64,000 nt of DNA from Mycobacteriaceae bacterium (GTDB lineage Bacteria > Pseudomonadota > Gammaproteobacteria > Burkholderiales > Burkholderiaceae_D). The first letter of the stretch is position 1. Each line of letters begins with the position of its first letter. The position numbers and the translations under genes are program-made. Under the pieces are notes generated by a model, which was given only the letters and a program-made list of their open reading frames with translations, did no database searches and had not been told where the DNA came from. Shown here one piece after another: positions 1 through 64,000 of this stretch. The DNA lies in contig CAJCHO010000104.1 of the NCBI GenBank assembly GCA_903970145.1, forward strand, positions 1 through 64,000, written 5' to 3'.

Positions 1-1034
1 ATCTCGCGCGTCGGCGAATAGCGTCCGTGGCTGTAAAAGCGTGAGCGCACGCCGCGCTGCACCGCCTCTACCACGGCCTCGTCTTCGAGCTCGACCCGAT
101 CCAGGCCCGCGCCAGCACCCTGTTCCAGTTTCGCCGCATCCCACACGAATGAGCGAAATGACACGCGCGTGTGCGCCAGACCCTGGGGAGTGATCAGGTT
201 CAGCGACAGGCCCCAGGGATAGAAATTGAGCATCAGGTTTGGAAATACCCACCAGTAGTAGGCGGCGACGCGCTTACCATGGTCAGCCGCACCCCGAGGA
301 ATGTCGAATGAGACTTCGCTGTCCCGCGCCAGCGCCCGCTGCAAATTGGCGTAGCGCGCGAGTTCACTGGAATAGCTGCCATAGTCGACGACCTCATTGA
401 GGGCGGCGTGGACAAAGGGGATGTGAAATCCCTCCAGGTAATTCTCGACATAAAGCGCCCAATGCGCATTGACGATGAAGTCGCGATCGCGCCCGGGATC
501 GTGGGAAAACGTCTCGACCGGGATCCAGGGCAAGCGCGACTCGACGCAGGCTAGGAAATCCTCGAGGGGCGCAATCGGCTTGATCGCCGCAAAACCATGC
601 GACTTCCAGACGCCAAAGGGAAGCGCCGGCAGATGGTCGGCGGGCGACGGAAAACCCCTGGCATTGCCAAATTCCGGCATCGAAATCATGCGCCCGGCCA
701 GATCGAAACGCCGCGAGTGGTAGCCGCAGCGGATCTGTTGCGCCTGGCAAGCCTCTCGCACCAGGATATTGCCGCGATGCGTGCAAACGTTTGACAGGCA
801 ACGCAGGGCCGCATCCTGATCGCGTGCGAGAAGCAAGGGCTCGTTCAGGAGCCCCGGCAGCATCTCGCGTGGCGCGAGACTGCCGGGGTGTGCGACGTCC
901 CCGATAGTCCCGAGCCACTGCCAGCTGCGCGTGAAGATCCGCTCGCGCGCCAGCGCAAAGCTCGCCTCGTCGGAATAAAACGAGCTGTCGATCGTCGTAG
1001 CAATGGTGATGTCGGGATCAACGGCGTAGTGCAT
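1..1034 (-). CDS. Rieske [2Fe-2S] ring-hydroxylating oxygenase, alpha subunit (3' end outside window)
   Basis: The frame is open from an ATG at 1034 to the window edge, giving 344 residues without a stop, so the C-terminus is missing. The Rieske cluster ligands are visible as C84-T-H86 and C103-x-x-H106. The mononuclear iron site follows in ENYLEGFHIPFVH, with H204 and H209 as ligands. The family hydroxylates aromatic or N-methyl substrates using electrons from a separate reductase, and no reductase gene lies in the window. The TonB receptor gene lies upstream on the same strand, 162 bases away and behind a likely terminator. The substrate is unknown. A role together with the second Rieske gene at 22355 is inferred only from proximity. 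In-frame sequence continues upstream of the ATG, but the protein aligns naturally from MHYAVDPD. Confidence 0.86.
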   Translation of the reverse strand, partial: MHYAVDPDITIATTIDSSFYSDEASFALARERIFTRSWQWLGTIGDVAHPGSLAPREMLPGLLNEPLLLARDQDAALRCLSNVCTHRGNILVREACQAQQIRCGYHSRRFDLAGRMISMPEFGNARGFPSPADHLPALPFGVWKSHGFAAIKPIAPLEDFLACVESRLPWIPVETFSHDPGRDRDFIVNAHWALYVENYLEGFHIPFVHAALNEVVDYGSYSSELARYANLQRALARDSEVSFDIPRGAADHGKRVAAYYWWVFPNLMLNFYPWGLSLNLITPQGLAHTRVSFRSFVWDAAKLEQGAGAGLDRVELEDEAVVEAVQRGVRSRFYSHGRYSPTRE

Positions 1035-1121
1035 GGCCTTGTCTCGCGCGAGCTTATCCGGTGAATCGGGCTCTGAGCGTACCCTGAACCCTTGCGCACT
1101 GTCCAACCCGCAAACCCGTCG

Positions 1122-1160
1122 GCAAAAACAAACAGGGCATCAAGCCCCGTTGCTTGGTGC
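1122..1160 (-). terminator. Rho-independent terminator after the TonB receptor gene
   Basis: Read on the minus strand, a 9-base stem (GCACCAAGC / GCTTGATGC, one G-T pair) closes a 6-base loop. A T-rich run (TGTTTGTTTTTG) follows at 1122-1136. It lies about 40 bases past the receptor stop codon, in the right place to end that transcript before the Rieske gene. Confidence 0.5.
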
Positions 1161-1196
1161 GATGCGCCGCAAGTCCGGAGCGGCGCCGCCAGGCGG

Positions 1197-3809
1197 CTAC
1201 ATCCGTATCGACGCAGTCACACCAACCGTGAGTGGCCGTAGCGTAAATGCGCGCATGACAACCGAGGGCGGGTTCGCGTTATAGGGGTCCACCTCAGTGT
1301 GCTCATAGGCCGAGGGCGGCAGCTCGGGATGCGCATTAAAGAGGTTGTCGATGAACGCCGAGACGTTCCAGTGACCGAACATGGTACCGGCGCGAACGCT
1401 CACATAGCCGTAGGAGCGTGGCGTGTAGGCCAACGGATCGTAGGTTCCCGAGGCGCGCGGATCCTCGCTGGCCGTCGGCACGTCGGTACGGTCCTGGAAT
1501 TCATAGTCGACGCGGAAGAAGGACTTGCGCTGATCCCAGGCAAAGTTGTACTGCGCGCCAAGCGCGAAGGTCAGGCGCGGTGCCGGAGTCACCGTGGCAC
1601 CCTCGATGGCGTCGCCCGCCATCGCGATGATGTGGCCGCTGGTGCTCGCATTGGTGACATAGCGCGCGTCCGTATAGCCCATGCTCATGTCGAAGTCCCA
1701 GGCGCGGTTGGGTGAATATTCCAGCTGGACATCGCCACCCTTGGCGACGGCGTTGCCAAAATTGGCGGTGTACTGAAAGCCGCAATCGGGCAGATAGATG
1801 TTCTGCTGGATGCCCTGCCACTGGATGTAATAGAGGCTCGAGGCCACGCGCAGATCGCCGACCTTGTTCTTTGCGCCGAGCTCAAAGCTGTCGACTGTGT
1901 CCGAGTTGTAGGATTCGGGCACTTGCGTGAGGCCGAGATTGCTAAGATCGGTCGCGCACGCCGCATAGGGAACCGGCGCATTGGCGCCGCCGATCCGAAA
2001 ACCCTTGGCATAGGTCGCGTAGTACATGTCGTTGGGGTCCGCCTGATACGCCAGGGACGCCTTGGGCGAGATCGGGGTCTCGTGCTCGTATCCCGTGCCA
2101 CCGGTTATCCCAAAGTTCTCGGGCCCGTTGCCCTGCGCAGCGTACCCAAGGTCGGTGCGCGAAATACGCGCCCCGACAGTCGCCTTGAGCTGATCGGTCA
2201 CCGCGTAAGTGGCTTCTCCGAACAGTGCCAGCTGGCGATCCTCGCTATACGCATAGCTGGCATAGGAATCCCCGTTGGAGAGCAGCGGCGCGCCAAAGTA
2301 ATTGATGTAGTTGTTATAGGGCGGCTGGAAAATCGTCGCGAACAGGCTGCCCAGCTGAGGGTCATTGATTGCTTCGAGACTGGACTGCTTGCTGATCGAG
2401 AAAAACACCCCTGCAGTCCACACCAGCGGTGCCCGGCTGTCGTTGGACTGCAGGCGCAGTTCTTCGGTGATCGAACGCTGCTCGTTGGTCGCGGTGGCGA
2501 CGGCACGATAATCCTGGATGCTCGCCGGCAGGTAGACGCCATTGGCGTTGATGAGCGGGTACAGGCCCGGATTCAGGGGGGCGTAACCCGGATTGTAAAT
2601 CGGGCTCGAGTCGCTATTGAAGGTCTGGAAGTAGGACAGATTGTAGATCGTTCCGTCATAGCCGGACAGATCGTAGCGCGTGTAGTAGGACGTGTTCGAG
2701 ATCAGCGTCGCCGAGCCCAGATCGGCCTCGACCTTCAGGGCCGGCAGGAAATAGTGGTCCGGCTCGGGAATCAGGTCAGGGTCGCCATTGCGATAGACGT
2801 TGTTGGAAGGCGTCGAGAACGAATCCCAGTAGGCGGTATCGGTGTTGGCGTTGCGCTGCTGGTAGATCATCGATGGTGCGATGGTCAGGTTATCGTTGAC
2901 GTTCCACTTCAGGGCAAAGCGCAGTGCAAGGTCATTGGAGAAGTTCGCGTTGGTCGAGGTGATGTCGTGCGTCATCGGGTTTTCCTGGTCGATCCAGCCG
3001 CCATCGTGGCGGAACCAGATACTGGCCCGGTAACCGAGCTCGTCCTCGATGATGGGAGCGCCGTAGGCGATCCCGGACTCATAGCTTGGTGCACCCCCCT
3101 CAGTAAACGACAGTTCGGTGCGCGCATAGGTGCTCGGTGCCTGCATGTTCGGTTGCGCCATGATGTAGCGCACCGCACCGCCCTCCGCACCGGCGCCAAA
3201 GAGCGTGCCCTGCGGTCCGCGCAGGATTTCGACGCGCTCCAGATCGAAAGCTTCGGGCAATGCGTCGTTCGCGTAATAGGACAGCGCGCGCACCTGGATC
3301 GGGGTGTCGTCTATGTAGATCCCGGTCGTGCCGGCACCAGCCGATGAGGCGATGCCGCGAATCGAGATATTGTTGGTGCCGTCGGTGTCGATCGTGACGC
3401 CTGGCGTAAAGCGCACCAGATCGGTGAAGTCCTTGACGCCCTTCATGTCGAGGTTTTCCTGGGTATATGCGCTGACGCTCAGAGGTACCTTGCTGATGAG
3501 TTCGGCCCGACGCGTCGCCGTTACGGTAATTTCCTCGGTTTCTGGTACGGCCGCAGCAGCCGGCTTGGCAGGAACCGCGGCAGGAGCCGTCTGCGGTGCC
3601 GCCTGGGCCACCAGGGGCGATTGGGGCGTGGCGACGGGAGCAGTTGCCGGGGCCGGTGCGCTGACAGCCTCGGGAGCGGGAGCGGTCTGGGCATGAACGG
3701 TGGTCAGCGATGCCACCCCGGTTACCAGCACCGCGCATGGCGAGCGCAAGTTGCGCAGCACCGTGACCAAGGTTCGCATCGGTGCTTCCAGTTTCACACT
3801 GCGTGTCAT
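1197..3809 (-). CDS. TonB-dependent outer-membrane receptor
   Basis: This is an 870-residue outer-membrane receptor for energised uptake of an unidentified ligand. The ATG at 3809 (MTRSVKLEAP) is preceded by GGGGA at good spacing and is preferred over an in-frame TTG at 3824. A signal peptide ends near TTVHAQ. About 45 residues of Ala/Pro-rich linker follow, then a TonB box (EEITVTATR) and a plug domain (VPLSVSAYT, LVRFTPGV, RGPQGTLFGAG). The rest is a beta-barrel rich in Tyr, Asn and Asp, of the type common in sphingomonads and steroid-degrading gammaproteobacteria. The C-terminus ends in IRM instead of the usual aromatic residue. No iron-specific signature was seen, and the neighbours suggest an organic substrate. 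Confidence 0.93.
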   Translation of the reverse strand: MTRSVKLEAPMRTLVTVLRNLRSPCAVLVTGVASLTTVHAQTAPAPEAVSAPAPATAPVATPQSPLVAQAAPQTAPAAVPAKPAAAAVPETEEITVTATRRAELISKVPLSVSAYTQENLDMKGVKDFTDLVRFTPGVTIDTDGTNNISIRGIASSAGAGTTGIYIDDTPIQVRALSYYANDALPEAFDLERVEILRGPQGTLFGAGAEGGAVRYIMAQPNMQAPSTYARTELSFTEGGAPSYESGIAYGAPIIEDELGYRASIWFRHDGGWIDQENPMTHDITSTNANFSNDLALRFALKWNVNDNLTIAPSMIYQQRNANTDTAYWDSFSTPSNNVYRNGDPDLIPEPDHYFLPALKVEADLGSATLISNTSYYTRYDLSGYDGTIYNLSYFQTFNSDSSPIYNPGYAPLNPGLYPLINANGVYLPASIQDYRAVATATNEQRSITEELRLQSNDSRAPLVWTAGVFFSISKQSSLEAINDPQLGSLFATIFQPPYNNYINYFGAPLLSNGDSYASYAYSEDRQLALFGEATYAVTDQLKATVGARISRTDLGYAAQGNGPENFGITGGTGYEHETPISPKASLAYQADPNDMYYATYAKGFRIGGANAPVPYAACATDLSNLGLTQVPESYNSDTVDSFELGAKNKVGDLRVASSLYYIQWQGIQQNIYLPDCGFQYTANFGNAVAKGGDVQLEYSPNRAWDFDMSMGYTDARYVTNASTSGHIIAMAGDAIEGATVTPAPRLTFALGAQYNFAWDQRKSFFRVDYEFQDRTDVPTASEDPRASGTYDPLAYTPRSYGYVSVRAGTMFGHWNVSAFIDNLFNAHPELPPSAYEHTEVDPYNANPPSVVMRAFTLRPLTVGVTASIRM

Positions 3810-4025
3810 AGCGACTATCCCCAAGAATATGACTCCCGAACACGCCGCGCACTGATCCCTGCAGAGGCCGCGTGCCTTCCCCGCGTTCTTCCATTGTTGA
3901 ATGAACGTATGATTAATAGTGTCTCTGCTTTTGGCGCAGATAACAAGAGTGCCGGCGATTATTTCTTGTTGCGTTCACGCCGCGTCCTGACCGGCCTTGT
4001 GCAACGCAACGCGCCGCACCCGCAA

Positions 4026-4054
4026 TTGATTGAATGCCTGTTTAATAATATAGT
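4026..4054 (+). promoter_or_regulatory. sigma-70-like promoter for the potF-like gene, in the 3810-4141 gap
   Basis: TTGATT and TATAGT are separated by exactly 17 bases, about 90 bases upstream of the potF-like start. The remainder of this 332-base divergent region holds no convincing gene. A TTGAATGAACG stretch near 3899-3909 shares the TGAACG half-site seen in the palindrome at 17605. Confidence 0.45.
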
Positions 4055-4141
4055 TGCCGCTGCGGTGCAAAGCCCGGTGAGGCTTTGTGGAACGAGGTTT
4101 CGGGCGCACCCGACAGGGGCTGCCCAGTCAAGGATCACACC

Positions 4142-5239
4142 ATGGGTCACGCCAGTCTAGCCCGACTTGCCTGCGCGTTTGCGCTTGTTTTCTCAGCCAG
4201 TCTGGCCCGTGCAAATGGCGACCTGAACGTGCTGATCTGGTCCGACTACTTCATCGGACCCGAGGCCGTCGCGCAATTCGGCAAGGCAGAGGGCATCAAT
4301 ATCAAGTATGCCATTCTGGATACCGACGATACCCTGCAGGCCAAACTGCTCAGCGGCCATTCTGGCTATGACGTGGTCTATCCCTCCTCGACCTATTTCG
4401 CCAAGCAGATCCAGGCCGGGGTGTTTCAGGAACTGGACTGGTCGAAGATTCCGAATCGCGTCAACCTCGACCCACTGCTCATGCGCAAGGTCGCCAGCCA
4501 GGACGCCGGCAATCGCTTTGGCGTTCCCTACGTCTGGGGTACCGACGGGATCGTCGTCAACACCACCAAGGCGCGCGCCGCGCTCGGCAAGGACGCAAAG
4601 CTCGATGGCTGGGACCTGCTGTTCAAACCCGAGGTCGTTGCCAAACTGCACGCTTGCGGGGTTTCGCTGGTCGATTCGGCCAGCGACGTCTTCCCGGTCG
4701 TTCTCGCCTACATGGGACGCGATCCCAATAGTAAGAATCCCCAGGATTACAAGGACGCCTACGAGGTCTTGCGCAAGGTGCGTCCTTATATCGACCAGTT
4801 CAGCTCGACCTACCTGAACGACGTTGCCGGCGGCGACATGTGCGTAGCGATGGCCTGGTCGGGCGACGCCGGCATGATCAAGCGGCGCGCCCTCCAGGCA
4901 CACCAGAAATTCGAATTCCGCTATGTCGAGCCCAAAGGCCAGACGGGGCTGTGGTTCACCGTGATGGGAATCCCCAAGGACGCCCCCAACAAGGACAACG
5001 CCTACAAGTGGATCAATCACATGCTCGACGTGAAGATCGCTGCCGAGATCACCAACACCATCACCTATCCGACCGCCGTGACCGCCAGCCAGAGCATGGT
5101 CAGTCCGGTGCTCGCCTCGGACCCAACCATCTTTCCATCACACGAAGCCGTCGAAGGCTATTTTTTCTTCGCACCGCTCGAACCGGATATCCTGCACCTG
5201 ATGACCAAGTTGTGGCTCTCCCTGAAAGCGGAGGGTTAG
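4142..5239 (+). CDS. potF: periplasmic (poly)amine-binding protein, PotF-like
   Basis: This 365-residue solute-binding protein would deliver its ligand to the PotGHI importer encoded at 13425-16302. The ATG at 4142 follows AAGGA by 7 bases. A signal peptide (MGHASLARLACAFALVFSASLARA) precedes the mature start NGDLNVLIWSDYF. Compared by eye with E. coli PotF, the aromatic cage is kept: the WSDY motif, the Trp and Asp of AWSGDAG, and the Tyr of TITYPTA. The acidic residue in the FFDVFAMP segment (PotF Asp278) is replaced by Thr in WFTVMGIP. The two ends of putrescine are held by acids in PotF, so this protein may bind a different cation, perhaps with one charged end. The gene stands apart from its permease genes and next to a TetR regulator. 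Confidence 0.9.
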   Translation: MGHASLARLACAFALVFSASLARANGDLNVLIWSDYFIGPEAVAQFGKAEGINIKYAILDTDDTLQAKLLSGHSGYDVVYPSSTYFAKQIQAGVFQELDWSKIPNRVNLDPLLMRKVASQDAGNRFGVPYVWGTDGIVVNTTKARAALGKDAKLDGWDLLFKPEVVAKLHACGVSLVDSASDVFPVVLAYMGRDPNSKNPQDYKDAYEVLRKVRPYIDQFSSTYLNDVAGGDMCVAMAWSGDAGMIKRRALQAHQKFEFRYVEPKGQTGLWFTVMGIPKDAPNKDNAYKWINHMLDVKIAAEITNTITYPTAVTASQSMVSPVLASDPTIFPSHEAVEGYFFFAPLEPDILHLMTKLWLSLKAEG

Positions 5240-5285
5240 TCGTCCGGGCCGTGCTTACCCGTGCGTCCCGGTAGCGAATCAGACC

Positions 5286-5298
5286 GTTTGAATCAAAC
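5286..5298. promoter_or_regulatory. palindrome upstream of the TetR gene, candidate autoregulatory operator
   Basis: GTTTGA-A-TCAAAC is a perfect 13-base palindrome 42 bases before the TetR-family start codon. TetR regulators commonly bind such sites in their own leader. The assignment is by position only. Confidence 0.4.
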
Positions 5299-5339
5299 CA
5301 ACCAAGACCGGCGCAAAACGCCAGTTAGCGAACACGACA

Positions 5340-5978
5340 ATGGCAAAAAAGGATGCACCCGCGAAGGAGCGCAGGCCCGCGCGCACCCGACACAATCGCG
5401 AATCACCGGATGTGAGGCGCAAGTCGCTGATCCAGGCGACGATGCGCTCGATCGCAAAATACGGCTTTGCCGGCACCACGATCGGCAGGATCTGCGCCGA
5501 GGCCCAGGTCTCGCGCGGGTTGATCAACCACCATTTCGGGACCAAGGAAGAGCTGATTCGCCAGTCCTATATGGAGTTGTGCAACGAATGGTCCTTCCAG
5601 ACGCGCGACATGCTGCTCGACGACCACCGCGATCCGGAAGAAAAGCTGCGCGCCATGATCCGGGTGAGCTTCGGCCCGACCGTGTTTCGCACCGATCATC
5701 TCGGTATCTGGGTCGGCTTCTGGAGCATTATCGGCAAGTCACCGATGCTCAAGAAGCTCAACCGCGAACTCTATAAGCAGGACCGCGATACCTACCAGCG
5801 CGCATTCGATGAGATCGCCGCCAAGCGCGGCGTGAAGGTCGACACGCGCCGCGCCGCAATTGCGCTGGGCGCCCTGATGGACGGCCTGTGGCTCGAATGG
5901 TGCCTTGACCCCAAGGGCTTTACTCCCGAAGAGGCCGAGGCGGCTTGCCTCGATCTCGTCACCAGAACCTTCGAATAG
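5340..5978 (+). CDS. TetR-family transcriptional regulator, BetI-like
   Basis: This 212-residue repressor-type regulator has a TetR N-terminal helix-turn-helix at about residues 28-75 (SIAKYGFAGTTIGRICAEAQVSRGLINHHFGTK in pieces). Its C-terminal domain resembles BetI: the pattern WVGFWSIIGKSPMLKKLNRELY and the late ALMDGLWLEW segment match the family. BetI proteins respond to choline or related quaternary amines and repress uptake and oxidation genes. It lies 100 bases downstream of the potF-like gene, on the same strand. The location suggests it controls the amine transport and degradation genes around it, which is inference. Palindromes at 5286 and 17605 are possible targets. The ligand is unknown. 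Confidence 0.92.
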   Translation: MAKKDAPAKERRPARTRHNRESPDVRRKSLIQATMRSIAKYGFAGTTIGRICAEAQVSRGLINHHFGTKEELIRQSYMELCNEWSFQTRDMLLDDHRDPEEKLRAMIRVSFGPTVFRTDHLGIWVGFWSIIGKSPMLKKLNRELYKQDRDTYQRAFDEIAAKRGVKVDTRRAAIALGALMDGLWLEWCLDPKGFTPEEAEAACLDLVTRTFE

Positions 5979-6057
5979 CGCGCGGTCAATTACCGCGTCA
6001 AGCCGGGCGCGCGACGAGCCACGCCGTGCATCGCCAAATCCACTGGGAGGAGGGGCG

Positions 6058-6111
6058 ATGAGCGCTAGAATAATGGCACCACCACCAGCCGCGGGGCCGA
6101 CGAGCTCATGA
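6058..6111 (+). CDS. possible 17-codon leader peptide
   Basis: A purine-rich ribosome site (GGGAGGAGGGG) lies directly before ATG 6058. The short frame encodes MSARIMAPPPAAGPTSS with three consecutive prolines. Its TGA overlaps the ATG of the next gene as ATGA. The next gene has no good ribosome site of its own, so the leader could couple its translation. It may equally be chance. Confidence 0.25.
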   Translation: MSARIMAPPPAAGPTSS

Positions 6112-7265
6112 ATCTTTCGAGCATCTGCGTGCACCTCGCCCTCGCCTGTCCGCTGATACTAAGCACAGGCGCGACAATGGCTCAGCGCAGCGCGAGCGCC
6201 GAAAAGTTGTGCGCGAGCGACTCAGCCGGGGTCAGCGTATCGCGCGAATGTCTGGAAGCCGAAGCGGTGCGCAGTGCAGGCGCTCTCGCGGAGGCCGAAG
6301 CCGCACTCGCCAACCAACTCACGAAGCTCGGCCGCGATGAGCGCGCCACACTTGCCAACTCGGGCACCGCGCGCATGAGCTCGCTGGAATTCCAGCGCTA
6401 TCGCAGGAACCAGTGCGCAGCCGCAGCCGAGTCCGGCGGACAGACACCGACAAGCGAGCTGCGGCTGTCGTGTCAGATCGAGATCAATGACGAACGTGTC
6501 GCCGAACTCAAGCGCGCCTTCGTCGCGGCCGGGGGCGTTCTCGTCCCGATTGCAGCACCTGGCCCACCGCCTGAACCAGTCGCCCCAGCGGTGCGCGCAG
6601 TCAACTTCGTGTCCTGCGACTCGGATGGCCAGACCGGACCGCAGTCGGGCCCCGCCAGTATCGAGGAAGCGCCGCATGCACCTGTCATAGCCGATGCCGC
6701 GCTGGCCTACTACGCCTCAAACGATCTGGGAGTTCTCGCCCCTCTGAACTGGCACTGCGTGGGTCTGTATGGTTCGAACGGGGCGATTCTAATCGTCACA
6801 CCGGAGCTTCACACCGTGGGCGAGTTTCTGAATGCTGATACGCCGCTGTTCGGTCCGGCTGTGCAGCTCACCTTCCGCTACGCGGGAAGCTCCGGCAGAG
6901 TCGACGTTGCGCGCGTGGTCGCACGCCTGTTTCCGGCGCGCAAGGACTTCGTCGATCGCGTGGTGGCGTCCGGCAGCGCGACTAGGAACGATTTTCCGAG
7001 CGGGCCCTTCCCGAGGGACGTCCTGACAAGGCCCAATGATCGCGAAGCGGACTTCGAAACGCCGGCCAATTACAACGGCATGGGGACCCTTAGCAAGCTG
7101 GTCAAGAATGCCAGTCCGATCACTGGTGCGGCCATTCTCTCTTCCGACAACGATCTGCTCCTCGTCGACATACGTCTGCCCGACGATCTGCGCGGCCTTG
7201 CGCCGGCAATCATCGATTCATTGCGCGCGAGCAATATCCTTGATGACAGCCCCGAACGCCACTGA
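6108..7265 (+). CDS. secreted protein with LprI-like (DUF1311-type) domain and an unassigned C-terminal domain
   Basis: The product has 385 residues with a signal peptide (LALACPLILSTGATMAQ). Residues about 34-145 contain the Cys, Glu and Gln pattern of lysozyme-inhibitor LprI-like proteins: CASDSAG, CLEAEAVRSAGALAEAEAALANQL, FQRYRRNQC and SCQIEINDERVAELK. A Pro-rich linker follows. A C-terminal domain of about 230 residues (from VRAVNFVSCDSDG) was not recognised. The protein is probably periplasmic. The gene overlaps the next one by 23 bases, so the two are likely co-transcribed. A second LprI-like protein is encoded at 62437. A role in envelope protection is a family-level guess only. Confidence 0.75.
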   Translation: MNLSSICVHLALACPLILSTGATMAQRSASAEKLCASDSAGVSVSRECLEAEAVRSAGALAEAEAALANQLTKLGRDERATLANSGTARMSSLEFQRYRRNQCAAAAESGGQTPTSELRLSCQIEINDERVAELKRAFVAAGGVLVPIAAPGPPPEPVAPAVRAVNFVSCDSDGQTGPQSGPASIEEAPHAPVIADAALAYYASNDLGVLAPLNWHCVGLYGSNGAILIVTPELHTVGEFLNADTPLFGPAVQLTFRYAGSSGRVDVARVVARLFPARKDFVDRVVASGSATRNDFPSGPFPRDVLTRPNDREADFETPANYNGMGTLSKLVKNASPITGAAILSSDNDLLLVDIRLPDDLRGLAPAIIDSLRASNILDDSPERH

Positions 7266-8055
7266 GAAGTTCACGACCGATCCACTCGAGCGGCGATCGG
7301 CGCAGGCGGTATTCGCCGCAACTTTCATTGCTCTTGGGGTACTCGGATTGATCACCCGGGACCTTCCTGCCCTCTGGCAGGGAGCTCCCGAGAATCTGCC
7401 TGGTCGAGGTGTGCTGGCGATTCTGTGCGCACTCGTAAGCCTGGGCTGCGGCCTCACCCTCCCATGGCAGCGTTGCGCAAGCATAGGCGCGCGCGTGCTG
7501 CTCGGCTATCTCCTGCTTGGTCTCGTACTCGTCAGGGCGCGCGCGCTGATTCTCGTCCCCCTGGCGCAGGATTCATGGTCGGGTCTGGGCGAGACTGCAG
7601 TGGTGCTTTGCGCTGCGTGGACCCTGTATGCGCGTCGGGCCAATGACTGGGACCGCCGCTGGCTGGGATGGGCCATCGGCGCCAGGGGTCAACGCGGCGT
7701 CCGAGTCGTCTACGGGCTCGCCATGATCCCATTTGGGATTGCGCACTTCACCTACCTGAAGGAAACGGCGTCACTGGTCCCCGGCTGGCTGCCCGGCCAC
7801 GAGGCATGGGCCTACTTCACCGCTTGTACCTATCTCGTCGCCGGTGCAGCGATAGTCGCTGGCGTCCAGGCACGACTGGCGGCCGCGCTCTCGGGTGTGC
7901 AGATGGGGCTCTTTACTCTCATGGTCTGGCTGCCCATCGTTAGCACCGGCTCGGCAAATGCCTTCGAATGGAGCGAAACCATCATCTCCTGGATACTGAC
8001 GGTGAGCGCGTGGCTCATCTACGAGTCCCTTGGCAAACAGGTCGCAGATCGCTAG
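7243..8055 (+). CDS. DoxX-like integral membrane protein
   Basis: The product has 270 residues with about seven or eight hydrophobic helices, for example VFAATFIALGVLGLI, VLLGYLLLGLVLV and LSGVQMGLFTLMVWLPIV. The C-terminal half (VVYGLAMIPFGIAHFTYLKE, then WLPGHEAWAYFTACTYLVAGAAIV) resembles the DoxX/DoxD membrane family. The ATG at 7243 lies inside the end of the preceding gene, which indicates translational coupling. An in-frame start at 7036 would add a segment that merely overlaps that gene and was rejected. The stop overlaps the stop of the convergent WYL regulator by 4 bases. No specific function can be assigned. Confidence 0.8.
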   Translation: MTAPNATEKFTTDPLERRSAQAVFAATFIALGVLGLITRDLPALWQGAPENLPGRGVLAILCALVSLGCGLTLPWQRCASIGARVLLGYLLLGLVLVRARALILVPLAQDSWSGLGETAVVLCAAWTLYARRANDWDRRWLGWAIGARGQRGVRVVYGLAMIPFGIAHFTYLKETASLVPGWLPGHEAWAYFTACTYLVAGAAIVAGVQARLAAALSGVQMGLFTLMVWLPIVSTGSANAFEWSETIISWILTVSAWLIYESLGKQVADR

Positions 8056-9038
8056 ACCGCCGCCTCCGGTTGTCCGTCATTGCCGTAGAGCGCCACCATC
8101 TCCCCGGCGCGGCGCGCCAGTTCGCGCTGCAGGGCGAGCGGCTCGAGCACCTCTATATCGATTCCAAAGCCGAGCAGCAGCCCGGCCGCGTGATCGACCG
8201 ACTCGATCTCGACCGTCGCAGTCCGGCTTCCATCCGAGCCGGGTGGCGCAGCGCGAATCGGTTCGGCCATCGCAGCTCCGAGCCGCTCCAGATGCGACAC
8301 CGCTGTGGCGCGCACGCGCAGCCTCGCATGGCCGGCCACGAGGCCGGTCTCGAACTTCGCCACTGCCCCTGACCACGCCGCAGGCAGATCGAATCGGGCC
8401 GGACGTCGAAAGCGCTCGCCAAGCAGCTGCGCGGCGCGCACATTCTCGACCTTGAAAATCATGGGGCGACCGGCGCGCTGGCAGACGAAATACCAGCCGC
8501 CTGCCTTAAGTACGAGGCCCAGAGGTTCGAGCACGCGCGTACTCGATTTCTGCCAGCTCTCGTAGTCAATTTTGACTCGCTGGTTCTCCCAGATCGCCTG
8601 GGCGATCACGCGCAGAAAGGGCGGTGGGGCTGCGACGCGCCGGTGCCACGGGGTCGCATCAAAGTGAAAGCGCTCCGCCATCTGCACTGCCGTGCCGCGC
8701 GTGCCTGGACTCGTTGCCGCCATGAGCTTCAGACGCGCAGTCACCGCGTCCAGCGACACGCCGAGCTCGGCGGCCGGACCAGGTAGACCGGCAAAGATCG
8801 CAGCCTCAATCTCGGCAGTCGTCATGCCAGTTGGTGCTTCGTTCCATCCTTCGGTGAGTACAAAGCCGCCATTGATCCCGAGTTCGGCGTAGACCGGCAC
8901 GCCGGCAGCGCTGAGCTCGTCGATGTCGCGATAGATGGTGCGCCTTGATACCTCAAATTCGTCAGCAAGTTCGCGTGCCGAGACGCGCCCGCGCACCTGC
9001 AGGCTGATGAGGATGGCAAGTAGGCGGCTTGCGCGCAT
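8052..9038 (-). CDS. YafY-type transcriptional regulator (HTH + WYL domain)
   Basis: This 328-residue regulator has an N-terminal DeoR/HTH_11 helix-turn-helix at residues 1-60, with RELADEFEVSRRTIYRDIDEL as the recognition region. A WYL domain spans roughly residues 135-230 (VKIDYESW, VLEPLGLVLKAGGWYFVCQ), followed by a C-terminal extension rich in Ala and Glu. WYL proteins sense small ligands or nucleic acids and usually control a divergent neighbour. Here that neighbour is the DUF1579-like gene at 9145. The intergenic region holds the palindrome TGACA-N5-TGTCA, a plausible operator. Confidence 0.93.
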   Translation of the reverse strand: MRASRLLAILISLQVRGRVSARELADEFEVSRRTIYRDIDELSAAGVPVYAELGINGGFVLTEGWNEAPTGMTTAEIEAAIFAGLPGPAAELGVSLDAVTARLKLMAATSPGTRGTAVQMAERFHFDATPWHRRVAAPPPFLRVIAQAIWENQRVKIDYESWQKSSTRVLEPLGLVLKAGGWYFVCQRAGRPMIFKVENVRAAQLLGERFRRPARFDLPAAWSGAVAKFETGLVAGHARLRVRATAVSHLERLGAAMAEPIRAAPPGSDGSRTATVEIESVDHAAGLLLGFGIDIEVLEPLALQRELARRAGEMVALYGNDGQPEAAV

Positions 9039-9060
9039 ACGTCAATTTAGCAGGAAATGT

Positions 9061-9075
9061 TGACATGGTTTGTCA
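9061..9075. promoter_or_regulatory. palindromic operator candidate for the YafY-type regulator
   Basis: TGACA-TGGTT-TGTCA is a perfect 5-base inverted repeat with a 5-base spacer, 23 bases upstream of the regulator start and 70 bases before the divergent gene. TGACA/TGTCA half-sites are common for this regulator type. Confidence 0.45.
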
Positions 9076-9144
9076 TATTTTGGGCGTCATTATGAATCCC
9101 GCATCTGCACAAATCCTGACCCATCAATCTCTGGAGCCATCAAC

Positions 9145-9726
9145 TTGAAACCAAGCCCACTATCGAGTGCCTTCGCGGCACTGGCATTTTCTTTCTCGTG
9201 CACCTTCACGGCGAACGTTTTCGCCGAATCGGCGAGCCCGGCTGCCAGCACTTCCCGGCCCGACGGACAGCACGACTTCGATTTTGAGATCGGCAAGTGG
9301 AACGTCCACCTAAAGCGCCTGCTTCACCCGCTCACGGGCTCGCACGAGTGGGTCGAGGCGGATGGCATCTCGGTAACCCGCAAGGTATGGGATGGGCGCG
9401 CCAATCTTGAGGAGTTCGAGGCTAAGGGGACAAGTGGACCCATCGAAGGACTCACCTTGCGTCTCTATGATCCCGTCGCCCACCAGTGGAGCCTCTTCTG
9501 GGCCAACCAGCGCGACGGCGTTCTGGCCACCCCTACGATTGGCGCCTTTCACGACGGGGTCGGTGAATTTACCGACTTCGAGAAAATCGAAGGACGCTAT
9601 ATCTGGGTGCGTTACCAGTGGTCACAGATCACGGCGCGCTCGGCACATTTTGAGCAGTCGTTCTCCGACGACGGCGGACGCACCTGGGAGGTGAACTGGA
9701 TCACCGATCAGACGCGCATCGACTAG
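9145..9726 (+). CDS. secreted DUF1579-like protein
   Basis: The product has 193 residues from a TTG start at 9145, chosen because CTGGAG lies 8 bases upstream and a signal peptide begins there (LSSAFAALAFSFSCTFTANVFA). The mature protein starts with a short low-complexity stretch. It continues with DGQHDFDFEIGKWNVH, the typical opening of DUF1579-type proteins, and ends in a lipocalin-like pattern (YDPVAHQWSLFWANQ, FEQSFSDDGGRTWEVNWI). These proteins have no agreed biochemical role. The divergent WYL regulator probably controls it. An in-frame TTG at 9070 lies inside the operator and was rejected. Confidence 0.76.
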   Translation: MKPSPLSSAFAALAFSFSCTFTANVFAESASPAASTSRPDGQHDFDFEIGKWNVHLKRLLHPLTGSHEWVEADGISVTRKVWDGRANLEEFEAKGTSGPIEGLTLRLYDPVAHQWSLFWANQRDGVLATPTIGAFHDGVGEFTDFEKIEGRYIWVRYQWSQITARSAHFEQSFSDDGGRTWEVNWITDQTRID

Positions 9727-9817
9727 CGCGGGGCAAGCGGCCAGATTTGCGAGCCTGGCGCCTTATGCGGAACTCGTAGCGACCCGGTGGTCACGCGGGG
9801 TCCGCCAGGCGCCGCCC

Positions 9818-11896
9818 TCAGTCGCTGCCTGGGGCGATGAGGCGCACCAAGGCATCGACACCCCACACTGCGTCTTCGCAGGCAATCAATGGATTGACAT
9901 CGAGCTCGAGCAATTGCGCGGCGTGCTTCTCAGCGTAGTCGGCGATCGCTTCGATCGCGTCGATCACCTGATCCAGCTTCGCCTGGGGCTGACCACGGTA
10001 ACCATCAAGGAGTACGAAGCAGCGCAGGCTGCGCAGGGCGTCCTCGATGTCGGCACGCGTGGACGGCAGCAGCAGGGTTACCGAATCGGCGAGCAGTTCA
10101 ACCAGGATACCGCCGGCGCCAATCGTCAGCGCCAGGCCGAACTGGGCGTCGCGCGTTACGCCAACGATCAGCTCCGCGATGCCGCCCTTGACCATTTTCT
10201 CGACGAGGAACACGTCGAAATGGGCCTGAATTGAAGCGATCGCAGCGCGTACCGCGTCGGCATTGGCGAGATTGAGCTTGACCGCACCCATTTCAGTCTT
10301 GTGGGCAAGTCCGGCGGAGATCGCCTTGACGACGACCGGATAGCCAAGCTCCTCGGCCGCCTCGACGGCTTTTTCAAGGCCACGCGCACAACGTCCCTCG
10401 GGAATCTGCAGTCCGTGACGAGCCAATGCCGCCTTGGCACTCTGTTCGTCGAGCATGATCTCGGGGCCGACAGCGCGACGGCCGCTTGCGATCAGGTTTG
10501 TGATGCGAGCCTGATCGCGGCGCCGCGCCGCGATCCCCGCTGCGGCGGTGATTGCCACGACCGCCTCTCGCAGTCCCTGTAGGGGCGCGATGCCGGCGGC
10601 ATACAGGCGTTGCGCTGCCTCGGCAGGCATGAGCTCGGCCATCGAGCTGACCATGATGCATGGCTTGTCGGTGCTGGCGCGGGCGGCAATGAAACCCTTT
10701 ATCACATGGTCCCAGCCCGGCAGTGCGCCGGCTTCGGCGTTCGGGAAATCGAGCACCAGGAGGCACACATCAATCCGCGCCTTCATCATGCTGGTAAAAC
10801 ACGCCGTGAGCGCCGGCTCGTCTTCCCAGATATAGGTCTGGTAGTCGAGAGGATTATGTATGGCAACCAGCGGCCCGAGCGTCTGCGCGAGCTCACTGTG
10901 CACCGTGCTATCAAGCGTGGGGAATTCCAGCCCGAGGGTCTCGCCCAGATCGGCCATCATCAGCGCATCGCCACCTGAACAGCTCAAGGAGCCTACCCGC
11001 ACGCCTTCGACCGTGCCGCAGGTGTGCAGCAGTTTCAGGGTCTCGAGAAATTCCCCCAGTTCGGCGACCCGCGCGACTCCGAGGCGTCTGAATAGCGCCG
11101 TATACAGAACGTCAGAGCCTGCCAGTGAGCGCGTGTGACTGGCGGCGAGTTCTGCCCCGACCTCCGAGGCCCCGACCTTGAGTACGACGATCGGTATGCC
11201 CCTGGCAAGCGCCAGCTGCGCGGCCCTGGCAAATGCCGCCACATCTGTGAGCCCCTCCAGATAGAGACCGATTGCTGTCACCCGCTCGTCGTCGAGCACT
11301 ACCTCGATGCAGTCATGAATATCGGAGACAGCCTTGTTGCCCAGAGCGACCATGTAGGCAATGGGCAGGTGATGCCTTTGCATCGTCAGGTTAAGCGCGA
11401 TGTTGCCGCTTTGCGCGATGATCGCCACGCCGCGGGCAACGCGCGTTCCGCCAAAGTGGTCCGGCCACAGGGTGCAGCCATCAAGAAAGTTGATCACGCC
11501 GTAACAATTGGGCCCGAGCAGCGCCATCGGCCCGGCCGCCTCTACCAGCTGTTCCTGCAGCGCCACACCGTCGCCACCCACCTCCGCGAACCCGGAGGCA
11601 TAGCACACCGCGCCCGCAGCACCGCGCTTGGCCAGCGCCCTGACTACCTCGATCGTCTCGAGTCGCGGCACCGCGACGAAACTTGCCTCAGGAACGCCCG
11701 GCAGACTCGCCACGTCAGGGTAAGTCGCCATCCCTTCGATATGCGAGCGACGCGGATTGATGGGCCAGATCTGGCCCTTGTAGCCGATCTTGCGAGACTG
11801 TCTGATTACCTCGGCCGCGATCTCGCCACCCACCACGGCGATGCTGGCCGGATTGAAGAGCTGCTTGAGACGCGAAACCCTGTATTGTCCGTTCAC
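9818..11896 (-). CDS. ADP-forming acyl-CoA synthetase (acetate-CoA ligase type)
   Basis: This 692-residue fused alpha-beta enzyme converts an acid, CoA and ATP to acyl-CoA, ADP and phosphate, reversibly. The CoA-binding Rossmann domain occupies residues about 10-105 (FNPASIAVVGGE, WPINPRR). The ligase domains follow, with the phosphohistidine candidate H254 in ASHTRSLAGSD. An ATP-grasp domain spans about 480-690 (LGYPVVVKAISAGLAHKTE, GGIAELIVG, ELDVNPL). It is the last gene of the leftward operon, 98 bases after the aminotransferase. Its likely job is to activate or release the carbon skeleton left after transamination. The acid substrate cannot be read from the sequence. Confidence 0.93.
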   Translation of the reverse strand: MNGQYRVSRLKQLFNPASIAVVGGEIAAEVIRQSRKIGYKGQIWPINPRRSHIEGMATYPDVASLPGVPEASFVAVPRLETIEVVRALAKRGAAGAVCYASGFAEVGGDGVALQEQLVEAAGPMALLGPNCYGVINFLDGCTLWPDHFGGTRVARGVAIIAQSGNIALNLTMQRHHLPIAYMVALGNKAVSDIHDCIEVVLDDERVTAIGLYLEGLTDVAAFARAAQLALARGIPIVVLKVGASEVGAELAASHTRSLAGSDVLYTALFRRLGVARVAELGEFLETLKLLHTCGTVEGVRVGSLSCSGGDALMMADLGETLGLEFPTLDSTVHSELAQTLGPLVAIHNPLDYQTYIWEDEPALTACFTSMMKARIDVCLLVLDFPNAEAGALPGWDHVIKGFIAARASTDKPCIMVSSMAELMPAEAAQRLYAAGIAPLQGLREAVVAITAAAGIAARRRDQARITNLIASGRRAVGPEIMLDEQSAKAALARHGLQIPEGRCARGLEKAVEAAEELGYPVVVKAISAGLAHKTEMGAVKLNLANADAVRAAIASIQAHFDVFLVEKMVKGGIAELIVGVTRDAQFGLALTIGAGGILVELLADSVTLLLPSTRADIEDALRSLRCFVLLDGYRGQPQAKLDQVIDAIEAIADYAEKHAAQLLELDVNPLIACEDAVWGVDALVRLIAPGSD

Positions 11897-11994
11897 CCTG
11901 CCAACCTTCCCGATTAAAGAGGGCCCACGCGCAAGCCGGCGCTGCTGCGCGTCAGGCGCGGCGCCGGTTCACGCCTCGACCGGAGTTGCAAGCG

Positions 11995-13407
11995 CTACGC
12001 GACCTTGATGCCGAGCTCCTGCTCGACCTCGTGCATGGTCCGCACGATCCCCTCGCGCAGGATGTCGAACATGCGATCGATTTCCTGGTGCGTGATGATC
12101 AGTGGCGGCGAAAACACACACTGATTCACGAGTGGCCGCACCAACAGGCCGAGCTCGTGGCAATGACGATCGATCCGAGCCCCAAGGTCCGTGTCCAGTT
12201 CGAGTGCGCGCTCTTCGTCGACGTGGTAGTCCATCAGGTGAGCCACGGTGCATTCGACACAGCCAACGAGGCCCATGCCGCGGGCATCGAACACCATCGG
12301 GATATCGCGCAAGCCGTGCAGGCGCTCCAGAAAATGCGGGCTGACCTCACGCACATAGTCGAGAATTCCCTCGCGCTCGAAAATCTCGATGTTTTTCAAC
12401 GCGGCTGCGCACGCTACCGGATGCCCTGAATAGGTAAAGCCGGATCCAAAACTCGCGCCGCGCGCATTCTCCCCGGACACTTCCGAAAACAGGCGATCCG
12501 ATACCAGGCAGGCGCCCAGCGGGATATAGCCCGAGGTCAGTCCCTTGGCACAGATGATCATGTCAGGCTCGATCCCGAAGACTTCCTTGGACGCGAACCA
12601 GTGTCCAAGGCGCCCGAATCCCGTGACCACCTCGTCAGCAATGAACAGCACATCGTACTTGCGGCAGATCTCCCAGCAGCGCTTGAAGTAGCCGTCCGGT
12701 GGCACGATCACACCTCCGGAAGCCTGGATCGGCTCGGCGATGAAGGCACCCACATTGGCCGCACCCAGCTCGATGATCTTTTTTTCGAGATCATTGACCT
12801 TCTCGGTGCAGAAGGTCTCAAGGCTCATGCCTGTCGGTCGGCGCGCCGGATTGACGTGGGGCAGGATGTGCGCGAGCGGTGAAGCGATGTCGAACCAGTT
12901 TTTCTCGCGATCCTTGCCGGTCACGAGAGCACCCAGGTAGGTACTGCCGTGGTAGGCATTCTCGCGCGAGATGATGTGCTTTTTCCCGGGCCGACCCTTG
13001 ATGTTGTTGTAGTAGTGGACAAAGCGCAGCGCCGTGTCGACGGCAGTTGAGCCACCGGTTGTCAGGAACACGTGATTGAGGTCCCCGGGTGCCATGGCAG
13101 CCAGGCGCGCGGCCAGGCGCGCAGGCGGCGCGCTGGTTAGCGAAAACGGATTCATGTAGGGCAAGCGCATGACCTGCTCGGCGATCGCATCGGCCATCTC
13201 GCGACGGTTGTAGCCGATCTGCACACACCACATGCCCCCAGGCCCGTCGATCAGCTTCTGGCCGTTTTCGTCGTAGATGTAGATGCCTTCGCCGTGACTG
13301 GCGATAGCCCGATTGGCATGGCCGGCGTCAGGCATGAATTCCCAGGGATGGAACCAGCGGTTATTGTCGTCGCTGCGGATGCTTTGAAAATCGTGTGGCG
13401 GATTCAT
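11995..13407 (-). CDS. class III (omega) aminotransferase, PLP-dependent
   Basis: The product has 470 residues and resembles SpuC-type polyamine or omega-amino-acid:pyruvate aminotransferases. Visible features are the N-terminal substrate loop (DGPGGMWCVQIGY), the Gly-rich cofactor segment (TTGGSTAVDTALRF), YHGST, the cofactor Asp258 in FIADEVVTGFGR and the Schiff-base Lys288 in CAKGLTSGYIPLGA. The enzyme would convert a primary amine to an aldehyde while aminating pyruvate or a similar keto acid. It lies 17 bases downstream of potI, so amine import and transamination are co-expressed. The exact amine is unknown. Confidence 0.94.
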   Translation of the reverse strand: MNPPHDFQSIRSDDNNRWFHPWEFMPDAGHANRAIASHGEGIYIYDENGQKLIDGPGGMWCVQIGYNRREMADAIAEQVMRLPYMNPFSLTSAPPARLAARLAAMAPGDLNHVFLTTGGSTAVDTALRFVHYYNNIKGRPGKKHIISRENAYHGSTYLGALVTGKDREKNWFDIASPLAHILPHVNPARRPTGMSLETFCTEKVNDLEKKIIELGAANVGAFIAEPIQASGGVIVPPDGYFKRCWEICRKYDVLFIADEVVTGFGRLGHWFASKEVFGIEPDMIICAKGLTSGYIPLGACLVSDRLFSEVSGENARGASFGSGFTYSGHPVACAAALKNIEIFEREGILDYVREVSPHFLERLHGLRDIPMVFDARGMGLVGCVECTVAHLMDYHVDEERALELDTDLGARIDRHCHELGLLVRPLVNQCVFSPPLIITHQEIDRMFDILREGIVRTMHEVEQELGIKVA

Positions 13408-13424
13408 AGGGGTCCTTGCTGCTT

Positions 13425-14261
13425 CTAGCTTTGCGAGTAACTCAGGTAGATCTCACGCTCGCGCCGCCTTTGACGGGCCAGCATGAAATGATTGTTGACG
13501 ACGACCACGACACTGACGATGCCGATGAAAAGCGTGCCAAGGGCATTGATCTCGGGATTCAGACCGACCCGGGCGCGCGAGAATACGATCATAGGCAGGA
13601 GCGTCGAGTCAGGACCGGAGAGAAACGCCGTCATCAGTACGTCGTCGATGGAAATCGTGAACGACAGCAGCCAGCCCGAAATCAGCGCCTGGGAAATAAG
13701 CGGGAGCGTGATATCCCAGAACACGCGCAGCGGTGTCGCGCCCAGCACCTGGGCCGCCTCGTGCAGTGATTCGTCCATGCTTAACAGACGCGAATGCACC
13801 GTGATCGCCACATAGGACACGCACAGCATCGTGTGCCCAATCCAGATGGTGAGCATTCCCCGTTCCGGCCAGCCAAAGGCCTGTTGCATGGCGACAAAAA
13901 GCAGCAGCAGCGAAATGCCCTGGATCACCTCGGGGATGACCAGGGGGGCATTGATCATGCCGGTGAAAAGCGTCATGCCGCGAAAACGCGTAAAGCGCGC
14001 CAGCACATAGCCTGCCCAGGTACCGATCAGTACCGCCGAGAAGGAAGTGGCAACCGCAATCCGCAGGCTCGCCCAGGCAGCCGCGAGCAGTTCCTCGTCC
14101 TCGGTCAGCGCGACATACCACCTGAAGGAAAAGTGGGTCCAAACGCTGACGAGCTTGGATTCATTGAACGAATAGATGACCACGCAGACCGTGGGCACAT
14201 AGAGGAACAGGAAGACCAGCGCCAGATAGCCGCCTCCGAGCCATTTGTTGACGCGACTCAT
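13425..14261 (-). CDS. potI: polyamine-type ABC transporter permease, PotI-like
   Basis: This inner-membrane protein of 278 residues has six predicted helices, starting with YLALVFLFLYVPTVCVVIYSF. The cytoplasmic EAA loop (ESLHEAAQVLGATPLRVFWDITLPLI) contacts the ATPase. The ATG overlaps the stop of the PotH gene by 4 bases, so the two permeases are translationally coupled. They form the heterodimeric channel for the ligand of the PotF-like protein. The sequence is full length for the family. Confidence 0.94.
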   Translation of the reverse strand: MSRVNKWLGGGYLALVFLFLYVPTVCVVIYSFNESKLVSVWTHFSFRWYVALTEDEELLAAAWASLRIAVATSFSAVLIGTWAGYVLARFTRFRGMTLFTGMINAPLVIPEVIQGISLLLLFVAMQQAFGWPERGMLTIWIGHTMLCVSYVAITVHSRLLSMDESLHEAAQVLGATPLRVFWDITLPLISQALISGWLLSFTISIDDVLMTAFLSGPDSTLLPMIVFSRARVGLNPEINALGTLFIGIVSVVVVVNNHFMLARQRRREREIYLSYSQS

Positions 14262-15172
14262 GATTCCGCCAATTCACGCTGACGCACGCGCTGGAACCAG
14301 GCCATGGGCAAGAGTAGCAAGAGGACCATCGCGACGGTTGCAGCCGAAGCCGAGGGCCAGTCGGTGTTCACGAAGAAATCGTCCCACATGACGCGACCGA
14401 TCATCAGCGAGTTCGACCCGCCCAGCAGTTCCGGGATCACGTATTCGCCAACGGCCGGGATGAACACGAGCAAAGAAGAGGCGATGATGCCGCGGCGCGA
14501 CATGGGCAGCGTGATCGTAAGAAAGGCGCGCCAGGGTCGCGCACCGAGGTCGGATGCTGCCTCCACCAGGGTGAAGTCGAGCTTCACGAGGTAGGCGTAC
14601 AGGGGCAGCATCAGATAAGGCAGATAGTTGTAGACCATGCCAATCATCAGGCCCCAGTTGTTGTGATAGAGCTTCAGAGGCTCGTCACGCAGCGTTGTCC
14701 AGATCAGGAAGTCATTGATCAGGCCCTGGTTTTTCAGGAGGCCAATCCATGCATAGACGCGGATCAGGTAACTGGTCCAGAAAGGCAGCATCACCAGCAT
14801 CAGCAGCAGATTGCGCCAGGCCGGGTTGCTGCGCGCGATCAGGTAGCACGCCGGGTAACCGATCAAGAGGCACAATAGCGTCGTAGCTCCGGCAATCAGC
14901 AGTGAAAACAGGTAAGCATTGATGTACAGCGAGTCGGTTGCGACCGAAACGTAGTGCTCGAAATTCAAGGCGATCTGCAAAAAGCCATCGCGAAACTGTG
15001 CAAGAGGGGTATAGGGCGGCACGCTCATTTGCGTGTTCGCAAAGCTGATCTCGAAAACCGCGCCAAAGGGCAAGAGGAAAAACACCAGCAGAAAGCTAAA
15101 AGGCACGGCGATGACGATCGTCCTGCCCGACGGCAGCAACTTAGCCAGTCGTGCCGTACGGGCGGCATTCAT
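14258..15172 (-). CDS. potH: polyamine-type ABC transporter permease, PotH-like
   Basis: The inner-membrane permease has 304 residues from the ATG at 15172 ([13 protein letters not shown]). That codon overlaps the PotG stop as ATGA. Six hydrophobic segments are visible (TIVIAVPFSFLLVFFLLPFGAVF first). The EAA motif is VEAASDLGARPWRAFLTITLPM. Longer in-frame extension upstream only repeats PotG sequence in another frame and was discarded. It pairs with PotI and with the ATPase PotG. Confidence 0.94.
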   Translation of the reverse strand: MNAARTARLAKLLPSGRTIVIAVPFSFLLVFFLLPFGAVFEISFANTQMSVPPYTPLAQFRDGFLQIALNFEHYVSVATDSLYINAYLFSLLIAGATTLLCLLIGYPACYLIARSNPAWRNLLLMLVMLPFWTSYLIRVYAWIGLLKNQGLINDFLIWTTLRDEPLKLYHNNWGLMIGMVYNYLPYLMLPLYAYLVKLDFTLVEAASDLGARPWRAFLTITLPMSRRGIIASSLLVFIPAVGEYVIPELLGGSNSLMIGRVMWDDFFVNTDWPSASAATVAMVLLLLLPMAWFQRVRQRELAES

Positions 15173-16302
15173 TTGGTCAGCACCACAAGACAGTCCGCGT
15201 CCCAGCTCAGGTAGACGGTGTCGCCGTAGTCGGGCGCCGGATCCAGCGCGCGCACTGCCATGCGCGACAGATCGACCATCATCAGGCGGCCGCCATCGAG
15301 GCGAACATGGAAAACCGTATAGCTGCCCATATAGGCGTACTGTTCGATCTTGCCGCAGGCCCAATTCGAGTCCTTGTGCGGCTTCTGCGCTGACATCGTG
15401 ATGCGCTCCGGTCGCAGCGAGAGCTGGGCGACCATGCCCTTCTTGGCATTCATGGCGTTGGGGACTTGCAGCGGATTGGCCAGATCGGCACATTCGAAGC
15501 TGCGTGACTCATCGCCATCGAGCACGCCGCCAAACAGGTTGGTCGAGCCGATGAACTCGGCGGCAAAGCGGCTCGTCGGGGTCTCGTAGACCTGGTGGGG
15601 CGTGCCCATCTGCACAATGCGCCCGTCGCTCATCACCGCCAGGCGGTCGGCCATGGTCATCGCTTCCTCCTGATCGTGGGTCACCATGATGCAGGTGACT
15701 CCCACCGAGTAGAGAATGTGACCCAGCTCGAACTGGGTCTGCTGGCGAATCTTCTTGTCGAGCGCCGACATCGGTTCATCGAGCAGCAGCAGTTTGGGGC
15801 GCTTGACGAGGCTGCGCGCGAGGGCGACACGCTGCTGCTGGCCGCCGGACAACTGGTGCGGTTTGCGCTTGGCGTACTTCCCCATCTGAACCAGCTCGAG
15901 CGCCGCGGCAACGCGCTCGCGGATCTCTTCTTTGGCACGACCTTCGCGCTTGAGGCCATAAGCCGCATTGGCTTCGACAGTCATGTGCGGAAACAGCGCA
16001 TACGACTGGAACATCATGTTCACCGGACGCCGATAACTGGGCAAAAGAGTGATGTCCTCGCCGTCGACGATGATGCGTCCCGAGTCGGGTAGGGTCAGGC
16101 CGGAGATCAGGCGTAGCAGGGTCGATTTGCCGCAGCCGGAGCTTCCCAGAAGCGCGAACAGCTCGCCCTTCTTGATCGACAGGCTCAGCGAATCGACCGC
16201 CGTCGATTCCCCAAAATGCTTGGTGACCTCGACGATGCGCACGAAGTCGGCCGGGGCCTCTCCCATGCCTGGTTTTTGCGGCCGCGCTGCTTCGTTCGTC
16301 AT
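15169..16302 (-). CDS. potG: polyamine-type ABC transporter ATPase, PotG-like
   Basis: The 377-residue ATPase powers amine import. Walker A is GSSGCGKST (residues 53-61), the Q-loop is [13 protein letters not shown], the signature LSGGQQQR starts at residue 151, Walker B is LLLLDEP and the switch His is in [10 protein letters not shown]-terminal TOBE-type regulatory region follows (LRPERITMS). Overall it matches E. coli PotG closely. One change is MSALDKK where PotG has MGALDKK. The gene follows the acyl-CoA dehydrogenase gene by 83 bases in the same transcription direction. Confidence 0.95.
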
Positions 16303-16385
16303 GACTCTACCAGTGCACCAGTTCGGTTACCGAGATAGCGAGCGCCTGCCACTGCGCCGCGATGGCGGCGCGACTGCGCCCTTGC

Positions 16386-17561
16386 CTAACCTATCAGATT
16401 ATCGACACCACGCTTGAGCAGGCTGCGGGCAATGATGAGGCGCTGGATTTCGCTGGTGCCTTCCCAGATGCGATCAACGCGCAACTCCCGGTAGAAGCGC
16501 TGCGCGGCGTTGCTGCGCAGGTAGCCACGCCCCCCAAAAATCTGTACGACCCGGTCGGCAACCCGATTGGCCATTTCCGAGCCGGTCAGCTTGGCCATCG
16601 AGCAGTGGGTGTGAACCACCGCGAGATCGTCACCGCGGTCCTGCATGGCCGCTGCCTCATAGGTCATCAGGCGGCTACCCCAGAGTTCGGTGAGGCTGTC
16701 GGCCAACATCGCCTGGATCAGCTGGTATTCGGAAATCGGCTGCCCGGATACGACCCGCGCCTTTGCGAATTCGGCGCCCATCTCGATGAGCCGCGCCGCA
16801 GCACCGCAGCAGCGCGCCGCGATCATCAGGCGTTCGCGACGAAACCAGCTGCGCGTGTAGTTCATGCCGCCCCCGATCGGGCCGATGCGATTGGCCGCCG
16901 GCACGCGCACCCGGTTAAAGCGATAGGTCGGATGATGCGAGGAATAAGTATGGCCGAACAAGGGGTTGTCGATCATCTCAATGCCGGGAGCATCGAGGTC
17001 AACGAAGAACAGAGCATGCTGCTTTTGCCCGTCCTGGGTCCCGGTTATCGCCTGCAGGAAAAAGAAATCTGCCTTGTTCGCGCTGGTAACAAACCATTTC
17101 TCGCCATCGATGACATAGTGATCCCCTTCGAGTCGCGCCGTCGTGGTGATGGCGTCGTTGTCGGAGCCCGCCTCTTCCTCGGTGATCGCATAGCACTCGC
17201 GACGCTTGCCGGCCATCATCGGCTTTATATAGCGCTCAAGCTGGTCCGGACTGCACGCGTCGAACATCCATGAATGCGCCTCGGGAACGCTCCAGCACAG
17301 GGCATTGGTGACTCGCCCCAACTGCTCCCAGATGACGACCTGATCGAGCATTGGCAACTGCAGGCCACCATGTAGCAGGGGTGCATCGATCCTGCTCAAT
17401 CCAAGCGCGAGCCCCCCGGCCTTCTGGCGCGCCACGATCTCGGCAGGCAGAACCCCTTCATTGAGCTCGGCCTGTTCCTCATGCGGAATCAGTTCCTCTT
17501 CGGCGTATTGGCGCGCCTTGCGCTGCCACTCGAGGGTCGATGATGAAAGGGGGTAAGCCAT
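16386..17561 (-). CDS. acyl-CoA dehydrogenase
   Basis: This 391-residue flavoprotein would oxidise an acyl-CoA to an enoyl-CoA and pass electrons to ETF. Visible motifs are the FAD segment YAITEEEAGSDNDAITTTA, the middle-domain WFVTSANKADFF, QIFGGRGYL and the catalytic base E367 in IWEGTSEIQR. Length and domain order are normal. It is the first gene of the leftward operon, ahead of the importer. The start at 17561 follows AGGAAA. Acyl-CoA dehydrogenases next to amine importers are unusual. The likely substrate is the CoA ester of the deaminated amine skeleton (inference). Confidence 0.93.
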   Translation of the reverse strand: MAYPLSSSTLEWQRKARQYAEEELIPHEEQAELNEGVLPAEIVARQKAGGLALGLSRIDAPLLHGGLQLPMLDQVVIWEQLGRVTNALCWSVPEAHSWMFDACSPDQLERYIKPMMAGKRRECYAITEEEAGSDNDAITTTARLEGDHYVIDGEKWFVTSANKADFFFLQAITGTQDGQKQHALFFVDLDAPGIEMIDNPLFGHTYSSHHPTYRFNRVRVPAANRIGPIGGGMNYTRSWFRRERLMIAARCCGAAARLIEMGAEFAKARVVSGQPISEYQLIQAMLADSLTELWGSRLMTYEAAAMQDRGDDLAVVHTHCSMAKLTGSEMANRVADRVVQIFGGRGYLRSNAAQRFYRELRVDRIWEGTSEIQRLIIARSLLKRGVDNLIG

Positions 17562-17604
17562 GGATTTTTCCTGTTATCGGAGTTCGCGCGCCCGTCTTCG
17601 CGGT

Positions 17605-17619
17605 CGTTCATATTGAACG
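17605..17619. promoter_or_regulatory. BetI-box-like palindrome in the divergent control region
   Basis: CGTTCA-TAT-TGAACG is a perfect palindrome 44 bases upstream of the acyl-CoA dehydrogenase gene. TTGAACG/CGTTCAA half-sites resemble reported BetI boxes. The BetI-like TetR protein encoded at 5340 is the natural candidate to bind here. The rest of the 17562-17896 region holds no gene. Confidence 0.45.
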
Positions 17620-17808
17620 GTAATACAAAATAGATTCACTTGCAATCCATGTCGCGGCAATTGCGGCAGGACAGCATCGAATCGCAGCGCACAATCCGTG
17701 CCGTCAATCCACCCCTGCCCCGTGGCAGCGTCAGGCTGTTGCGCTGCATGGCAGGCCTGCCGGCAACGCGCCGGATCAAGCCACAACATCACCCGACTAT
17801 TGCCTCTA

Positions 17809-17847
17809 TTGAACAATCGTATTACAATTTCCTAAACGATTGTACAA
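17809..17847. promoter_or_regulatory. long inverted repeat over the rightward operon promoter
   Basis: The arms TTGAACAATCGT (17809-17820) and ACGATTGTACAA (17836-17847) match in 11 of 12 positions around a 15-base AT-rich spacer. A TACAAT -10-like hexamer at 17843-17848 lies in the right arm, about 50 bases before the first gene of the rightward operon. A bound dimer or pair of dimers would cover the promoter. Confidence 0.5.
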
Positions 17848-17896
17848 TATTGACGGGCCTTTCAGCTAGCGGCTGCTTCGCTCTGGCGAGGCACAG

Positions 17897-19516
17897 ATGA
17901 GAACAGGGGATAAACCGGTGGACAAGCAATTTGACGCGATCGTCGTCGGGGCCGGCCACAATGGCCTGGTGACGGCCTGCTACATGGCGCGAGCCGGGCT
18001 CAAGGTGCTGGTACTGGAGCGCAAATCGATCGTCGGCGGCGCGGCAGTCAGCACGTCGCTCTACAAGGACTTTACCTACTCGAACTGCTCCTACGTGTGC
18101 AGTCTGCTGCGTCCGGAAATCATCCGCGGACTGGAGTTGCCCCGCTATGGACTGCAGGTGATCCCCTATGAAGGGGGTGGCACGCTGATGAGCAACGGCG
18201 AGCACTTTGCGACCTATACCAATCACGACGCCATGCGCCGCGAGATCGCGCGCCATTCCAAACGCGATGCCGAGGCCTACGACCGCTACTCGCGCGATGT
18301 CATGCGCCAGTGCAAGTTCATCAAGCCCTTATTGATGCACACGCCGCCGGACCCAAGCTCGTTTCTGCCGCGCGATCTGATGGAACTGGTCTACCTTGGC
18401 CAGCGCTTTCACAATCTCGGCGAAGCGCGCATGTACGACACGATCCGCTTCTACACCATGAGCGCCGCCGATTTTCTCGAGGAGTATTTCGAAAGCGATA
18501 TCGTCAAGGCGCACATGGGCGGCACCTCGATCATCGGCACGGCACTCGGACCCCGATCACCGGGAACCGCTTACGTACTCTTGCACCACTACATGGGCGA
18601 CATCGATGACGCGGTCGGCGCCTGGGGCTTCGCGCGCGGCGGCATGGGTGCGGTGACCGCCGCCATGCGTGCCTCGTTCGAGGCCAGTGGCGGTACGGTA
18701 CGCACGGACGCCGAGGTCGACCAGATCCTCGTGCGCCACGGACGCGCCAGTGGTGTCGCGTTAAAAAGCGGTGAGGAAATTCATGCCAAGACGGTGGTCT
18801 CGAACCTCGACGTCAAGCGCACCTTTCTTAACACCGTCAACGAGAAAGACCTGCCCGCCGAATTCGTGCGTGCGGTGCGCAATTTCAAGATCCGCGGCTC
18901 CTCGGGCAAGCTCAATATCGCGCTCGATGGACTGCCGAGCTTCCCTTCATTCCCCAAGGATTCGCCCTGCATTCGGGGCGACCTGCACATCACCGACACG
19001 CTCGACATGGTCGAGCGCGCCTACGACGACTGGAAGGCGGGACGCTGGTCGCAAAAGCCCTACGTCGACATGCTGCTTCCCTCGCTGATCGATCCAACCA
19101 TGGCGCCCGATGGCAAGCACTACATGTCAGTGTTCGTTCAGTACGCGCCCTACAAGCTCGCCTCAGGTGAGTGGGACGCGGCGAACCGGACTGCGTTTGG
19201 CAACACGGTCATCAATGCGATCGCCGCGCACAGCCCCGATTTCAAGGACAAGATCCTGCATGCCGAAGTGCGTTCCCCGTGGGATATCGAGAATGAAGTC
19301 GGCCTCACCGAGGGCAATATTTTCCAGGGTGAACTGACCATGGACCAGTTGCTGTTCAATCGCCCGATTCCGGGCTACGCCCAGTACCGCTCGCCGGTCA
19401 AGGGTCTCTATATGTGCGGCTCGAGCACCCATCCCGGAGGGGGGGTGATGGGCGCGCCCGGCGCCAACGCCGCGCGCGCTATTCTCGGTGATCTGGGCCG
19501 GGGGCAAGCATCATGA
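17897..19516 (+). CDS. FAD-dependent oxidoreductase, phytoene desaturase/PYROXD2-like (first of pair)
   Basis: This 539-residue flavoprotein has an N-terminal dinucleotide-binding fold (VVGAGHNGLVTACYMARAG, GAGHNG at residues 18-23, then LERKSIVGGAA). The C-terminal FAD-closing motif is YMCGSSTHPGGGVMGAPG. The family resembles phytoene desaturases and amine oxidases and is represented by human PYROXD2. Bacterial members mostly lack a known substrate. ATG 17897 follows GGCGAGG, and a GTG 21 bases on is possible. The stop overlaps the start of its paralogue by 4 bases. In this operon it would oxidise an amine or a C-N bond (inference). Confidence 0.92.
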   Translation: MRTGDKPVDKQFDAIVVGAGHNGLVTACYMARAGLKVLVLERKSIVGGAAVSTSLYKDFTYSNCSYVCSLLRPEIIRGLELPRYGLQVIPYEGGGTLMSNGEHFATYTNHDAMRREIARHSKRDAEAYDRYSRDVMRQCKFIKPLLMHTPPDPSSFLPRDLMELVYLGQRFHNLGEARMYDTIRFYTMSAADFLEEYFESDIVKAHMGGTSIIGTALGPRSPGTAYVLLHHYMGDIDDAVGAWGFARGGMGAVTAAMRASFEASGGTVRTDAEVDQILVRHGRASGVALKSGEEIHAKTVVSNLDVKRTFLNTVNEKDLPAEFVRAVRNFKIRGSSGKLNIALDGLPSFPSFPKDSPCIRGDLHITDTLDMVERAYDDWKAGRWSQKPYVDMLLPSLIDPTMAPDGKHYMSVFVQYAPYKLASGEWDAANRTAFGNTVINAIAAHSPDFKDKILHAEVRSPWDIENEVGLTEGNIFQGELTMDQLLFNRPIPGYAQYRSPVKGLYMCGSSTHPGGGVMGAPGANAARAILGDLGRGQAS

Positions 19517-21069
19517 GTCTGCGCTATCAGCACATCATCATCGGCGCCGGACACAACGGACTCGTGTGCGCGACCGTATTGGCCCGGCGCGGGCGCTCGG
19601 TGCTCGTTGTCGAGGCAAGCGATCACGTCGGCGGCATGGCGATCACCCGCGAGTTCGCGCCCGGTTTCAAGGTCTCCGCGTGCGCCCATCTGCTGCACGC
19701 ACTGCCAGCGTCCCTCATCAGGGAGCTTGACCTTGCGCGCCACGGGCTGGACTTTGCCGCCAAGCGCATGCCCACCTACGCGCTTAACGCCGACGGGCCG
19801 CCAGTCGTCATCGACGGGACGTCCGTGACGGGCGTGAGCCCCGCCGATACCCAGGCCTTCGCGAAATTTACCCGCGAGACCGCTCGCTTTGCCGGCGTGA
19901 TCGCAGGCGTGCTGGCCGTGGAGCCCTTTGGATTATCGCTCGCGAGCTGGCGCGAGCGCCTCACCGCACTGCGTCTGGGACTGCGCGTGCGGCTGCTCGG
20001 CAAGCGCGCCATGCGCGAATTCCTGCGAATTGTCGGCATGAACGCTTACGATCTGCTGGCTGACAATTTCGAGTCCACCCTTCTAAAGGGTGCATTGGCC
20101 TTCGACGCGACTCTGGGCGCCGAACATGGTGCGCGCTCGCCCGGAACGGTGCTGACCCTGCTGCACCGGCGCGCGGGACTCAGTCATACCGGAGCCGCGG
20201 GCCTGGCACAGCCGTTTGGGGGGATGGGCGCCGTCAGCGATGCGCTGGCCGCCGCCGCCCGCGCCGCCGGCGTCGAGATCCGAACCAATAGCGCGGTCAA
20301 GAAAATCCTCGTGACTGGCGATCGTGCCAGCGGTGTGGTGCTTCAGACCGGTGAGTCCATCGAAGCCGATTCGGTCATCTCCAGCGCGGACCCCAAAACG
20401 ACTTTCCTCAAACTCCTCGGTGCACGCTACCTCGATACGGACTTCGTGAGACGGGTTGATCACTTCCGCTCGAAGGGCGTTGTCGCCAAACTGCATCTGG
20501 CACTCGATGGCGCGCCGGTATTTACCGGAATCGATGTGACGGGTCAGGCGGCACGGATGATCATCTCGCCATCGATGGACTACCTGGAGCTGGCCTTCAA
20601 TCCTTCCAAGTATCGCCAGATACCAGAGCATCCGGCGCTCGAGATCAGCATGCCGAGTTTCAACGATCCGGCGCTGGCTCCCGCGGGCAAACACGTCATG
20701 TCGGTCAACATCCTGTTCGTGCCCTATGACATGGGGCCCGATGAGGCGGAGGCACGCAAGGCGCTCCTGGAGAACGTGATCGCGACGCTCGAGCGCCATG
20801 CCCCGGGCATCCGCGGGCGGATCCTCGCCAGCGAGCTCCTCACCCCGCGCGACCTGGAGCGCGAATTCGGCGTGGCCGGCGGCCACTGGCACCACGGCGC
20901 CATGTCCTTCGACCAGTTCTTCTTTACCCGCCCCGTTCCGGGAGCGAGCAACTACGCGACGCCGCTGGCAGGCCTCTACCTATGCGGCGCCGGCAGCCAT
21001 CCCGGTGGCGGAGTCATGGGACTGGCCGGGCGTAACGCGGCACACAAAGTCATCCAAGGAGGCAACTGA
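19513..21069 (+). CDS. FAD-dependent oxidoreductase, phytoene desaturase/PYROXD2-like (second of pair)
   Basis: The 518-residue product is homologous along its whole length to the preceding one. It shares the nucleotide-binding start (IIIGAGHNGLVCATVLARRG, VVEASDHVGG), the FDAT-LGAEHGARSPGT segment and the C-terminal LCGAGSHPGGGVMGLAG. The divergence between the two is large, so this is an old duplication with probably distinct roles, or a heteromer. The ATG overlaps the upstream stop (ATGA). AAGGAGG near its end serves the next gene. The substrate is unknown. Confidence 0.92.
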   Translation: MSLRYQHIIIGAGHNGLVCATVLARRGRSVLVVEASDHVGGMAITREFAPGFKVSACAHLLHALPASLIRELDLARHGLDFAAKRMPTYALNADGPPVVIDGTSVTGVSPADTQAFAKFTRETARFAGVIAGVLAVEPFGLSLASWRERLTALRLGLRVRLLGKRAMREFLRIVGMNAYDLLADNFESTLLKGALAFDATLGAEHGARSPGTVLTLLHRRAGLSHTGAAGLAQPFGGMGAVSDALAAAARAAGVEIRTNSAVKKILVTGDRASGVVLQTGESIEADSVISSADPKTTFLKLLGARYLDTDFVRRVDHFRSKGVVAKLHLALDGAPVFTGIDVTGQAARMIISPSMDYLELAFNPSKYRQIPEHPALEISMPSFNDPALAPAGKHVMSVNILFVPYDMGPDEAEARKALLENVIATLERHAPGIRGRILASELLTPRDLEREFGVAGGHWHHGAMSFDQFFFTRPVPGASNYATPLAGLYLCGAGSHPGGGVMGLAGRNAAHKVIQGGN

Positions 21070-21070
21070 G

Positions 21071-22279
21071 ATGCTCGCCAACAGCAATCAGCGTGCGCAT
21101 TATCTGCGCCCCCTGCTGACGACGCCCTTTTTTGAGCGCAGCCAGTATCTGGTCGAAACCGATACCTACGTTCCGTGGTCGGGCTATTCGACGCCGGACG
21201 TGTTTTCATCGGTGGAGCAGGAATATTTCGCGATCCGCAACTCGGCGTCGGTGTTCGATCTGACGCCGATGATCAAGTACCGCATCACCGGACCGGACGC
21301 GGAACCGTATCTGAATCACCTCATCACCCGCGACGTAACCAAGCTCAAGGTCAATCGCGTGGCTTACACCGTCTGGTGCAACGAGGCCGGTCATGTTATC
21401 GACGACGGCACGGTGTTTCGCTTCGGTCCCAACGAGTTTCATCTGTGCACGGCCGAACGCCAGCTCGACTGGTTCCTCGATGGTGCAATCGGCTTTGACG
21501 TTCAGGTCAGCGAAGTAACCGAGCAGATCGCCGCACTCGCCCTGCAGGGACCGACCTCCTGTGCCGTGCTCAAGGCGATGGGCCTTGCCGGTGTCGAAAA
21601 ACTGACCCTGTTCGAGATGGGCCACTTCAAGCTTGGCGAACTCCCCCTCATGGTCTCGCGCACCGGATTTACGGGCGATCTTGGCTACGAGCTGTGGATC
21701 GCCCCGGAAGGCGCCGTCGCGCTCTGGGACAAGCTCATGGAGGCTGGCAGCAACAAAGGCATTCGCGCCATCGGCTACCAGGCGCTCGACATGGCACGCA
21801 TCGAGGCCGGCTTCATACTGCCCAATGTCGATTTCATATCAGCCGCCAATACCGTTCGGCTAAGGCGCGAAACGACACCCTTCGAGCTCGGCTTGGAGTG
21901 GCTGGTCGCGATGGAGAAGGGACACTTCAATGGCCGCCGTGCTCTGGTCGAGGAGAAAAAGCGGGGTTCGCGGCGACGCCTGCTCGGTCTTGAAATCAGC
22001 GGCAAAAAGCCCGCACACGGCTCACTGATCTATGCTGACAAGGAAGGAAATATCGAGGTCGGCGACATCAAATCCGCGTTGTGGTCACCAACCTGCAAGC
22101 GCAATATCGCCCTGGCGATGATCGATGCACCGCACTTCAGCACTGCCAAGGAATTCTGGGTCGATATTTATGTCCACCGCGAACTGCAGTGGGATCGGCG
22201 CATGGAGCGGGCCTGGGTGGTCGACCGGCCATTTTTTGCGCCGGACCGGCGCAAAGTCACTCCAGCGGGAGACCGCTAG
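21071..22279 (+). CDS. aminomethyltransferase-family folate protein, GcvT/DmdA-like
   Basis: The product has 402 residues. The ATG at 21071 follows AAGGAGG by 8 bases. It has the GcvT fold: SASVFDLTPMIKYRITGPDAEPYLNHLITRD near the start, the folate-site segment CNEAGHVIDDGTV (D111/D112), ALQGPTS, SRTGFTGDLGYELWI and the C-terminal barrel (FELGLEWLV, RRRLLGLEI). Such proteins move a methyl or methylene group from a substrate to tetrahydrofolate, as in GcvT, dimethylglycine dehydrogenase-type enzymes or the DMSP demethylase DmdA. With PurU in the same operon, it points to demethylation feeding the C1-folate pool. No H, P or L proteins of glycine cleavage are present. Confidence 0.92.
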   Translation: MLANSNQRAHYLRPLLTTPFFERSQYLVETDTYVPWSGYSTPDVFSSVEQEYFAIRNSASVFDLTPMIKYRITGPDAEPYLNHLITRDVTKLKVNRVAYTVWCNEAGHVIDDGTVFRFGPNEFHLCTAERQLDWFLDGAIGFDVQVSEVTEQIAALALQGPTSCAVLKAMGLAGVEKLTLFEMGHFKLGELPLMVSRTGFTGDLGYELWIAPEGAVALWDKLMEAGSNKGIRAIGYQALDMARIEAGFILPNVDFISAANTVRLRRETTPFELGLEWLVAMEKGHFNGRRALVEEKKRGSRRRLLGLEISGKKPAHGSLIYADKEGNIEVGDIKSALWSPTCKRNIALAMIDAPHFSTAKEFWVDIYVHRELQWDRRMERAWVVDRPFFAPDRRKVTPAGDR

Positions 22280-22354
22280 GCGGTCGCCGGAGTCTGTACC
22301 CTCTCTGCTAGCCACAGGATCAAGCGGTCATAGGGATTTTGTTGGAGAACGCAT

Positions 22355-23620
22355 ATGAGCACGCTGCAAACAATCAAACTGCACGCCAAGGCGGCGCCCG
22401 GTCGCGACAGCTTGCGCGCGGCGCTTGCGGACTATCGTCCGGGACACGCCCTGCCTCAATCTTTCTACCAGGATCCGACGATCTTCGAGCATGATATGCG
22501 CTCGTTCGTCATGGCTCACTGGCACTGCGTCGGTCACGCCAGCATGGTCCCCAATCCAGGCGACTTCTTCACCGTCGAGATCGGCACCGAATCGATCATC
22601 ATCGTGCGCGGCAAGGACAGGCAGATCCGCGCCCTGCTCAACGTCTGTCGCCATCGCGGTTCACGCGTGTGCACCGAGAGCCAGGGTACCGCCAAGAACG
22701 GCATGTTCGTCTGTCCCTATCACGCCTGGACCTATAGTTGCACTGGTGAGCTCGAGCGCGCGCGCCTCATGCCCGAGGATTTCAGGAAGTCTGACTACGG
22801 TCTAAAGCAGGTCCCGCTACGGGTTTGCGAAGGCGTTCTTTTCATCACCTACAGTGCCGATCCCCTCGATTTCGCGCGGGTAGAAGAATCGTTCGGTCAC
22901 GCGGCCAAGGTATACGGCTGGGCAAAAGCCAAGGTCGCATTGCGCAAGATGTATGCGATCAACGGTAACTGGAAGCTCGTCGCCGAGAACTACCAGGAGT
23001 GCTACCACTGCGGTCCGGCCCACCAGGAATATTCCAAGCGCCACGTGTTCGCGCGTCCCCAGGCGCAGCGCGAGGCAGCCGATCAGGCCATGGCAGCGCG
23101 CGATGCCGAACTGGGAATCGGGCTCACCGATGTTGATTGTTTCGCCGAGGATGCCGGTTTGGGGCATGAGAGCGCCGACAGTTGCCGCTCGGCTCTGCTG
23201 GACGGCTATCTGACAGGCAGTCGCGACGGCCAGCTGGTTGCGCCATTGATGGGTGAGTTCAAGGGAAAGCGCTCGGACGGTGGATTCTCGTTTCTCGATG
23301 TCGGGCCGACTTCCAACTTCGTCGCTTACCCCGACTACGGCCTCATCTATCGCACGATTCCTCTGACCGCAAGCAAGACCGCCTTCGAGCTGATCTGGCT
23401 GGTCGACGAAAACGCCGTCGAGGGCACCGACTACCGCACCGACGATGTCGCCTGGATGTGGGACTACACCAGTCTCGAGGACAAGAAGATCATCGAGTTC
23501 AATCAGGCAGGCGTCAACTCCGCTTTCTTCGAGCCGGGTCCGTACACGCCCATGGAGAGTGACGCGGCGCGCTTTGTCGACTGGTACATCTCGAGCATGC
23601 GCCAGGTGGCGGCCGGCTAG
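22355..23620 (+). CDS. Rieske [2Fe-2S] oxygenase of the glycine betaine/carnitine demethylase type
   Basis: The 421-residue oxygenase subunit carries the Rieske ligands C98-R-H100 and C120-x-x-H123. The mononuclear iron site is in WKLVAENYQECYHCGPAHQEYS, with H218 and H223 as ligands. The ECYHC context is typical of the GbcA, choline monooxygenase and CntA group that hydroxylates N-methyl groups or cleaves quaternary amines. GGAG precedes the ATG. It sits between a folate methyl-transfer protein and a cupin, supporting oxidative N-demethylation. The ferredoxin-reductase partner usual for this group is not encoded in the window. Confidence 0.93.
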   Translation: MSTLQTIKLHAKAAPGRDSLRAALADYRPGHALPQSFYQDPTIFEHDMRSFVMAHWHCVGHASMVPNPGDFFTVEIGTESIIIVRGKDRQIRALLNVCRHRGSRVCTESQGTAKNGMFVCPYHAWTYSCTGELERARLMPEDFRKSDYGLKQVPLRVCEGVLFITYSADPLDFARVEESFGHAAKVYGWAKAKVALRKMYAINGNWKLVAENYQECYHCGPAHQEYSKRHVFARPQAQREAADQAMAARDAELGIGLTDVDCFAEDAGLGHESADSCRSALLDGYLTGSRDGQLVAPLMGEFKGKRSDGGFSFLDVGPTSNFVAYPDYGLIYRTIPLTASKTAFELIWLVDENAVEGTDYRTDDVAWMWDYTSLEDKKIIEFNQAGVNSAFFEPGPYTPMESDAARFVDWYISSMRQVAAG

Positions 23621-23700
23621 GCGGCCCCGACTCCAGAACAGAAACCCGCTGGCAGACACCAGTGACCGCTCGTTCCCGATCTTTTTGACAACACCCAGCC

Positions 23701-24060
23701 ATGGATACCCAAAAGCACCTGTTCCTGCATCGACAAGCACGTCCGGCGATCGAAGTCGACTCGCCCTGGCCCGGTACTGTCATCTCCGGTGATCCCCATA
23801 CCCTCACCATGAACGGCTACGCATCGCCGGACGGCAAGCTCCTCATGGGCGTCTGGCAATCGACCCCGGGTCTCTGGTCAATCGACTACCACGACTGGGA
23901 GTATTGCCACTTTCTTGAAGGGCGCTGCGTGATCACCCCACAGGGTGGCACCCCGGTCGAGCTTGCGGCGGGCGACGTCTTTGTGATCGAGCCGGGACTC
24001 AAGGGCACCTGGGAAGTGCTGGAGACGGTTCGCAAGTACTACGTCTTTTCCTTGTCCTGA
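23701..24060 (+). CDS. small cupin-domain protein (Cupin_3/DUF861-like)
   Basis: This is a 119-residue single-domain cupin. The two beta-barrel motifs can be seen as WSIDYHDWEYCHFLEGRCVITPQGG and LAAGDVFVIEPGLKGTWEVLE. The metal-binding His set of classical cupins is reduced, as in the (S)-ureidoglycine aminohydrolase-like and EutQ-like families. It could bind a pathway intermediate or act as a small hydrolase or regulator of the Rieske enzyme. It is co-directional, 80 bases after the oxygenase gene. Confidence 0.85.
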   Translation: MDTQKHLFLHRQARPAIEVDSPWPGTVISGDPHTLTMNGYASPDGKLLMGVWQSTPGLWSIDYHDWEYCHFLEGRCVITPQGGTPVELAAGDVFVIEPGLKGTWEVLETVRKYYVFSLS

Positions 24061-24118
24061 TGAGACGGTCGTTGAATTGCCGGACAGATACCGGCTCACA
24101 TGCATACGGAGTATCGGA

Positions 24119-24967
24119 GTGAACGAAGAATATATCCTGACCCTCTCCTGCCCTGATCGCGTGGGCATCGTCCATGCAGTCTCGGGTCTGTTGACCGCGA
24201 CGTCCTGCAATATCCTGGATAGTGCGCAACACGCCGACCTCGGGACTGGTATGTTCTTCATGCGCATCAAATTTGCCGGAGGAGATGTTTCGCGCGGCGA
24301 ACTGGAGAGCCGCTTTGAAGTGGTTGCGCGCGAATTCAAGATCCAGTGGCAGTTGCACGACGCCAGTCACCGCCCGCGGGTGCTGCTGCTGGCCTCCAAG
24401 ATCGGCCACTGCCTGAACGATCTCCTGTACCGCCATTCCTCGGGGCTTCTGGCCGCAGACGTGCGCGGGGTTGTTTCCAATCATGGGGACTTCGAGGCGC
24501 TCACCCGCGCCCATGGCCTGCCCTTCTACCATTTCCCGGTCAGTAGCGAGAATCGCGTCGAGCAGGAAGCGAGGATCCTGTCGCTGATCGATTCGGAGCG
24601 CATCGAACTCGTCGTACTGGCGCGTTACATGCAGGTACTGTCGCCGAACCTGTGTCGTGCCCTATCGGGCAAGGCAATCAATATCCACCACTCCTTTCTG
24701 CCCAGTTTCAAGGGGGCGAAGCCATATGCGCAAGCGCACGAGCGCGGCGTCAAGCTGATCGGAGCGACCGCTCACTTCGTTACCGAGGATCTCGACGAGG
24801 GGCCGATCATCGAGCAGGACGTAGCGCGGGTCGACCATGGCTACTCGGTCGAACAGATGACGGCCACCGGACGGGATGTCGAGAGCGTCGTACTGTCGCG
24901 CGCGGTGAGCTGGTTCATCCAGCGCCGCCTGCTGCTAAACGGCAGCAGGACGATCGTGTTTCGCTAG
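24119..24967 (+). CDS. purU: formyltetrahydrofolate deformylase
   Basis: The product has 282 residues, close to E. coli PurU (280). The start is GTG 24119 with GGAG 7 bases upstream; an in-frame ATG earlier gives a tail that does not match the family. An ACT domain (LTLSCPDRVGIVHAVSGLL) precedes the formyltransferase-type hydrolase domain. Catalytic residues lie in INIHHSFLPSF, GATAHFV and DLDEGPII. The enzyme hydrolyses 10-formyl-THF to formate and THF. As the last gene of a demethylation operon it would recycle THF and drain C1 units, as reported for PurU genes in betaine and sarcosine clusters. Confidence 0.95.
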   Translation: MNEEYILTLSCPDRVGIVHAVSGLLTATSCNILDSAQHADLGTGMFFMRIKFAGGDVSRGELESRFEVVAREFKIQWQLHDASHRPRVLLLASKIGHCLNDLLYRHSSGLLAADVRGVVSNHGDFEALTRAHGLPFYHFPVSSENRVEQEARILSLIDSERIELVVLARYMQVLSPNLCRALSGKAINIHHSFLPSFKGAKPYAQAHERGVKLIGATAHFVTEDLDEGPIIEQDVARVDHGYSVEQMTATGRDVESVVLSRAVSWFIQRRLLLNGSRTIVFR

Positions 24968-24992
24968 GCGCAAAGCGGCCAGACCCCGAAAC

Positions 24993-25532
24993 CTAGTCGA
25001 GTGGCAGGACCAGGTGCACGAGATGAAAGCGGACTTCCTGGCCGTGCTGTGATACGGCGAAAATGCGCTGGTCCCCGGGGGTCCCGACCTTGTAGAGCTG
25101 ACCGCCCGGATCCGGCTTGTCATCCCCGCAGCTCAATTCCTTCTTGTGTCCCTTGCGATCGGCGTCGCTCCGGGATCCCGGGTCCGAGCAGTCCAGTACC
25201 GCGCCGTAGTGACTCATTGCGTTGCGGTAGAAGTCCGCCACGCTGGTCAGCTTGTCATCGGTCGCCAGCTTGACGATGACCAGCCGGAAACTTCCGCCTG
25301 GCAACCACAGTCCCATGGTAAGCGCGGGACTGTCACCGGAGCGATCGCGCTGTACGCGCGCGCCCGGATACAACGGCAAGCCAATGTCGGACATCTTGGC
25401 CGATTCGTTCAACTCGGCTCCGTAGGATCCCTTGGAGTCCTTGGGATCGTCGGCGTGACAAGGGCCGACAACACCGATCAGCGCCACCAGCGGCACGATC
25501 ATCAGCAATGCACTACGCAGGCCTGGTTTCAT
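24993..25532 (-). CDS. secreted protein of unknown function
   Basis: The product has 179 residues from the ATG at 25532, preceded by GGGAGAA. A clear signal peptide (SALLMIVPLVALIGVVGPCHA) leads to a soluble domain with IGLPLYPGARVQRD, ADFYRNAMSHYG and two Cys residues (LDCSDPG, LSCGDD) that could form a disulfide. The YPGA pattern recurs in uncharacterised periplasmic proteins of related bacteria. It lies downstream of the Nramp-like gene on the same strand with a 142-base gap, so it may have its own promoter. No function can be given. Confidence 0.75.
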   Translation of the reverse strand: MKPGLRSALLMIVPLVALIGVVGPCHADDPKDSKGSYGAELNESAKMSDIGLPLYPGARVQRDRSGDSPALTMGLWLPGGSFRLVIVKLATDDKLTSVADFYRNAMSHYGAVLDCSDPGSRSDADRKGHKKELSCGDDKPDPGGQLYKVGTPGDQRIFAVSQHGQEVRFHLVHLVLPLD

Positions 25533-25674
25533 GGATGTTCTCCCGGTGAGTGAGTTCACTATAGAACCCCCGGCGAACGCCGTCCGTTGCCCTGCGACCA
25601 AGCGACCGATCCCCATGACAAAACGCAGCGCACCGAGCCTGAAATGCTGCGCCAGGACGCGGCGCCGGGTGTGG

Positions 25675-26952
25675 CTAAGCGGGAATCAGCATGGCAAGCG
25701 CGGCGATACCCATCAGCCCGGTCGTAATCCAGCCGAGAATCGCGGTGGCGCGCGGGACGGTGAAGCGCCCCATCACCGATTTTCGTGCCGCAAGAATCAT
25801 GACGACCGCCATGAGCGGTACGGCCACGATGCCGTTTATCACGGCACTCCAGAAAAGTGCTCGCATCGGACTGATTGGCGAGTACTGGATCACGACGCCT
25901 AGGAGAACGCTGACCGCGATGACCGCGTAAAAGCCCGGTGCGTCCTTGAGTTCGCGCTCGAGCCCGGATTCCCAGCCGAAGGTCTCGGCAAGCGCGTAGG
26001 CACCCGAGCCAGCGAGCACCGGTACCCCGATCATGCCCACCCCGAGTATCCCCAACGCAAAGACGATATAGGCGAAGTCGCCGGCGAGGGGCCGCAAGGC
26101 GCTCGCCGCCTGCGCTGCCGTTTCGATGTGTGTCACACCAGCGGCATTGAGCGTGACAGCGGTCGCCAGAATGATGAAGTAGGCAGTAAGGTCAGAGTAG
26201 AACATGCCGCTCCAGGTATCCCAGCCGATGCGCCGTAGCTCGCTGGGCGCGTCCCGGGGATCAAGGATCAGGGCGGCGCTGCCCGCCTTCGCATCCAGAT
26301 CCTCGACTTCTTCCGAGGTCTGCCAGAAAAACAGATAGGGGCTGATCGTCGTCCCGAACACGGCAACGATCATCGCGGCACTGTTCGCATCCAGACTCAG
26401 CTGCGGCCACACTGTTCTGAGTGCAACCTGACCCCACGGTACGTGGACGGTGAACAGCACCGCAGCATAGGCCAGCAACGACAGTGTCAGCCACTTCAGA
26501 AAAAATACATAGCGATGGTAGGGAACCCAGATCTGCAGGATGAGGGTGGCGCACACAAAAACGCCCGTCATGAGGTGGCGATCGACACCAGCGACCAGTT
26601 CTGCGACCTCTCCCATGACAGCCACGTCGGCGGCAATGTTCAGGGTATTGGCTATCAGGAGCGCGAGAACGACGACCCGCACTACTGCGGGAGAGAAAGC
26701 TTCTTTGATGTTCGCGGCCAGGCCCTTGCCGGTAACCCGGCCGATGCGCGCGCAAGTGGACTGGATGGCCACCATCAGGGGCAGCGCCAGTGGCATCGTC
26801 CAGAGCATGTTCAGGCCGAATTGCGCTCCGGCCTGGGAGTAAGTGGCAATGCCGCTCGGGTCATCATCGGCGACCCCGGTGATAAGTCCAGGGCCAAGGC
26901 GCGCCAGTGGATGTGTGCGGACGCGTTCCCAGACCTTCGCGATGGCCTTCAC
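25675..26952 (-). CDS. Nramp-family transporter lacking the canonical metal motif
   Basis: The 425-residue inner-membrane protein has eleven predicted helices. Helix 1 reads LGPGLITGVADDDPSGIATYSQAGA in two pieces: DPSG (residues 31-34) stands where manganese/iron Nramps have DPGN. In helix 6, GMIGVPVLAGSGAYALAE replaces the MPH triad that supplies the metal-coordinating Met. Loss of that Met is typical of Nramp-related magnesium or unassigned transporters. It is therefore unlikely to be a manganese importer of the MntH type. The neighbours give no hint of substrate. Confidence 0.9.
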   Translation of the reverse strand: MKAIAKVWERVRTHPLARLGPGLITGVADDDPSGIATYSQAGAQFGLNMLWTMPLALPLMVAIQSTCARIGRVTGKGLAANIKEAFSPAVVRVVVLALLIANTLNIAADVAVMGEVAELVAGVDRHLMTGVFVCATLILQIWVPYHRYVFFLKWLTLSLLAYAAVLFTVHVPWGQVALRTVWPQLSLDANSAAMIVAVFGTTISPYLFFWQTSEEVEDLDAKAGSAALILDPRDAPSELRRIGWDTWSGMFYSDLTAYFIILATAVTLNAAGVTHIETAAQAASALRPLAGDFAYIVFALGILGVGMIGVPVLAGSGAYALAETFGWESGLERELKDAPGFYAVIAVSVLLGVVIQYSPISPMRALFWSAVINGIVAVPLMAVVMILAARKSVMGRFTVPRATAILGWITTGLMGIAALAMLIPA

Positions 26953-26995
26953 ACCCGTACGCGCCGCAAGCTGCGGGTTCGCGCGCAGTGCTTCT

Positions 26996-28126
26996 TCACG
27001 GCCGGCCGTATACGGGTGATTCGAAGTCGCTGACCGTCAGGAATGGTGCGTCAGAAGTCGAATGTCCCTGCGAGAGTTTGATACGCAGTCCAAGGTCCGT
27101 GTGCGAATCGGCAAAACGCAGCGCCGTCTCCAGATCGATGCGCTTGGCCTTGTAGAGGTCAAACAGCGACTGATCGAAAGTATGCATGCCGACTTCGTTG
27201 CTCTTTGCCATGGCTTCCTTGATCTCGTCGATCCGCCCTTTGAGGATGAGATCCGAGACATAGGCGGATTGGACCAGCACTTCGGTCGCAAGCGCCAGCT
27301 GACCGCTGGTCGACGGTATCAGCCGCTGGGAAATCACGCCCTTGAGGTTCAGAGAGAGATCCATCAACAGGCCGCGCTGACTCTCTTCCGGGAAGAGGTG
27401 AATGAGCCGCTCGATCGCCTGGTTGGCGTTGTTGGCATGCAGCGTCGAGATGCAAAGGTGCCCGGTCTCGGCGTAGGCGAGCGCGTGCTGGGCGGTTTCA
27501 CGATCGCGAATCTCGCCAATCACGATCACGTCAGGCGCCTGGCGCAAGGCATTGCGCAAGGCGTCCCCGAAGGTATGGGTATCGATTCCTACCTCACGCT
27601 GGTCAACCAGCGATTTGGAATTCTTGTAAAGGAACTCGATCGGGTCCTCGATGGTCAGGATGTGTCCTTCGACGTTATCGGACCGGTAACCGATCATCGC
27701 CGCGAGGGTCGTCGATTTGCCCGAGCCGGCTGAGCCGACCAGGAGCACCAGGCCGCGCTTGAGCAGGGCGAGAGCGGCCGCCTGTGCCGGGACACCCAGC
27801 GTGGCGAAGTCGGGGATCTTTTCCTTGATCAGGCGAATCACGAGACCCACTTCGCCGCGCTGGTAGTAGGCGTTGACCCGGTAACGACCCACGCCCTCGA
27901 CGGCCAGCGACAGGTTGGCTTCCAGGTCCTGCTCGAACTGCGCCGCCTGGCGATCGCGCATGATGCTGTAGGCAAGGGTCTTGGTTTCACCAGGCGAGAG
28001 CGCCTCGCGCCCGACCGCGCGCGTCGCGCTGCCGATTTTCATATAGGGAGGACTGCCGACCGCGAGGAAGAGGTCAGATGCGCCCTGGTCGGCCATGAAT
28101 TTCAGCAGCGCGTGCATGTCGATCAT
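26996..28126 (-). CDS. pilU: type IV pilus retraction ATPase, PilU-like
   Basis: This 376-residue hexameric ATPase of the PilT/PilU family acts at the inner-membrane base of type IV pili. The ATG at 28126 gives MIDMHALLKFMADQGASDLF. Walker A is GSAGSGKST (131-139), the Asp box is ILTIEDPIEFLY, Walker B is VIVIGEIRDRET and the His box is ISTLHANNANQA. The C-terminal part (MHTFDQSLFDLYKAKRIDLETALRFAD) is PilU-like: PilT has MQTMDQ. No pilT gene is next to it, although the two usually sit together. Confidence 0.93.
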   Translation of the reverse strand: MIDMHALLKFMADQGASDLFLAVGSPPYMKIGSATRAVGREALSPGETKTLAYSIMRDRQAAQFEQDLEANLSLAVEGVGRYRVNAYYQRGEVGLVIRLIKEKIPDFATLGVPAQAAALALLKRGLVLLVGSAGSGKSTTLAAMIGYRSDNVEGHILTIEDPIEFLYKNSKSLVDQREVGIDTHTFGDALRNALRQAPDVIVIGEIRDRETAQHALAYAETGHLCISTLHANNANQAIERLIHLFPEESQRGLLMDLSLNLKGVISQRLIPSTSGQLALATEVLVQSAYVSDLILKGRIDEIKEAMAKSNEVGMHTFDQSLFDLYKAKRIDLETALRFADSHTDLGLRIKLSQGHSTSDAPFLTVSDFESPVYGRP

Positions 28127-28502
28127 GTGGGTCCCGCGGTGATGGCTGACGTTACTGCGCAAATGACGCGCATAAGGCCCTCGTGCGCCGCACGACTTCG
28201 ATGTGCGTTGCGAACTCGGGGATCATCGCGACCGGTGTGCTGCGAAAACACGGGCCGGCGCGCCGTCTGCCGCGCCGGGATTGGAACAAGCCCTGCTCGA
28301 CGCCAGGGCGACGAGACTTCTCGCAAGCTTGGAGTACCGAATCGAGTATAGGTTCGATACTGCCCTCGGTCTAGCGCGCGTCCGTCGGCGTGAGGCCGCG
28401 ATCGAGCCTTGCAATCTAAGCGCTTGGTGCGCTCGACCCCTGGGCACGGATCGTCCCGTGGGAGCTTTTCGCGGCGCCGACCTCGCCCGCCCACGACGGG
28501 GC
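28127..28502. other. non-coding divergent region between pilU and the carbamoyltransferase gene
   Basis: No frame here has a credible start and ribosome site. An 8-base GC-rich inverted repeat (CCGGCGCG / CGCGCCGG, 28255-28278) is the only structure seen. It lacks a T-run on either strand. Confidence 0.5.
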
Positions 28503-28531
28503 TTGACAGAAGGCGCCCCTAAACCTAATCT
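28503..28531 (+). promoter_or_regulatory. strong sigma-70-type promoter for the aspartate carbamoyltransferase gene
   Basis: A consensus TTGACA (28503-28508) and TAATCT (28526-28531) are 17 bases apart. Transcription would begin near 28538, just before the palindrome at 28546. Confidence 0.6.
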
Positions 28532-28545
28532 ACACTCTGCGTATA

Positions 28546-28560
28546 TTTCTTGAGAAGAAA
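28546..28560. promoter_or_regulatory. palindrome covering the ribosome site of the carbamoyltransferase gene
   Basis: TTTCTT-GAG-AAGAAA is a perfect 15-base palindrome. Its right half contains the ribosome site GAGAAG, 8 bases from the TTG start. It could be an operator for the helix-turn-helix of the gene product or simply a ribosome-site hairpin. Confidence 0.45.
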
Positions 28561-28565
28561 TTGAA

Positions 28566-29861
28566 TTGAGCGTAGATCAACAGCCTTTCCTGCGCGACGC
28601 GATGCGACGCCTGAACCTGACCCGCGATGGGTTTGCAGAACGTGTCGGCGTATCGCGTCGGGCACTCGATACCTGGCTGCTCCCGGAGGATTCGCAGGAA
28701 TCAAGGCGCATGCCGGAAATCGTCCTGCGTTTCGTTTCGGAGATCCTGGAGCGCTCAGCAGCGCCCGGATCTACGCTTGGCGTATACACCGGCAAGCGGA
28801 ACGAGCCAGCGGGTGGGAAGCTCGGCCCACACCTCTTGTCGGTAGACCAATTTTCGCGGGATTCGGTTGAGGATCTGTTTCGCATCGCCGACGCCATGCA
28901 GGCAATCGCGCGTCGCCAGAAAGTGACGCGAGTGCTTGAAGGGGCAGTCCTGGCGAATCTGTTTTTTGAAGCCAGCACGCGTACGCGCATCAGTTTCAGT
29001 TCGGCCTTTGCCAGACTCGGGGGCTCGGTGTGCGATACGACCGGATTCACCTTCTCATCGATGGCCAAGGGCGAGTCGATTCACGACACGAGCCGCGTGA
29101 TCAGTGGCTACGCGGATGCGATCGTGGTACGCCACCCTGAAGAGGGATCCGTGGCGCAATTTGCCAGCGCCACCAATATCCCGGTGATCAATGGTGGCGA
29201 TGGCGCAGGCGAGCACCCGACCCAGGCCCTGCTTGATCTGTACACCATCCAGCGGGAGTTCTCGCGTTTGAATCGGCTGGTTGACGGTGCGCACATCGCG
29301 TTCGTCGGCGATCTCAAATACGGTCGTACGGTACATTCCTTAGCCAAGCTCCTCACCCTGTACCACGGCCTGAAGATCACCCTGATCTCGCCGCCCGCGC
29401 TGGCGCTTCCGGACAATGTGCTCAAGGCGATCGCGCGCAGCGACCATGTCGTCACGATGAGCGGGGATCTCGCCGCGGGGATTCGCGGTGCCGACGTGAT
29501 CTACGCGACGCGCATCCAGAAGGAACGCTTCACGGCGGGCGAAGCGCTTGAGGGCTACTCACCCAGATTTCGCATAGACCGCGAACTCATCGAAACGAAC
29601 TGCGGTGCCGATACGCTCGTCATGCACCCCTTGCCGCGTGACAGTCGCGCCGGCGCAAATGATCTGGCCGAGGATCTGAATCGGGATGCGCGCCTGGCGA
29701 TTTTTCGGCAGACCGATAATGGCATTCCGGTACGCATGGCGATATTCGCGACCCTGCTTGGCGTGGCCAGCCAGGCACTGCGCTCGATGAAAGATGCGTC
29801 CTGGCGCACCCCTGCTTACGTCGGACCCGAGGACGCGCTGTTTCATGGAATCGATGCGTAA
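28566..29861 (+). CDS. pyrB: aspartate carbamoyltransferase with N-terminal helix-turn-helix extension
   Basis: The 431-residue product is about 120 residues longer than ordinary PyrB. Residues 10-62 form an XRE-like helix-turn-helix (LTRDGFAERVGVSRRALDTWL). The catalytic part starts near residue 85: FFEASTRTR (carbamoyl-phosphate loop, S137-R141), FSSMAKGES (80s loop), HPTQALLD (H217), GDLKYGRTVHSLA and VMHPLPRDS for aspartate. It makes N-carbamoyl-aspartate for pyrimidine synthesis. No pyrI, pyrC or other pyrimidine gene is adjacent. The TTG start at 28566 is set by GAGAAG. Whether the extra domain binds DNA is untested; a palindrome lies directly upstream. Confidence 0.93.
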   Translation: MSVDQQPFLRDAMRRLNLTRDGFAERVGVSRRALDTWLLPEDSQESRRMPEIVLRFVSEILERSAAPGSTLGVYTGKRNEPAGGKLGPHLLSVDQFSRDSVEDLFRIADAMQAIARRQKVTRVLEGAVLANLFFEASTRTRISFSSAFARLGGSVCDTTGFTFSSMAKGESIHDTSRVISGYADAIVVRHPEEGSVAQFASATNIPVINGGDGAGEHPTQALLDLYTIQREFSRLNRLVDGAHIAFVGDLKYGRTVHSLAKLLTLYHGLKITLISPPALALPDNVLKAIARSDHVVTMSGDLAAGIRGADVIYATRIQKERFTAGEALEGYSPRFRIDRELIETNCGADTLVMHPLPRDSRAGANDLAEDLNRDARLAIFRQTDNGIPVRMAIFATLLGVASQALRSMKDASWRTPAYVGPEDALFHGIDA

Positions 29862-29874
29862 CAGATTGAACTGT
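29861..29874. repeat. small inverted repeat, copy 1 of a covarying pair
   Basis: ACAG-ATTGAA-CTGT overlaps the last base of the carbamoyltransferase stop. The core CAGATTGAACTG recurs at 30077-30088, with paired changes in the flanks. Confidence 0.4.
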
Positions 29875-30074
29875 CAAAGGCTGGCTGCGCCTCTCAACGA
29901 GACTCGCGCGACCACAAGCAGAGAGCGCGATGCTTGCGTGCACTGTCCGTTTTCGCAGCGTTGGCGCGGGCAAAAACTCCTGAGTCGCGCGCGCCACATT
30001 TGCAATTCCGGGCGTTACATTTGAAAACAAATTCACGCAGACTGGCCAAAGCAGGCATGCGTTAATTCGCTCAT

Positions 30075-30090
30075 GGCAGATTGAACTGCC
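30075..30090. repeat. small inverted repeat, copy 2 of a covarying pair
   Basis: GGCAG-ATTGAA-CTGCC shares 12 identical core bases with copy 1. The stem-closing pairs differ in a compensating way, and it lies 33 bases before the next start codon. The 29862-30123 gap contains no gene. Confidence 0.4.
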
Positions 30091-30123
30091 CGACGCGATG
30101 CGAACAAACTAGTGGAGAAGACC

Positions 30124-30459
30124 ATGATCACGAGAAAACAAACTGCAGCAGCGATATTGAGCACGATTCTGTTGGGCATGACCGGTGCCGCGATCGCGCA
30201 GGAAAGCCAGTGGGACAAAGACCATCCCCGCCGAGCAGAAGTGAACGGGCGACTGGCCAATCAGGACGCGCGCATCCACGATGAAGTCAAGGATGGCCAG
30301 ATTACCAAGGGCCAGGCCGCGCAGTTGCACCAGCAGGATCACCAGATCCGCCAGGAAGAGCGCTCGATGGCCAGTCAGAATAATGGCCACATCACCAAGA
30401 CTGAGCAGAAAGCGCTGAATCAGCAGGAAAACGGTGTCAGCAAGGAAATCGGCAAATGA
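30124..30459 (+). CDS. small periplasmic helical protein of unknown function
   Basis: This 111-residue protein starts at ATG 30124 behind GGAGAAG. A signal peptide (AAAILSTILLGMTGAAIAQ) precedes a hydrophilic, Gln/Asn-rich helical region. It carries KDHPRRAEVNGRLANQDARI, EVKDGQITKGQAAQLHQQDHQI and ITKTEQKALNQQENGVSKEI. The spacing suggests two or three related helix-turn units, reminiscent of EF-hand-like or protective small periplasmic proteins. Similar proteins are widespread in proteobacteria with no assigned role. A likely terminator follows, and a copy of its last codons lies at 30888. Confidence 0.82.
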   Translation: MITRKQTAAAILSTILLGMTGAAIAQESQWDKDHPRRAEVNGRLANQDARIHDEVKDGQITKGQAAQLHQQDHQIRQEERSMASQNNGHITKTEQKALNQQENGVSKEIGK

Positions 30460-30466
30460 ATTGCGC

Positions 30467-30492
30467 GGTCTGACGCTCTCAGGCGCCAGACC
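30467..30492 (+). terminator. hairpin after the small periplasmic protein gene
   Basis: GGTCTG(A)CGC pairs with GCG(C)CAGACC around a TCTCAG loop, starting 7 bases after the stop. A short TTTC follows, so termination may be weak. Confidence 0.4.
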
Positions 30493-30578
30493 TTTCACTG
30501 AGCTGATCCCCTCGCGCAACGCTGCGTCTGTCGCCACGCTGCCGTTCAGGGCGCCCGGAGGACCTAAAGCCGTCGCAC

Positions 30579-30758
30579 TCAGTGTCTGGTAGGTACCTTG
30601 CCACCAGCCTTGCGCGCCTCCGAGAGTCCGATCGCAATGGCCTGTTTGCGACTGGTTACTTTCTTGCCCGACGTGCCGCTCTTGAGCGTGCCGAGTTTTT
30701 GCCGGTGGACAGCCTTTTCGACCATCTCCTGCGCCTTAGCGCCGTATTTGCCAGCCAT
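30579..30758 (-). CDS. small basic protein, DUF6496-like
   Basis: The product has 59 residues from the ATG at 30758, preceded by AAGGAG. It is rich in Lys, Gly and Ala: MAGKYGAKAQEMVEKAVHR, then SGKKVTSRKQAIAIGLSEARKAG. The pattern KVTSRKQAIAIGLSEARKAG is characteristic of the DUF6496 group of small proteins, which are often stress-associated or plasmid/chromosome-associated and lack known function. A longer in-frame start at 30821 is unsupported. The gene is convergent with the small periplasmic protein gene. Confidence 0.85.
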   Translation of the reverse strand: MAGKYGAKAQEMVEKAVHRQKLGTLKSGTSGKKVTSRKQAIAIGLSEARKAGGKVPTRH

Positions 30759-30887
30759 AGTCAGCTCCTTGGAAATTTCCCCGCGCGAGCCGCGCGAAAA
30801 CATCACGATGAGCCCACTCATGGCCTGCCTGTCGTCGGGATCGCACCAAATTCCATGTAGGACACGACCTACCGGCCCCCTTGGAAT

Positions 30888-30911
30888 CGTCAGTAAGGAA
30901 ATCGGGAAGTA
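30888..30911 (+). pseudogene. remnant of the 3' end of a second copy of the 30124 gene
   Basis: These 24 bases match the last 24 bases of the gene ending at 30459 in 20 positions and still encode VSKEIGK followed by a stop. No similarity was seen further upstream. The rest of 30759-30968 shows no gene. Confidence 0.45.
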
Positions 30912-30968
30912 ACGCGGACTCTGATCTTCGGGACTCCCGGTTCTGCCGGAGGGGTATGTGCCGACGGC

Positions 30969-31439
30969 CTAGCTGTCGCTTTTCCAGTAGTCCTGCATCA
31001 ACTCGTGCGACCACTGCGGCTGTCGCACGGCGCTGCGCGGCAGAAACTCCACCATCACCGGTTTGATGTCGAGTACTGGTGTGCCGTCAATGGCGTCGAG
31101 TCCCGCGACGATCACGGATTGACCTTCGAGACGCACGATCCGACAGATCGTGCTGCCAATGCGGTTGGGTCGGTTTTTTCCGCGCTGCGCAAAGATCCCT
31201 ACACGCGGCCACTCGTGGTTATTACGCGGATGGCGCGCGCCGCTGACAATGCGCTCGGGATCGACCTCGTGAAACAGGTACAGGATCTCGACATGTGAGA
31301 AGTCCCCTAGTCCTTCCAGTGCCTCCGCGCTAAATCGATCGCCAAGCGTGATTATCGACTCGCTATCACCCCAGTAGTCGTCAGTCGCCTCTTGGCGTGC
31401 TGCGCGCACCCGTCCGATCGCCTCAAACCGTCCCTGCAT
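30969..31439 (-). CDS. TrmO/TsaA-like (UPF0066) protein
   Basis: The product has 156 residues from the ATG at 31439 behind GGGGAGG. The family core is visible: FEAIGRVRAARQEATDDYW, FSHVEILYLFHEV, WPRVGIFAQRGKNRPNRIGSTICRIVRLEG and VAGLDAIDGTPVLDIKPV. TrmO methylates N6-threonylcarbamoyladenosine at tRNA position 37 using SAM. This member is shorter than E. coli TrmO (235 residues) and lacks the usual C-terminal part, so it may be a compact relative with another substrate. Confidence 0.87.
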   Translation of the reverse strand: MQGRFEAIGRVRAARQEATDDYWGDSESIITLGDRFSAEALEGLGDFSHVEILYLFHEVDPERIVSGARHPRNNHEWPRVGIFAQRGKNRPNRIGSTICRIVRLEGQSVIVAGLDAIDGTPVLDIKPVMVEFLPRSAVRQPQWSHELMQDYWKSDS

Positions 31440-31500
31440 CGTGCCTCCCCGACCAAGCGCAAGCCGCGCGACGCCACGCGTCTTCGCTGGGCAATGAAGT

Positions 31501-31677
31501 CTAGGCGGGGCTGCGCGCCGCGTAGACTGTTGCCAGCGCGAGCAGGATGCTGCCAATCTCGGAGCCGTCGGTACGCCCGGCGCCCGCCGCGATTCGGACG
31601 GCCTCGTTATGCATGACCTTGACGATCTCGACAGCGTCGCCCACGTGCTGCACGGTCTGCGTATTCAGGTTCGGCAT
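31501..31677 (-). CDS. 58-residue small protein of unknown function
   Basis: An ATG at 31677 follows GAGGAGAATCAA, a strong ribosome site with 7-base spacing. The frame encodes MPNLNTQTVQHVGDAVEIV, then an amphipathic helix and a hydrophobic C-terminus (GSEIGSILLALATVYAARSPA), ending at 31501. Codon use has the G/C-rich third positions of its neighbours. It lies between the TrmO-like gene and an MFS exporter gene in the same direction, 46 bases after the exporter gene, so it may be co-transcribed. It was not recognised as any family. Confidence 0.62.
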   Translation of the reverse strand: MPNLNTQTVQHVGDAVEIVKVMHNEAVRIAAGAGRTDGSEIGSILLALATVYAARSPA

Positions 31678-31723
31678 TTGATTCTCCTCAGTTACTGACC
31701 TTCACAGGATACTGCGCCCGGAC

Positions 31724-33112
31724 TCAGTCCGCCCATAGGCGCGCAAAGCTGGCCAAGCATGCCACGCCTGCGAACACCGCGCCCAGCGCCAGGGCGTAAA
31801 ACGGCGCCTGCTCGGGTGCAAACAGGCCATAGCACAGGGCGACCAGCGCGGCGCCGCTGGTTTGCCCCAACAGGCGAACGATGGCAATCACGCCGCTCGC
31901 GCCGCCGCTGCGTTCCGGCGGCGCACTGGACATCAGCGCGCGCAAATTGGGAGACTGGAAGAATCCGAATCCGGCGCCGCAAATCGCCATGCGCACAACG
32001 ATATCGATGACCGGTGGATCGTCGCCGAGCAGAGCCAGCGAGATCATGCCTCCACACAGGATCGCCAGTCCAATGCCGCCGAGAAGCCCCGGGGGATGGC
32101 GATCCGACAGACGTCCTGCGATTGGCGCTGCCAGGGCGACAATGATTGGCCAGGACGTCATAAGAAAACCGGTGTCGACCGGGGTGCGGTGCAGAACCTG
32201 CTCGAAGTAGAAGGGCAGCGAAACGAAGGCCAGACCCTGCGTGGAAAACGAGGCGACGGCCGTCACGGCCGAGAGCGCAAACATCTTGCGGCGCAATAGA
32301 TCGAGCGGCAGCATCGGCGCCGGATGACCGGCTTCGCGGCGCACGAGCAGTGCCGCCGCCGTCAGAGCTAGCGCCAGCGGCAAGAGAATCAATCCCCAGG
32401 ATTCGCGCTGCGCCGCGGCGCTCAAGGCGAGGATCAGGGTGCCAAAGGTGAAGGCTGTCAGGAAGGCTGTCAGGGGGTCAAAGCGGTGTTCACCGCGCGC
32501 CTTTTCTGGCAGCGTCGGCAGCGAACACATCAGTGCCGCGATACCCAGAGGCACGTTGATGGCAAATAGCCACGGCCAGGTGGCGACGGCAAGCACCAGT
32601 GAGGCGACACTTGGGCCGAGAACGAAAGACACGCCGACCACCAGAGCATTCAGGCCGACGCCGCGGCCGAGTCGCTGTGGCGGATAAATCAGGCGAATCA
32701 GGGCGACGTTCACGCTCATGATCCCGCCCGCGCCGATCCCCTGCACGGCGCGCGAAACCGATAGCGCCAGTAGGGAATTCGAGAACGAGCATGCCAGGGA
32801 GGCGACGGTGAAGAGGACAAGACCGAACAGGAATATGCGACGCGGCCCGAGCAGGTCACCGAGCGCGGCGAGCGGCAACAGGCTCGCCACCATCGCCAAC
32901 TGATAGGCGTTCAGAATCCAGATCGACGCCGCAGCACCCGCATGCAGATCCGCACCGATCACGGGCAATGCGGTGTTGGCGATCGCCGTGTCCAGCGAGC
33001 CCAGGGCCACGCCGAGCATGATCCCGATCAGCGCCCGGATATCGCGCGTTGATAGTCCGAGTTCATCGACAGTACGCTTGACGGGCAGGACTGGAGAATG
33101 CGGATCGGTCAT
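31724..33112 (-). CDS. MFS drug/solute exporter, DHA2 (EmrB/QacA) type
   Basis: The 462-residue inner-membrane transporter shows the family signatures: LGSLDTAIANTALPVI in helix 1, the motif A loop LGDLLGPRRIFLFG and motif C-like VGVSFVLGPSVASLV. About 13-14 hydrophobic helices are visible, consistent with proton-coupled export of drugs or organic compounds. The substrate cannot be deduced. The small 58-residue gene follows it. The start at 33112 lies 9 bases beyond the end of the DUF748 gene, which is encoded upstream in the same direction. Confidence 0.92.
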   Translation of the reverse strand: MTDPHSPVLPVKRTVDELGLSTRDIRALIGIMLGVALGSLDTAIANTALPVIGADLHAGAAASIWILNAYQLAMVASLLPLAALGDLLGPRRIFLFGLVLFTVASLACSFSNSLLALSVSRAVQGIGAGGIMSVNVALIRLIYPPQRLGRGVGLNALVVGVSFVLGPSVASLVLAVATWPWLFAINVPLGIAALMCSLPTLPEKARGEHRFDPLTAFLTAFTFGTLILALSAAAQRESWGLILLPLALALTAAALLVRREAGHPAPMLPLDLLRRKMFALSAVTAVASFSTQGLAFVSLPFYFEQVLHRTPVDTGFLMTSWPIIVALAAPIAGRLSDRHPPGLLGGIGLAILCGGMISLALLGDDPPVIDIVVRMAICGAGFGFFQSPNLRALMSSAPPERSGGASGVIAIVRLLGQTSGAALVALCYGLFAPEQAPFYALALGAVFAGVACLASFARLWAD

Positions 33113-33121
33113 CGGCTGCCG

Positions 33122-36100
33122 CTAGGCTGGCTTGGCGGCAGCGCCGAGGTCCAGTTTGACTGGAACGTCGCGACCACTAGTGTCTACTTTTTCCGGAGCG
33201 GCGAGCAGCACATGATCACCAGGCGCGCCCGCAGCGCCAAGCGCCGCGACAAAGCCATCGGCGCGCGACTTCGCCAATGCCTGCAGTTGCGCGTCGGTGA
33301 CGGGCTCCTTTTGCCTGAGGCGCTCGAAAAGCAGCGCGTAGAAATCCTTGCCTTTGAGCTGCGCGAGTTCCTGTTCATCGAGGGTGCGCTTGTCACGCAA
33401 CAGGCCCGACAGCCGCGAAATCATCACGCCACTGACGCTCTCCTCGAGCACTCCGGGATTCGTCTTGCGAAAGCCTTCCTTGAGTGCATCCAGTTCGGCA
33501 GCTCCGAAGCGCTCGGCAAACAAGGCTTCGAGAGCCTCCCTCACCTTGGGGGACGCCGTAGAAAGCGGCCCGGGATCCTGATCGATCTCGAAGTGCTGTC
33601 CGGCACGCTCAGCGACGGCGCGCCGCACCTGGCGATCCTGCAGCGCCGCCGTGTCCGCGTCCGAATAGACCCCGTGCACCGTCAAGGACAGCCCGGGACG
33701 CTTTTTCAGGGCACCCGCCAGGCGCACGAGCTTTTCGCGCTCGGGCGGAGTCAACTCGGTGGCACCGGGCTCAAACACGATGCTCTCGAACTTTTCGCCG
33801 GAGCCAAACATGTTGCCAAGCGCGCGAAAAGGCGCCGTCGCAATCTTCTCGACGACATTGACGAGAGCCTTCCAGATGATGCCGCCGTAACTGAATTCGG
33901 GATCGCTGAGATTGCCCGACACCGGCAGACCCAGATCGATTCGCCCGTCGCTGTCAGAGAGGATCGCCAGAGCAAGGTCGAGCGGCAGACTCTTCGCCTG
34001 CGGGCTCTCGACCCGCTCTCCCAGAACCAGCTTGTCCATGACGATCTTGTTGTCACCGGCGAGCTGGCGCTTGTTGATCTTGTATTCCAGGTCCAGTGAA
34101 AGCTTGCCCGAGTCGATCTTGCGTCCTGCAAAAGTAGCCGAATAGGGCGTCAGCCGCGTCATCTCGACGTTGCGAAACTCGACCTTGATATCGGTAAAGC
34201 CTGTCGGGTCGAATAGATCGATCTGCCCGACGGCACGAGCTTGCCCATATTCGTCCACATCCCCGTCAAGCTCCAGCTGCGCGGGTGCGCCGGGCCGGGA
34301 CGACAGACCATTGATCGCGCCACGCATATTGTGGATGCGCGTGCCAAAGGGCAGTGCCAGCGAATAGTCCGCATAGTCCATCTCGCTGTTGACAACGCGC
34401 AGTCGATCGATGCCGACCATGAAGGGCGTCCCCTTGGCGTCGCTTGCTGCAGCGGGCGGTGCGACGGGTGCTGGCGCTGCATGCACTGCACCGGAATCAG
34501 GCTCGGGCTTGCGCAGGATCCTCGTCAGATTGACCGAGCGGTCCTGGGCAATGATGAGCTTGGAATTGAGGCCGTCGATGTCAAGCTGCCCCATACCGAG
34601 CTGCGCCGAGTTCAGATGCAGGTCGCGACTGCCAAGAGACTTCCAGGCGAGAAAGACATCCTTGGTCTCGACTTCGATGAGCCGCAGGTCACGCACCATG
34701 AAGCTGGCCTTGAGATCCGGTCCGTGCTTGCCGTAGCTAAAACGCCCCTCGCTACCAAGCTTGCCGCCAGTCAGCGTCAACTTGGCAAACGACGATACAT
34801 AGGGCCGTGCCGCTGCGAGGTCCAGATCGGCGAGGGTGTACTTGATCTCGGCAGCCGGCGCTCCAGGGATGATCTCGCCTTGGGCCTCGAAGCTGCCGCC
34901 ACCTCTGGCGCGAAAAGAGGCCTGCATCGACAGCGGTGCCGCGAGCTTGTCGCTGATGCCAGCGACCGTGAGTGTGATGTGATCGAGGACAAGCTCGGCC
35001 GCCGGCGTCACGGACTCGTCGCGCAGACTTGCCGTGCAATCCTGCAGTTCGAACTTCTCCAGCCGATAGTGCCAGGGCGCCGGCTCGTCAGTGGGCGTCT
35101 CGGCCGATGCCGCAAGGGGCGCACTGTGCGTAGCCGCGGCCCCGCGGCGCGGCGCGGCGGGCGGTGCCTGCGCCTCGAAGGCTGTCAAGAGATCGATCTG
35201 TCCGTGACCATTGCGTACCGCGCTCAATTCGCCCGCTTTCATTTCGAGGCGATCAAGGGTGACGCTGTGACCACCGAGATCCACCTGCAGCCCTTCAAGA
35301 CCTAGTGCGCCCAGATGCAGCGGCTTGGTTGCGGCGCTGGCCTCGGATGCGACCCCGAGCGTGCTGTCCTCAAGGTTCAGCGTACCCAGTGAAAATCGAT
35401 TCTCGAGCAGATCAAAGTGGCCGTCGCTGGCCGCGACATTCTTGATCGCGAGCCTTGCTTTTTCCCTCGGGGCCAGCACGTGCAGGTCCGCAATGCGACC
35501 CGTAATTTTGTCCAGCGTCACATTGAACTGGCCATTGGCATAGCTCAGACGGTAATCGGTAGACAGGCTCGCCATTCCTTCGGGAGGCGCGATCGGCAAC
35601 TTGTCCTTGAGGTAAGGCGCGAGGCTCGCCAGGTCCAGGCCTTCGAGCGCCAGGTCGCCGGCAATGGCCAAGGGTTCGAGCGTCGCCTGACCCTGCCAGA
35701 CGACGCGCGCGCCAAGCGTGGTTTGCGCGGAAATGCGGTAGCTGCCCTTGTCGTCCGGAAGCGTGGCGATGTCGTTCAAGGTCAGCTCGAGCGGCTCGAT
35801 ACGCGTATTAAATCCGCTGCGCAGGTCGGCAAATTCGACGCGACCGGCGGTCAGAACAAAGCTGCGGATGTCGATGCGCGGCGGCGGGCCGGCGGCCTTT
35901 TCCGATTTGCCCTGGAACGCGTCGAGCAGCGCCGACCAGTTCAGACGCCCATCGGCTTGTAGCACCAACGTCGCCTCGGGAGCATCCAGACGAATGGCGT
36001 TGACGACGATCGCGCGGTGAATGAGGCTAGACAGCGAGATCTGCACCTTGAGATTGCGAAACGCCAGCAAGGGCTTGCCGTCGGGTTCCGTCAGGCTCAG

Positions 36101-36304
36101 CTTGGTGAAGCCCAGCTCCAGCGTAAAAGGATTAAATCGCGGTGTATCGAGCGTTAGGATATGCCCGCTTTTCTGCAGAACGTAGGACTGCGCCTCGTAT
36201 TGGAGAATGCGCGGCAGCGCCAGCCAGGCGAGGATTGCATACACCAGAAACAGGCTCGCCAAGGCAATTGCTACCGCCTTGAACGAGGGCAGCCGCACGG
36301 TCAT
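33122..36304 (-). CDS. large DUF748 (AsmA-like) envelope protein with OmpA-like C-terminal segment
   Basis: The 1060-residue protein starts at ATG 36304 with one N-terminal membrane anchor (VAIALASLFLVYAILAWLALP). A long repetitive beta-structured body follows, of the AsmA/TamB bridge type. DUF748 signatures are SGHILTLDTPRFNPFTLELGFTKLSL (read in two parts), FRNVEMTRLTPYSATFAGRKI, GKLSLDLEYKI and LPLDLALAILSDSDGRIDLGLPVSG. Near residue 870 comes IVFEPGATELTPPEREKLVRLAGALK, then SLTVHG, which resembles the peptidoglycan-binding OmpA fold. Such proteins may bridge inner and outer membranes for lipid transport. Upstream in-frame sequence to 36499 lacks a ribosome site. Confidence 0.88.
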   Translation of the reverse strand: MTVRLPSFKAVAIALASLFLVYAILAWLALPRILQYEAQSYVLQKSGHILTLDTPRFNPFTLELGFTKLSLTEPDGKPLLAFRNLKVQISLSSLIHRAIVVNAIRLDAPEATLVLQADGRLNWSALLDAFQGKSEKAAGPPPRIDIRSFVLTAGRVEFADLRSGFNTRIEPLELTLNDIATLPDDKGSYRISAQTTLGARVVWQGQATLEPLAIAGDLALEGLDLASLAPYLKDKLPIAPPEGMASLSTDYRLSYANGQFNVTLDKITGRIADLHVLAPREKARLAIKNVAASDGHFDLLENRFSLGTLNLEDSTLGVASEASAATKPLHLGALGLEGLQVDLGGHSVTLDRLEMKAGELSAVRNGHGQIDLLTAFEAQAPPAAPRRGAAATHSAPLAASAETPTDEPAPWHYRLEKFELQDCTASLRDESVTPAAELVLDHITLTVAGISDKLAAPLSMQASFRARGGGSFEAQGEIIPGAPAAEIKYTLADLDLAAARPYVSSFAKLTLTGGKLGSEGRFSYGKHGPDLKASFMVRDLRLIEVETKDVFLAWKSLGSRDLHLNSAQLGMGQLDIDGLNSKLIIAQDRSVNLTRILRKPEPDSGAVHAAPAPVAPPAAASDAKGTPFMVGIDRLRVVNSEMDYADYSLALPFGTRIHNMRGAINGLSSRPGAPAQLELDGDVDEYGQARAVGQIDLFDPTGFTDIKVEFRNVEMTRLTPYSATFAGRKIDSGKLSLDLEYKINKRQLAGDNKIVMDKLVLGERVESPQAKSLPLDLALAILSDSDGRIDLGLPVSGNLSDPEFSYGGIIWKALVNVVEKIATAPFRALGNMFGSGEKFESIVFEPGATELTPPEREKLVRLAGALKKRPGLSLTVHGVYSDADTAALQDRQVRRAVAERAGQHFEIDQDPGPLSTASPKVREALEALFAERFGAAELDALKEGFRKTNPGVLEESVSGVMISRLSGLLRDKRTLDEQELAQLKGKDFYALLFERLRQKEPVTDAQLQALAKSRADGFVAALGAAGAPGDHVLLAAPEKVDTSGRDVPVKLDLGAAAKPA

Positions 36305-36670
36305 GCAAACTCTCTCGAGGTGAATGGTTAGGGGGATTGTAGCCCGAGCAAGCGATAGCGCGCCGCGCAGTCCTAAGGAACTGGCGTTTGGAGTACCGCC
36401 CGCTGGCGGCGCGAACCTTGGCGCAGCCGCGTGGTCGAAACGATAAGCGCGGGGCCACGCGGCGCACTCGTGTGAACACCCCGCAGGACCCGGCAGCAAT
36501 CAGCCACAAGTTGTCGACACGACTTAAGCCGCTTCACCGCTCTCCTAGCGTAAATCCGGACTTGAGTCCCGTTGTCCGATGCGCGATCATCATCGATCGC
36601 CCGGCGCGACCGAGAGCAGCCTTAATCGCGCGAACGGGCGTTGAGCAGCCCATTGCAAAACGGTATCAGG
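36305..36670. other. non-coding divergent region
   Basis: This 366-base stretch separates the DUF748 and DUF3014 genes. Frames here lack ribosome sites and recognisable protein sequence. I see no clear promoter, hairpin or repeat. Confidence 0.4.
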
Positions 36671-37474
36671 ATGAAGACTCGCTTACTTGCCCCGGTTCTC
36701 GCTGTGCTCGTGATTGGCGGTGCTCTTGGCGCATATTTTTACTGGCGCTCCAATGAAACGGTCGCACCCGTCGCCGTGGCGCCATCCGCCTCGGGCGGGC
36801 CACTGGTGCGCGAGGAAATACATCATGTCCTGGAGCCGGCCGCGCAGGCGCCCGTTCTGCCGGTACTTGGCCAGAGCGACGACTTCACGTTTGGGGCGAT
36901 CCGCGATGTGCTCAACAACAAGGCGCTTGCTGGCCTCATCATCCCCAAGGACCTTATTCGCAATATTGTCGCGACGATCGACAATCTGCCGGGCCGACGT
37001 GTGGCGCCGGCGCAATTCCCGGTGCAAAGGCCAATCGGAAAATTCGGGGTGACCCGCTCCGGCGATGCGCTGGTCATGGATCCCGCGGATGCGGCGCGCT
37101 ACACGCGCTACGTGCAACTCGCGCAATCGGCCGATCCGGAGAAGCTGGTGGCCCTGTACGTACGACTCTATCCGCTTTTCCAGCAGGCCTATGCCGATCT
37201 TGGCTATCCCAGGAAATACTTTAATGACCGCGTGATGCAGGCAGTCGACGATCTGCTCGCGACACCCGAGGCCCCGAGTCCCGTGAAACTGGTTCAACCG
37301 CTGGTCTACTACAAGTTCGCCGACCCAGAATTCGAGAATCGCTCGGTCGGACAGCGTATCCTGATGCGCATGAGCCCTACTGACGCGCTGATGCTCAAAG
37401 CCCAACTGGCCTCGATTCGCGAGCAGCTGCTGCTGCACATGCACGACGAAAAAGTGGTGACGCCGCCCTCGTAG
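36671..37474 (+). CDS. DUF3014 membrane-anchored protein
   Basis: The 267-residue protein has a single N-terminal anchor (LAPVLAVLVIGGALGAYFYWRS) and a periplasmic domain. The DUF3014 features are LGQSDDFTFGAIRDVLNNKALAGLIIPKDLIRNIVATIDNL (in parts), RYTRYVQLAQSADPEKLVALYVRLYPLFQQAYADLGYP and RSVGQRILMRMSP. The start at 36671 is chosen because the membrane segment begins there; a TTG at 36641 is an alternative. Function is unknown in the family. It is divergent from the DUF748 gene and convergent with the HDOD gene. Confidence 0.87.
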   Translation: MKTRLLAPVLAVLVIGGALGAYFYWRSNETVAPVAVAPSASGGPLVREEIHHVLEPAAQAPVLPVLGQSDDFTFGAIRDVLNNKALAGLIIPKDLIRNIVATIDNLPGRRVAPAQFPVQRPIGKFGVTRSGDALVMDPADAARYTRYVQLAQSADPEKLVALYVRLYPLFQQAYADLGYPRKYFNDRVMQAVDDLLATPEAPSPVKLVQPLVYYKFADPEFENRSVGQRILMRMSPTDALMLKAQLASIREQLLLHMHDEKVVTPPS

Positions 37475-37500
37475 GCCGCGCACCGCGCGGCAAATCCGGC

Positions 37501-38424
37501 CTAGCGCACCGCAGCCGCTGCCGCCGGCGCTATCCCGAGCACCGTCTGCATATGCTCACTACGGGTGAGTGCCACCTTGATCAGATCGATGACATCGTCG
37601 CGCCCGACGTCGTAGCGACTCTGCACCTGGGGCGGGCGCAAGAGGGCGCGCAGGCCGTCCACGGAAGCGCTGCGCCACAGATCCACCCGCAAGGCGAGCA
37701 TGACGCCAATCCAGTCGGCGTCCTGCAACAGGCGCACCATGGCCAATTGCTCGGCGTCGACATCACCGGCAGCACTTTTGGATGAATGGTGAAAACGCGC
37801 CGCGATCGCCATCTCATCCTCAAGGCCCCACTTGCGGATCGCCAGATAGCCCAGCTCCGCATGGCTGATACCGCAAATCTCGAGTTCGGCGTCGATCAGG
37901 GCCTGCTGTGACTCCCACGAAGTCTCGCCGATCGCGCGCAGATCCACCGGCGCCTCGAGATAGAGGATGAAGCGTCCGATGTCATGCAGCAGGCCGAAGA
38001 GGTAGGCGCGTTCCGGATCGATATGTCCCGATTCGACCAGCGGCGCCAGTTCCTGCATCAGGCAGGCAACATCGAAGGCGTGCCGCCACAGATCGAGCTC
38101 CCAATCGTGGCGGGGCATGAGCGTGCGCATGATCGAGTCGGCGACGGCGATACCGACTGCCGCCTCACAGCCAACCAGCTGCAGGGCCTGATCTATCTTT
38201 GCGACCTTGGAGGTTGGCGAGATCGCAGGGGAATTGGCATAACGCAACAGGCGTGCCGCAAGCGTCGGGTCGGAGCGCACCAGGCGCACCACATCCTCAA
38301 AATAATTGTCGTCGCCAGGATCAAGGCGCAACAGTGCCAGCACTACCTCAGGTAGCAGCGGCAAATCGTGAATGCGCTGCTGCAGACGGTCGACTATCTT
38401 GGTTTTTTTGGCTTCTAGGAGCAT
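37501..38424 (-). CDS. HDOD-domain signalling protein
   Basis: The 307-residue protein is one HDOD domain with a short tail. Typical segments are IHDLPLLPEVVLALLRL, LVRSDPTLAARLLRYANSP, ALQLVGCEAAVGIAVADSI, AYLFGLLHDIGRFIL and ICGISHAELGYLAIRKWGL. HDOD proteins are HD-related but mostly non-catalytic and take part in cyclic-di-GMP, stress or motility signalling. Here LLHDIGR keeps an HD pair. A C-terminal Ala-rich tail ends the protein. The ATG at 38424 (MLLEAKKTK) is preferred over a TTG 27 bases upstream. Confidence 0.9.
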   Translation of the reverse strand: MLLEAKKTKIVDRLQQRIHDLPLLPEVVLALLRLDPGDDNYFEDVVRLVRSDPTLAARLLRYANSPAISPTSKVAKIDQALQLVGCEAAVGIAVADSIMRTLMPRHDWELDLWRHAFDVACLMQELAPLVESGHIDPERAYLFGLLHDIGRFILYLEAPVDLRAIGETSWESQQALIDAELEICGISHAELGYLAIRKWGLEDEMAIAARFHHSSKSAAGDVDAEQLAMVRLLQDADWIGVMLALRVDLWRSASVDGLRALLRPPQVQSRYDVGRDDVIDLIKVALTRSEHMQTVLGIAPAAAAAVR

Positions 38425-38824
38425 GGTGAAATGCGCGCTCTCCTCGCGCAAAACTCAGGTCAGATGTACACCCGCGCGCGAATATCTCAGCTTCGAGCGC
38501 AGCTTCCCGCCCATATTGCCGTGCCTTCGGGAATGCGGCCATGCTTGCCAACCAAGTACATTTGCTCAGATGGCGCGATGCCGGGTCCAGCCCGCCTGCC
38601 GGCGATGCGAATAGTCATCGCCTGGGCAGGCTCGCGCATCACCCGGGCCAAGCGATTCGGGTCGCGCACCGCTCGGCGCTGCGCTAAGGCGAGCGGCTAC
38701 GAGCCTGATTTCGAAGCGGTTTTTTCATTTCGGGAGGCGGCGTGTAGTGCCTGACCCCCAAGTGGCCCGATACCCTACCCCTTGGCGGCCTTCGACCCCG
38801 CCCTTTGGGATGACAGTCCCCGTC
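38425..38824. other. 400-base region without an identifiable gene
   Basis: Frames on both strands were examined. The best, a 60-residue minus-strand frame at 38487-38669, has no ribosome site and no family resemblance. The region may contain the promoter of the HDOD gene. No repeat, tRNA or riboswitch pattern was found. Confidence 0.4.
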
Positions 38825-39145
38825 TTACTTCGACTTGGCCGCGTTCGCGTCCTGGGCGTCCTGTCGCTTTTTCAGGACCTCATAGCAGGCGTCGGAGAGG
38901 TCCTTCTGGTGATCGATGAGGCAATCGATGATGCGCCCACCGCCAGGCTGAATTCCCTTGCAGAACTTCTGGGAATCTCCCATGCAGGCCAGCGCTCCGT
39001 TTGCACCACGAGGTGGCGCCTGCGCTGCACCCTGGCTAGGTGACGAGCCAGGTGAGGCCTGGGGCGGTGCGGGGGACTCCTGGGCTCGCAGCCCCGCGCT
39101 GGCGAGGCAAGCTGTGAGGGCAAGGTATAGGAAGACTGGTCTCAT
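38825..39145 (-). CDS. secreted cysteine-rich-repeat protein
   Basis: The product has 106 residues with a signal peptide (VFLYLALTACLASAGLRAQ) and a Pro/Gly/Ala-rich linker. One Cys-rich module follows: ACMGDSQKFCKGIQPGGGRIIDCLIDHQKDLSDACYEVL in sections, with four Cys in the spacing of the GLG1-type repeat. Small proteins of this type are common in the periplasm of proteobacteria and have no defined activity. The gene is divergent from the M1 aminopeptidase gene. Confidence 0.82.
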   Translation of the reverse strand: MRPVFLYLALTACLASAGLRAQESPAPPQASPGSSPSQGAAQAPPRGANGALACMGDSQKFCKGIQPGGGRIIDCLIDHQKDLSDACYEVLKKRQDAQDANAAKSK

Positions 39146-39283
39146 GATGCAACCTCGATCCGGAAAATAGCTCGATCATAGTGTGCGGCGCTCACGGGGT
39201 CTGTTACAGATTGTCCATAGGTGTATCCAAATCTGCCGCATTCCTGACCGTCCGGTCGCTGGCGCAGTGCGACGCAGCGGTTT

Positions 39284-39311
39284 TTGCAAAGCGGCGCCAA
39301 TCCCCTACACT
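39284..39311 (+). promoter_or_regulatory. sigma-70-type promoter for the M1 aminopeptidase gene
   Basis: TTGCAA and TACACT are separated by 16 bases, about 80 bases upstream of the start codon. Confidence 0.45.
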
Positions 39312-39389
39312 ACGGCGGCTGGAAAAACACGGGTCGCCCCGTGATGCCAGTCGCAACGGTCTGCTGCCCCCCATTTCACGGAGAAATTG

Positions 39390-42059
39390 ATGACCCGAAT
39401 CTCGCGCGCCTTTCTGCTCGCGCTTGCCGTCTGCCTCGTCCCCTGTCTTGGCGCAGCAGCCAGTTCCGGCTCCCCTCCCCGGCTGCGCCTGGCCGAAGTA
39501 CAGGATGTCGCACCGACAGCTTACGCACTCAGGCTCGCCGTGGACCCGAGTCTGGATCACTTTACCGGCTCGGTGACCATTACGATCAGCGTGAAGAGCG
39601 CAGGCGATACGATTTGGCTTAACCAGCGCTCCCTGAAAATCGCCGACGCGAGCTCGACCCAGAAGGGGGTCCACCAGAAAGCACGCGTCGATGCGCCGAT
39701 CGGCGAGTTTTTCGCGATGCATTTTCCGCGGCCGCTCAAGGCCGGCACGGCCCAGCTTGAGTTGAATTTCAGCGGCCTCATCAGCGAGCGTGATTCGGCA
39801 GGCATATTCCGCCGCCAAGACAACGGCAACTGGTATGCCTTCACCCAGTTCGAATCGACCGACGCCCGCCAGGCAACACCGTCATTCGATGAGCCCTCCT
39901 ACAAGACGCCCTGGAAGCTCACGCTCGAGGTTCCGGAATCAGCTTCGGCGGTTGCCAACAGCAATATCGCCAGCCAGAGCGTCGCGCACGGCAAGCGCAC
40001 CGTCGTCTTCAATCCCACCCAGCCGCTGCCGTCCTATCTTCTGGCCTTTGCGGTCGGGCCTTTTGAATACGTCGATGGCGGTGTCGCGGGCGTGAACCAC
40101 ACCCCGGTGCGCATCATCACTCCCAAGGGTCGCGCCGCCGAGGCTGCCTATGCCGCCAGCGTCAGCGCCACCATCCTCGGACTCGACGAGGCCTATTACG
40201 GATTTCCTTACGCCTTTGGCAAGTCCGACCAGATTGCCATTCCTAACGTGACCGGCTTCGGGGCGATGGAAAATCCCGGCCTGGTTACCTATCAGCACAC
40301 CCTGATCCTCTCGAACCCATCGTCCGATCGGATCGTGCGCCAGCGCGCCTACGCCTCGGTGGCCGCTCATGAACTGGCGCACCAGTGGACGGGGGACCTG
40401 GTGACAATGACCTGGTGGGACGATACCTGGCTCAACGAGGCCTTCGCGACATGGCGCGAGCAGGATCTCCTGGCGGCATGGAAACCGGAATGGCACAGTC
40501 GCCTGGAGGACCTGCAGGGCAAATTCAACGCCGAAAACCAGGACTCCCTGGTGTCGGCGCGACGCATCCGTCAACCCATCGAGAGTTCCAACGACATCGC
40601 CAACGCATTTGACGGCATCACCTACGTCAAGGGCGCTGCCGTCATCCGCATGTTCCAGGGCTGGATCGGCGACAGCCAGTTCCAGAAGGCCATGCAGGAA
40701 TACATGCGGCGCTACGCGTTCAAGACGGCAAGTGCTCCCGAATTTCTCGCGACCGTCGATGATGTGACCGGCCGTCCGATCGCCAGATCGTTCAAGACCT
40801 TTCTCGATCAGCCGGGTGTACCGCTGCTTAGCGTCGATGTGAGCTGCAAGGAGGACGGTGCCAAGCTGACAGTCAGCCAGGAGCGCTTTTTGCCGACAGG
40901 CTCACAGGGCAAGCTCGACCAGCTCTGGGAGGTACCGGTCTGCGTGCGCTACGGCGGCGCCGACTGGAGTGCACGCGAGTGCCATCTTTTGACCGAGCCG
41001 ACTGGGGAGTTTCCCCTCGCCGCGAAAAGCTGCCCGAGCTGGCTACAGGCCAACGACAACGCGAGCGGCTACTATCACGTGCGCTATCCGCAGGCTCTTG
41101 AGGACGCGCTGACCGACCCACGCTCCAAGGTAGCGCTGAGTGAGTCAGAGCGGCTTGATCTGATCGGCAACGCGCAGGCACTCGCGAGCGGTGGCAAGGG
41201 TTCCCTCGGCGCAGCACTGCATCTGGCCGAAACGCTGCATGATGACCCCAACCCACCCATCGTCGAGGCCCTGCTTGATGTGGTCAGCTATCCGCGCACC
41301 CACCTCATCAATGACGAACTCCGCCCGCGCTATGAGCACTTCATCTCGGTCAATTTCGGTCCGCGCGCACGCGCGCTCGGCTGGACTCCGAAGCCTGGCG
41401 AGAGCGAAGACGATCAGGTGCTGCGGGCTCGCCTGGTGCGGGATGTCGCAACCCTCGGTGCGGACGCCGAGCTGGCAGGACAAGCACGCGAACTCACCGA
41501 TCGCTGGTTCGCAGATCCCAAGGCGATAGACCCGAACCTGCTTGGTTCGGTGCTGCGCACGGCTGCCTACTACGGGGACGCCGCGCTGATGCAGCGCTTT
41601 CTAGACGCCTACGTGAACACCAAGAACGCGCAGACCAAGGCGCGCCTCATGGAAGCCATGACCGGATTCAGGGACAGGGCAGCCATTGAACTGGGCATGC
41701 AGACGGTCTTACATGACCCGATTCCATTCGCGGAGAGCAATCGACTGCTCTTTGCCGGCCAGGCGGATCCGGCGACGCGAGCGATGGCGTTGGCTTTCAC
41801 GAAAGCCAATTACGAGGCCATCGTCGCGCGCATGCCCAATTCGGGCGAATTCACCTTCGGCGCGCAGCTCCCCTATGTCGGCAACAGCTACTGCGACGCC
41901 CAGTCGCGCGACGAATTGAATGCCTTCTTCGGCCCGAAGGCCGCGCATTTCAATGGGGCGCCACGCAGGCTGGCGCAGATTCTGGAGACCATTGATCTGT
42001 GCATCGCGCGTCAGGATCAGCAGGTCACCCAGTTGCGCGAGTTCCTCACCAAGTATTGA
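39390..42059 (+). CDS. secreted M1-family zinc aminopeptidase
   Basis: The 889-residue enzyme has a signal peptide (AFLLALAVCLVPCLGAAA). The exopeptidase motif is GAMEN at residues 291-295. The zinc site is HELAH (H327, E328, H331) with E350 in NEAFAT. A C-terminal helical ERAP1-like domain spans about 530-889. It trims N-terminal residues of peptides, here in the periplasm or outside the cell. ATG 39390 follows CGGAG at normal distance; an in-frame TTG just before it is less likely. Family length is normal. Confidence 0.95.
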   Translation: MTRISRAFLLALAVCLVPCLGAAASSGSPPRLRLAEVQDVAPTAYALRLAVDPSLDHFTGSVTITISVKSAGDTIWLNQRSLKIADASSTQKGVHQKARVDAPIGEFFAMHFPRPLKAGTAQLELNFSGLISERDSAGIFRRQDNGNWYAFTQFESTDARQATPSFDEPSYKTPWKLTLEVPESASAVANSNIASQSVAHGKRTVVFNPTQPLPSYLLAFAVGPFEYVDGGVAGVNHTPVRIITPKGRAAEAAYAASVSATILGLDEAYYGFPYAFGKSDQIAIPNVTGFGAMENPGLVTYQHTLILSNPSSDRIVRQRAYASVAAHELAHQWTGDLVTMTWWDDTWLNEAFATWREQDLLAAWKPEWHSRLEDLQGKFNAENQDSLVSARRIRQPIESSNDIANAFDGITYVKGAAVIRMFQGWIGDSQFQKAMQEYMRRYAFKTASAPEFLATVDDVTGRPIARSFKTFLDQPGVPLLSVDVSCKEDGAKLTVSQERFLPTGSQGKLDQLWEVPVCVRYGGADWSARECHLLTEPTGEFPLAAKSCPSWLQANDNASGYYHVRYPQALEDALTDPRSKVALSESERLDLIGNAQALASGGKGSLGAALHLAETLHDDPNPPIVEALLDVVSYPRTHLINDELRPRYEHFISVNFGPRARALGWTPKPGESEDDQVLRARLVRDVATLGADAELAGQARELTDRWFADPKAIDPNLLGSVLRTAAYYGDAALMQRFLDAYVNTKNAQTKARLMEAMTGFRDRAAIELGMQTVLHDPIPFAESNRLLFAGQADPATRAMALAFTKANYEAIVARMPNSGEFTFGAQLPYVGNSYCDAQSRDELNAFFGPKAAHFNGAPRRLAQILETIDLCIARQDQQVTQLREFLTKY

Positions 42060-42362
42060 GCAGGCAGCGGTAAGGACCTCCCGACAGGTGTTCGCGCTTT
42101 CGGAATTTCAAGGCGCGAACATCGCGGCAGCTTTCGGGATGCCGGGTCACACCGTGCGCCGGTGCGCCATCTCAGGCGCTGCCGTGGATCGCACGCAGTT
42201 CCGATCGAGTCAGCACCGGTTCGCCATGCCCCGCTGCGAAAATGATTCTGGATAGGCGGCCACACGCGTGTGAGCGCGGCGCTCGAATGCCGATTTGCAG
42301 TTCACAATTGTCCACACCCGCCTGGCATCGGGCGCGCCGATCTCCGGTATCATTTTTATCAA
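42060..42362. other. intergenic region, nothing assigned
   Basis: The 303 bases between the aminopeptidase and GFA genes hold no supported gene or terminator. A minus-strand frame ending near 42172 contains IIFAAGHGEPVLTRSELRA, which looks protein-like but lacks a start context. Confidence 0.4.
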
Positions 42363-42749
42363 ATGAAAACGGAAACCAAGCCATCCATGTCGAATCGGGA
42401 AATGCTGAAATATCTGGGCAGCTGCCATTGCGGCGCAGTGCGCTTTGAGATCGAAACGGATTTTCCGGAACTGACCACCTGTGACTGCTCGATCTGCCGG
42501 CGCAAGAACGCCCTCATGGTCAGGGTTCACGAGAGTAAGTTCCGGTTGCTCAGCGGCTCAGACGCGTTGTCCCAGTACCAATTCCACTCGAAGACCGCGC
42601 GCCACTTCTTTTGCAAAGTGTGCGGAATCTATCCCTTCCATCGCAAACGCGTGACTCCAGATCTTCTGGGCGTCAATGTCTTCTGTCTGGACGGTTTCGA
42701 TCCAGCGGGAATTCCGGTCCGCGAAATGGCCGGCTCGCTAATGGATTGA
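42363..42749 (+). CDS. GFA-family zinc protein
   Basis: The product has 128 residues and belongs to the family named after glutathione-dependent formaldehyde-activating enzyme. The zinc ligand clusters are SCHCGAVRFE, TTCDCSICRRKNA and FFCKVCGIYPFHRKR. Most members have no proven activity. The start is uncertain: ATG 42363 or ATG 42387, and neither has a strong ribosome site. A formaldehyde link to the demethylation genes at 17897-24967 is tempting but unsupported at this distance. Confidence 0.85.
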   Translation: MKTETKPSMSNREMLKYLGSCHCGAVRFEIETDFPELTTCDCSICRRKNALMVRVHESKFRLLSGSDALSQYQFHSKTARHFFCKVCGIYPFHRKRVTPDLLGVNVFCLDGFDPAGIPVREMAGSLMD

Positions 42750-42906
42750 CCGGTCGTCGTTCCGCGGGCTAGCCGCACCGCCTGGCTGGGCAGTAAGCAG
42801 CAAGTCCGCCTCACCTCGATCGAGCGCAATCCCTTATCATTTGAGAGACGTTGCGCGAAGGCTGTCTTGTCGCGCGGATCACTCTTTCATCCTTGATCGG
42901 ATCCAT

Positions 42907-43782
42907 ATGTTCTTGCCGAAGGGTTTTGCCAGACGCCTGTGTCTCGCTGTTTTGTGTGGGTTCATCATGGCTGCGGGTAACCTCATGCCTGCCGGGGTAC
43001 GCGCGGCCGATCCGGTGTCGAGCGTGCGCCTGTACGCGATCGACTGCGGCTGGGCCAAGGTCAGCGACATGAAGGACTTCTCGGATACCGGGAATCTGGA
43101 CGGCAAAGCCGGCGAGTTGGCGGTCCCCTGTTTTCTGGTGTGGCATCCGAAAGGGGCACTGCTTTGGGATCTCGGACTGGGCGATAAGCTGGCGGACAAG
43201 AAAGACGGCGTCACCCTCGATGAATTCCATCTAGTAGTGCGCCGCACTCTGCTCAGTCAGCTCGCTGCCATCGGACTCAAGCCCGGCGACATCCGCTTCG
43301 TCGCCTTCTCGCATATGCACTGGGACCACACCGGTAACGCCAACGACTACACCTCGGCGACCTGGCTTATCAACAAGCGCGAATTCGATTGGGCGACCGG
43401 CACGCCCGCGCCCGATGGTGTCGACCAGAGCACATTCTCGGACTACAAGAAGGCCAAGATCGAGACCTTCGATGGCGACAAGGATGTCTTTGGCGACGGC
43501 AGCGTTCACATCCTGCGCGCGCCCGGTCACACGCCCGGGCATTCCGTGCTGCTGTTAAAACTGAAGAATGCCGGCACGCTCATCCTGTCGGGCGACCTCT
43601 ATCATGCGATGGAAAGCCGCACCGAGAAGCTGGTGCCGATCTACAACACCAGTCGCGCCGATACCCTCGCCTCGATGGATCGAATCGAGCGCCTGCTCGC
43701 GACCGACAACGGGCGCCTCGTCATCCAGCACGCGCCCGAGTCCTTCAATTCGCTGCCGAAGTTTCCCGGCTACCTCGACTGA
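42907..43782 (+). CDS. secreted metallo-beta-lactamase-fold hydrolase (AHL-lactonase-like family)
   Basis: The product has 291 residues with a signal peptide (LCLAVLCGFIMAAGNLMPAGVRA). The metal site is HMHWDH at residues 136-141, with further ligands in LRAPGHTPGHS, LSGDLYH and VIQHAPES. The overall pattern (AVPCFLVWHPKGALLWDLGLGD) matches the N-acyl homoserine lactonase-like family. Many members hydrolyse other lactones or esters, so quorum quenching is only one possibility. It is convergent with the transsulfuration operon. Confidence 0.9.
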   Translation: MFLPKGFARRLCLAVLCGFIMAAGNLMPAGVRAADPVSSVRLYAIDCGWAKVSDMKDFSDTGNLDGKAGELAVPCFLVWHPKGALLWDLGLGDKLADKKDGVTLDEFHLVVRRTLLSQLAAIGLKPGDIRFVAFSHMHWDHTGNANDYTSATWLINKREFDWATGTPAPDGVDQSTFSDYKKAKIETFDGDKDVFGDGSVHILRAPGHTPGHSVLLLKLKNAGTLILSGDLYHAMESRTEKLVPIYNTSRADTLASMDRIERLLATDNGRLVIQHAPESFNSLPKFPGYLD

Positions 43783-43811
43783 GCACGGAATAGCGAGGGC
43801 CCACGCCTGCC

Positions 43812-45014
43812 CTAAGCGGCGATCCGATCCAGAGCGCGGCGCAGGTCGCCACGCAGATCGGCGACGTCTTCGACCCCGACCGACAGGCGCACCAGCGAGT
43901 CGGAAATGCCGATCGCGTGCCGATGCGCGGCCGGGATGGTCGCGTGAGTCATGATCGCCGGGTGTTCGATCAGGCTCTCGACACCGCCCAGGCTCTCGGC
44001 CAGAGCGAAAATCTCGCAGCCTTCCAAAAAGCGGCGCGACCCGGCGAGATCGGTTTTCAGATCCACCGAAATCATGCCGCCAAATCCGTGCATCTGGGCG
44101 CGCGCCAGCGCATGCTGCGCATGCGAAGCCAGTCCCGGATAGCGCACCTGTCTCACCTCCGGCTGAGTCTCAAGCCAGGCCGCCAGCTCGGCGGCATTTT
44201 CGCAATGGCGCTGCATGCGGATAGCAAGTGTCTTTAGTCCGCGCAAAGCGAGAAAACTGTCGAAGGGACCCGCAATCGCGCCCACCGAATTCTGCAAAAA
44301 GCCCAATCGCTCGGCGAGATCCGCATGGCGCTCGGGAGTCACGACCGCAACCCCGCCGATCACATCGGAGTGGCCGTTCAAGTACTTGGTGGTGGAATGC
44401 ACCACGATATCGAAGCCCAGTTCGAGCGGCCGCTGGATCCAGGGACTGGCAAAGGTATTGTCGGCCACGCAGAGGATCCCATGGCGCTGGCAGATCTGCG
44501 CGATCGCGCGCAAATCGACCAGACGCAGTAGTGGATTGGTCGGCGTCTCGATCATTACCATGCGCGTGTTCGGGCGAATCGCGCGCTCGAGATTCCCGGG
44601 ATCGGTAAGATCGACGAAAGTGAAATCGTGGCCGGCACTGCGTCGGCGCACGCGCTCGAACAATCTGAATGTTCCGCCGTAGAGATCGTCACCGGCAATG
44701 ATGTGCGAACCACCGTCGACCAGTTCCAGCACCGTCGCAATCGCGGCCAGGCCGGAGGCAAAGGCAAAACCGGCCGTACCGCTCTCGAGATCGGCCACGC
44801 AGCGCTCGAAGGCAAAGCGGGTCGGATTGTGGGAGCGCCCGTAATCGAGTCCCTTGTGTACTCCCGGACTTTGCTGCTGATAGGTTGAAGTCGCGTAAAT
44901 CGGGGGCATGATCGCCCCCGTAGAAGGATCAGGCGACTGGCCAGCGTGGATCACGCGTGTGGCAAAGCCAAGAGCATGCCTGCCCGTGTCCCTGGCGCCG
45001 GATGGCTTGTTCAT
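43812..45014 (-). CDS. cystathionine gamma-lyase / gamma-synthase family PLP enzyme
   Basis: The 400-residue enzyme has the Schiff-base Lys210 in VHSTTKYLNGHSD, the cofactor residues in YGRSHNPTR and ADNTFASPW, and SLGGVESLIEHPA near the end. Gamma-lyase and gamma-synthase are hard to separate by motif. Coupling to cystathionine beta-synthase (ATGA overlap at 45011-45014) favours the lyase, which releases cysteine from cystathionine. Confidence 0.92.
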   Translation of the reverse strand: MNKPSGARDTGRHALGFATRVIHAGQSPDPSTGAIMPPIYATSTYQQQSPGVHKGLDYGRSHNPTRFAFERCVADLESGTAGFAFASGLAAIATVLELVDGGSHIIAGDDLYGGTFRLFERVRRRSAGHDFTFVDLTDPGNLERAIRPNTRMVMIETPTNPLLRLVDLRAIAQICQRHGILCVADNTFASPWIQRPLELGFDIVVHSTTKYLNGHSDVIGGVAVVTPERHADLAERLGFLQNSVGAIAGPFDSFLALRGLKTLAIRMQRHCENAAELAAWLETQPEVRQVRYPGLASHAQHALARAQMHGFGGMISVDLKTDLAGSRRFLEGCEIFALAESLGGVESLIEHPAIMTHATIPAAHRHAIGISDSLVRLSVGVEDVADLRGDLRRALDRIAA

Positions 45015-46381
45015 GTGAACGACTTTCGCAAATGATTCAAGAGATCGAAACGGGTAATCAGCCCGTGGAACTCGCCATCGCTGGCAATGATCGCCACCAG
45101 TCCCTGATCCAGCACCGCGCGCAGGTCTTCTAGACTCGCGCTCGGCGCGAGAGTGCGCAGCGCGCTCGTCATGGCACTGGTCACTGGCGCCGAAAAGCGC
45201 GACGGATCCGCCTGAACCTGCAAGAGGATGTCCGATTCGTCGACCAGACCCAGCACGCGTCCGTTCTCAAGGACGGGCAATTGCGAGACGCCTGACAGGC
45301 GCATGCGCTGAAAGGCCGTCAGGATGGTATCAGCCAGTGACAGGCTGATCACCGAGCCCTCCTCAAAGCGCCGCGCTATCACATCGCGCAGATCGCCAAA
45401 CGATTGCCGCTTCAAGAGTCCCTGGTCGATCATCCAGTTGTCGTTGTAGACCTTCGAGAGATAGCGCGTTCCGGTGTCGCAGACAAAGGTCACGACATGC
45501 TTGGGCGTGGTCTGCTCGCGACAGTAGCGCAATGCCGCTGCCAGGAGAGTACCGGTCGAGGAACCGCCAAGCAGGCCCTCCTTGGCGAGCAGTTCGCGCG
45601 CCATGCTGAAACTCTCGCCATCGTCGATCGAGTAGGCGGCACGAACGCGCGACAGGTCGGCGATCGACGGTACGAAATCCTCGCCAATGCCCTCGACCGC
45701 CCACGAGCCGGCGGCACCAAAAGTGCCCGTCTTGATGTAGTCGCACAGGATAGATCCGGCCGGGTCGGCGAGAACAAATTCGACGGCCGGCGCCACCCGC
45801 TCGAAAAAACGCGAGAGCCCGGTCAGGGTGCCGCCCGAGCCGACTCCGCAAACTATGGCGTCCAGACGATGGCCGGTCTGCGCCCAGATTTCGGGTCCGG
45901 TCGAATACTCGTGTGCCAGGGGATTATTGGGATTATTGAACTGGTCCGCAAAAAACGCGCCCGGCATCTCGGCAGCCAGCCGGGCCGCGTAGTCCTGGTA
46001 GTAATCCGGATGCCCCTTGCCGACGTCCGAGCGCGTGGTGTGCACGATCGCGCCCAGCGCCTTCAAGTGCAGTACCTTCTCGGAGGACATCTTGTCGGGA
46101 ACCACCAGCACGATCCGGTAACCCTTGGCGCGCGCGACGAGAGCCAGTCCGAGGCCCGTATTGCCGGCGGTCGCCTCGATGATCGTGCCGCCAGGTAAAA
46201 GCTTGCCATCGCGCTCGGCGGCCTCGATCATGGCTACACCGATGCGATCCTTGATCGATCCCCCCGGATTCTGGGATTCGAGCTTGAGAAACAGGCGGCA
46301 GCATCCGGTGTCGAGGCGCGTGACCTCGACCAGCGGGGTATTGCCTATGAGGTCCAGAACTGCGGGGCGAGGTAGAGTCAT
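45011..46381 (-). CDS. cystathionine beta-synthase with C-terminal CBS-domain pair
   Basis: The 456-residue PLP enzyme condenses homocysteine and serine to cystathionine. Cofactor Lys44 is in NPGGSIKDRIG, with EATAGNTGLGLA, GVGSGGTLTG and GGSSTG also visible. Residues about 340-456 form two CBS modules (GVSQLPVLENGRVLGLVDESD; LVAIIASDGEFHGLITRFDLL). This is the layout of eukaryotic CBS without the heme region. It is followed directly by the gamma-lyase gene, so the pair makes cysteine from methionine-derived homocysteine. Confidence 0.94.
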   Translation of the reverse strand: MTLPRPAVLDLIGNTPLVEVTRLDTGCCRLFLKLESQNPGGSIKDRIGVAMIEAAERDGKLLPGGTIIEATAGNTGLGLALVARAKGYRIVLVVPDKMSSEKVLHLKALGAIVHTTRSDVGKGHPDYYQDYAARLAAEMPGAFFADQFNNPNNPLAHEYSTGPEIWAQTGHRLDAIVCGVGSGGTLTGLSRFFERVAPAVEFVLADPAGSILCDYIKTGTFGAAGSWAVEGIGEDFVPSIADLSRVRAAYSIDDGESFSMARELLAKEGLLGGSSTGTLLAAALRYCREQTTPKHVVTFVCDTGTRYLSKVYNDNWMIDQGLLKRQSFGDLRDVIARRFEEGSVISLSLADTILTAFQRMRLSGVSQLPVLENGRVLGLVDESDILLQVQADPSRFSAPVTSAMTSALRTLAPSASLEDLRAVLDQGLVAIIASDGEFHGLITRFDLLNHLRKSFT

Positions 46382-46510
46382 GAGTCAATTCCAGTGGGCC
46401 TTGGTCGGGCCGCCGTAGTGCTGGTGGCGCTGCGCACCGGATCGCGGCCGCAAGCAAAGACCGCAACATACCGCAAGCGCGCGCCGTATCCAAATTCGCC
46501 CGGTACTATC

Positions 46511-48664
46511 CTAGTCTTTCATCCCGAGCTGATCGAGGATGAACTGATACTCGGTTGCGGTCTCGTGCAGTTTCTCGAAGCGACCGGATTTGCCGCCGTG
46601 GCCGGCCTCCATGTTGATGCGAAACAGCAGCGGGTTCTTGTCGGTCTTTAGCGCTCGCAGTTTGGCGACCCACTTGGCCGGTTCGTAGTACTGCACCTGA
46701 GAATCCCAGAGCCCGGTCGTCACCAGCATCGCCGGATAGGCGGTGGCACGCACATTGTCGTAGGGTGAATAGGAGAGCATGTAGTCATAGTAGGCATGCT
46801 TTTTCGGATTCCCCCACTCGTCAAACTCGTTGGTCGTCAGCGGTATTGATTCGTCGAGCATGGTCGTCACGACATCGACAAACGGCACGTGCGCGACAAT
46901 GCCGCGATAGGATTGCGGCGCCAGGTTGGCAACCGCGCCTATCAGGAGGCCACCGGCGCTGCCGCCCATGGCAAATACCTTGTCGGAGGCCACGATCTTC
47001 TCGCGCACCAGATAGTGCGTGACGTCGATGAAATCGGTGAAGGTGTTGCGCTTCTTAAGCAGCTTGCCGTTCTCGTACCAGCTGCGTCCGAGTTCCTCCC
47101 CACCGCGTACATGGGCGATGGCAACGACAAATCCGCGATCCATGAGACTGACCCAATTGCTGCGGAATTCGGGATCCGACGACAGTCCGTAGGAGCCATA
47201 GCCGTATTGATAGAGTGGTGCCGTCCCGTCGCGAGTCACGCCCTTGCGATAGGCGATGGTCACCGGAATGAGCGTGCCGTCGGCGGCCGGGGCACGCAGG
47301 TATTCGGTCACGTAATTGGACTGATCAAATCCACCCAGCACGGGCTCGCGCTTGAGCAGTGTCTTCTGATCGCTCGCGAGATCGTAGGCAAAGGTTGAGC
47401 GCGGCGTGGTCAGCGAGGTATAGGTGTAGCGCAGCGTATTGGACTCGGGTCCGGGCGTGCTCGAGAGGTGCATGGCGTAGGAAGTCTCGTCGGCGGCTAT
47501 CTGAAAGTCCTTCTTGCCGTCCCAGGAATGCACGTGCAGCTTCATGAGGCCATCGGTGCGCTCGCTGACCGCCACATAGTCCTTGAAGACCTCGAAGTCC
47601 TCGATGAAGCGGTCCTCTCGTGGTGGCAGCAAGGACTGCCAGGCGCGATGGTCGGCAATCTTCGCGACGGGTGCCCTGACCAGCTGGAAATTGTGCGCGT
47701 GCCAGTTGGTACGCATGACGAACTCACCACCGATATGCTCGAGCTGATACTCGTGCTTGGGTGTGCGGGCGAGCGCGACCTTGAACGCCAGGCGGGGATC
47801 GTCGGCACGCGCATAGTGCCACTCGCTTTGCAGCGTGCTCGCGAGCTGTATGAAAATGATCTCCTCTGATTTGCTCTTGCCAAGCTGCAGGTAGTACGAG
47901 TGATCGTGCTCTTCATAGGCCAGCGTATCGTGGCCACTGTGGTCGCCAAGAACGTGCTTGCGCACGCGTACCGAGAGCAGCGTTACCGGATCCTTCTCGA
48001 CATAGAGCACGGTCTTGCCATCGCCAGACCAGACGAGGTTGGGCTCGATATCCTTTACCTGGTCAGTGAGCATCTCACCGGTCGCGAGATTCTTGATACG
48101 CAGGGTGTACTGGCGCCGGCCAACGTCGTCCTCGGCATAGGCCAAGAGCTGTCCGTCAGGGCTGACCTCGGTGTCGCCAATCATGAAAAAGTCCTTGCCC
48201 GCGGCCATGGCGTTGCCATCGAGCATGATCTCCTCCGGGGCATCCATGCTGCCGCGACGGCGTGCGAATATCGGGTACTGGCCGCCGGTCTCGAAGCGTC
48301 GGTAATACCAGTAGCCGTGGTCAAACACCGGTACGCTCGAATCGTCCTGCTTGATTCGTCCGACGAGTTCATCGTAAATCTTGTCCTGGAGTGCCTTGGT
48401 GGGGGCGAGCTTGGCGTCTGTGTAGGCATTCTCGGCGGCGAGGTAATCGAGCATCTCGCGCGACTTGCGCGTGTCATCGCGCAGCCAGTAGTAGTCGTCC
48501 TCGCGTTTGCCGAAGGGCGCCAGCACTATGAAGGGATGCACCTGCGCGATGGGCGGGGCAAGCGAATCCGGTGAGTCGGCTGCGATCAGGTTCTGCGAGG
48601 CAAGGCAGGCAATGGAGCCTGCGATGAGGTGGGAGTTGGACAGACGAACGAGGGACGAACGCAA
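46511..48664 (-). CDS. secreted prolyl oligopeptidase-family peptidase, oligopeptidase B-like
   Basis: The 717-residue S9 serine peptidase starts with a TTG at 48664, fixed by AAGGAG 8 bases upstream. A signal peptide (HLIAGSIACLASQNLIAA) precedes a beta-propeller (about 60-430) and an alpha/beta hydrolase domain. Catalytic residues are Ser569 in GGSAGG, Asp654 in LWDSQV and His689 in AGHGG. The YYWLRDDTR opening and YGSYGLSSDPEF match oligopeptidase B, which cleaves after Lys or Arg in short peptides. Most PtrB enzymes are cytoplasmic; this one looks exported. Confidence 0.93.
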   Translation of the reverse strand: MRSSLVRLSNSHLIAGSIACLASQNLIAADSPDSLAPPIAQVHPFIVLAPFGKREDDYYWLRDDTRKSREMLDYLAAENAYTDAKLAPTKALQDKIYDELVGRIKQDDSSVPVFDHGYWYYRRFETGGQYPIFARRRGSMDAPEEIMLDGNAMAAGKDFFMIGDTEVSPDGQLLAYAEDDVGRRQYTLRIKNLATGEMLTDQVKDIEPNLVWSGDGKTVLYVEKDPVTLLSVRVRKHVLGDHSGHDTLAYEEHDHSYYLQLGKSKSEEIIFIQLASTLQSEWHYARADDPRLAFKVALARTPKHEYQLEHIGGEFVMRTNWHAHNFQLVRAPVAKIADHRAWQSLLPPREDRFIEDFEVFKDYVAVSERTDGLMKLHVHSWDGKKDFQIAADETSYAMHLSSTPGPESNTLRYTYTSLTTPRSTFAYDLASDQKTLLKREPVLGGFDQSNYVTEYLRAPAADGTLIPVTIAYRKGVTRDGTAPLYQYGYGSYGLSSDPEFRSNWVSLMDRGFVVAIAHVRGGEELGRSWYENGKLLKKRNTFTDFIDVTHYLVREKIVASDKVFAMGGSAGGLLIGAVANLAPQSYRGIVAHVPFVDVVTTMLDESIPLTTNEFDEWGNPKKHAYYDYMLSYSPYDNVRATAYPAMLVTTGLWDSQVQYYEPAKWVAKLRALKTDKNPLLFRINMEAGHGGKSGRFEKLHETATEYQFILDQLGMKD

Positions 48665-48909
48665 GACAGGACTCCTTGAATGGACGCTTCGCTGGGTTCA
48701 GGGGCGCTGCGCAAAGCGGCAATTATCCCCCCCAAACGCCGGCATCGCTGCGACACCCCGCTGCTGCCCTGCAACAAAATCCGGGCGATCAGGTTCTAGC
48801 CGAGGTTTGCTAATTGCGCGGGCTCTCGTTAGCATGGGCTGCCTGATTTTGCATCAGCATTTCGCTGATTAGCCACAGGTTCGGATTCAAGAATGGCTTG
48901 AGGTGGTAG

Positions 48910-50085
48910 ATGGCGCGATCCCGCTTACGTGTCGACCAGATTGGACCCGGTATCCCCCTGCCTTTTGACACCTTTGATAACGACGGCAACCTCCTCTTGC
49001 GCCGGGGATTTGTGCTCGAGAGCGCCGACCAGGTTGAGCGCCTGGTAAGTCGCGGCCTGTTTGCCGACGGCATCGACGAAGCTTCCGCCGATCGGGGCCG
49101 CAGTCGCGGTCTGGTCAGTGGCAGTGCCGCTCCGCTCGAAAAACTCAAGGGCAAGAAGGTCTCCGTGTTCGGCCTGCTCGATGAGTGCCAGAACAATCTT
49201 GAAGCCCTTATTGGCGACCCCGACGCGCAGGACTTCAGCAACGCCCTGCTGGCGATCGCCGCCGGTGTACAGCGCGCCTGCAAACTGGACGCGGATGCTG
49301 CCCTGGCGGGAACCCTGCTGCGCACTGAGGGCCGCTACACGATACGCCGGCTGGTGCAGGCGTCGATCGTGGTCGATCTGCTGCTTACGCGCATGGAGCA
49401 GGACGAAGCGACCCGGCTCATCGCCGTTGCCGCAGCACTTACCCGCGACATCTCGATGATGGAGCTGCAGGACCAGCTATTCGTGCAGCCCAATCCGCCT
49501 GATGAGGCGCAAACGGCCGAATTGCATAGTCATCCGACGCGCTCGGTGCAAATGTTGCGCGAGCGCGGCGTGACCAACGAGACATGGCTTGAGCTGGTTC
49601 ACCAGCACCACGAAACGATCGACGGTACCGGATTTCCGCGCGCCCTGTCGGGCGAGCAGATCCTGCAGACGGCGGAGATCATATCGCTCGCAGATCGCTA
49701 TGGTTCGATGATCTGGGGACGTGCCTACAGACCTGCCATGCTGCCCAGCGCTGCCTTGCGCGAGATATTCAGTCTTCAGGGCCACGCCATCGAGGCGCGC
49801 CTGGTTGCTCTCTTGGTCAAGGAGATCGGCGTGTATCCGCCCGGCAGCATCGTGACGCTCGCCAACGGTGACACGGCTGTCGTCCTAAAGCGCATGCCTC
49901 ATGCGCATCAGCCAGTGGTGCGCTGTGTGCGCAACAGCAGCATGCAGCGCCTGCCGGGGGCGCCCAAGCGCCTCACCAAGGAGGCGGTGTTCGCGGTCAA
50001 GGCCGCCGTGCCACTGTCAAGTCTGAAGTTCGCCATCGATCCCGCGCAGATCTGGGAAGAGACCTTCGAATTCGATCCCGGCTAG
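48910..50085 (+). CDS. degenerate HD-GYP-type signalling protein
   Basis: The 391-residue protein has the layout of cyclic-di-GMP phosphodiesterases: an N-terminal DUF3391-like part (PFDTFDNDGNLLLRRGFVL) and a central helical HD-GYP region. HHETIDGTGFPRAL and AEIISLADRYGSM are kept. The HD pair is lost (ALTRDISM where HDIG is expected) and GYP has become GFP. It is therefore probably a sensor or effector without phosphodiesterase activity. The C-terminal part (GSIVTLANGDTAVVLKRM) is typical of this subgroup. GAGGTGG precedes ATG 48910. Confidence 0.87.
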   Translation: MARSRLRVDQIGPGIPLPFDTFDNDGNLLLRRGFVLESADQVERLVSRGLFADGIDEASADRGRSRGLVSGSAAPLEKLKGKKVSVFGLLDECQNNLEALIGDPDAQDFSNALLAIAAGVQRACKLDADAALAGTLLRTEGRYTIRRLVQASIVVDLLLTRMEQDEATRLIAVAAALTRDISMMELQDQLFVQPNPPDEAQTAELHSHPTRSVQMLRERGVTNETWLELVHQHHETIDGTGFPRALSGEQILQTAEIISLADRYGSMIWGRAYRPAMLPSAALREIFSLQGHAIEARLVALLVKEIGVYPPGSIVTLANGDTAVVLKRMPHAHQPVVRCVRNSSMQRLPGAPKRLTKEAVFAVKAAVPLSSLKFAIDPAQIWEETFEFDPG

Positions 50086-50100
50086 CCTGGGCGTGCCTGC

Positions 50101-50898
50101 CTACTCGAAGTGATAGGGTCCGGGAAATTTGCCGATTGACAGCGTGTGGCTAACCAGGCTTTGACCGGCACGCCACCAATGCAACTGGTAGCCAGGTGGT
50201 TCAAGCGTGAAGCATGCCGCGGCCTGCGCTGCGAAGTCCAGATATACCTGGTGCGCGGTACTGGGACAGGTCGAGGCGACGGTAGCTCCAAAGCGCGTGC
50301 TGATTGAGCGATGCAGGTGTCCGCAGATGATGCGCTCGAGCTGGGGATGGCGCGCGACCACCGACTCCAGCTGTGCCCGGCCAGCCAGGCCGATCTCGTC
50401 CATCGCGACGATACCGGTCAGAAAGGGCGGGTGATGCATCATCAGCATTGCCGGACGGTGTGGCGCGCTCGCGAGGACTCGATCCAGCCAGGCGAGTGAG
50501 TCGCCGTCGACCTGTCCGGCGGCGTCACCGGGGATCACGGTGTCCAGCGCGATCAGACGCAGCGGGTGGTCGTCGATGACATAGTTCAGGCGTGCGGTCC
50601 CCGTCGCCAAATAGTGGTGGTCGGGAAAGGCTGCGCAGAGCGCGCCGCGCTCGTCGTGGTTGCCGGGCAGCAGATAGAGCGGCAGATCCAGCCCGGTGAG
50701 GATGTCTGCCAGAGCGAGATAGTCCGCAGCGCTCCCCGTATCGACCAGATCGCCGGTCGCAACGACCACATCTGGGGTCTGCGGCAGGGCCCTGATGCTC
50801 GCCACGCAGTCGCGCAAGGCAGTGCTGGTATCGACGCGCCCGTAGCAGGACTCGCCGTGCGCCCGGATGTGCAAGTCGGTGATCTGGCAGATCAGCAT
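50101..50898 (-). CDS. calcineurin-like phosphodiesterase, CpdA/Icc-like
   Basis: The 265-residue protein starts at ATG 50898 (MLICQITDLHI); upstream in-frame sequence to 51006 does not match the family. The metal-site motifs are TDLHI, ATGDLVDTG, PGNHDERG, MHHPP and CGHLHRS, in the expected order. Such enzymes hydrolyse cyclic AMP or other phosphodiesters. Length agrees with E. coli CpdA (275). It is convergent with the degenerate HD-GYP gene and separated from it by 15 bases. Confidence 0.92.
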   Translation of the reverse strand: MLICQITDLHIRAHGESCYGRVDTSTALRDCVASIRALPQTPDVVVATGDLVDTGSAADYLALADILTGLDLPLYLLPGNHDERGALCAAFPDHHYLATGTARLNYVIDDHPLRLIALDTVIPGDAAGQVDGDSLAWLDRVLASAPHRPAMLMMHHPPFLTGIVAMDEIGLAGRAQLESVVARHPQLERIICGHLHRSISTRFGATVASTCPSTAHQVYLDFAAQAAACFTLEPPGYQLHWWRAGQSLVSHTLSIGKFPGPYHFE

Positions 50899-51171
50899 CG
50901 CGGTGTGATGGACAGGAAAGCGCCCTGAGGCAAGGCAGCGGCCCGAAGTTGCTGGGGAGAATGTCAACGCAGCAGTCTGACACGACTTCCCCGCCCCAAA
51001 AGCCACAGACCCGCGAACCGAACCTTGTGGGCTAGGACAGGAGTGTGACAGGATTTCTCTCGAAGGCTAGTACTTGCAGCTGTAGCCGGTAAGCGCTTGA
51101 GCGCAATTTTTGCCTCGGTGCCGGCGACGGGTCACCTGGTGGGCCCCCTGGGATGGCGTTGGGAGATTGAG

Positions 51172-51765
51172 ATGAAATACGGAAAACTGGTTCTTGGCAC
51201 GATGGCACTGCTCGCGATGGGCCTTGCCCATGCGCAGCAGTCCTTTGATCTCACCTTCTCAACCTCGGCTGGCATCAGCGGCAATCTGATTCTGACTGGC
51301 ACCGAAATCGGCACCACCGGCGAATATTTCATCACCAACGCGACCGGTGAGATCAACAGCAATTCCGTGTCGCTGCTCGCTACCGGCAGCAATCTGTGGA
51401 ACTCGCCTTCGACGACCAACGGCCACCAGAATTACGTGACCGGCAACTGGTACTACGACAATGTGCTTTATACGGGTGCCAGCGCGAGCTTTAACGGTGG
51501 CGCCCCGTTTGATCTGGCCGGGCTCGGATTGAAGTCGGGTGGCCAGGGCATGAATCTCTACAGCATCAATGGCCAGTACGTGTTTGGGGACGACCATCTG
51601 TACAACGGTGGCGTCAACTATGTACCGGCCAATGTCATCGGGGGCGCGGTCAGCGCGGTCCCTGAAATGACTACCTACCTGCAGTTGCTGCTGGGGCTCA
51701 CTCTCGTAGCGAGCCTCGCGGTACGGCGCCACGCCCAGGCGGCGCAACGCACGGTCCGCGCCTGA
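51172..51765 (+). CDS. PEP-CTERM sorting-domain protein
   Basis: The 197-residue exported protein starts at ATG 51172, with GGGAG 6 bases upstream. A signal peptide (LVLGTMALLAMGLAHAQ) leads to a beta-rich domain dense in Asn, Ser, Thr and Gly. The C-terminus carries the sorting signal: VPEMTTYLQLLLGLTLVASLAVRRH, that is a PEP-like motif (VPE), one membrane helix and Arg residues. Exosortase (not in the window) would cut and release it, usually for exopolysaccharide or biofilm surface proteins. Confidence 0.85.
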   Translation: MKYGKLVLGTMALLAMGLAHAQQSFDLTFSTSAGISGNLILTGTEIGTTGEYFITNATGEINSNSVSLLATGSNLWNSPSTTNGHQNYVTGNWYYDNVLYTGASASFNGGAPFDLAGLGLKSGGQGMNLYSINGQYVFGDDHLYNGGVNYVPANVIGGAVSAVPEMTTYLQLLLGLTLVASLAVRRHAQAAQRTVRA

Positions 51766-51867
51766 CCGGGACGCGCCCGCCTCGGGCGCGGATGTGACCG
51801 GCAAGGTCGCGTAAGTTCCTGATTTTTGGCGATTCCGGGGTTTTATTGATCGGCCCGGTTTGTCCCG

Positions 51868-51906
51868 CATTTAAATAAAACGCAACGGTTGCGTTTTATT
51901 TAAATG
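51868..51906. promoter_or_regulatory. perfect 18-base inverted repeat, operator candidate for the downstream TetR regulator
   Basis: CATTTAAATAAAACGCAA and its exact complement flank a CGG trinucleotide. The inner AACGCAA-CGG-TTGCGTT is typical of TetR-family operators. The site covers the -35 box of the promoter at 51889, so binding would block transcription. Absence of a T-run argues against a terminator. Confidence 0.6.
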
Positions 51907-51917
51907 GCGCCTATGCT
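51889..51917 (+). promoter_or_regulatory. promoter inside the long palindrome
   Basis: TTGCGT (51889-51894) and TATGCT (51912-51917) are 17 bases apart, about 40 bases upstream of ATG 51958. The -35 box lies in the right arm of the palindrome. Confidence 0.5.
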
Positions 51918-51957
51918 TTGTTCAAGCTCAGCCCCTTACTTCGTGGAGAACCAGACC

Positions 51958-52404
51958 ATGACCAAACTCAGATTCCTTAGCGCAGCCGTGCTCGCCTCGG
52001 TCGGTCTGATTGCCCTGACCCCCGCGACGGCACTTGCCTGGGGCCATGGCTATGGCCCCCCTGGACCGGCACGCTTCATCGGCGGTGTACTTGGCGCCGC
52101 CGCTACCCTTGCGGTAGCGCCTCTGGTCATTGCCGGAGATATCGTCCAGTCGGTCGCCGCTCCCCAGCCGGGCTATTACGGCGGCGCGTCGGCCTACTAT
52201 GGGCCGGGCCCCGGCACCTATGGACGTGCTGGCTACGGGCCGCCGCGCGGCTACGGTCCCGGATACGCGCCAGCTGGCGCCTACGGATACCCGCGACCCG
52301 CTTACGGACCGGCCGCACCCGGCTATGGCTACGGTCGTGGACCCGGCTATTATCAGCACTCACCCAATTTCTATCGCGCACAAGGCCATGACTACGCTCG
52401 CTGA
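51958..52404 (+). CDS. secreted Gly/Tyr/Pro-rich protein
   Basis: The 148-residue protein has a signal peptide (SAAVLASVGLIALTPATALA) and one hydrophobic stretch (IGGVLGAAATLAVAPLVIAG). A C-terminal low-complexity tail of about 80 residues consists of Gly, Tyr, Pro and Ala in loose repeats such as GYGPGYAPAG and YGPAAPGYGYG. Such tails occur in surface-attached or aggregating envelope proteins. It shares the palindromic promoter with the TetR gene 18 bases downstream, so the regulator probably controls it. No enzymatic role is apparent. Confidence 0.8.
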   Translation: MTKLRFLSAAVLASVGLIALTPATALAWGHGYGPPGPARFIGGVLGAAATLAVAPLVIAGDIVQSVAAPQPGYYGGASAYYGPGPGTYGRAGYGPPRGYGPGYAPAGAYGYPRPAYGPAAPGYGYGRGPGYYQHSPNFYRAQGHDYAR

Positions 52405-52422
52405 AGTTCGCAAACGAGGCGC

Positions 52423-53100
52423 ATGACAAGGCGGGTCAGTAAGACCGCAGTCAGCATCGCGCCGCGTCGTCGCGCCGGCCGACCGTCCCGGCAGGAGGCC
52501 GGGCAACTTACCGAACACATACTCGAAACCGCCAGCGCCCTATTGCTCGCCCACGGATACGGCGCGACCACGATCGAAGAGATTGCGCGCCGCGCCGGGA
52601 TTTCAAAGCGCACCTTTTACGATCGCTTCGATGACAAAGCTGCGCTGATGAGCGCGGTCGTAACGCGCCTGATCGACAGCCTGCGTCCGCCACCCTATGT
52701 AGCCCTGCTCGAAGGCAAGAATCTTGAGCAGATCCTGCTGCATCTGGCGCAATTGATCCTGCATGCCGCGCTCACACCCCGCGCCTTGCGCCTGCATCGC
52801 CTGATCGTCGCGGAATCCGAGCGTTTTCCGGAGCTCGCGGCGGTCGTCGCCAAGGCAGGCGGGCGTCAGGAAGCAGTAAGCCTGATCAGCCAGCTCCTGC
52901 TGCGCGAAGCGCCTCATCCGCAGTTCGACGCGACGAGTGCCGCTTTTGCCGCCCAGCAGTTTTTGCAGATGGTCGTATCAACGCCGCAGATGCGGGCGCT
53001 GGGGCTCGGTAGCCCGATGAACGCAGCCGAACTCGAGGCTTGGGCGCAGCGCAGTGTGGCGCTCTTTGTCGACGGTGTCTTGCGCCTGTCTTCCACCTAG
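52423..53100 (+). CDS. TetR/AcrR-family transcriptional regulator
   Basis: The 225-residue regulator has a basic N-terminal tail (APRRRAGRPSRQEAG). A TetR helix-turn-helix follows at about residues 28-75 (ASALLLAHGYGATTIEEIARRAGISKRTFYDRFDDK, in parts). The C-terminal ligand domain is of the AefR-like TetR_C_7 kind (LHRLIVAESERFPELAAVVAKAG). It is the second gene after the palindrome at 51868, which suggests autoregulation. Targets and ligand are unknown. Confidence 0.93.
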   Translation: MTRRVSKTAVSIAPRRRAGRPSRQEAGQLTEHILETASALLLAHGYGATTIEEIARRAGISKRTFYDRFDDKAALMSAVVTRLIDSLRPPPYVALLEGKNLEQILLHLAQLILHAALTPRALRLHRLIVAESERFPELAAVVAKAGGRQEAVSLISQLLLREAPHPQFDATSAAFAAQQFLQMVVSTPQMRALGLGSPMNAAELEAWAQRSVALFVDGVLRLSST

Positions 53101-53199
53101 TCGGCGTGCAATCTGTATCAAGTTTTCTCGGCGGCTTGACTTCGTTGCGGTGAGCGCGAGAATGATCAGATACAGCGCGCGCACAACGGAGAAATTGCC

Positions 53200-53805
53200 A
53201 TGAAACAGAGAATCTTTTGCCTCGTAGCGGGCCTGCTTGCCACGCTGGTTTCGGCAGCCAGCCTCGCCATCGAAGTCGGACAGCCCGCCCCCGATTTTCA
53301 CGCTACCGACCTGCAGGGCAAGGTGCGCTCGCTCGATGAATTCCGCGGCAAGATTGTCGTACTCGAATGGAACAATCCAGGCTGCCCCTTCGTGCAAAAG
53401 CAGTATGACTCCGGCAACATGCAGCACCTGCAGCAGGAGTCCACCGCACGCGGCGTGGTCTGGCTGACCATCAATTCGACCAATGAGCGCAGCGAGGACT
53501 TCAAGTCGGCCAACGATCAGCTCACCTGGAACGCGCAGCGCAAGCTCGCCTCGACCGATTACATTCTCGACAGCAACGGCACGATCGGTCACCTCTACGG
53601 CGCGCGCAATACCCCGCACATGTTCGTGGTCGACAGCCATGGCATGCTCGCCTACGCCGGCGCGATAGACGACAAGCGCAGCACCAATGTCGCCGATATC
53701 GCGGGGGCGCACAACTACGTCAGCGCGGCGCTCGATGACCTGCTTGCCGGTCGCGCCGTCGCAGTCGCCAGCGCCCCACCCTACGGCTGCTCGGTGAAAT
53801 ACTAG
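53200..53805 (+). CDS. periplasmic redoxin (AhpC/TSA-thioredoxin fold)
   Basis: The 201-residue protein has a signal peptide (LVAGLLATLVSAASLA) and a redoxin domain: VGQPAPDFHATDLQGKVRSLDEFRGKIVVLEW. The active-site region is NNPGCPFVQKQYDSGNMQ, with a single Cys where thioredoxins have CxxC. A second Cys lies at the end (PPYGCSVKY). TPHMFVVDSHGMLAYAGAIDD is the cis-Pro region. It probably acts as a thiol peroxidase or disulfide-handling protein. It is convergent with the DsbD-like gene and overlaps it by 4 bases. Confidence 0.9.
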   Translation: MKQRIFCLVAGLLATLVSAASLAIEVGQPAPDFHATDLQGKVRSLDEFRGKIVVLEWNNPGCPFVQKQYDSGNMQHLQQESTARGVVWLTINSTNERSEDFKSANDQLTWNAQRKLASTDYILDSNGTIGHLYGARNTPHMFVVDSHGMLAYAGAIDDKRSTNVADIAGAHNYVSAALDDLLAGRAVAVASAPPYGCSVKY

Positions 53806-54629
53806 GGACTGTCGAGCGCTGCCTCTACGCGCCGCGGGCGCGCCCCCTTTTCTATCCATATCCCGCTGATGTGGGTACCGACGGCATAGTGCTCGCCCTG
53901 CTCGCCAAGCTTGGCTGACCACATCACAGCCTGCCCGGTGCGCTGCGACACGGGCGCGTCGCCAGGCTCGATCAACTGCTCCTGATCCGGAAAGAACTCT
54001 CCTTCGCGCGCGGGCTCAAGGACGAGTTGCAGACGATGGTCGTGGCGTTGCGCGCGTACTGCGGAGAAGTTAAAGGCCTCGGGCGTGCGCTGTAAAAAGC
54101 GCTCCAGCAAGGCCGTCCGCGTACTTGCCGCGCTGACCGGGAGCTCAAGCGACAGCTGGGCACTCTCGGGAATGCAAGTCTCCCGACACGCGAGCCACGA
54201 AACCCTGGCGCTTAGCTGAACCGGAGTGCGTCCGTTCCAGTCACGCGGAGTAAACACCATGACCGGCAAGACCAGCTCGCCTTCATAGCCATAGCTGGCA
54301 AATCCCCCGCCGTTGGCAATGCGCCGTGGCGCCGGCCATTCAATATCGCCCGCGCTCCAGCCTTCGGGCAGCTGCCACTCAATGCGCGTAGGCAATCCGG
54401 CATCGCCAGGGTTCTTCCAGTAGGTGTGCCAGCCCGTTGCGTGAAGCATCCGCACTCCGACCCAGAGCGTATGGGTTTCACCGGGCACGGCAGTACGCGC
54501 AATCAGGCTTGCCTGCACGTGGGTCGCCACCGGCGCATCAGCTGCAGCTGCCAGAGCAGCGACCGGCGCCGACAAAAGCGCGCAGCAGAGCCCCAGCCGT
54601 GACGCATCTGCTCTTGCCAGGAGGATCAC
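53802..54629 (-). CDS. stand-alone DsbD N-terminal (alpha-like) domain protein
   Basis: The product has 275 residues from a GTG at 54629 that overlaps the DAHP synthase stop as GTGA. A signal peptide (LGLCCALLSAPVAALAAAADA) precedes a domain like the periplasmic alpha domain of DsbD/ScsB: HTLWVGVRMLHATGWHTYWKNPGDAG, WPAPRR and the Cys pair in WLACRETCIPESAQLSL. The transmembrane electron-transfer domain and C-terminal thioredoxin domain of real DsbD are absent. It may accept electrons from, or pass them to, the convergent redoxin. Loss of the rest of DsbD by truncation is possible. Confidence 0.82.
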   Translation of the reverse strand: MILLARADASRLGLCCALLSAPVAALAAAADAPVATHVQASLIARTAVPGETHTLWVGVRMLHATGWHTYWKNPGDAGLPTRIEWQLPEGWSAGDIEWPAPRRIANGGGFASYGYEGELVLPVMVFTPRDWNGRTPVQLSARVSWLACRETCIPESAQLSLELPVSAASTRTALLERFLQRTPEAFNFSAVRAQRHDHRLQLVLEPAREGEFFPDQEQLIEPGDAPVSQRTGQAVMWSAKLGEQGEHYAVGTHISGIWIEKGARPRRVEAALDSP

Positions 54630-55717
54630 TGCACAGCTGCCAGTGGATCGGCCGCGGCCCAACGCGTGCCGCGCACGCTGCGCAGGCGCTCAGCGGCCTC
54701 GGTCAGCATGCGCCGCGTGTCGTCCCAGCCGATACAGGCGTCGGTGATCGACTGCCCGTAGGTCAGCGCGCCGGGGTCGCTACCCAGAGCCTGGTTGCCG
54801 GCAACCAGGTGCGATTCGAGCATCATGCCAATCAGGGATCCGTCCCCGAGAGCGATCTGCGTGACAACGTCGGCCAGTACTTCACCCTGGCGGGCCGGAT
54901 CCTTGGCCGAATTGCCGTGACTGCAGTCGATCATGATATTGGCCGGCAAGTGTGCTGCGCCGAGTGCATCGCGACAGCTGCGCACGAAATTGCTCTGATA
55001 GTTCGGCTGCTTGCCGCCGCGCAGGATTACATGGCCGTAGGGATTGCCGCGCGTCTGGGTGATCGCCGAGCGGCCGTTCAAGTCAATACCTAGAAACGAA
55101 TGCGGCGTACTGGCAGCTTTCATGGCATTGACGGCCGTCACGAGACTGCCGTCGGTGCCGTTCTTGAATCCGACCGGTGTCGACAGGCCGCTTGCCATCT
55201 CGCGGTGGGTCTGGGACTCGGTCGTGCGCGCACCGATCGCAGTCCAGCTGATCAGATCGCCCAGGTATTGCGGCATGAGCGGATCGAGCGCTTCGGTCCC
55301 GGTTGGCAAACCCAGATCATTGATATCGCGCAACAGGCTGCGCGCCATGCGCACCCCCTTGTCGATGTCGAAGGAGTCATCAAGATTCGGGTCATTGATT
55401 AGACCCTTCCAACCGGTCGTGGTGCGCGGCTTTTCAAAATAGGCGCGCATGACGACCAGAAACTGGTCGGAGATTTCCTCGGCCAATACGCGCAGGCGCT
55501 GGGCGTATTCGAGCGCGGCCTTGCAGTCGTGGATCGAGCAGGGACCGACCACCATCAGCTTGCGGCCATCTTCCTTGCGCAAAATGCGCTCGATGGCGGC
55601 GCGCGTATTCTCAACGCAGGCTTGTGCTGCCGGTGAAACCGGCAATTCGGCCTTGAGCTGCAAGGGCGAGACCATTGCGTGCTGGGACTGGATCCTGGTG
55701 TCGCTCAGGGCGGACAT
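54626..55717 (-). CDS. aroG: 3-deoxy-7-phosphoheptulonate (DAHP) synthase, class I
   Basis: The 363-residue enzyme condenses PEP and erythrose 4-phosphate, the first step of the shikimate pathway. Motifs are VVGPCSIHDCKAALEYA, RAYFEKPRTTTGWKGLINDP, GARTTESQTHREMASGLSTPVGFKNGTDG (in parts), ILRGGKQPNY and IMIDCSHGNS. ATG 55717 (MSALSDTRI) is used; upstream sequence does not fit the family. AroF, AroG and AroH isozymes cannot be told apart here. Coupling to a DsbD-like gene is unusual. Confidence 0.93.
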   Translation of the reverse strand: MSALSDTRIQSQHAMVSPLQLKAELPVSPAAQACVENTRAAIERILRKEDGRKLMVVGPCSIHDCKAALEYAQRLRVLAEEISDQFLVVMRAYFEKPRTTTGWKGLINDPNLDDSFDIDKGVRMARSLLRDINDLGLPTGTEALDPLMPQYLGDLISWTAIGARTTESQTHREMASGLSTPVGFKNGTDGSLVTAVNAMKAASTPHSFLGIDLNGRSAITQTRGNPYGHVILRGGKQPNYQSNFVRSCRDALGAAHLPANIMIDCSHGNSAKDPARQGEVLADVVTQIALGDGSLIGMMLESHLVAGNQALGSDPGALTYGQSITDACIGWDDTRRMLTEAAERLRSVRGTRWAAADPLAAVQ

Positions 55718-55957
55718 GACACTAACCTTGTTCAAAGAGTGCGGACGGGAATCTGGATGAAAAGAAAGCGGGAGCAGGTAATCGCGCTTTCCCGGGCGAC
55801 GCGGCCCAGGCGTGCACGCGCCACTGCCATCGCGCACCGGCACTCGCACCCAGGCTCACCACGCGGACGCTGCCGTCCGCGTAGCGATTCTCGCAGATGC
55901 CGGATAGCCCGGCAAATGCTGCGCCAGACCAGCGGGGGTGGATTGCCGCGCAGGCGC

Positions 55958-56234
55958 CTAGAGCGCTGCGAGGAAAGCCGCCAGGTCGGCCGCCTCCACT
56001 GGGCTTAATCCAATCTGGAAGCGCCGATTGTAAAAGCCAACGACGTGCTCAATATCGGACGCGGCGCCGTTGTGAAAATACGGGCCGCGCGCGGCGAGCC
56101 CACGCAGGCTCGGCACCTTGAACTTACCAATGTCAGCCCATTGACCGGTCTGCAACGCCAAGCCGGGACCGCTCGATTGCACCGCTCGCGCATTGCGACC
56201 GCCGGGGCCGCCCCCCGAGCCAACCAGATTCTTC
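55958..56234 (-). pseudogene. C-terminal remnant of a di-heme cytochrome c peroxidase (MauG-like)
   Basis: About 90 residues survive: GPGLALQTGQWADIGKFKVP, SLRGLAARGPYFHNGAASDI and VVGFYNRRFQIGLSPVEAAD, ending at a stop at 55958. The FKVPSLRGLAARGPYFHNG stretch is the second-heme C-terminal region of bacterial cytochrome c peroxidases. No CxxCH motif and no N-terminal two thirds remain. The upstream side runs straight into the end of the DUF3857 gene, so the gene was cut by deletion. Confidence 0.75.
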
Positions 56235-59075
56235 CTAGGATGCGGGAAGTGCCGCGAGACTGCGCCGCGCCATGACGTACTCCTTGAGTTCGGTCGCACC
56301 GGTATCGACGCTCATCTTGAAGTAGCCGCGCGCCCGGACCGTGTCGCCATCAAGGAGATACTTCTCACCAGCGTAAAAGTACAACTCGCACAGGTGCGAT
56401 GGATCTTTCATGTCGCGCATGGCCGCCTTCTGGGTGGCATCCAGATCGGTCTTGCCCATCAGGTAACTCAGCACTGGATAGGGCCACATCGTTGCGTCCG
56501 AGCGGACATAGGGCTGGACTGCGGCCGCCCCATCTTCGCCGGCACCCTTCGCGGCGAGATAGATCCAGATTACGGGGTAGGCCTGATCCTTGCCCGACGT
56601 GGTTCTCGCGACCAGCTTCATTTGCCCCTTGGTCTTTGCGAAGTCGTGCGAGAAATAGCTCGCGTAGGCGAGCACATTGCGCGGTGTCGGATCCGAGGGC
56701 GAGAGAGTGAGGGCCTTTTGCGCCCATTCAATGGCCGGGGCGTCTTCGCCGCGATCGAATGCGTTCATGGCAGCGCCCGCATAATTCTTCGGATCGGCCG
56801 GTGACAGGCGAATCGCCTCGGCGTAGTTCTCGCGTGCCATGGCGGACCAGCCCAGATTGTCGCGCTCGGATCCGAGATCGCGCAAAACCTGCGCCCGCAA
56901 TTCGGGCTCGAGGCGGTTACCTGCCAACCAGGCGGTGAGGGCGATCTCTCTGGCAGCCGAAGTAGCTTCCGCCGCTGTCACGACCTTTTGAGTCCAGGTT
57001 CCTGCACGAATCGCCGTGAGCCGGTCATTGTATTGTTTGTCGTAGCCGCTGGCGACCGCAACCGACGCGGGCGGATAGCTGACCCTGCCGCCAAAACGCG
57101 AGCGCCGCAAGGTCACTACGCGCTCGGAAAAAGCCTGCCAGTCTTCCGGCGACACGGAGGTATCCGGGAAATGCAGGATCGCACTGAGTTCGGCGCTGCG
57201 CGTCTTGTTGGTGTAAACCACGTGGTAGTCAAAGTGACTGCCAGGGTCATCGAAAGTCTGGCTCGCCGGCGTTGTATACACATCCTCGGGGAAATTCACG
57301 ATCGCGCGCTCGCGGTACGTCCCCGGATACGCGAAGCGCCAGGGACGGCTGCGTCGGGGATCCTCTGGTAGCTGCAGGGTCGCGGAGATATTCCAGAAGC
57401 CAATGTCAGCGTAAAGCGCCTTTTCTTCCGGGAATTTCCAGAATCCGGGGAGCGTGAAATGCTGAACCATTGTCACCGCGTTGCGATTGGGCTCCTCAAC
57501 AACTTTCAGGTGATCCTCTGCGTGGATTCTTGGATAGAAGCGCCCATACGAGGTGATCAGGCGCGTTTCGAGCTGCTCAAGCGGCTGGCTGGCAACCGAC
57601 AGGCGCAGCCCCTCGGCCAATTCGCCCGACAGCGTGACCCGTGCCTCGAGTGTTGGATCTTTGGTGAAGTCGCTAACCGTAATCACATCTTCTACCGCAA
57701 CCCGCTCCTCGTTTTCGGCACTCGGTAGCTCGCTAAGGGCAGTCGATGTTGGTGTCAATTCCAGGCCGCGTCCGAGCCCGACCGATGCGCGCTGCTCGAA
57801 CGGCCCGGTCTGGCCACTGCGCGTGGCGTCGAGAAAGTACACGTGGTCCGCGATCACTACACGCGCAATGACGTGATTGAACGCGAGCGGACTGGGCAGC
57901 ATGCCGGCGAGCTCGTCGCGGTAGTGGGTCGAGACCAGAACCGGAGTGGCGTCGATGGAGAGCTGGCGCAACAACGCGATCAGAAGCGTCACCTTGTCCT
58001 TGCAATCGCCAAAGCGCTGCTCGAGCACCTTGCCGGGTGCAGTTGGGTGGTGACTGCTCTCGCCCATCTCCATGCCAAAGTAGCGCACGTCGTTCTGAAC
58101 GAACTCCAGCGCCGCGCGTAGGCGCTCTTCGGGGGTAGTGGTGGCCGCGCGGATGGAATTGGCACGCTGGCGCAACTCCTCCGATATCGTCCCCGAGATC
58201 TCAAATAGCGAAGTACCCCAGTGGGCAACGCTGGCCCAGTCGTCGAACTCGCTGATCTGAATCTGATCCGCCAGGTAGATGGTCTCGGGCGCCAGCGGAT
58301 CGATAATGAGCTGCGGAACGGAGGTCTGCGTGAACAGGATTTCGCGCTGCCCGGCGGTAATGGAACTGGTCACTTGCATCTCGGGTCCCGCCATGTAGTG
58401 AATCTCGCGCGACTCGGGCGCCAGGATGCGCATTCGATAAAGTGATGCGGGTCCGATCTGCTGCTTAACCCAGGCGGACGTGACGAACTTGTCGCCGAAT
58501 ACGGGGTTGCTACCGCGAATCGAATAGGAATATTCAATCCGATCCCCCACCCGGACATCGTCAAGGACGATCGATGCCGTCACGAGTCCGTCGTACATGC
58601 GGTAGTCGAGTTGGGTCTCGCGGTGCAACAGTTCGATTTTCTTGGGATCGAGTTTATTTATGCGAGTCCCGGCGCGCACGATCTCGAGCTTGTGCATTAC
58701 CAAAGTCTGATAGCTCGGATCGAACCAGGCCTGGATCTGGGCTGCGGTTCCAAGTCCCCCGGCCTCGTCGACCACACGGATAACATGCCAGTAGTCGATG
58801 CTGCGGTCGTGCTCGATCTTGACCTGATGGTCGGTCAGGCCGTAGTGCATGCCACTGCCGGCAGGAACCGGCGCCGTGCCCTCAGTCAGGGAAGTGATCC
58901 AGCTTGGCGGCGGTTCCACGAGAAAGCTAAAACCACCCGAATTTACCTTGTCCGCCCCGGGCTTCTTGGCCGATGCCTGCGCGCTGGGCGCCTGATCTGC
59001 AGCGGCACTGGCCACCAAAACAAGCCATGCCGGCAGGAGAAAAGTGCTGAGAAGACGCGCGAGAGAGAAGGGCAT
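56235..59075 (-). CDS. DUF3857-transglutaminase-TPR periplasmic protein
   Basis: The 946-residue protein starts at ATG 59075 with a signal peptide (ARLLSTFLLPAWLVLVASAAA). A DUF3857 domain spans about residues 60-270 (YWHVIRVVDEAGG, IEYSYSIRGSNP). A transglutaminase-like core around residue 350 has VLEQRFGDCKDKVTLLIALLR with its catalytic Cys. TPR-like repeats close the protein (YAEAIRLSPADPKNYAGAA, AIEWAQKALTLSPSDPTPRN). Function is unknown in the family; peptide or cell-wall handling is suspected. The end at 56235 abuts the cytochrome peroxidase remnant, which suggests a nearby deletion junction. Confidence 0.9.
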   Translation of the reverse strand: MPFSLARLLSTFLLPAWLVLVASAAADQAPSAQASAKKPGADKVNSGGFSFLVEPPPSWITSLTEGTAPVPAGSGMHYGLTDHQVKIEHDRSIDYWHVIRVVDEAGGLGTAAQIQAWFDPSYQTLVMHKLEIVRAGTRINKLDPKKIELLHRETQLDYRMYDGLVTASIVLDDVRVGDRIEYSYSIRGSNPVFGDKFVTSAWVKQQIGPASLYRMRILAPESREIHYMAGPEMQVTSSITAGQREILFTQTSVPQLIIDPLAPETIYLADQIQISEFDDWASVAHWGTSLFEISGTISEELRQRANSIRAATTTPEERLRAALEFVQNDVRYFGMEMGESSHHPTAPGKVLEQRFGDCKDKVTLLIALLRQLSIDATPVLVSTHYRDELAGMLPSPLAFNHVIARVVIADHVYFLDATRSGQTGPFEQRASVGLGRGLELTPTSTALSELPSAENEERVAVEDVITVSDFTKDPTLEARVTLSGELAEGLRLSVASQPLEQLETRLITSYGRFYPRIHAEDHLKVVEEPNRNAVTMVQHFTLPGFWKFPEEKALYADIGFWNISATLQLPEDPRRSRPWRFAYPGTYRERAIVNFPEDVYTTPASQTFDDPGSHFDYHVVYTNKTRSAELSAILHFPDTSVSPEDWQAFSERVVTLRRSRFGGRVSYPPASVAVASGYDKQYNDRLTAIRAGTWTQKVVTAAEATSAAREIALTAWLAGNRLEPELRAQVLRDLGSERDNLGWSAMARENYAEAIRLSPADPKNYAGAAMNAFDRGEDAPAIEWAQKALTLSPSDPTPRNVLAYASYFSHDFAKTKGQMKLVARTTSGKDQAYPVIWIYLAAKGAGEDGAAAVQPYVRSDATMWPYPVLSYLMGKTDLDATQKAAMRDMKDPSHLCELYFYAGEKYLLDGDTVRARGYFKMSVDTGATELKEYVMARRSLAALPAS

Positions 59076-59222
59076 CGGGCAACCGCTTAACTGGGCAAAG
59101 CGCAAGGATACCGAATTACGCCTGCCAGCAGAGTACTGGCCTTAATTAGAATTTCTTATTGCGATCTCGCAAGGAGCGCTGTCGCCGTTTGCCTTCCTGC
59201 ACATGCCAGTTCGGGCTTGGAC

Positions 59223-59753
59223 TCAGGCGCGCGTCGCTTTACGCCGCACGACCAGACCCGCCAGCAGGGTTGCCGCAACCCCTAGCCCGACGATAAGACC
59301 ACTGTGGTCATACCAGAGCGTATCGATGCGCGCCCTCTCGGGATTATCCCGTGCATAAGCGATCTGGACGTCCTCCCCGGATGCGTAGCGGACCATCCTC
59401 TGGGGACGCGGCGTCGTGACACGGTGGATCGTGCCATCCGGGGTAGTGAATTGCACGATTGGATGAACCTGTCTTGCTGCAGGCCGAAGAAACCCCACCA
59501 CTTTCCCCTGGGTGCGCACAGGATCGGGCGTAGTCGCCAGATAGTCACTATCGAACCACGCACCCCCTATCACGATGCATAGCGCGACCGCACTGGTAGC
59601 TAACGCGCGCACGCCGACTCTCCCGTGCCTCGTGATTTTGCGTGCCGCCGTTCGATTCGAGCCATCCGGTTTACCTTTTGGTTGCACATCCGATCCAGAT
59701 TCTACTTCGATGCGATCCGCCAACGCTGAGCGCGCGTGCTTGATGCTTGGCAT
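59223..59753 (-). CDS. DUF3592-like membrane protein
   Basis: The 176-residue protein has an N-terminal polar region of about 55 residues and two membrane helices (VRALATSAVALCIVIGGAWF and GLIVGLGVAATLLAGLVV). The extracytoplasmic loop has TQGKVVGFLRP, HPIVQFTTPDGTIHRVTT and YASGEDVQIAYARDNPERARI. GKVV...Y.P.V.F..PDG and V.V.Y...P..ARID are the DUF3592 pattern. The start is uncertain because the N-terminal part is not conserved-looking. No function is known. Confidence 0.75.
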   Translation of the reverse strand: MPSIKHARSALADRIEVESGSDVQPKGKPDGSNRTAARKITRHGRVGVRALATSAVALCIVIGGAWFDSDYLATTPDPVRTQGKVVGFLRPAARQVHPIVQFTTPDGTIHRVTTPRPQRMVRYASGEDVQIAYARDNPERARIDTLWYDHSGLIVGLGVAATLLAGLVVRRKATRA

Positions 59754-59870
59754 TCCCCAGGGCCCGGCAAAACGGCAGGTTCGCCCCGTCACTGGCAACA
59801 AGCGTTAGTATCTGCGCTCCGGAACCCGAGATGACCTGCGGATTGCGCGGCATCTGATCTGTCTCACACC

Positions 59871-60635
59871 ATGTCCGAATCCGAACCAATTCGTCTATCC
59901 AAGCGCATGAGCGAGCTCGGCCTTGCCTCGCGACGCGAGGCGGACGAGTGGATCGAGCGTGGCTGGGTTCGCCTTGATGGCGAACTCGCAGTGCTTGGCA
60001 GCAAATGGCTGCCCGGACAAAAGATCACGATCGACGCGCGCGCCAAGCGTCAGCAGGCGCGACGCATTACGATTCTGCTTCACAAGCCCATCGGTTATGT
60101 GAGCGGGCAGGCCGAAGACGGACACCAGCCAGCAAGTCTGCTGGTTACACCCGAGAATCAGTGGCACTCGCCGCGCGCCAAGAAACCGCAGGGACCGGCG
60201 CTGCAGCGCAAGGATCTGTTGGGCCTGGCACCTGCGGGGCGCCTCGACATTGACTCCACCGGACTACTGGTACTCACCCAGGACGGACGCATAGCCAAGG
60301 AGTTGATCGGCGAGGAATCGCAGGTCGAGAAGGAATATCTCGTCAGGGTGCGTTATACCGACGGCGCGCGGCTGCCCGATGCCGATCTCAAGCGTCTGAA
60401 TCACGGACTGTCTCTTGACGGTCGAGTGCTGCGGCGCGCAGAGGTCAGCTGGCAGAACGACGATCAGCTACGTTTTATCCTCCACGAAGGCCGCAAGCGC
60501 CAGATCCGTCGCATGTGTGAGCTCGTTGGTCTGAAGGTATTGGGTCTCAAGCGGGTGCGCATTGGCCTGGTTACGCTCGCAGACTTGCCGCCCGGCAAAT
60601 GGCGCCTGCTTGAAGTCGACGAGAAATTCTCTTGA
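59871..60635 (+). CDS. rRNA/tRNA pseudouridine synthase, RsuA/RluF family
   Basis: The 254-residue protein has an N-terminal S4 RNA-binding domain (IRLSKRMSELGLASRREADEWIERGWVRLDG in parts). The synthase domain follows: ILLHKPIGYVSG, then the catalytic Asp126 in APAGRLDIDSTGLLVLT, EKEYLVRV and LHEGRKRQIRRMCELVG. RluB, RluE, RluF and RsuA cannot be told apart with certainty; the spacing resembles RluF-like proteins. The stop overlaps the TTG of the methyltransferase gene, suggesting linked rRNA-modification genes. Confidence 0.92.
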   Translation: MSESEPIRLSKRMSELGLASRREADEWIERGWVRLDGELAVLGSKWLPGQKITIDARAKRQQARRITILLHKPIGYVSGQAEDGHQPASLLVTPENQWHSPRAKKPQGPALQRKDLLGLAPAGRLDIDSTGLLVLTQDGRIAKELIGEESQVEKEYLVRVRYTDGARLPDADLKRLNHGLSLDGRVLRRAEVSWQNDDQLRFILHEGRKRQIRRMCELVGLKVLGLKRVRIGLVTLADLPPGKWRLLEVDEKFS

Positions 60636-61774
60636 TCACCGAAGCCGAGATTACCTGGGATGAGGCGGGAGTCAGCCAGAGTGCGCGCTGGCGCTCAGAA
60701 GCGGGTCACCCAGCACCGCGTCGGGTGGTGCTCGCCGACGATGCGATCACCGCGGATCAGGCTTATCGTCTGGCCTGCGAGGGGACGGCGCTGCTCTGGC
60801 GGGGAGACTATCAGGGGGCGCGCCAGGTGGTCGAAGCAATGGCGCGACGCATCGATCGCAGCCGCAAGGCGACCCGCGAGCAAAAGTCGCCCGAGGAGCT
60901 CTTTCATCTTTACCGCCTGGCGCAGGCGCAACGTGCCCGCACGCTCGGAATGGTTCTGATACCAATCAGTGCCGACCACACGATCCCCTTGCGGCGCGCG
61001 CCGGAAGTCGCGCTGGCCTGCGCAGAGGTCTACGGCATACAGGAACAGGACTATGTCGCATCGCTGCGTGAGCTGCTGGGCCTGATCGGAGCCCACGAGT
61101 GGCGGCGGCGCGGAGTAGCCATCGCGGCTCCTGGCGGGGAGATGCGCATCCATCCGCACTACGGGGTTTTTGCTCCGATTCGCTCGGAATACCTCGACCT
61201 CGTGGCCAAGGCGCCGCTACCGGCGACGGAGTTCGCATGGGACATCGGAACCGGCACCGGGGTTCTGGCGGCAATACTTGCGCGGCGCGGGGTCAAGCGC
61301 GTCATCGCCACCGATCGCGATGCGCGCGCGGTGACCTGCGCCGGCGAGAATCTCGCGCGCCTTGGACTCAGCGACGAGGTCGAGGTCGTCGTGGCCGATC
61401 TCTTTCCGGATGACAGTCACCCACGAGCCGGTTTGATTGTCTGCAATCCCCCCTGGCTTCCCGGCAAGCCCGGCTCACCGCTGGAGCACGCCATTTACGA
61501 CCCCGACAGCCGCATGCTGCGTGGCTTTCTCGGCGGCTTGGCGAGGCGCCTTGCGCCCGATGGCGAAGCCTGGCTGATTCTCTCGGACCTTGCCGAGCAT
61601 CTTGGATTGCGTACCCGTGACGAGCTAAGCGGATGGATCGCGCACGCCGGCCTCGAGGTGGCAGGTCGCCTCGACGCGCGTCCCCAGCACCCCAAGGCGT
61701 TTGATGCTGCCGACCCCCTCTATCAGGCGCGACGGGCCGAGACGACTTCGCTCTGGCGCCTGCGAATAGCCTAG
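60632..61774 (+). CDS. class I SAM-dependent methyltransferase with NPPW motif
   Basis: The product has 380 residues from a TTG overlapping the pseudouridine synthase stop (TTGA). The SAM site is FAWDIGTGTGVLAAILARRG, then VIATDRDARAVTCAGENLARLGL. The target-base motif NPPW (VCNPPWLPGKPG) is typical of enzymes that methylate amide or exocyclic nitrogens, such as PrmC or N6-adenine methylases. The N-terminal 190 residues (GDYQGARQVVEAMARRIDRS) look like a helical substrate-recognition part. Coupling with a pseudouridine synthase suggests an RNA or ribosomal target. Confidence 0.9.
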   Translation: MITEAEITWDEAGVSQSARWRSEAGHPAPRRVVLADDAITADQAYRLACEGTALLWRGDYQGARQVVEAMARRIDRSRKATREQKSPEELFHLYRLAQAQRARTLGMVLIPISADHTIPLRRAPEVALACAEVYGIQEQDYVASLRELLGLIGAHEWRRRGVAIAAPGGEMRIHPHYGVFAPIRSEYLDLVAKAPLPATEFAWDIGTGTGVLAAILARRGVKRVIATDRDARAVTCAGENLARLGLSDEVEVVVADLFPDDSHPRAGLIVCNPPWLPGKPGSPLEHAIYDPDSRMLRGFLGGLARRLAPDGEAWLILSDLAEHLGLRTRDELSGWIAHAGLEVAGRLDARPQHPKAFDAADPLYQARRAETTSLWRLRIA

Positions 61775-61778
61775 AGGC

Positions 61779-62156
61779 CTAGGCGGGTGAGCCGAGCTCG
61801 CTCTCGAAGTCGGATGTATCGAGCTCAAAGACGTGATTGTCATAGTCGAAGAAATACAGGGAACTGTCTTCCCGGGCGAGAATGAACTCCATCCCGCGCG
61901 CCTTCAACTTCTCGAGCGTCGTCAGCAGCACCGCCTTGCTCACACGAAAGGCGATGTGGTCGCCAGTGCGTGCTCGATCGACATTGCCCTGCGCGAAGAG
62001 AAACCAGACTTTGCCCAGATTCACAAAGGTCTCGTCGTGCCCTTCCGCGTCCACGCGCTTGACTACCGGTGCGCCAAAGAGCTCCTCGAACAATTGTGCG
62101 GTGCGGGCTGCATCGCTGACGATGAGCGCCACATGACTGATCGCTTCAAGCATCAT
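61779..62156 (-). CDS. VOC-family protein resembling the fosfomycin hydrolase FosX
   Basis: This 125-residue vicinal-oxygen-chelate protein has metal ligands H8 (ISHVALIV), H67 (GDHIAFRV) and E111 (HVFELD). By eye the order and spacing follow FosX: the DHIAF and YFFDYDNHVFELDTSDFESEL segments are close to its NHIAF and IYFYDFDNHLFELHAG. FosX opens fosfomycin with water. Resistance activity is unproven, and other small epoxides or glyoxalase-type substrates are possible. Two ATGs sit in tandem at 62156 and 62153; AGGGG suits either. Confidence 0.85.
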   Translation of the reverse strand: MMLEAISHVALIVSDAARTAQLFEELFGAPVVKRVDAEGHDETFVNLGKVWFLFAQGNVDRARTGDHIAFRVSKAVLLTTLEKLKARGMEFILAREDSSLYFFDYDNHVFELDTSDFESELGSPA

Positions 62157-62436
62157 TTCCCCTGGCCGGTGTGAACCTGATCGCTCGGCGGAGAGTTGCA
62201 GCTGCAGTTGCGCCCTCCCCGGATGGGCCTGCCAAGCGGGAAATTCTACGGACTTTTTGGGCCCTGTCCATCACTCGCAGGAATGCGTGCCTGGCGTGTC
62301 ACCAGCCGATCTGGCGAAGTCGCAAGCAATCCGCGAACACTGGGTAGTGACTCACGGGTGGCGAGCTTGCCAGCCCCCGGGCTTGGCTGCATGCTCACCC
62401 AGGTCAGCTCCTCGCGGCCCATCCTTAGACTTCACC

Positions 62437-63333
62437 ATGCGTGCAACGCACATCACGATCCGCTTCTCGGCTCTCATCGTCGCTACAATCGCTTGCAGCG
62501 CGGTCGCGCAATCCGAGCAATGGTCAACCCAGCGCACGGCACCGGCAAAAAGGCAGGATAACGCGGCGATCGCGAGCCAGGCTTGCCGTGAATTCAACAA
62601 CGTCAATGTTCCACCACCTGCCGCCCATCGTCCCGGTGGCGGCGCCGACAATGGCGCTGCGCCACCGGCGCCGCCGTCCGCTGCCAATAATTCGGCGAAT
62701 CCCCACGCCCCGGGCTCAGCGCACGCGCGCTGGCGTGAGATTCCTTACACGATCAGCCTGTTATGCGAAGACCAGACACTCAATCAAAACGAGATTGCCA
62801 GCCTCTACCTGACGCTCAAAGGCAAGCCACCAGTCTCCACAGAGGCAGCTCCCCTGACGCCAGCCCCGGTGCTCAATCCGGCGCGCATGGGTGCCGCCGA
62901 TGCTCTGGCGAGGCTGCAGACTGCGGCACTGCAGTTCATCCGGCTGCGTGTCGACAACGAAATCGAGAGCAATCTGCGCGAGCGCACCTGGACGACCGTG
63001 GACAACGCAAAGATCCTGCAGGATCAGTTCGTAGCGCTCCAACAGCAGGTCGACGCCGGACGCTTTCCGGCTGACTTCGCGCTTGACCCGCACAGTAACC
63101 AGCAGCTTGCCAGCACCTACAACAAGGTCCACGCGCGGGTTGCCGCGCTGGGCGTCGAATGGGAACTGCAGGACTGCGAGGACACGCAACGCGCCTGGGC
63201 GGTGTATCGCGACGCATGGCTGGCCTACCTCGCGGCCAGCTATCCGCAGATCTCGCGACCGGCTTTCTCGGGTTTCCTGACACGCGAGCGCATCAACCAG
63301 CTCGAGCAGTTCTATGCCACTGGCGATCGCTAG
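62437..63333 (+). CDS. secreted protein with a C-terminal LprI-like domain
   Basis: The product has 298 residues from ATG 62437, with a signal peptide (RFSALIVATIACSAVAQ). A Pro/Ala/Asn-rich linker follows (about residues 55-90). The C-terminal segment LQDCEDTQRAWAVYRDAWLAYLAASYPQI, then LTRERINQLEQF, matches the LprI-like lysozyme-inhibitor pattern with its DCxxTQxAW start. The central part (VLNPARMGAADALARLQTA) is unassigned. The upstream 280-base divergent region shows no other gene. The 3' end overlaps the convergent gene by 41 bases. Confidence 0.78.
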   Translation: MRATHITIRFSALIVATIACSAVAQSEQWSTQRTAPAKRQDNAAIASQACREFNNVNVPPPAAHRPGGGADNGAAPPAPPSAANNSANPHAPGSAHARWREIPYTISLLCEDQTLNQNEIASLYLTLKGKPPVSTEAAPLTPAPVLNPARMGAADALARLQTAALQFIRLRVDNEIESNLRERTWTTVDNAKILQDQFVALQQQVDAGRFPADFALDPHSNQQLASTYNKVHARVAALGVEWELQDCEDTQRAWAVYRDAWLAYLAASYPQISRPAFSGFLTRERINQLEQFYATGDR

Positions 63334-63811
63334 TCTTCGCGCGATTTTTCCCGACTGCAACCAGTTCAAGCGTGCGCGCAACGCGAGTTGCACGCGTCTC
63401 GGGGCGTTTGGCGGAATTTATCCAGTCAACGAATGCCTTCTGGTGCGAATGCGCGAGAGCGCTGAAAGCGGCGCGAACCTTCGCGTGCGCCCGTGGCGCC
63501 AACGCCGCCGCCAAATCTTCCGGTATCTCGACCTGGCGTGGCTTGGTGTCGACTTCGAGAACGACATCCACGCTCGCCGGTGGCTTCGCCCTGGCTCCCT
63601 CCTGATACTCCTTGCCGAACATCATCGAGTGCGACCCGTCGCCATTTGGCATGAGGGAATTGCGAAACGCAAAACCGTTGAGCGTACCGGCGACCGGAAT
63701 GCGCCCGCGTATGCCAATGGCCGTGGAGATCGCCGGGGGTACCTGCATGTAGGTCCATGCGCCCTCGGGTCCCGTGGGAACAAGTTTCCCCTTGAAAGTG
63801 AATTTGCTCAT
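63293..63811 (-). CDS. DUF1905 / YdeI-type domain protein
   Basis: The 172-residue protein starts behind GGGAGGCAG. Residues 1-95 are DUF1905-like: FTFKGKLVPTGPEGAWTYMQVP, IPVAGTLNGFAFRNSLMPNGDG and HSMMFGKEYQEGARAKPPASVDVVLEVDT (in parts). The rest has the YdeI/OmpD-associated pattern: VEIPEDLAAALAP, AFSALAHSHQKAFVDWINSAKRPETRATR. Such proteins are cytoplasmic with no settled role. The stop lies 41 bases inside the convergent LprI-like gene. Confidence 0.88.
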   Translation of the reverse strand: MSKFTFKGKLVPTGPEGAWTYMQVPPAISTAIGIRGRIPVAGTLNGFAFRNSLMPNGDGSHSMMFGKEYQEGARAKPPASVDVVLEVDTKPRQVEIPEDLAAALAPRAHAKVRAAFSALAHSHQKAFVDWINSAKRPETRATRVARTLELVAVGKNRAKTSDRQWHRTARAG

Positions 63812-63914
63812 CGCACTGCCTCCCTATCGGAATCAGGTCCTGCCTCCCGTCACCGGCACCGATTGCACCTGCCTGGAGTCGAAAGGAGCCCAGGAATTTG
63901 TCATGCAAAAGGGA

Positions 63915-64000
63915 CTAGACGCCCTCGATCGCAAACAGCGTCGACTTGGTCGCGCGCTTGCGCAACTCGATAAGCGGTGCGTATTCGGACGAGTGATACC
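63915..64000 (-). CDS. DUF1330-like protein, C-terminal fragment (start outside window)
   Basis: Only the last 28 codons are present. YHSSEYAPLIELRKRATKS, then TLFAIEGV and a stop, follow the end of DUF1330-domain proteins (Y.S.EY..L..LR..A....F..EG). These are small dimeric ferredoxin-like proteins of unknown function. The reading ends cleanly at the window edge. Confidence 0.6.
   Translation of the reverse strand, partial: YHSSEYAPLIELRKRATKSTLFAIEGV

Follow-up and report, generated by a model that had tools for sequence, protein, structure and literature searches.

The glycine betaine catabolic gene set of Pseudomonas, gbcA-dgc-sox-purU, resembles the locus considered here in its Rieske first step, its flavoprotein demethylases with a folate domain, and its PurU. 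However, the two flavoproteins of this locus (FP1 and FP2) are of another family, and are accompanied by a Pot importer, a class III aminotransferase, a CoA ligase, and an acyl-CoA dehydrogenase; moreover, there are genomes that carry both the FP1-FP2-GcvT trio and FAO_M proteins, which we take to be markers of dimethylglycine and sarcosine dehydrogenases. A GcvT-type domain coupled to N-demethylation is also a feature of Tdm, dimethylglycine dehydrogenase, and heterotetrameric sarcosine oxidase, whereas here the GcvT-like protein stands alone beside two flavoproteins of the PYROXD2/CrtO type. The Rieske oxygenase belongs to the group of Stc2 (stachydrine demethylase), CntA (carnitine monooxygenase), and GbcA, with which it shares an ECYHC stretch, but falls below the GbcA cut-off (NF058607) even though GbcA is its nearest NCBIfam family.

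Homarine catabolism, which also involves environmental bacteria and an N-methyl substrate, can be set beside the locus by citation only (Nat Microbiol 2026, as cited in PMC13390433). The initial annotation knew of no characterized pathway with this gene set, and none is described in the titles and abstract openings of the best open-licence literature matches.

Extent of the locus and its operator-like sites

The window, the whole stretch of 64,000 nucleotides that was analyzed, was first annotated as carrying two operons at positions 9818-24967 that read outward from one 335-base control region. This arrangement is borne out: all twelve genes are intact open frames at the given positions, and family profile searches (Pfam, NCBIfam) agree with the naming of every one. 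The extent was drawn too narrowly, as synteny and operator-like sites indicate a locus larger than 9818-24967, to which a TonB receptor, a PotF-type protein, and a BetI-type TetR regulator also belong. The features are as follows.

1197-3824, minus strand: TonB-dependent receptor (Pfam TonB barrel and plug)
4028-4047: palindromic operator-like site between the TonB receptor and PotF (TATTRAACGNNNRTAYARTA, 3 mismatches, either strand)
4085-5239, plus strand: PotF-type polyamine-binding protein, outside 9818-24967 (NF007962, 326.5 bits, cut-off 636)
5340-5978, plus strand: BetI-type TetR regulator (TetR_N, 50.5 bits; TetR_C_6, the BetI-type C-terminus, 79.6 bits; both above cut-off)
9818-11896, minus strand: ADP-forming acyl-CoA synthetase (ATP-grasp_5, Succ_CoA_lig; NCBIfam ligases all below cut-offs)
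11995-13407, minus strand: class III aminotransferase, AT3 (NF005447, 672.9 bits, cut-off 618)
13425-14261, minus strand: PotI-type permease (NF007889, 307.7 bits, cut-off 476)
14258-15172, minus strand: PotH-type permease (NF007963, 389.2 bits, cut-off 489)
15169-16302, minus strand: PotG-type ATPase (TIGR01187 above cut-off; NF008621, 462.1 bits, cut-off 613)
16386-17561, minus strand: acyl-CoA dehydrogenase (Pfam; best NCBIfam acryloyl-CoA reductase, 198.9 bits, cut-off 640)
17562-17896: shared divergent control region, the 335-base gap between the two operons
17611-17630, plus strand: operator-like site, acyl-CoA-dehydrogenase side (1 mismatch to TATTRAACGNNNRTAYARTA)
17807-17826, plus strand: third operator-like site (3 mismatches; spans the left arm of I1, an inverted repeat of 14 bases)
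17830-17849, plus strand: operator-like site, flavoprotein side (2 mismatches)
17897-19516, plus strand: flavoprotein FP1 (Amino_oxidase, NAD_binding_8)
19513-21069, plus strand: flavoprotein FP2 (Amino_oxidase)
21071-22279, plus strand: GcvT-like folate-type protein (GCV_T, 217.2 bits, gathering score 25.6)
22355-23620, plus strand: Rieske oxygenase, betaine N-demethylase group (best NCBIfam GbcA, NF058607, 281.5 bits, cut-off 670)
23701-24060, plus strand: EutQ-type cupin, lineage-specific (Cupin_3)
24119-24967, plus strand: PurU, 10-formyl-THF deformylase, lineage-specific (TIGR00655 above cut-off)

For PotH (15172), GcvT (21071), and PurU (24119), these starts were preferred over those of a mechanical ORF list, in the case of PurU because similarity to a relative begins at residue 15.

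The window holds five matches to TATTRAACGNNNRTAYARTA at four places, with up to 3 mismatches seen, against 0.14 matches expected. The sites at 17611-17630 and 17830-17849 have counterparts in seven loci (L010, L011, L012, L016, L018, L019, and L020), and the same operator-like site stands at both divergent operons in the window and in seven close relatives; in the window it also occurs between the TonB receptor and PotF genes. No such site was found before PotF in L016 and L019, both of which hold PotF, in a search allowing 2 mismatches. The BetI-type TetR, to which 60 of the 80 relatives have a match by tblastn, would bind these sites and control the regulon.

The Pot importer of the initial annotation stands as regards PotI, PotH, and PotG; no binding protein lies inside 9818-24967, and the PotF-type protein is encoded at 4085-5239. 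All four subunit families of the PotFGHI and Spu putrescine importers are represented, but each subunit scores below its equivalog cut-off, and only the broader TIGR01187 is passed. The closest solved structures of the PotF-type protein are SpuD, SpuE, and PotF. By motif matching, it keeps the proximal residues S38, D39, and D247 and the aromatic box of W37, W244, and F276, the roles of the proximal (primary-amine), aromatic-box, and distal residues being those given in PMC8666671. At the distal site, D278 is Thr in the window and in L010, L011, L012, L016, L019, and L014, and E185 is Asp. The distal D278 of the putrescine importer PotFGHI is thus lost, while the primary-amine and aromatic-box groups are kept.

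Recurrence of the gene neighborhood

Relatives (80 loci) were chosen only by FP1, and 37 of them have full flanks. In these 37, FP2 and the GcvT-like gene are present throughout, accompanied by a class III aminotransferase in 35, TetR in 34, at least two Pot subunits in 31, and the Rieske gene in 23. The aminotransferase and two Pot subunits occur together in 30 of the 37, and in none of 21 control windows, which confirms that the two operons are linked elsewhere. Thinning at 90% FP1 identity leaves 28 full-flank loci with a similar composition (FP2 28, GcvT 28, aminotransferase 26, TetR 24, at least two Pot subunits 23, Rieske 18). Across all 80 loci, FP2 is found in 78, the other two contigs stopping just past FP1, and GcvT in 65, the other 15 contigs stopping no more than 229 bases from FP1 or FP2; contig ends excepted, FP1 was never seen without FP2 or GcvT. 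The recurrence of partners around FP1 is far beyond chance. Two variants, L086 and L135, have few partners and give no clue to the substrate.

A draw of 398 genomes from the window's phylum yielded FP1 in 11, the window's own genome included. The ten others, five of which are of one genus, all carry the trio and TetR, with the aminotransferase in 8, at least two Pot subunits in 7, and the Rieske gene in 2. On one plasmid the order aminotransferase-FP1-FP2-GcvT-Rieske-Rieske-PotFGHI is colinear. Judged from record titles, carriers are alpha-, beta-, and gammaproteobacteria of bog, soil, and marine habitats. Kiloniella laminariae DSM 19542, Leisingera, and Hoeflea are among the carriers that are non-pathogenic and in culture. 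PYROXD2-type flavoproteins, GcvT, importer, and aminotransferase thus appear to form a recurrent methylated-amine breakdown cluster in Proteobacteria.

Other genes are less constant. The TonB receptor has 41-50% identity in six relatives (L023, L025-L028, and L031) and 29-35% in L063 and L021. The acyl-CoA dehydrogenase (22 of 80 loci) and the CoA ligase (16 of 80) occur in some lineages only, a minority of loci, and are not general parts. PurU is found in 2 of 80 loci, and the cupin in 1 at 40% identity or more (2 without that threshold). By sequence comparison these two are local extras rather than general parts, and the formate release of the initial annotation would therefore belong to the window's lineage only. 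As for the proposed co-occurrence of the rightward genes with Pot, it holds for FP1, FP2, and GcvT, less regularly for the Rieske gene, and fails for the cupin and PurU. Under the identity thresholds used, 33 of the 80 loci have one class III aminotransferase and 32 have another that is not its ortholog, with no locus having both. The ADP-forming ligase likewise comes in two kinds, present in 5 and 11 of the 80 loci and never together; therefore, steps rather than genes seem to be what is conserved.

Flavoproteins, GcvT-like protein, and Rieske oxygenase

Carotenoid desaturases are the nearest fold neighbors of FP1 (AlphaFold2 model, mean pLDDT 87.8), a point against a role in demethylation. 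Neither flavoprotein reaches the CrtO and CrtI cut-offs (NF045689 and TIGR02734: FP1, 295/1000 and 120/238; FP2, 242/1000 and 125/238). Putrescine oxidase, MAO, and nicotine oxidoreductase are also fold neighbors of FP1, consistent with FP1 and FP2 being polyamine or amine dehydrogenases that cut the chain C-N bond, in which case GcvT would serve ordinary one-carbon salvage after Rieske demethylation. Such a role is very improbable, as GcvT accompanies the flavoproteins in every full-flank locus and the Rieske gene in just 23.

K338 of FP1 is present in 81 of 81 alignment rows, and FP2 has a lysine in the same column, where phytoene desaturase 4dgk has a serine. Six distant plasmid relatives were inspected from 32 records below 60% identity; four have K and two R, and five have no GcvT nearby. 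As evidence that amines are oxidized, the invariant lysine is weakened, since distant relatives without GcvT carry K or R too, and the alignments indicate that it is a trait of the wider flavoprotein family.

The FP1 and FP2 frames share 4 bases and GcvT begins right after FP2, an arrangement that, with the constancy of FP2 beside FP1, could reflect a single FP1-FP2-GcvT complex performing one demethylation in the manner of heterotetrameric sarcosine oxidase, with FP2 serving as a structural subunit or in electron transfer. FP1 is also far better conserved than FP2, in which arginine replaces the lysine in 11 of 73 rows. However, FP2 keeps its FAD-binding glycines and mostly the lysine, and a second, distant pair, on a Shinella plasmid, consists of a single FP with GcvT. 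We consider one complex with one reaction unlikely; it agrees with the preferred reading in all but the number of demethylation steps.

Among solved structures, the GcvT-like protein best matches TMAO demethylase, in its C-terminal part, followed by T-protein, with further matches to dimethylglycine dehydrogenase and sarcosine oxidase; at 195.6 bits it is below the glycine cleavage T protein equivalog TIGR00528 (cut-off 235.85). An SRTGxxGDxGYE-type motif is conserved, with E209 in 64 of 64 rows, and presumably has a folate role. One other protein of the window's genome matches the GcvT query (30% identity over residues 35-356), and is probably the ordinary T protein.

Solved neighbors of the Rieske oxygenase are 3n0q, 3vca, 4qup, and carnitine monooxygenase. 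Aligned to 3n0q, 3vca, 4qup, and 6y8j, it has the CxH/CxxH ligands, and ECYHC replaces the dioxygenase pattern; the Glu of ECYHC is, we assume, the mark of the betaine N-demethylating Rieske group. The gene is missing within the fetched flanks of 14 of 37 full-flank loci and from 8 of the 10 drawn genomes, and no Rieske reductase was identified among the genes of the locus.

The nearness of this enzyme to GbcA raises the question of whether the trio is a replacement set for the breakdown of glycine betaine, dimethylglycine, and sarcosine. The window's genome, with its one other GcvT-query match, has no FAO_M match, that is, no sign of a sarcosine/dimethylglycine dehydrogenase system, and neither do G010 and G380. 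However, the class III aminotransferase and Pot importer are needless for glycine betaine breakdown, and a replacement set is distinctly unlikely. Glycine betaine is likewise unlikely as a general substrate because 9 of 12 trio genomes (five of the nine from one genus, and 5 of 8 genera represented) also carry 4-11 dimethylglycine-dehydrogenase-type FAO_M proteins.

Proposed pathway and candidate substrates

The reading we favor, and consider slightly more probable than not, is that of one regulon through which an N-methylated amine supplies both carbon and nitrogen. The TonB receptor and Pot-type ABC importer would take up the amine, and the Rieske oxygenase would release one methyl of a quaternary nitrogen in the form of formaldehyde. 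The N-methyls left would then be oxidized by FP1 and FP2, acting with the GcvT-like protein, and the one-carbon unit transferred to tetrahydrofolate, in parallel to dimethylglycine and sarcosine dehydrogenases with another flavoprotein family, and PurU may regenerate folate in the window's lineage only. The class III aminotransferase, whose solved matches are 3i5t followed by chains deposited as putrescine or polyamine transaminases, among others, would convert the primary amine to an aldehyde. Where present, the CoA ligase and the acyl-CoA dehydrogenase (one solved homolog at the threshold used, 4u83, which does not point to a particular substrate) may channel the chain into beta-oxidation. 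Of the import, demethylation, and CoA scheme first annotated, what survives is a linked module of importer, flavoproteins, GcvT, aminotransferase, and, less regularly, Rieske oxygenase; PurU, cupin, CoA ligase, and acyl-CoA dehydrogenase drop out as general parts.

The most likely substrates are N-methylated diamines or omega-amino acids of the lysine/polyamine type. Lysine-derived methylamines lead the candidates, each single compound (trimethyllysine, trimethylcadaverine, or 5-trimethylaminovalerate) being unlikely on its own. The primary-amine site retained in the PotF-type protein would also suit a reverse order, in which transamination at the free primary amine of an N-trimethylated diamine is followed by oxidation to a betaine acid, CoA activation, and beta-oxidation, and the leftover short betaine is demethylated by the Rieske oxygenase, FP1, FP2, and GcvT. 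Carnitine 3-dehydrogenase-type and crotonobetainyl-CoA-hydratase-type matches are present in 9 of the 12 trio genomes. In G374 the cluster is bordered by genes for a carnitine 3-dehydrogenase (above cut-off), a protein resembling crotonobetainyl-CoA hydratase (290 bits against a cut-off of 500), an acyl-CoA dehydrogenase, and an ADP-forming ligase (43% to that of the window), together with a betaine-aldehyde-dehydrogenase-like gene. Four loci (L024, L025, L026, and L033) have BKACE close to PotF, and in L024 and L025 it stands beside a ligase. However, at the cut-offs used, neither carnitine 3-dehydrogenase nor BKACE nor crotonobetainyl-CoA hydratase was matched in the window's genome (G000) or in G010, both drafts about 94% complete, and demethylation as the last stage is judged doubtful. 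Carnitine and gamma-butyrobetaine were rejected as the window's substrate, as their markers were not found in these two genomes.

FP1, FP2, and human PYROXD2 are presumably of the same broad flavoprotein family. FP2 matches a published 12-residue human PYROXD2 peptide at 8 of 12 positions, the peptide alone being compared, and the motif is also present in bacterial relatives without GcvT. As proof of orthology the peptide is weakened, since 20 of 815 ORFs without a flavoprotein label reached score 25. The best of those 20 (L014) is an FP2 missed by clustering. In one cohort (PMC8109053), a variant at PYROXD2 accounts for 50% of the variance in plasma levels of N6-methyllysine and for 48% in those of N6,N6-dimethyllysine. 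This association and the common motif therefore suggest a test of PYROXD2 function. A tentative proposal, more likely wrong than right, is that flavoproteins of the PYROXD2 family demethylate N-methyl amines and transfer the one-carbon unit to folate, the cluster handling free N-methylated lysine or its diamine or betaine derivatives; human PYROXD2 would be a mitochondrial free-methyllysine demethylase, for whose mechanism the bacterial trio would be a model. PYROXD2 would then equal the epsilon-alkyllysinase activity reportedly described by Paik and Kim, to our knowledge an orphan activity.

If the regulon functions as proposed, a widespread catabolic route for methylated nitrogen compounds would be added, given FP1 in 11 of 398 genomes of the window's phylum, and a flavoprotein family with a poorly understood role would gain a chemically sensible job.

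Gene content and conservation of the locus

The twelve genes named in the initial annotation are all intact open frames and belong to the families expected of them. The leftward-reading left operon encodes an acyl-CoA dehydrogenase, PotG, PotH and PotI (subunits of a polyamine-type ABC importer), a class III aminotransferase (AT3) and an ADP-forming CoA ligase, and the right operon runs in the order FP1, FP2 (two PYROXD2/CrtO-type flavoproteins, 17897-19516 and 19513-21069), GcvT-like protein, Rieske oxygenase, cupin and PurU. Four-base overlaps are found at FP1/FP2, PotG/PotH and PotH/PotI. The locus is larger than these twelve genes, with the following additions and intervening stretch:

1197-3824, TonB receptor; similar receptors in six relatives (among the best 80 of 177)
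4085-5239, PotF-type binding protein
5340-5978, TetR regulator with a BetI-type C-terminus; matches in 60 of 80 relatives (best 80 of 177)
5979-9817, stretch between TetR and ligase; DoxX protein, WYL-domain regulator and unplaced ORFs

The last stretch looks like an insertion, because the related loci L010, L011 and L012 have PotF and TetR immediately before the ligase; the four of its ORFs that were searched have no match in the best 80 of 177 loci. Beside the TonB receptor, near the contig start, lies a second Rieske-type stretch (306-995; 27% identical to the main Rieske).

A profile scan of genome contigs, run with an alignment of FP1, confirmed 177 stretches, the best 80 of which were analysed, with partner genes found by tblastn. 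Many of these 80 loci are cut short by contig ends. Counted with identity thresholds, they hold FP2 (78), GcvT (65), an aminotransferase (65), TetR (63), at least two Pot subunits (51) and the Rieske (41), followed by acyl-CoA dehydrogenase (22), CoA ligase (16), aldehyde dehydrogenase (10), enoyl-CoA hydratase (5), PurU (2) and cupin (1). GcvT is absent from 15 loci, and FP2 too from two of these; in all 15 the contig ends at most 229 bases from the last flavoprotein match. The 37 of these 80 loci that have full flanks (each at least 21.5 kb), counted without an identity threshold, carry FP2 and GcvT in all 37 cases, an aminotransferase in 35, TetR in 34, at least two Pot subunits in 31 and the Rieske in 23. 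When the set is thinned at 90% FP1 identity, 55 loci remain, of which 28 are full, and the picture is unchanged.

As controls, 19 stretches of 20 kb were taken from genomes of the same family or order as the window, and two of 18 kb from the window itself. These 21 gave only scattered hits; in one, L119, there were a weak aminotransferase and a single Pot subunit. When 398 genomes were drawn separately, 11 had FP1, the window's own genome among them; within 20 kb, the other ten, five of which are of one genus, hold the complete trio of FP1, FP2 and GcvT-like protein (10), TetR (10), an aminotransferase (8), two Pot subunits (7) and the Rieske (2). The module also occurs on named plasmids of Parasedimentitalea, Rhizobium SL42, Shinella zoogloeoides and Fuscovulum, the last as one colinear run. 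The module is real and conserved, and as far as searched it is an undescribed catabolic module; the mechanism class assigned to it, folate-linked demethylation, is fairly likely.

The nearest named relatives of the window are bog MAGs, one labelled Burkholderiales. Record titles fit the clusters poorly for L011 (Rhodospirillales), L034 (Paceibacterota) and L048 (Mesoflavibacter), whose clusters resemble those of other Proteobacteria, and bins or labels may be wrong. At L086:5660-9451, a large pentapeptide-repeat protein with a SopA-like C-terminal domain adjoins a locus that consists of just FP1-FP2-GcvT and cupins.

Operator-like sites

A 20-base motif, TATTRAACGNNNRTAYARTA, was drawn from aligned control regions. 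The window has five matches at four places with at most three mismatches (0.14 expected), and every one of them lies either in the control region of FP1 or in the gap separating TonB from PotF. With at most two mismatches, L010, L011, L012, L016, L018, L019 and L020 each have paired sites in this control region, eight more distant loci that were scanned have none there, and the control scan gave one site in 380 kb. Matches in control regions are not independent, since such sites served to define the motif; independent of the derivation are the site at 4028-4047 (three mismatches) and, in L012, a site ahead of PotF (two mismatches). No site with at most two mismatches precedes PotF in L016 or L019. 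The module is apparently co-regulated.

Flavoproteins, GcvT-like protein and Rieske oxygenase

The structure of FP1 is predicted well (pLDDT 87.8); its fold is most like that of carotenoid desaturases, with nicotine oxidoreductase, putrescine oxidase and MAO next. K338 of FP1 is present in 81 of 81 rows, and the FP2 column holds lysine (60), arginine (11) or a gap (2); the FP2 lysine lies opposite a serine in phytoene desaturase 4dgk and a gap in 4rep. This residue may correspond to the lysine that is catalytic in flavin amine oxidases such as MAO and LSD1; relatives in other settings also carry it. The arginine loci (L039, L042, L045, L046, L047, L049, L050, L054, L056, L059 and L075) are mostly Hoeflea-type.

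The GcvT-like protein is nearest to TMAO demethylase, with T-protein second and dimethylglycine dehydrogenase and sarcosine oxidase among further matches. The Rieske is closest to 3n0q, 4qup, 3vca (stachydrine demethylase Stc2) and carnitine monooxygenase, with ECYHC in common.

Epsilon-alkyllysinase is mitochondrial and, to our knowledge, an orphan enzyme. Two papers name it, only in the title of a cited work. In a published study, a PYROXD2 missense variant accounts for 50% of the variance in plasma N6-methyllysine and 48% of that in N6,N6-dimethyllysine, and is also associated with trimethyllysine and N-methylpipecolate (PMC8109053). A 12-residue PYROXD2 peptide from another paper (PMC13096502) agrees with FP2 in 8 of its 12 residues and with FP1, at the corresponding place, in 5, with median scores of 30 for 73 FP2, 19 for 81 FP1 and 13 for 815 other ORFs. 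The motif puts FP2 in the same broad family as PYROXD2 and no more, because distant relatives also have it.

Substrate and pathway

The PotF-type protein keeps pocket residues S38, D39, D247, W37, W244 and F276, and has Thr for D278 and Asp for E185. S38, D39 and D247 have been assigned to a primary amine, and D278 and E185 are reported in at least 96% of 250 PotF relatives (PMC8666671). Because the former are kept and the latter changed, the ligand probably carries one primary amine but differs at its far end.

Among the best 80 of 177 loci, none combines AT3 (33 loci) with a non-orthologous GntE/HemL-like class III aminotransferase (32), or one type of ADP-forming ligase (5) with the other (11), which suggests that it is the steps that are conserved. 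Four loci, L038, L060, L071 and L074, have a ligase, an aldehyde dehydrogenase, an enoyl-CoA hydratase and a glutamine-synthetase-like protein along with the trio, and other loci have partial sets; these enzymes would convert an amine to the aldehyde, the acid, the CoA ester and further products. A chain of at least five carbons, we infer, would explain the need for beta-oxidation. Alternatively, the chain could be broken down first and a short betaine demethylated last, an order supported by the carnitine-type genes adjoining the cluster in genome G374; at the cut-offs used, the window's own genome and genome G010 gave no match to carnitine 3-dehydrogenase, BKACE, crotonobetainyl-CoA hydratase or FAO_M.

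Several loci have further genes. A TmpA-like dioxygenase followed by an HD-domain protein lies near PotF in L021, L027 (365.9 bits against a cut-off of 400) and L028, possibly a trimethylaminoethylphosphonate pair; the HD-domain protein is also in L014, L015 and L022. On a Shinella sumterensis plasmid, L096:434-13164 holds one distant flavoprotein with GcvT, ADP-forming ligase, enoyl-CoA hydratase, 3-hydroxyacyl-CoA dehydrogenase, BKACE and ABC permeases, likely a second folate-linked demethylation set. A flavoprotein of the trimethylamine/histamine-dehydrogenase family (assigned from the copy at L039:927-2969) lies near the module there and in 13 other loci, by record title mostly of marine alphaproteobacteria.

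FAO_M matches are plentiful in nine other genomes, and the trio therefore probably serves something else than FAO_M proteins do. The window's own genome (a draft of 3.47 Mb in 135 contigs, 94.6% complete) has just one other protein matching the GcvT query. With FAO_M and the other markers unmatched in this genome and in G010, the trio may be their only folate-linked N-demethylase.
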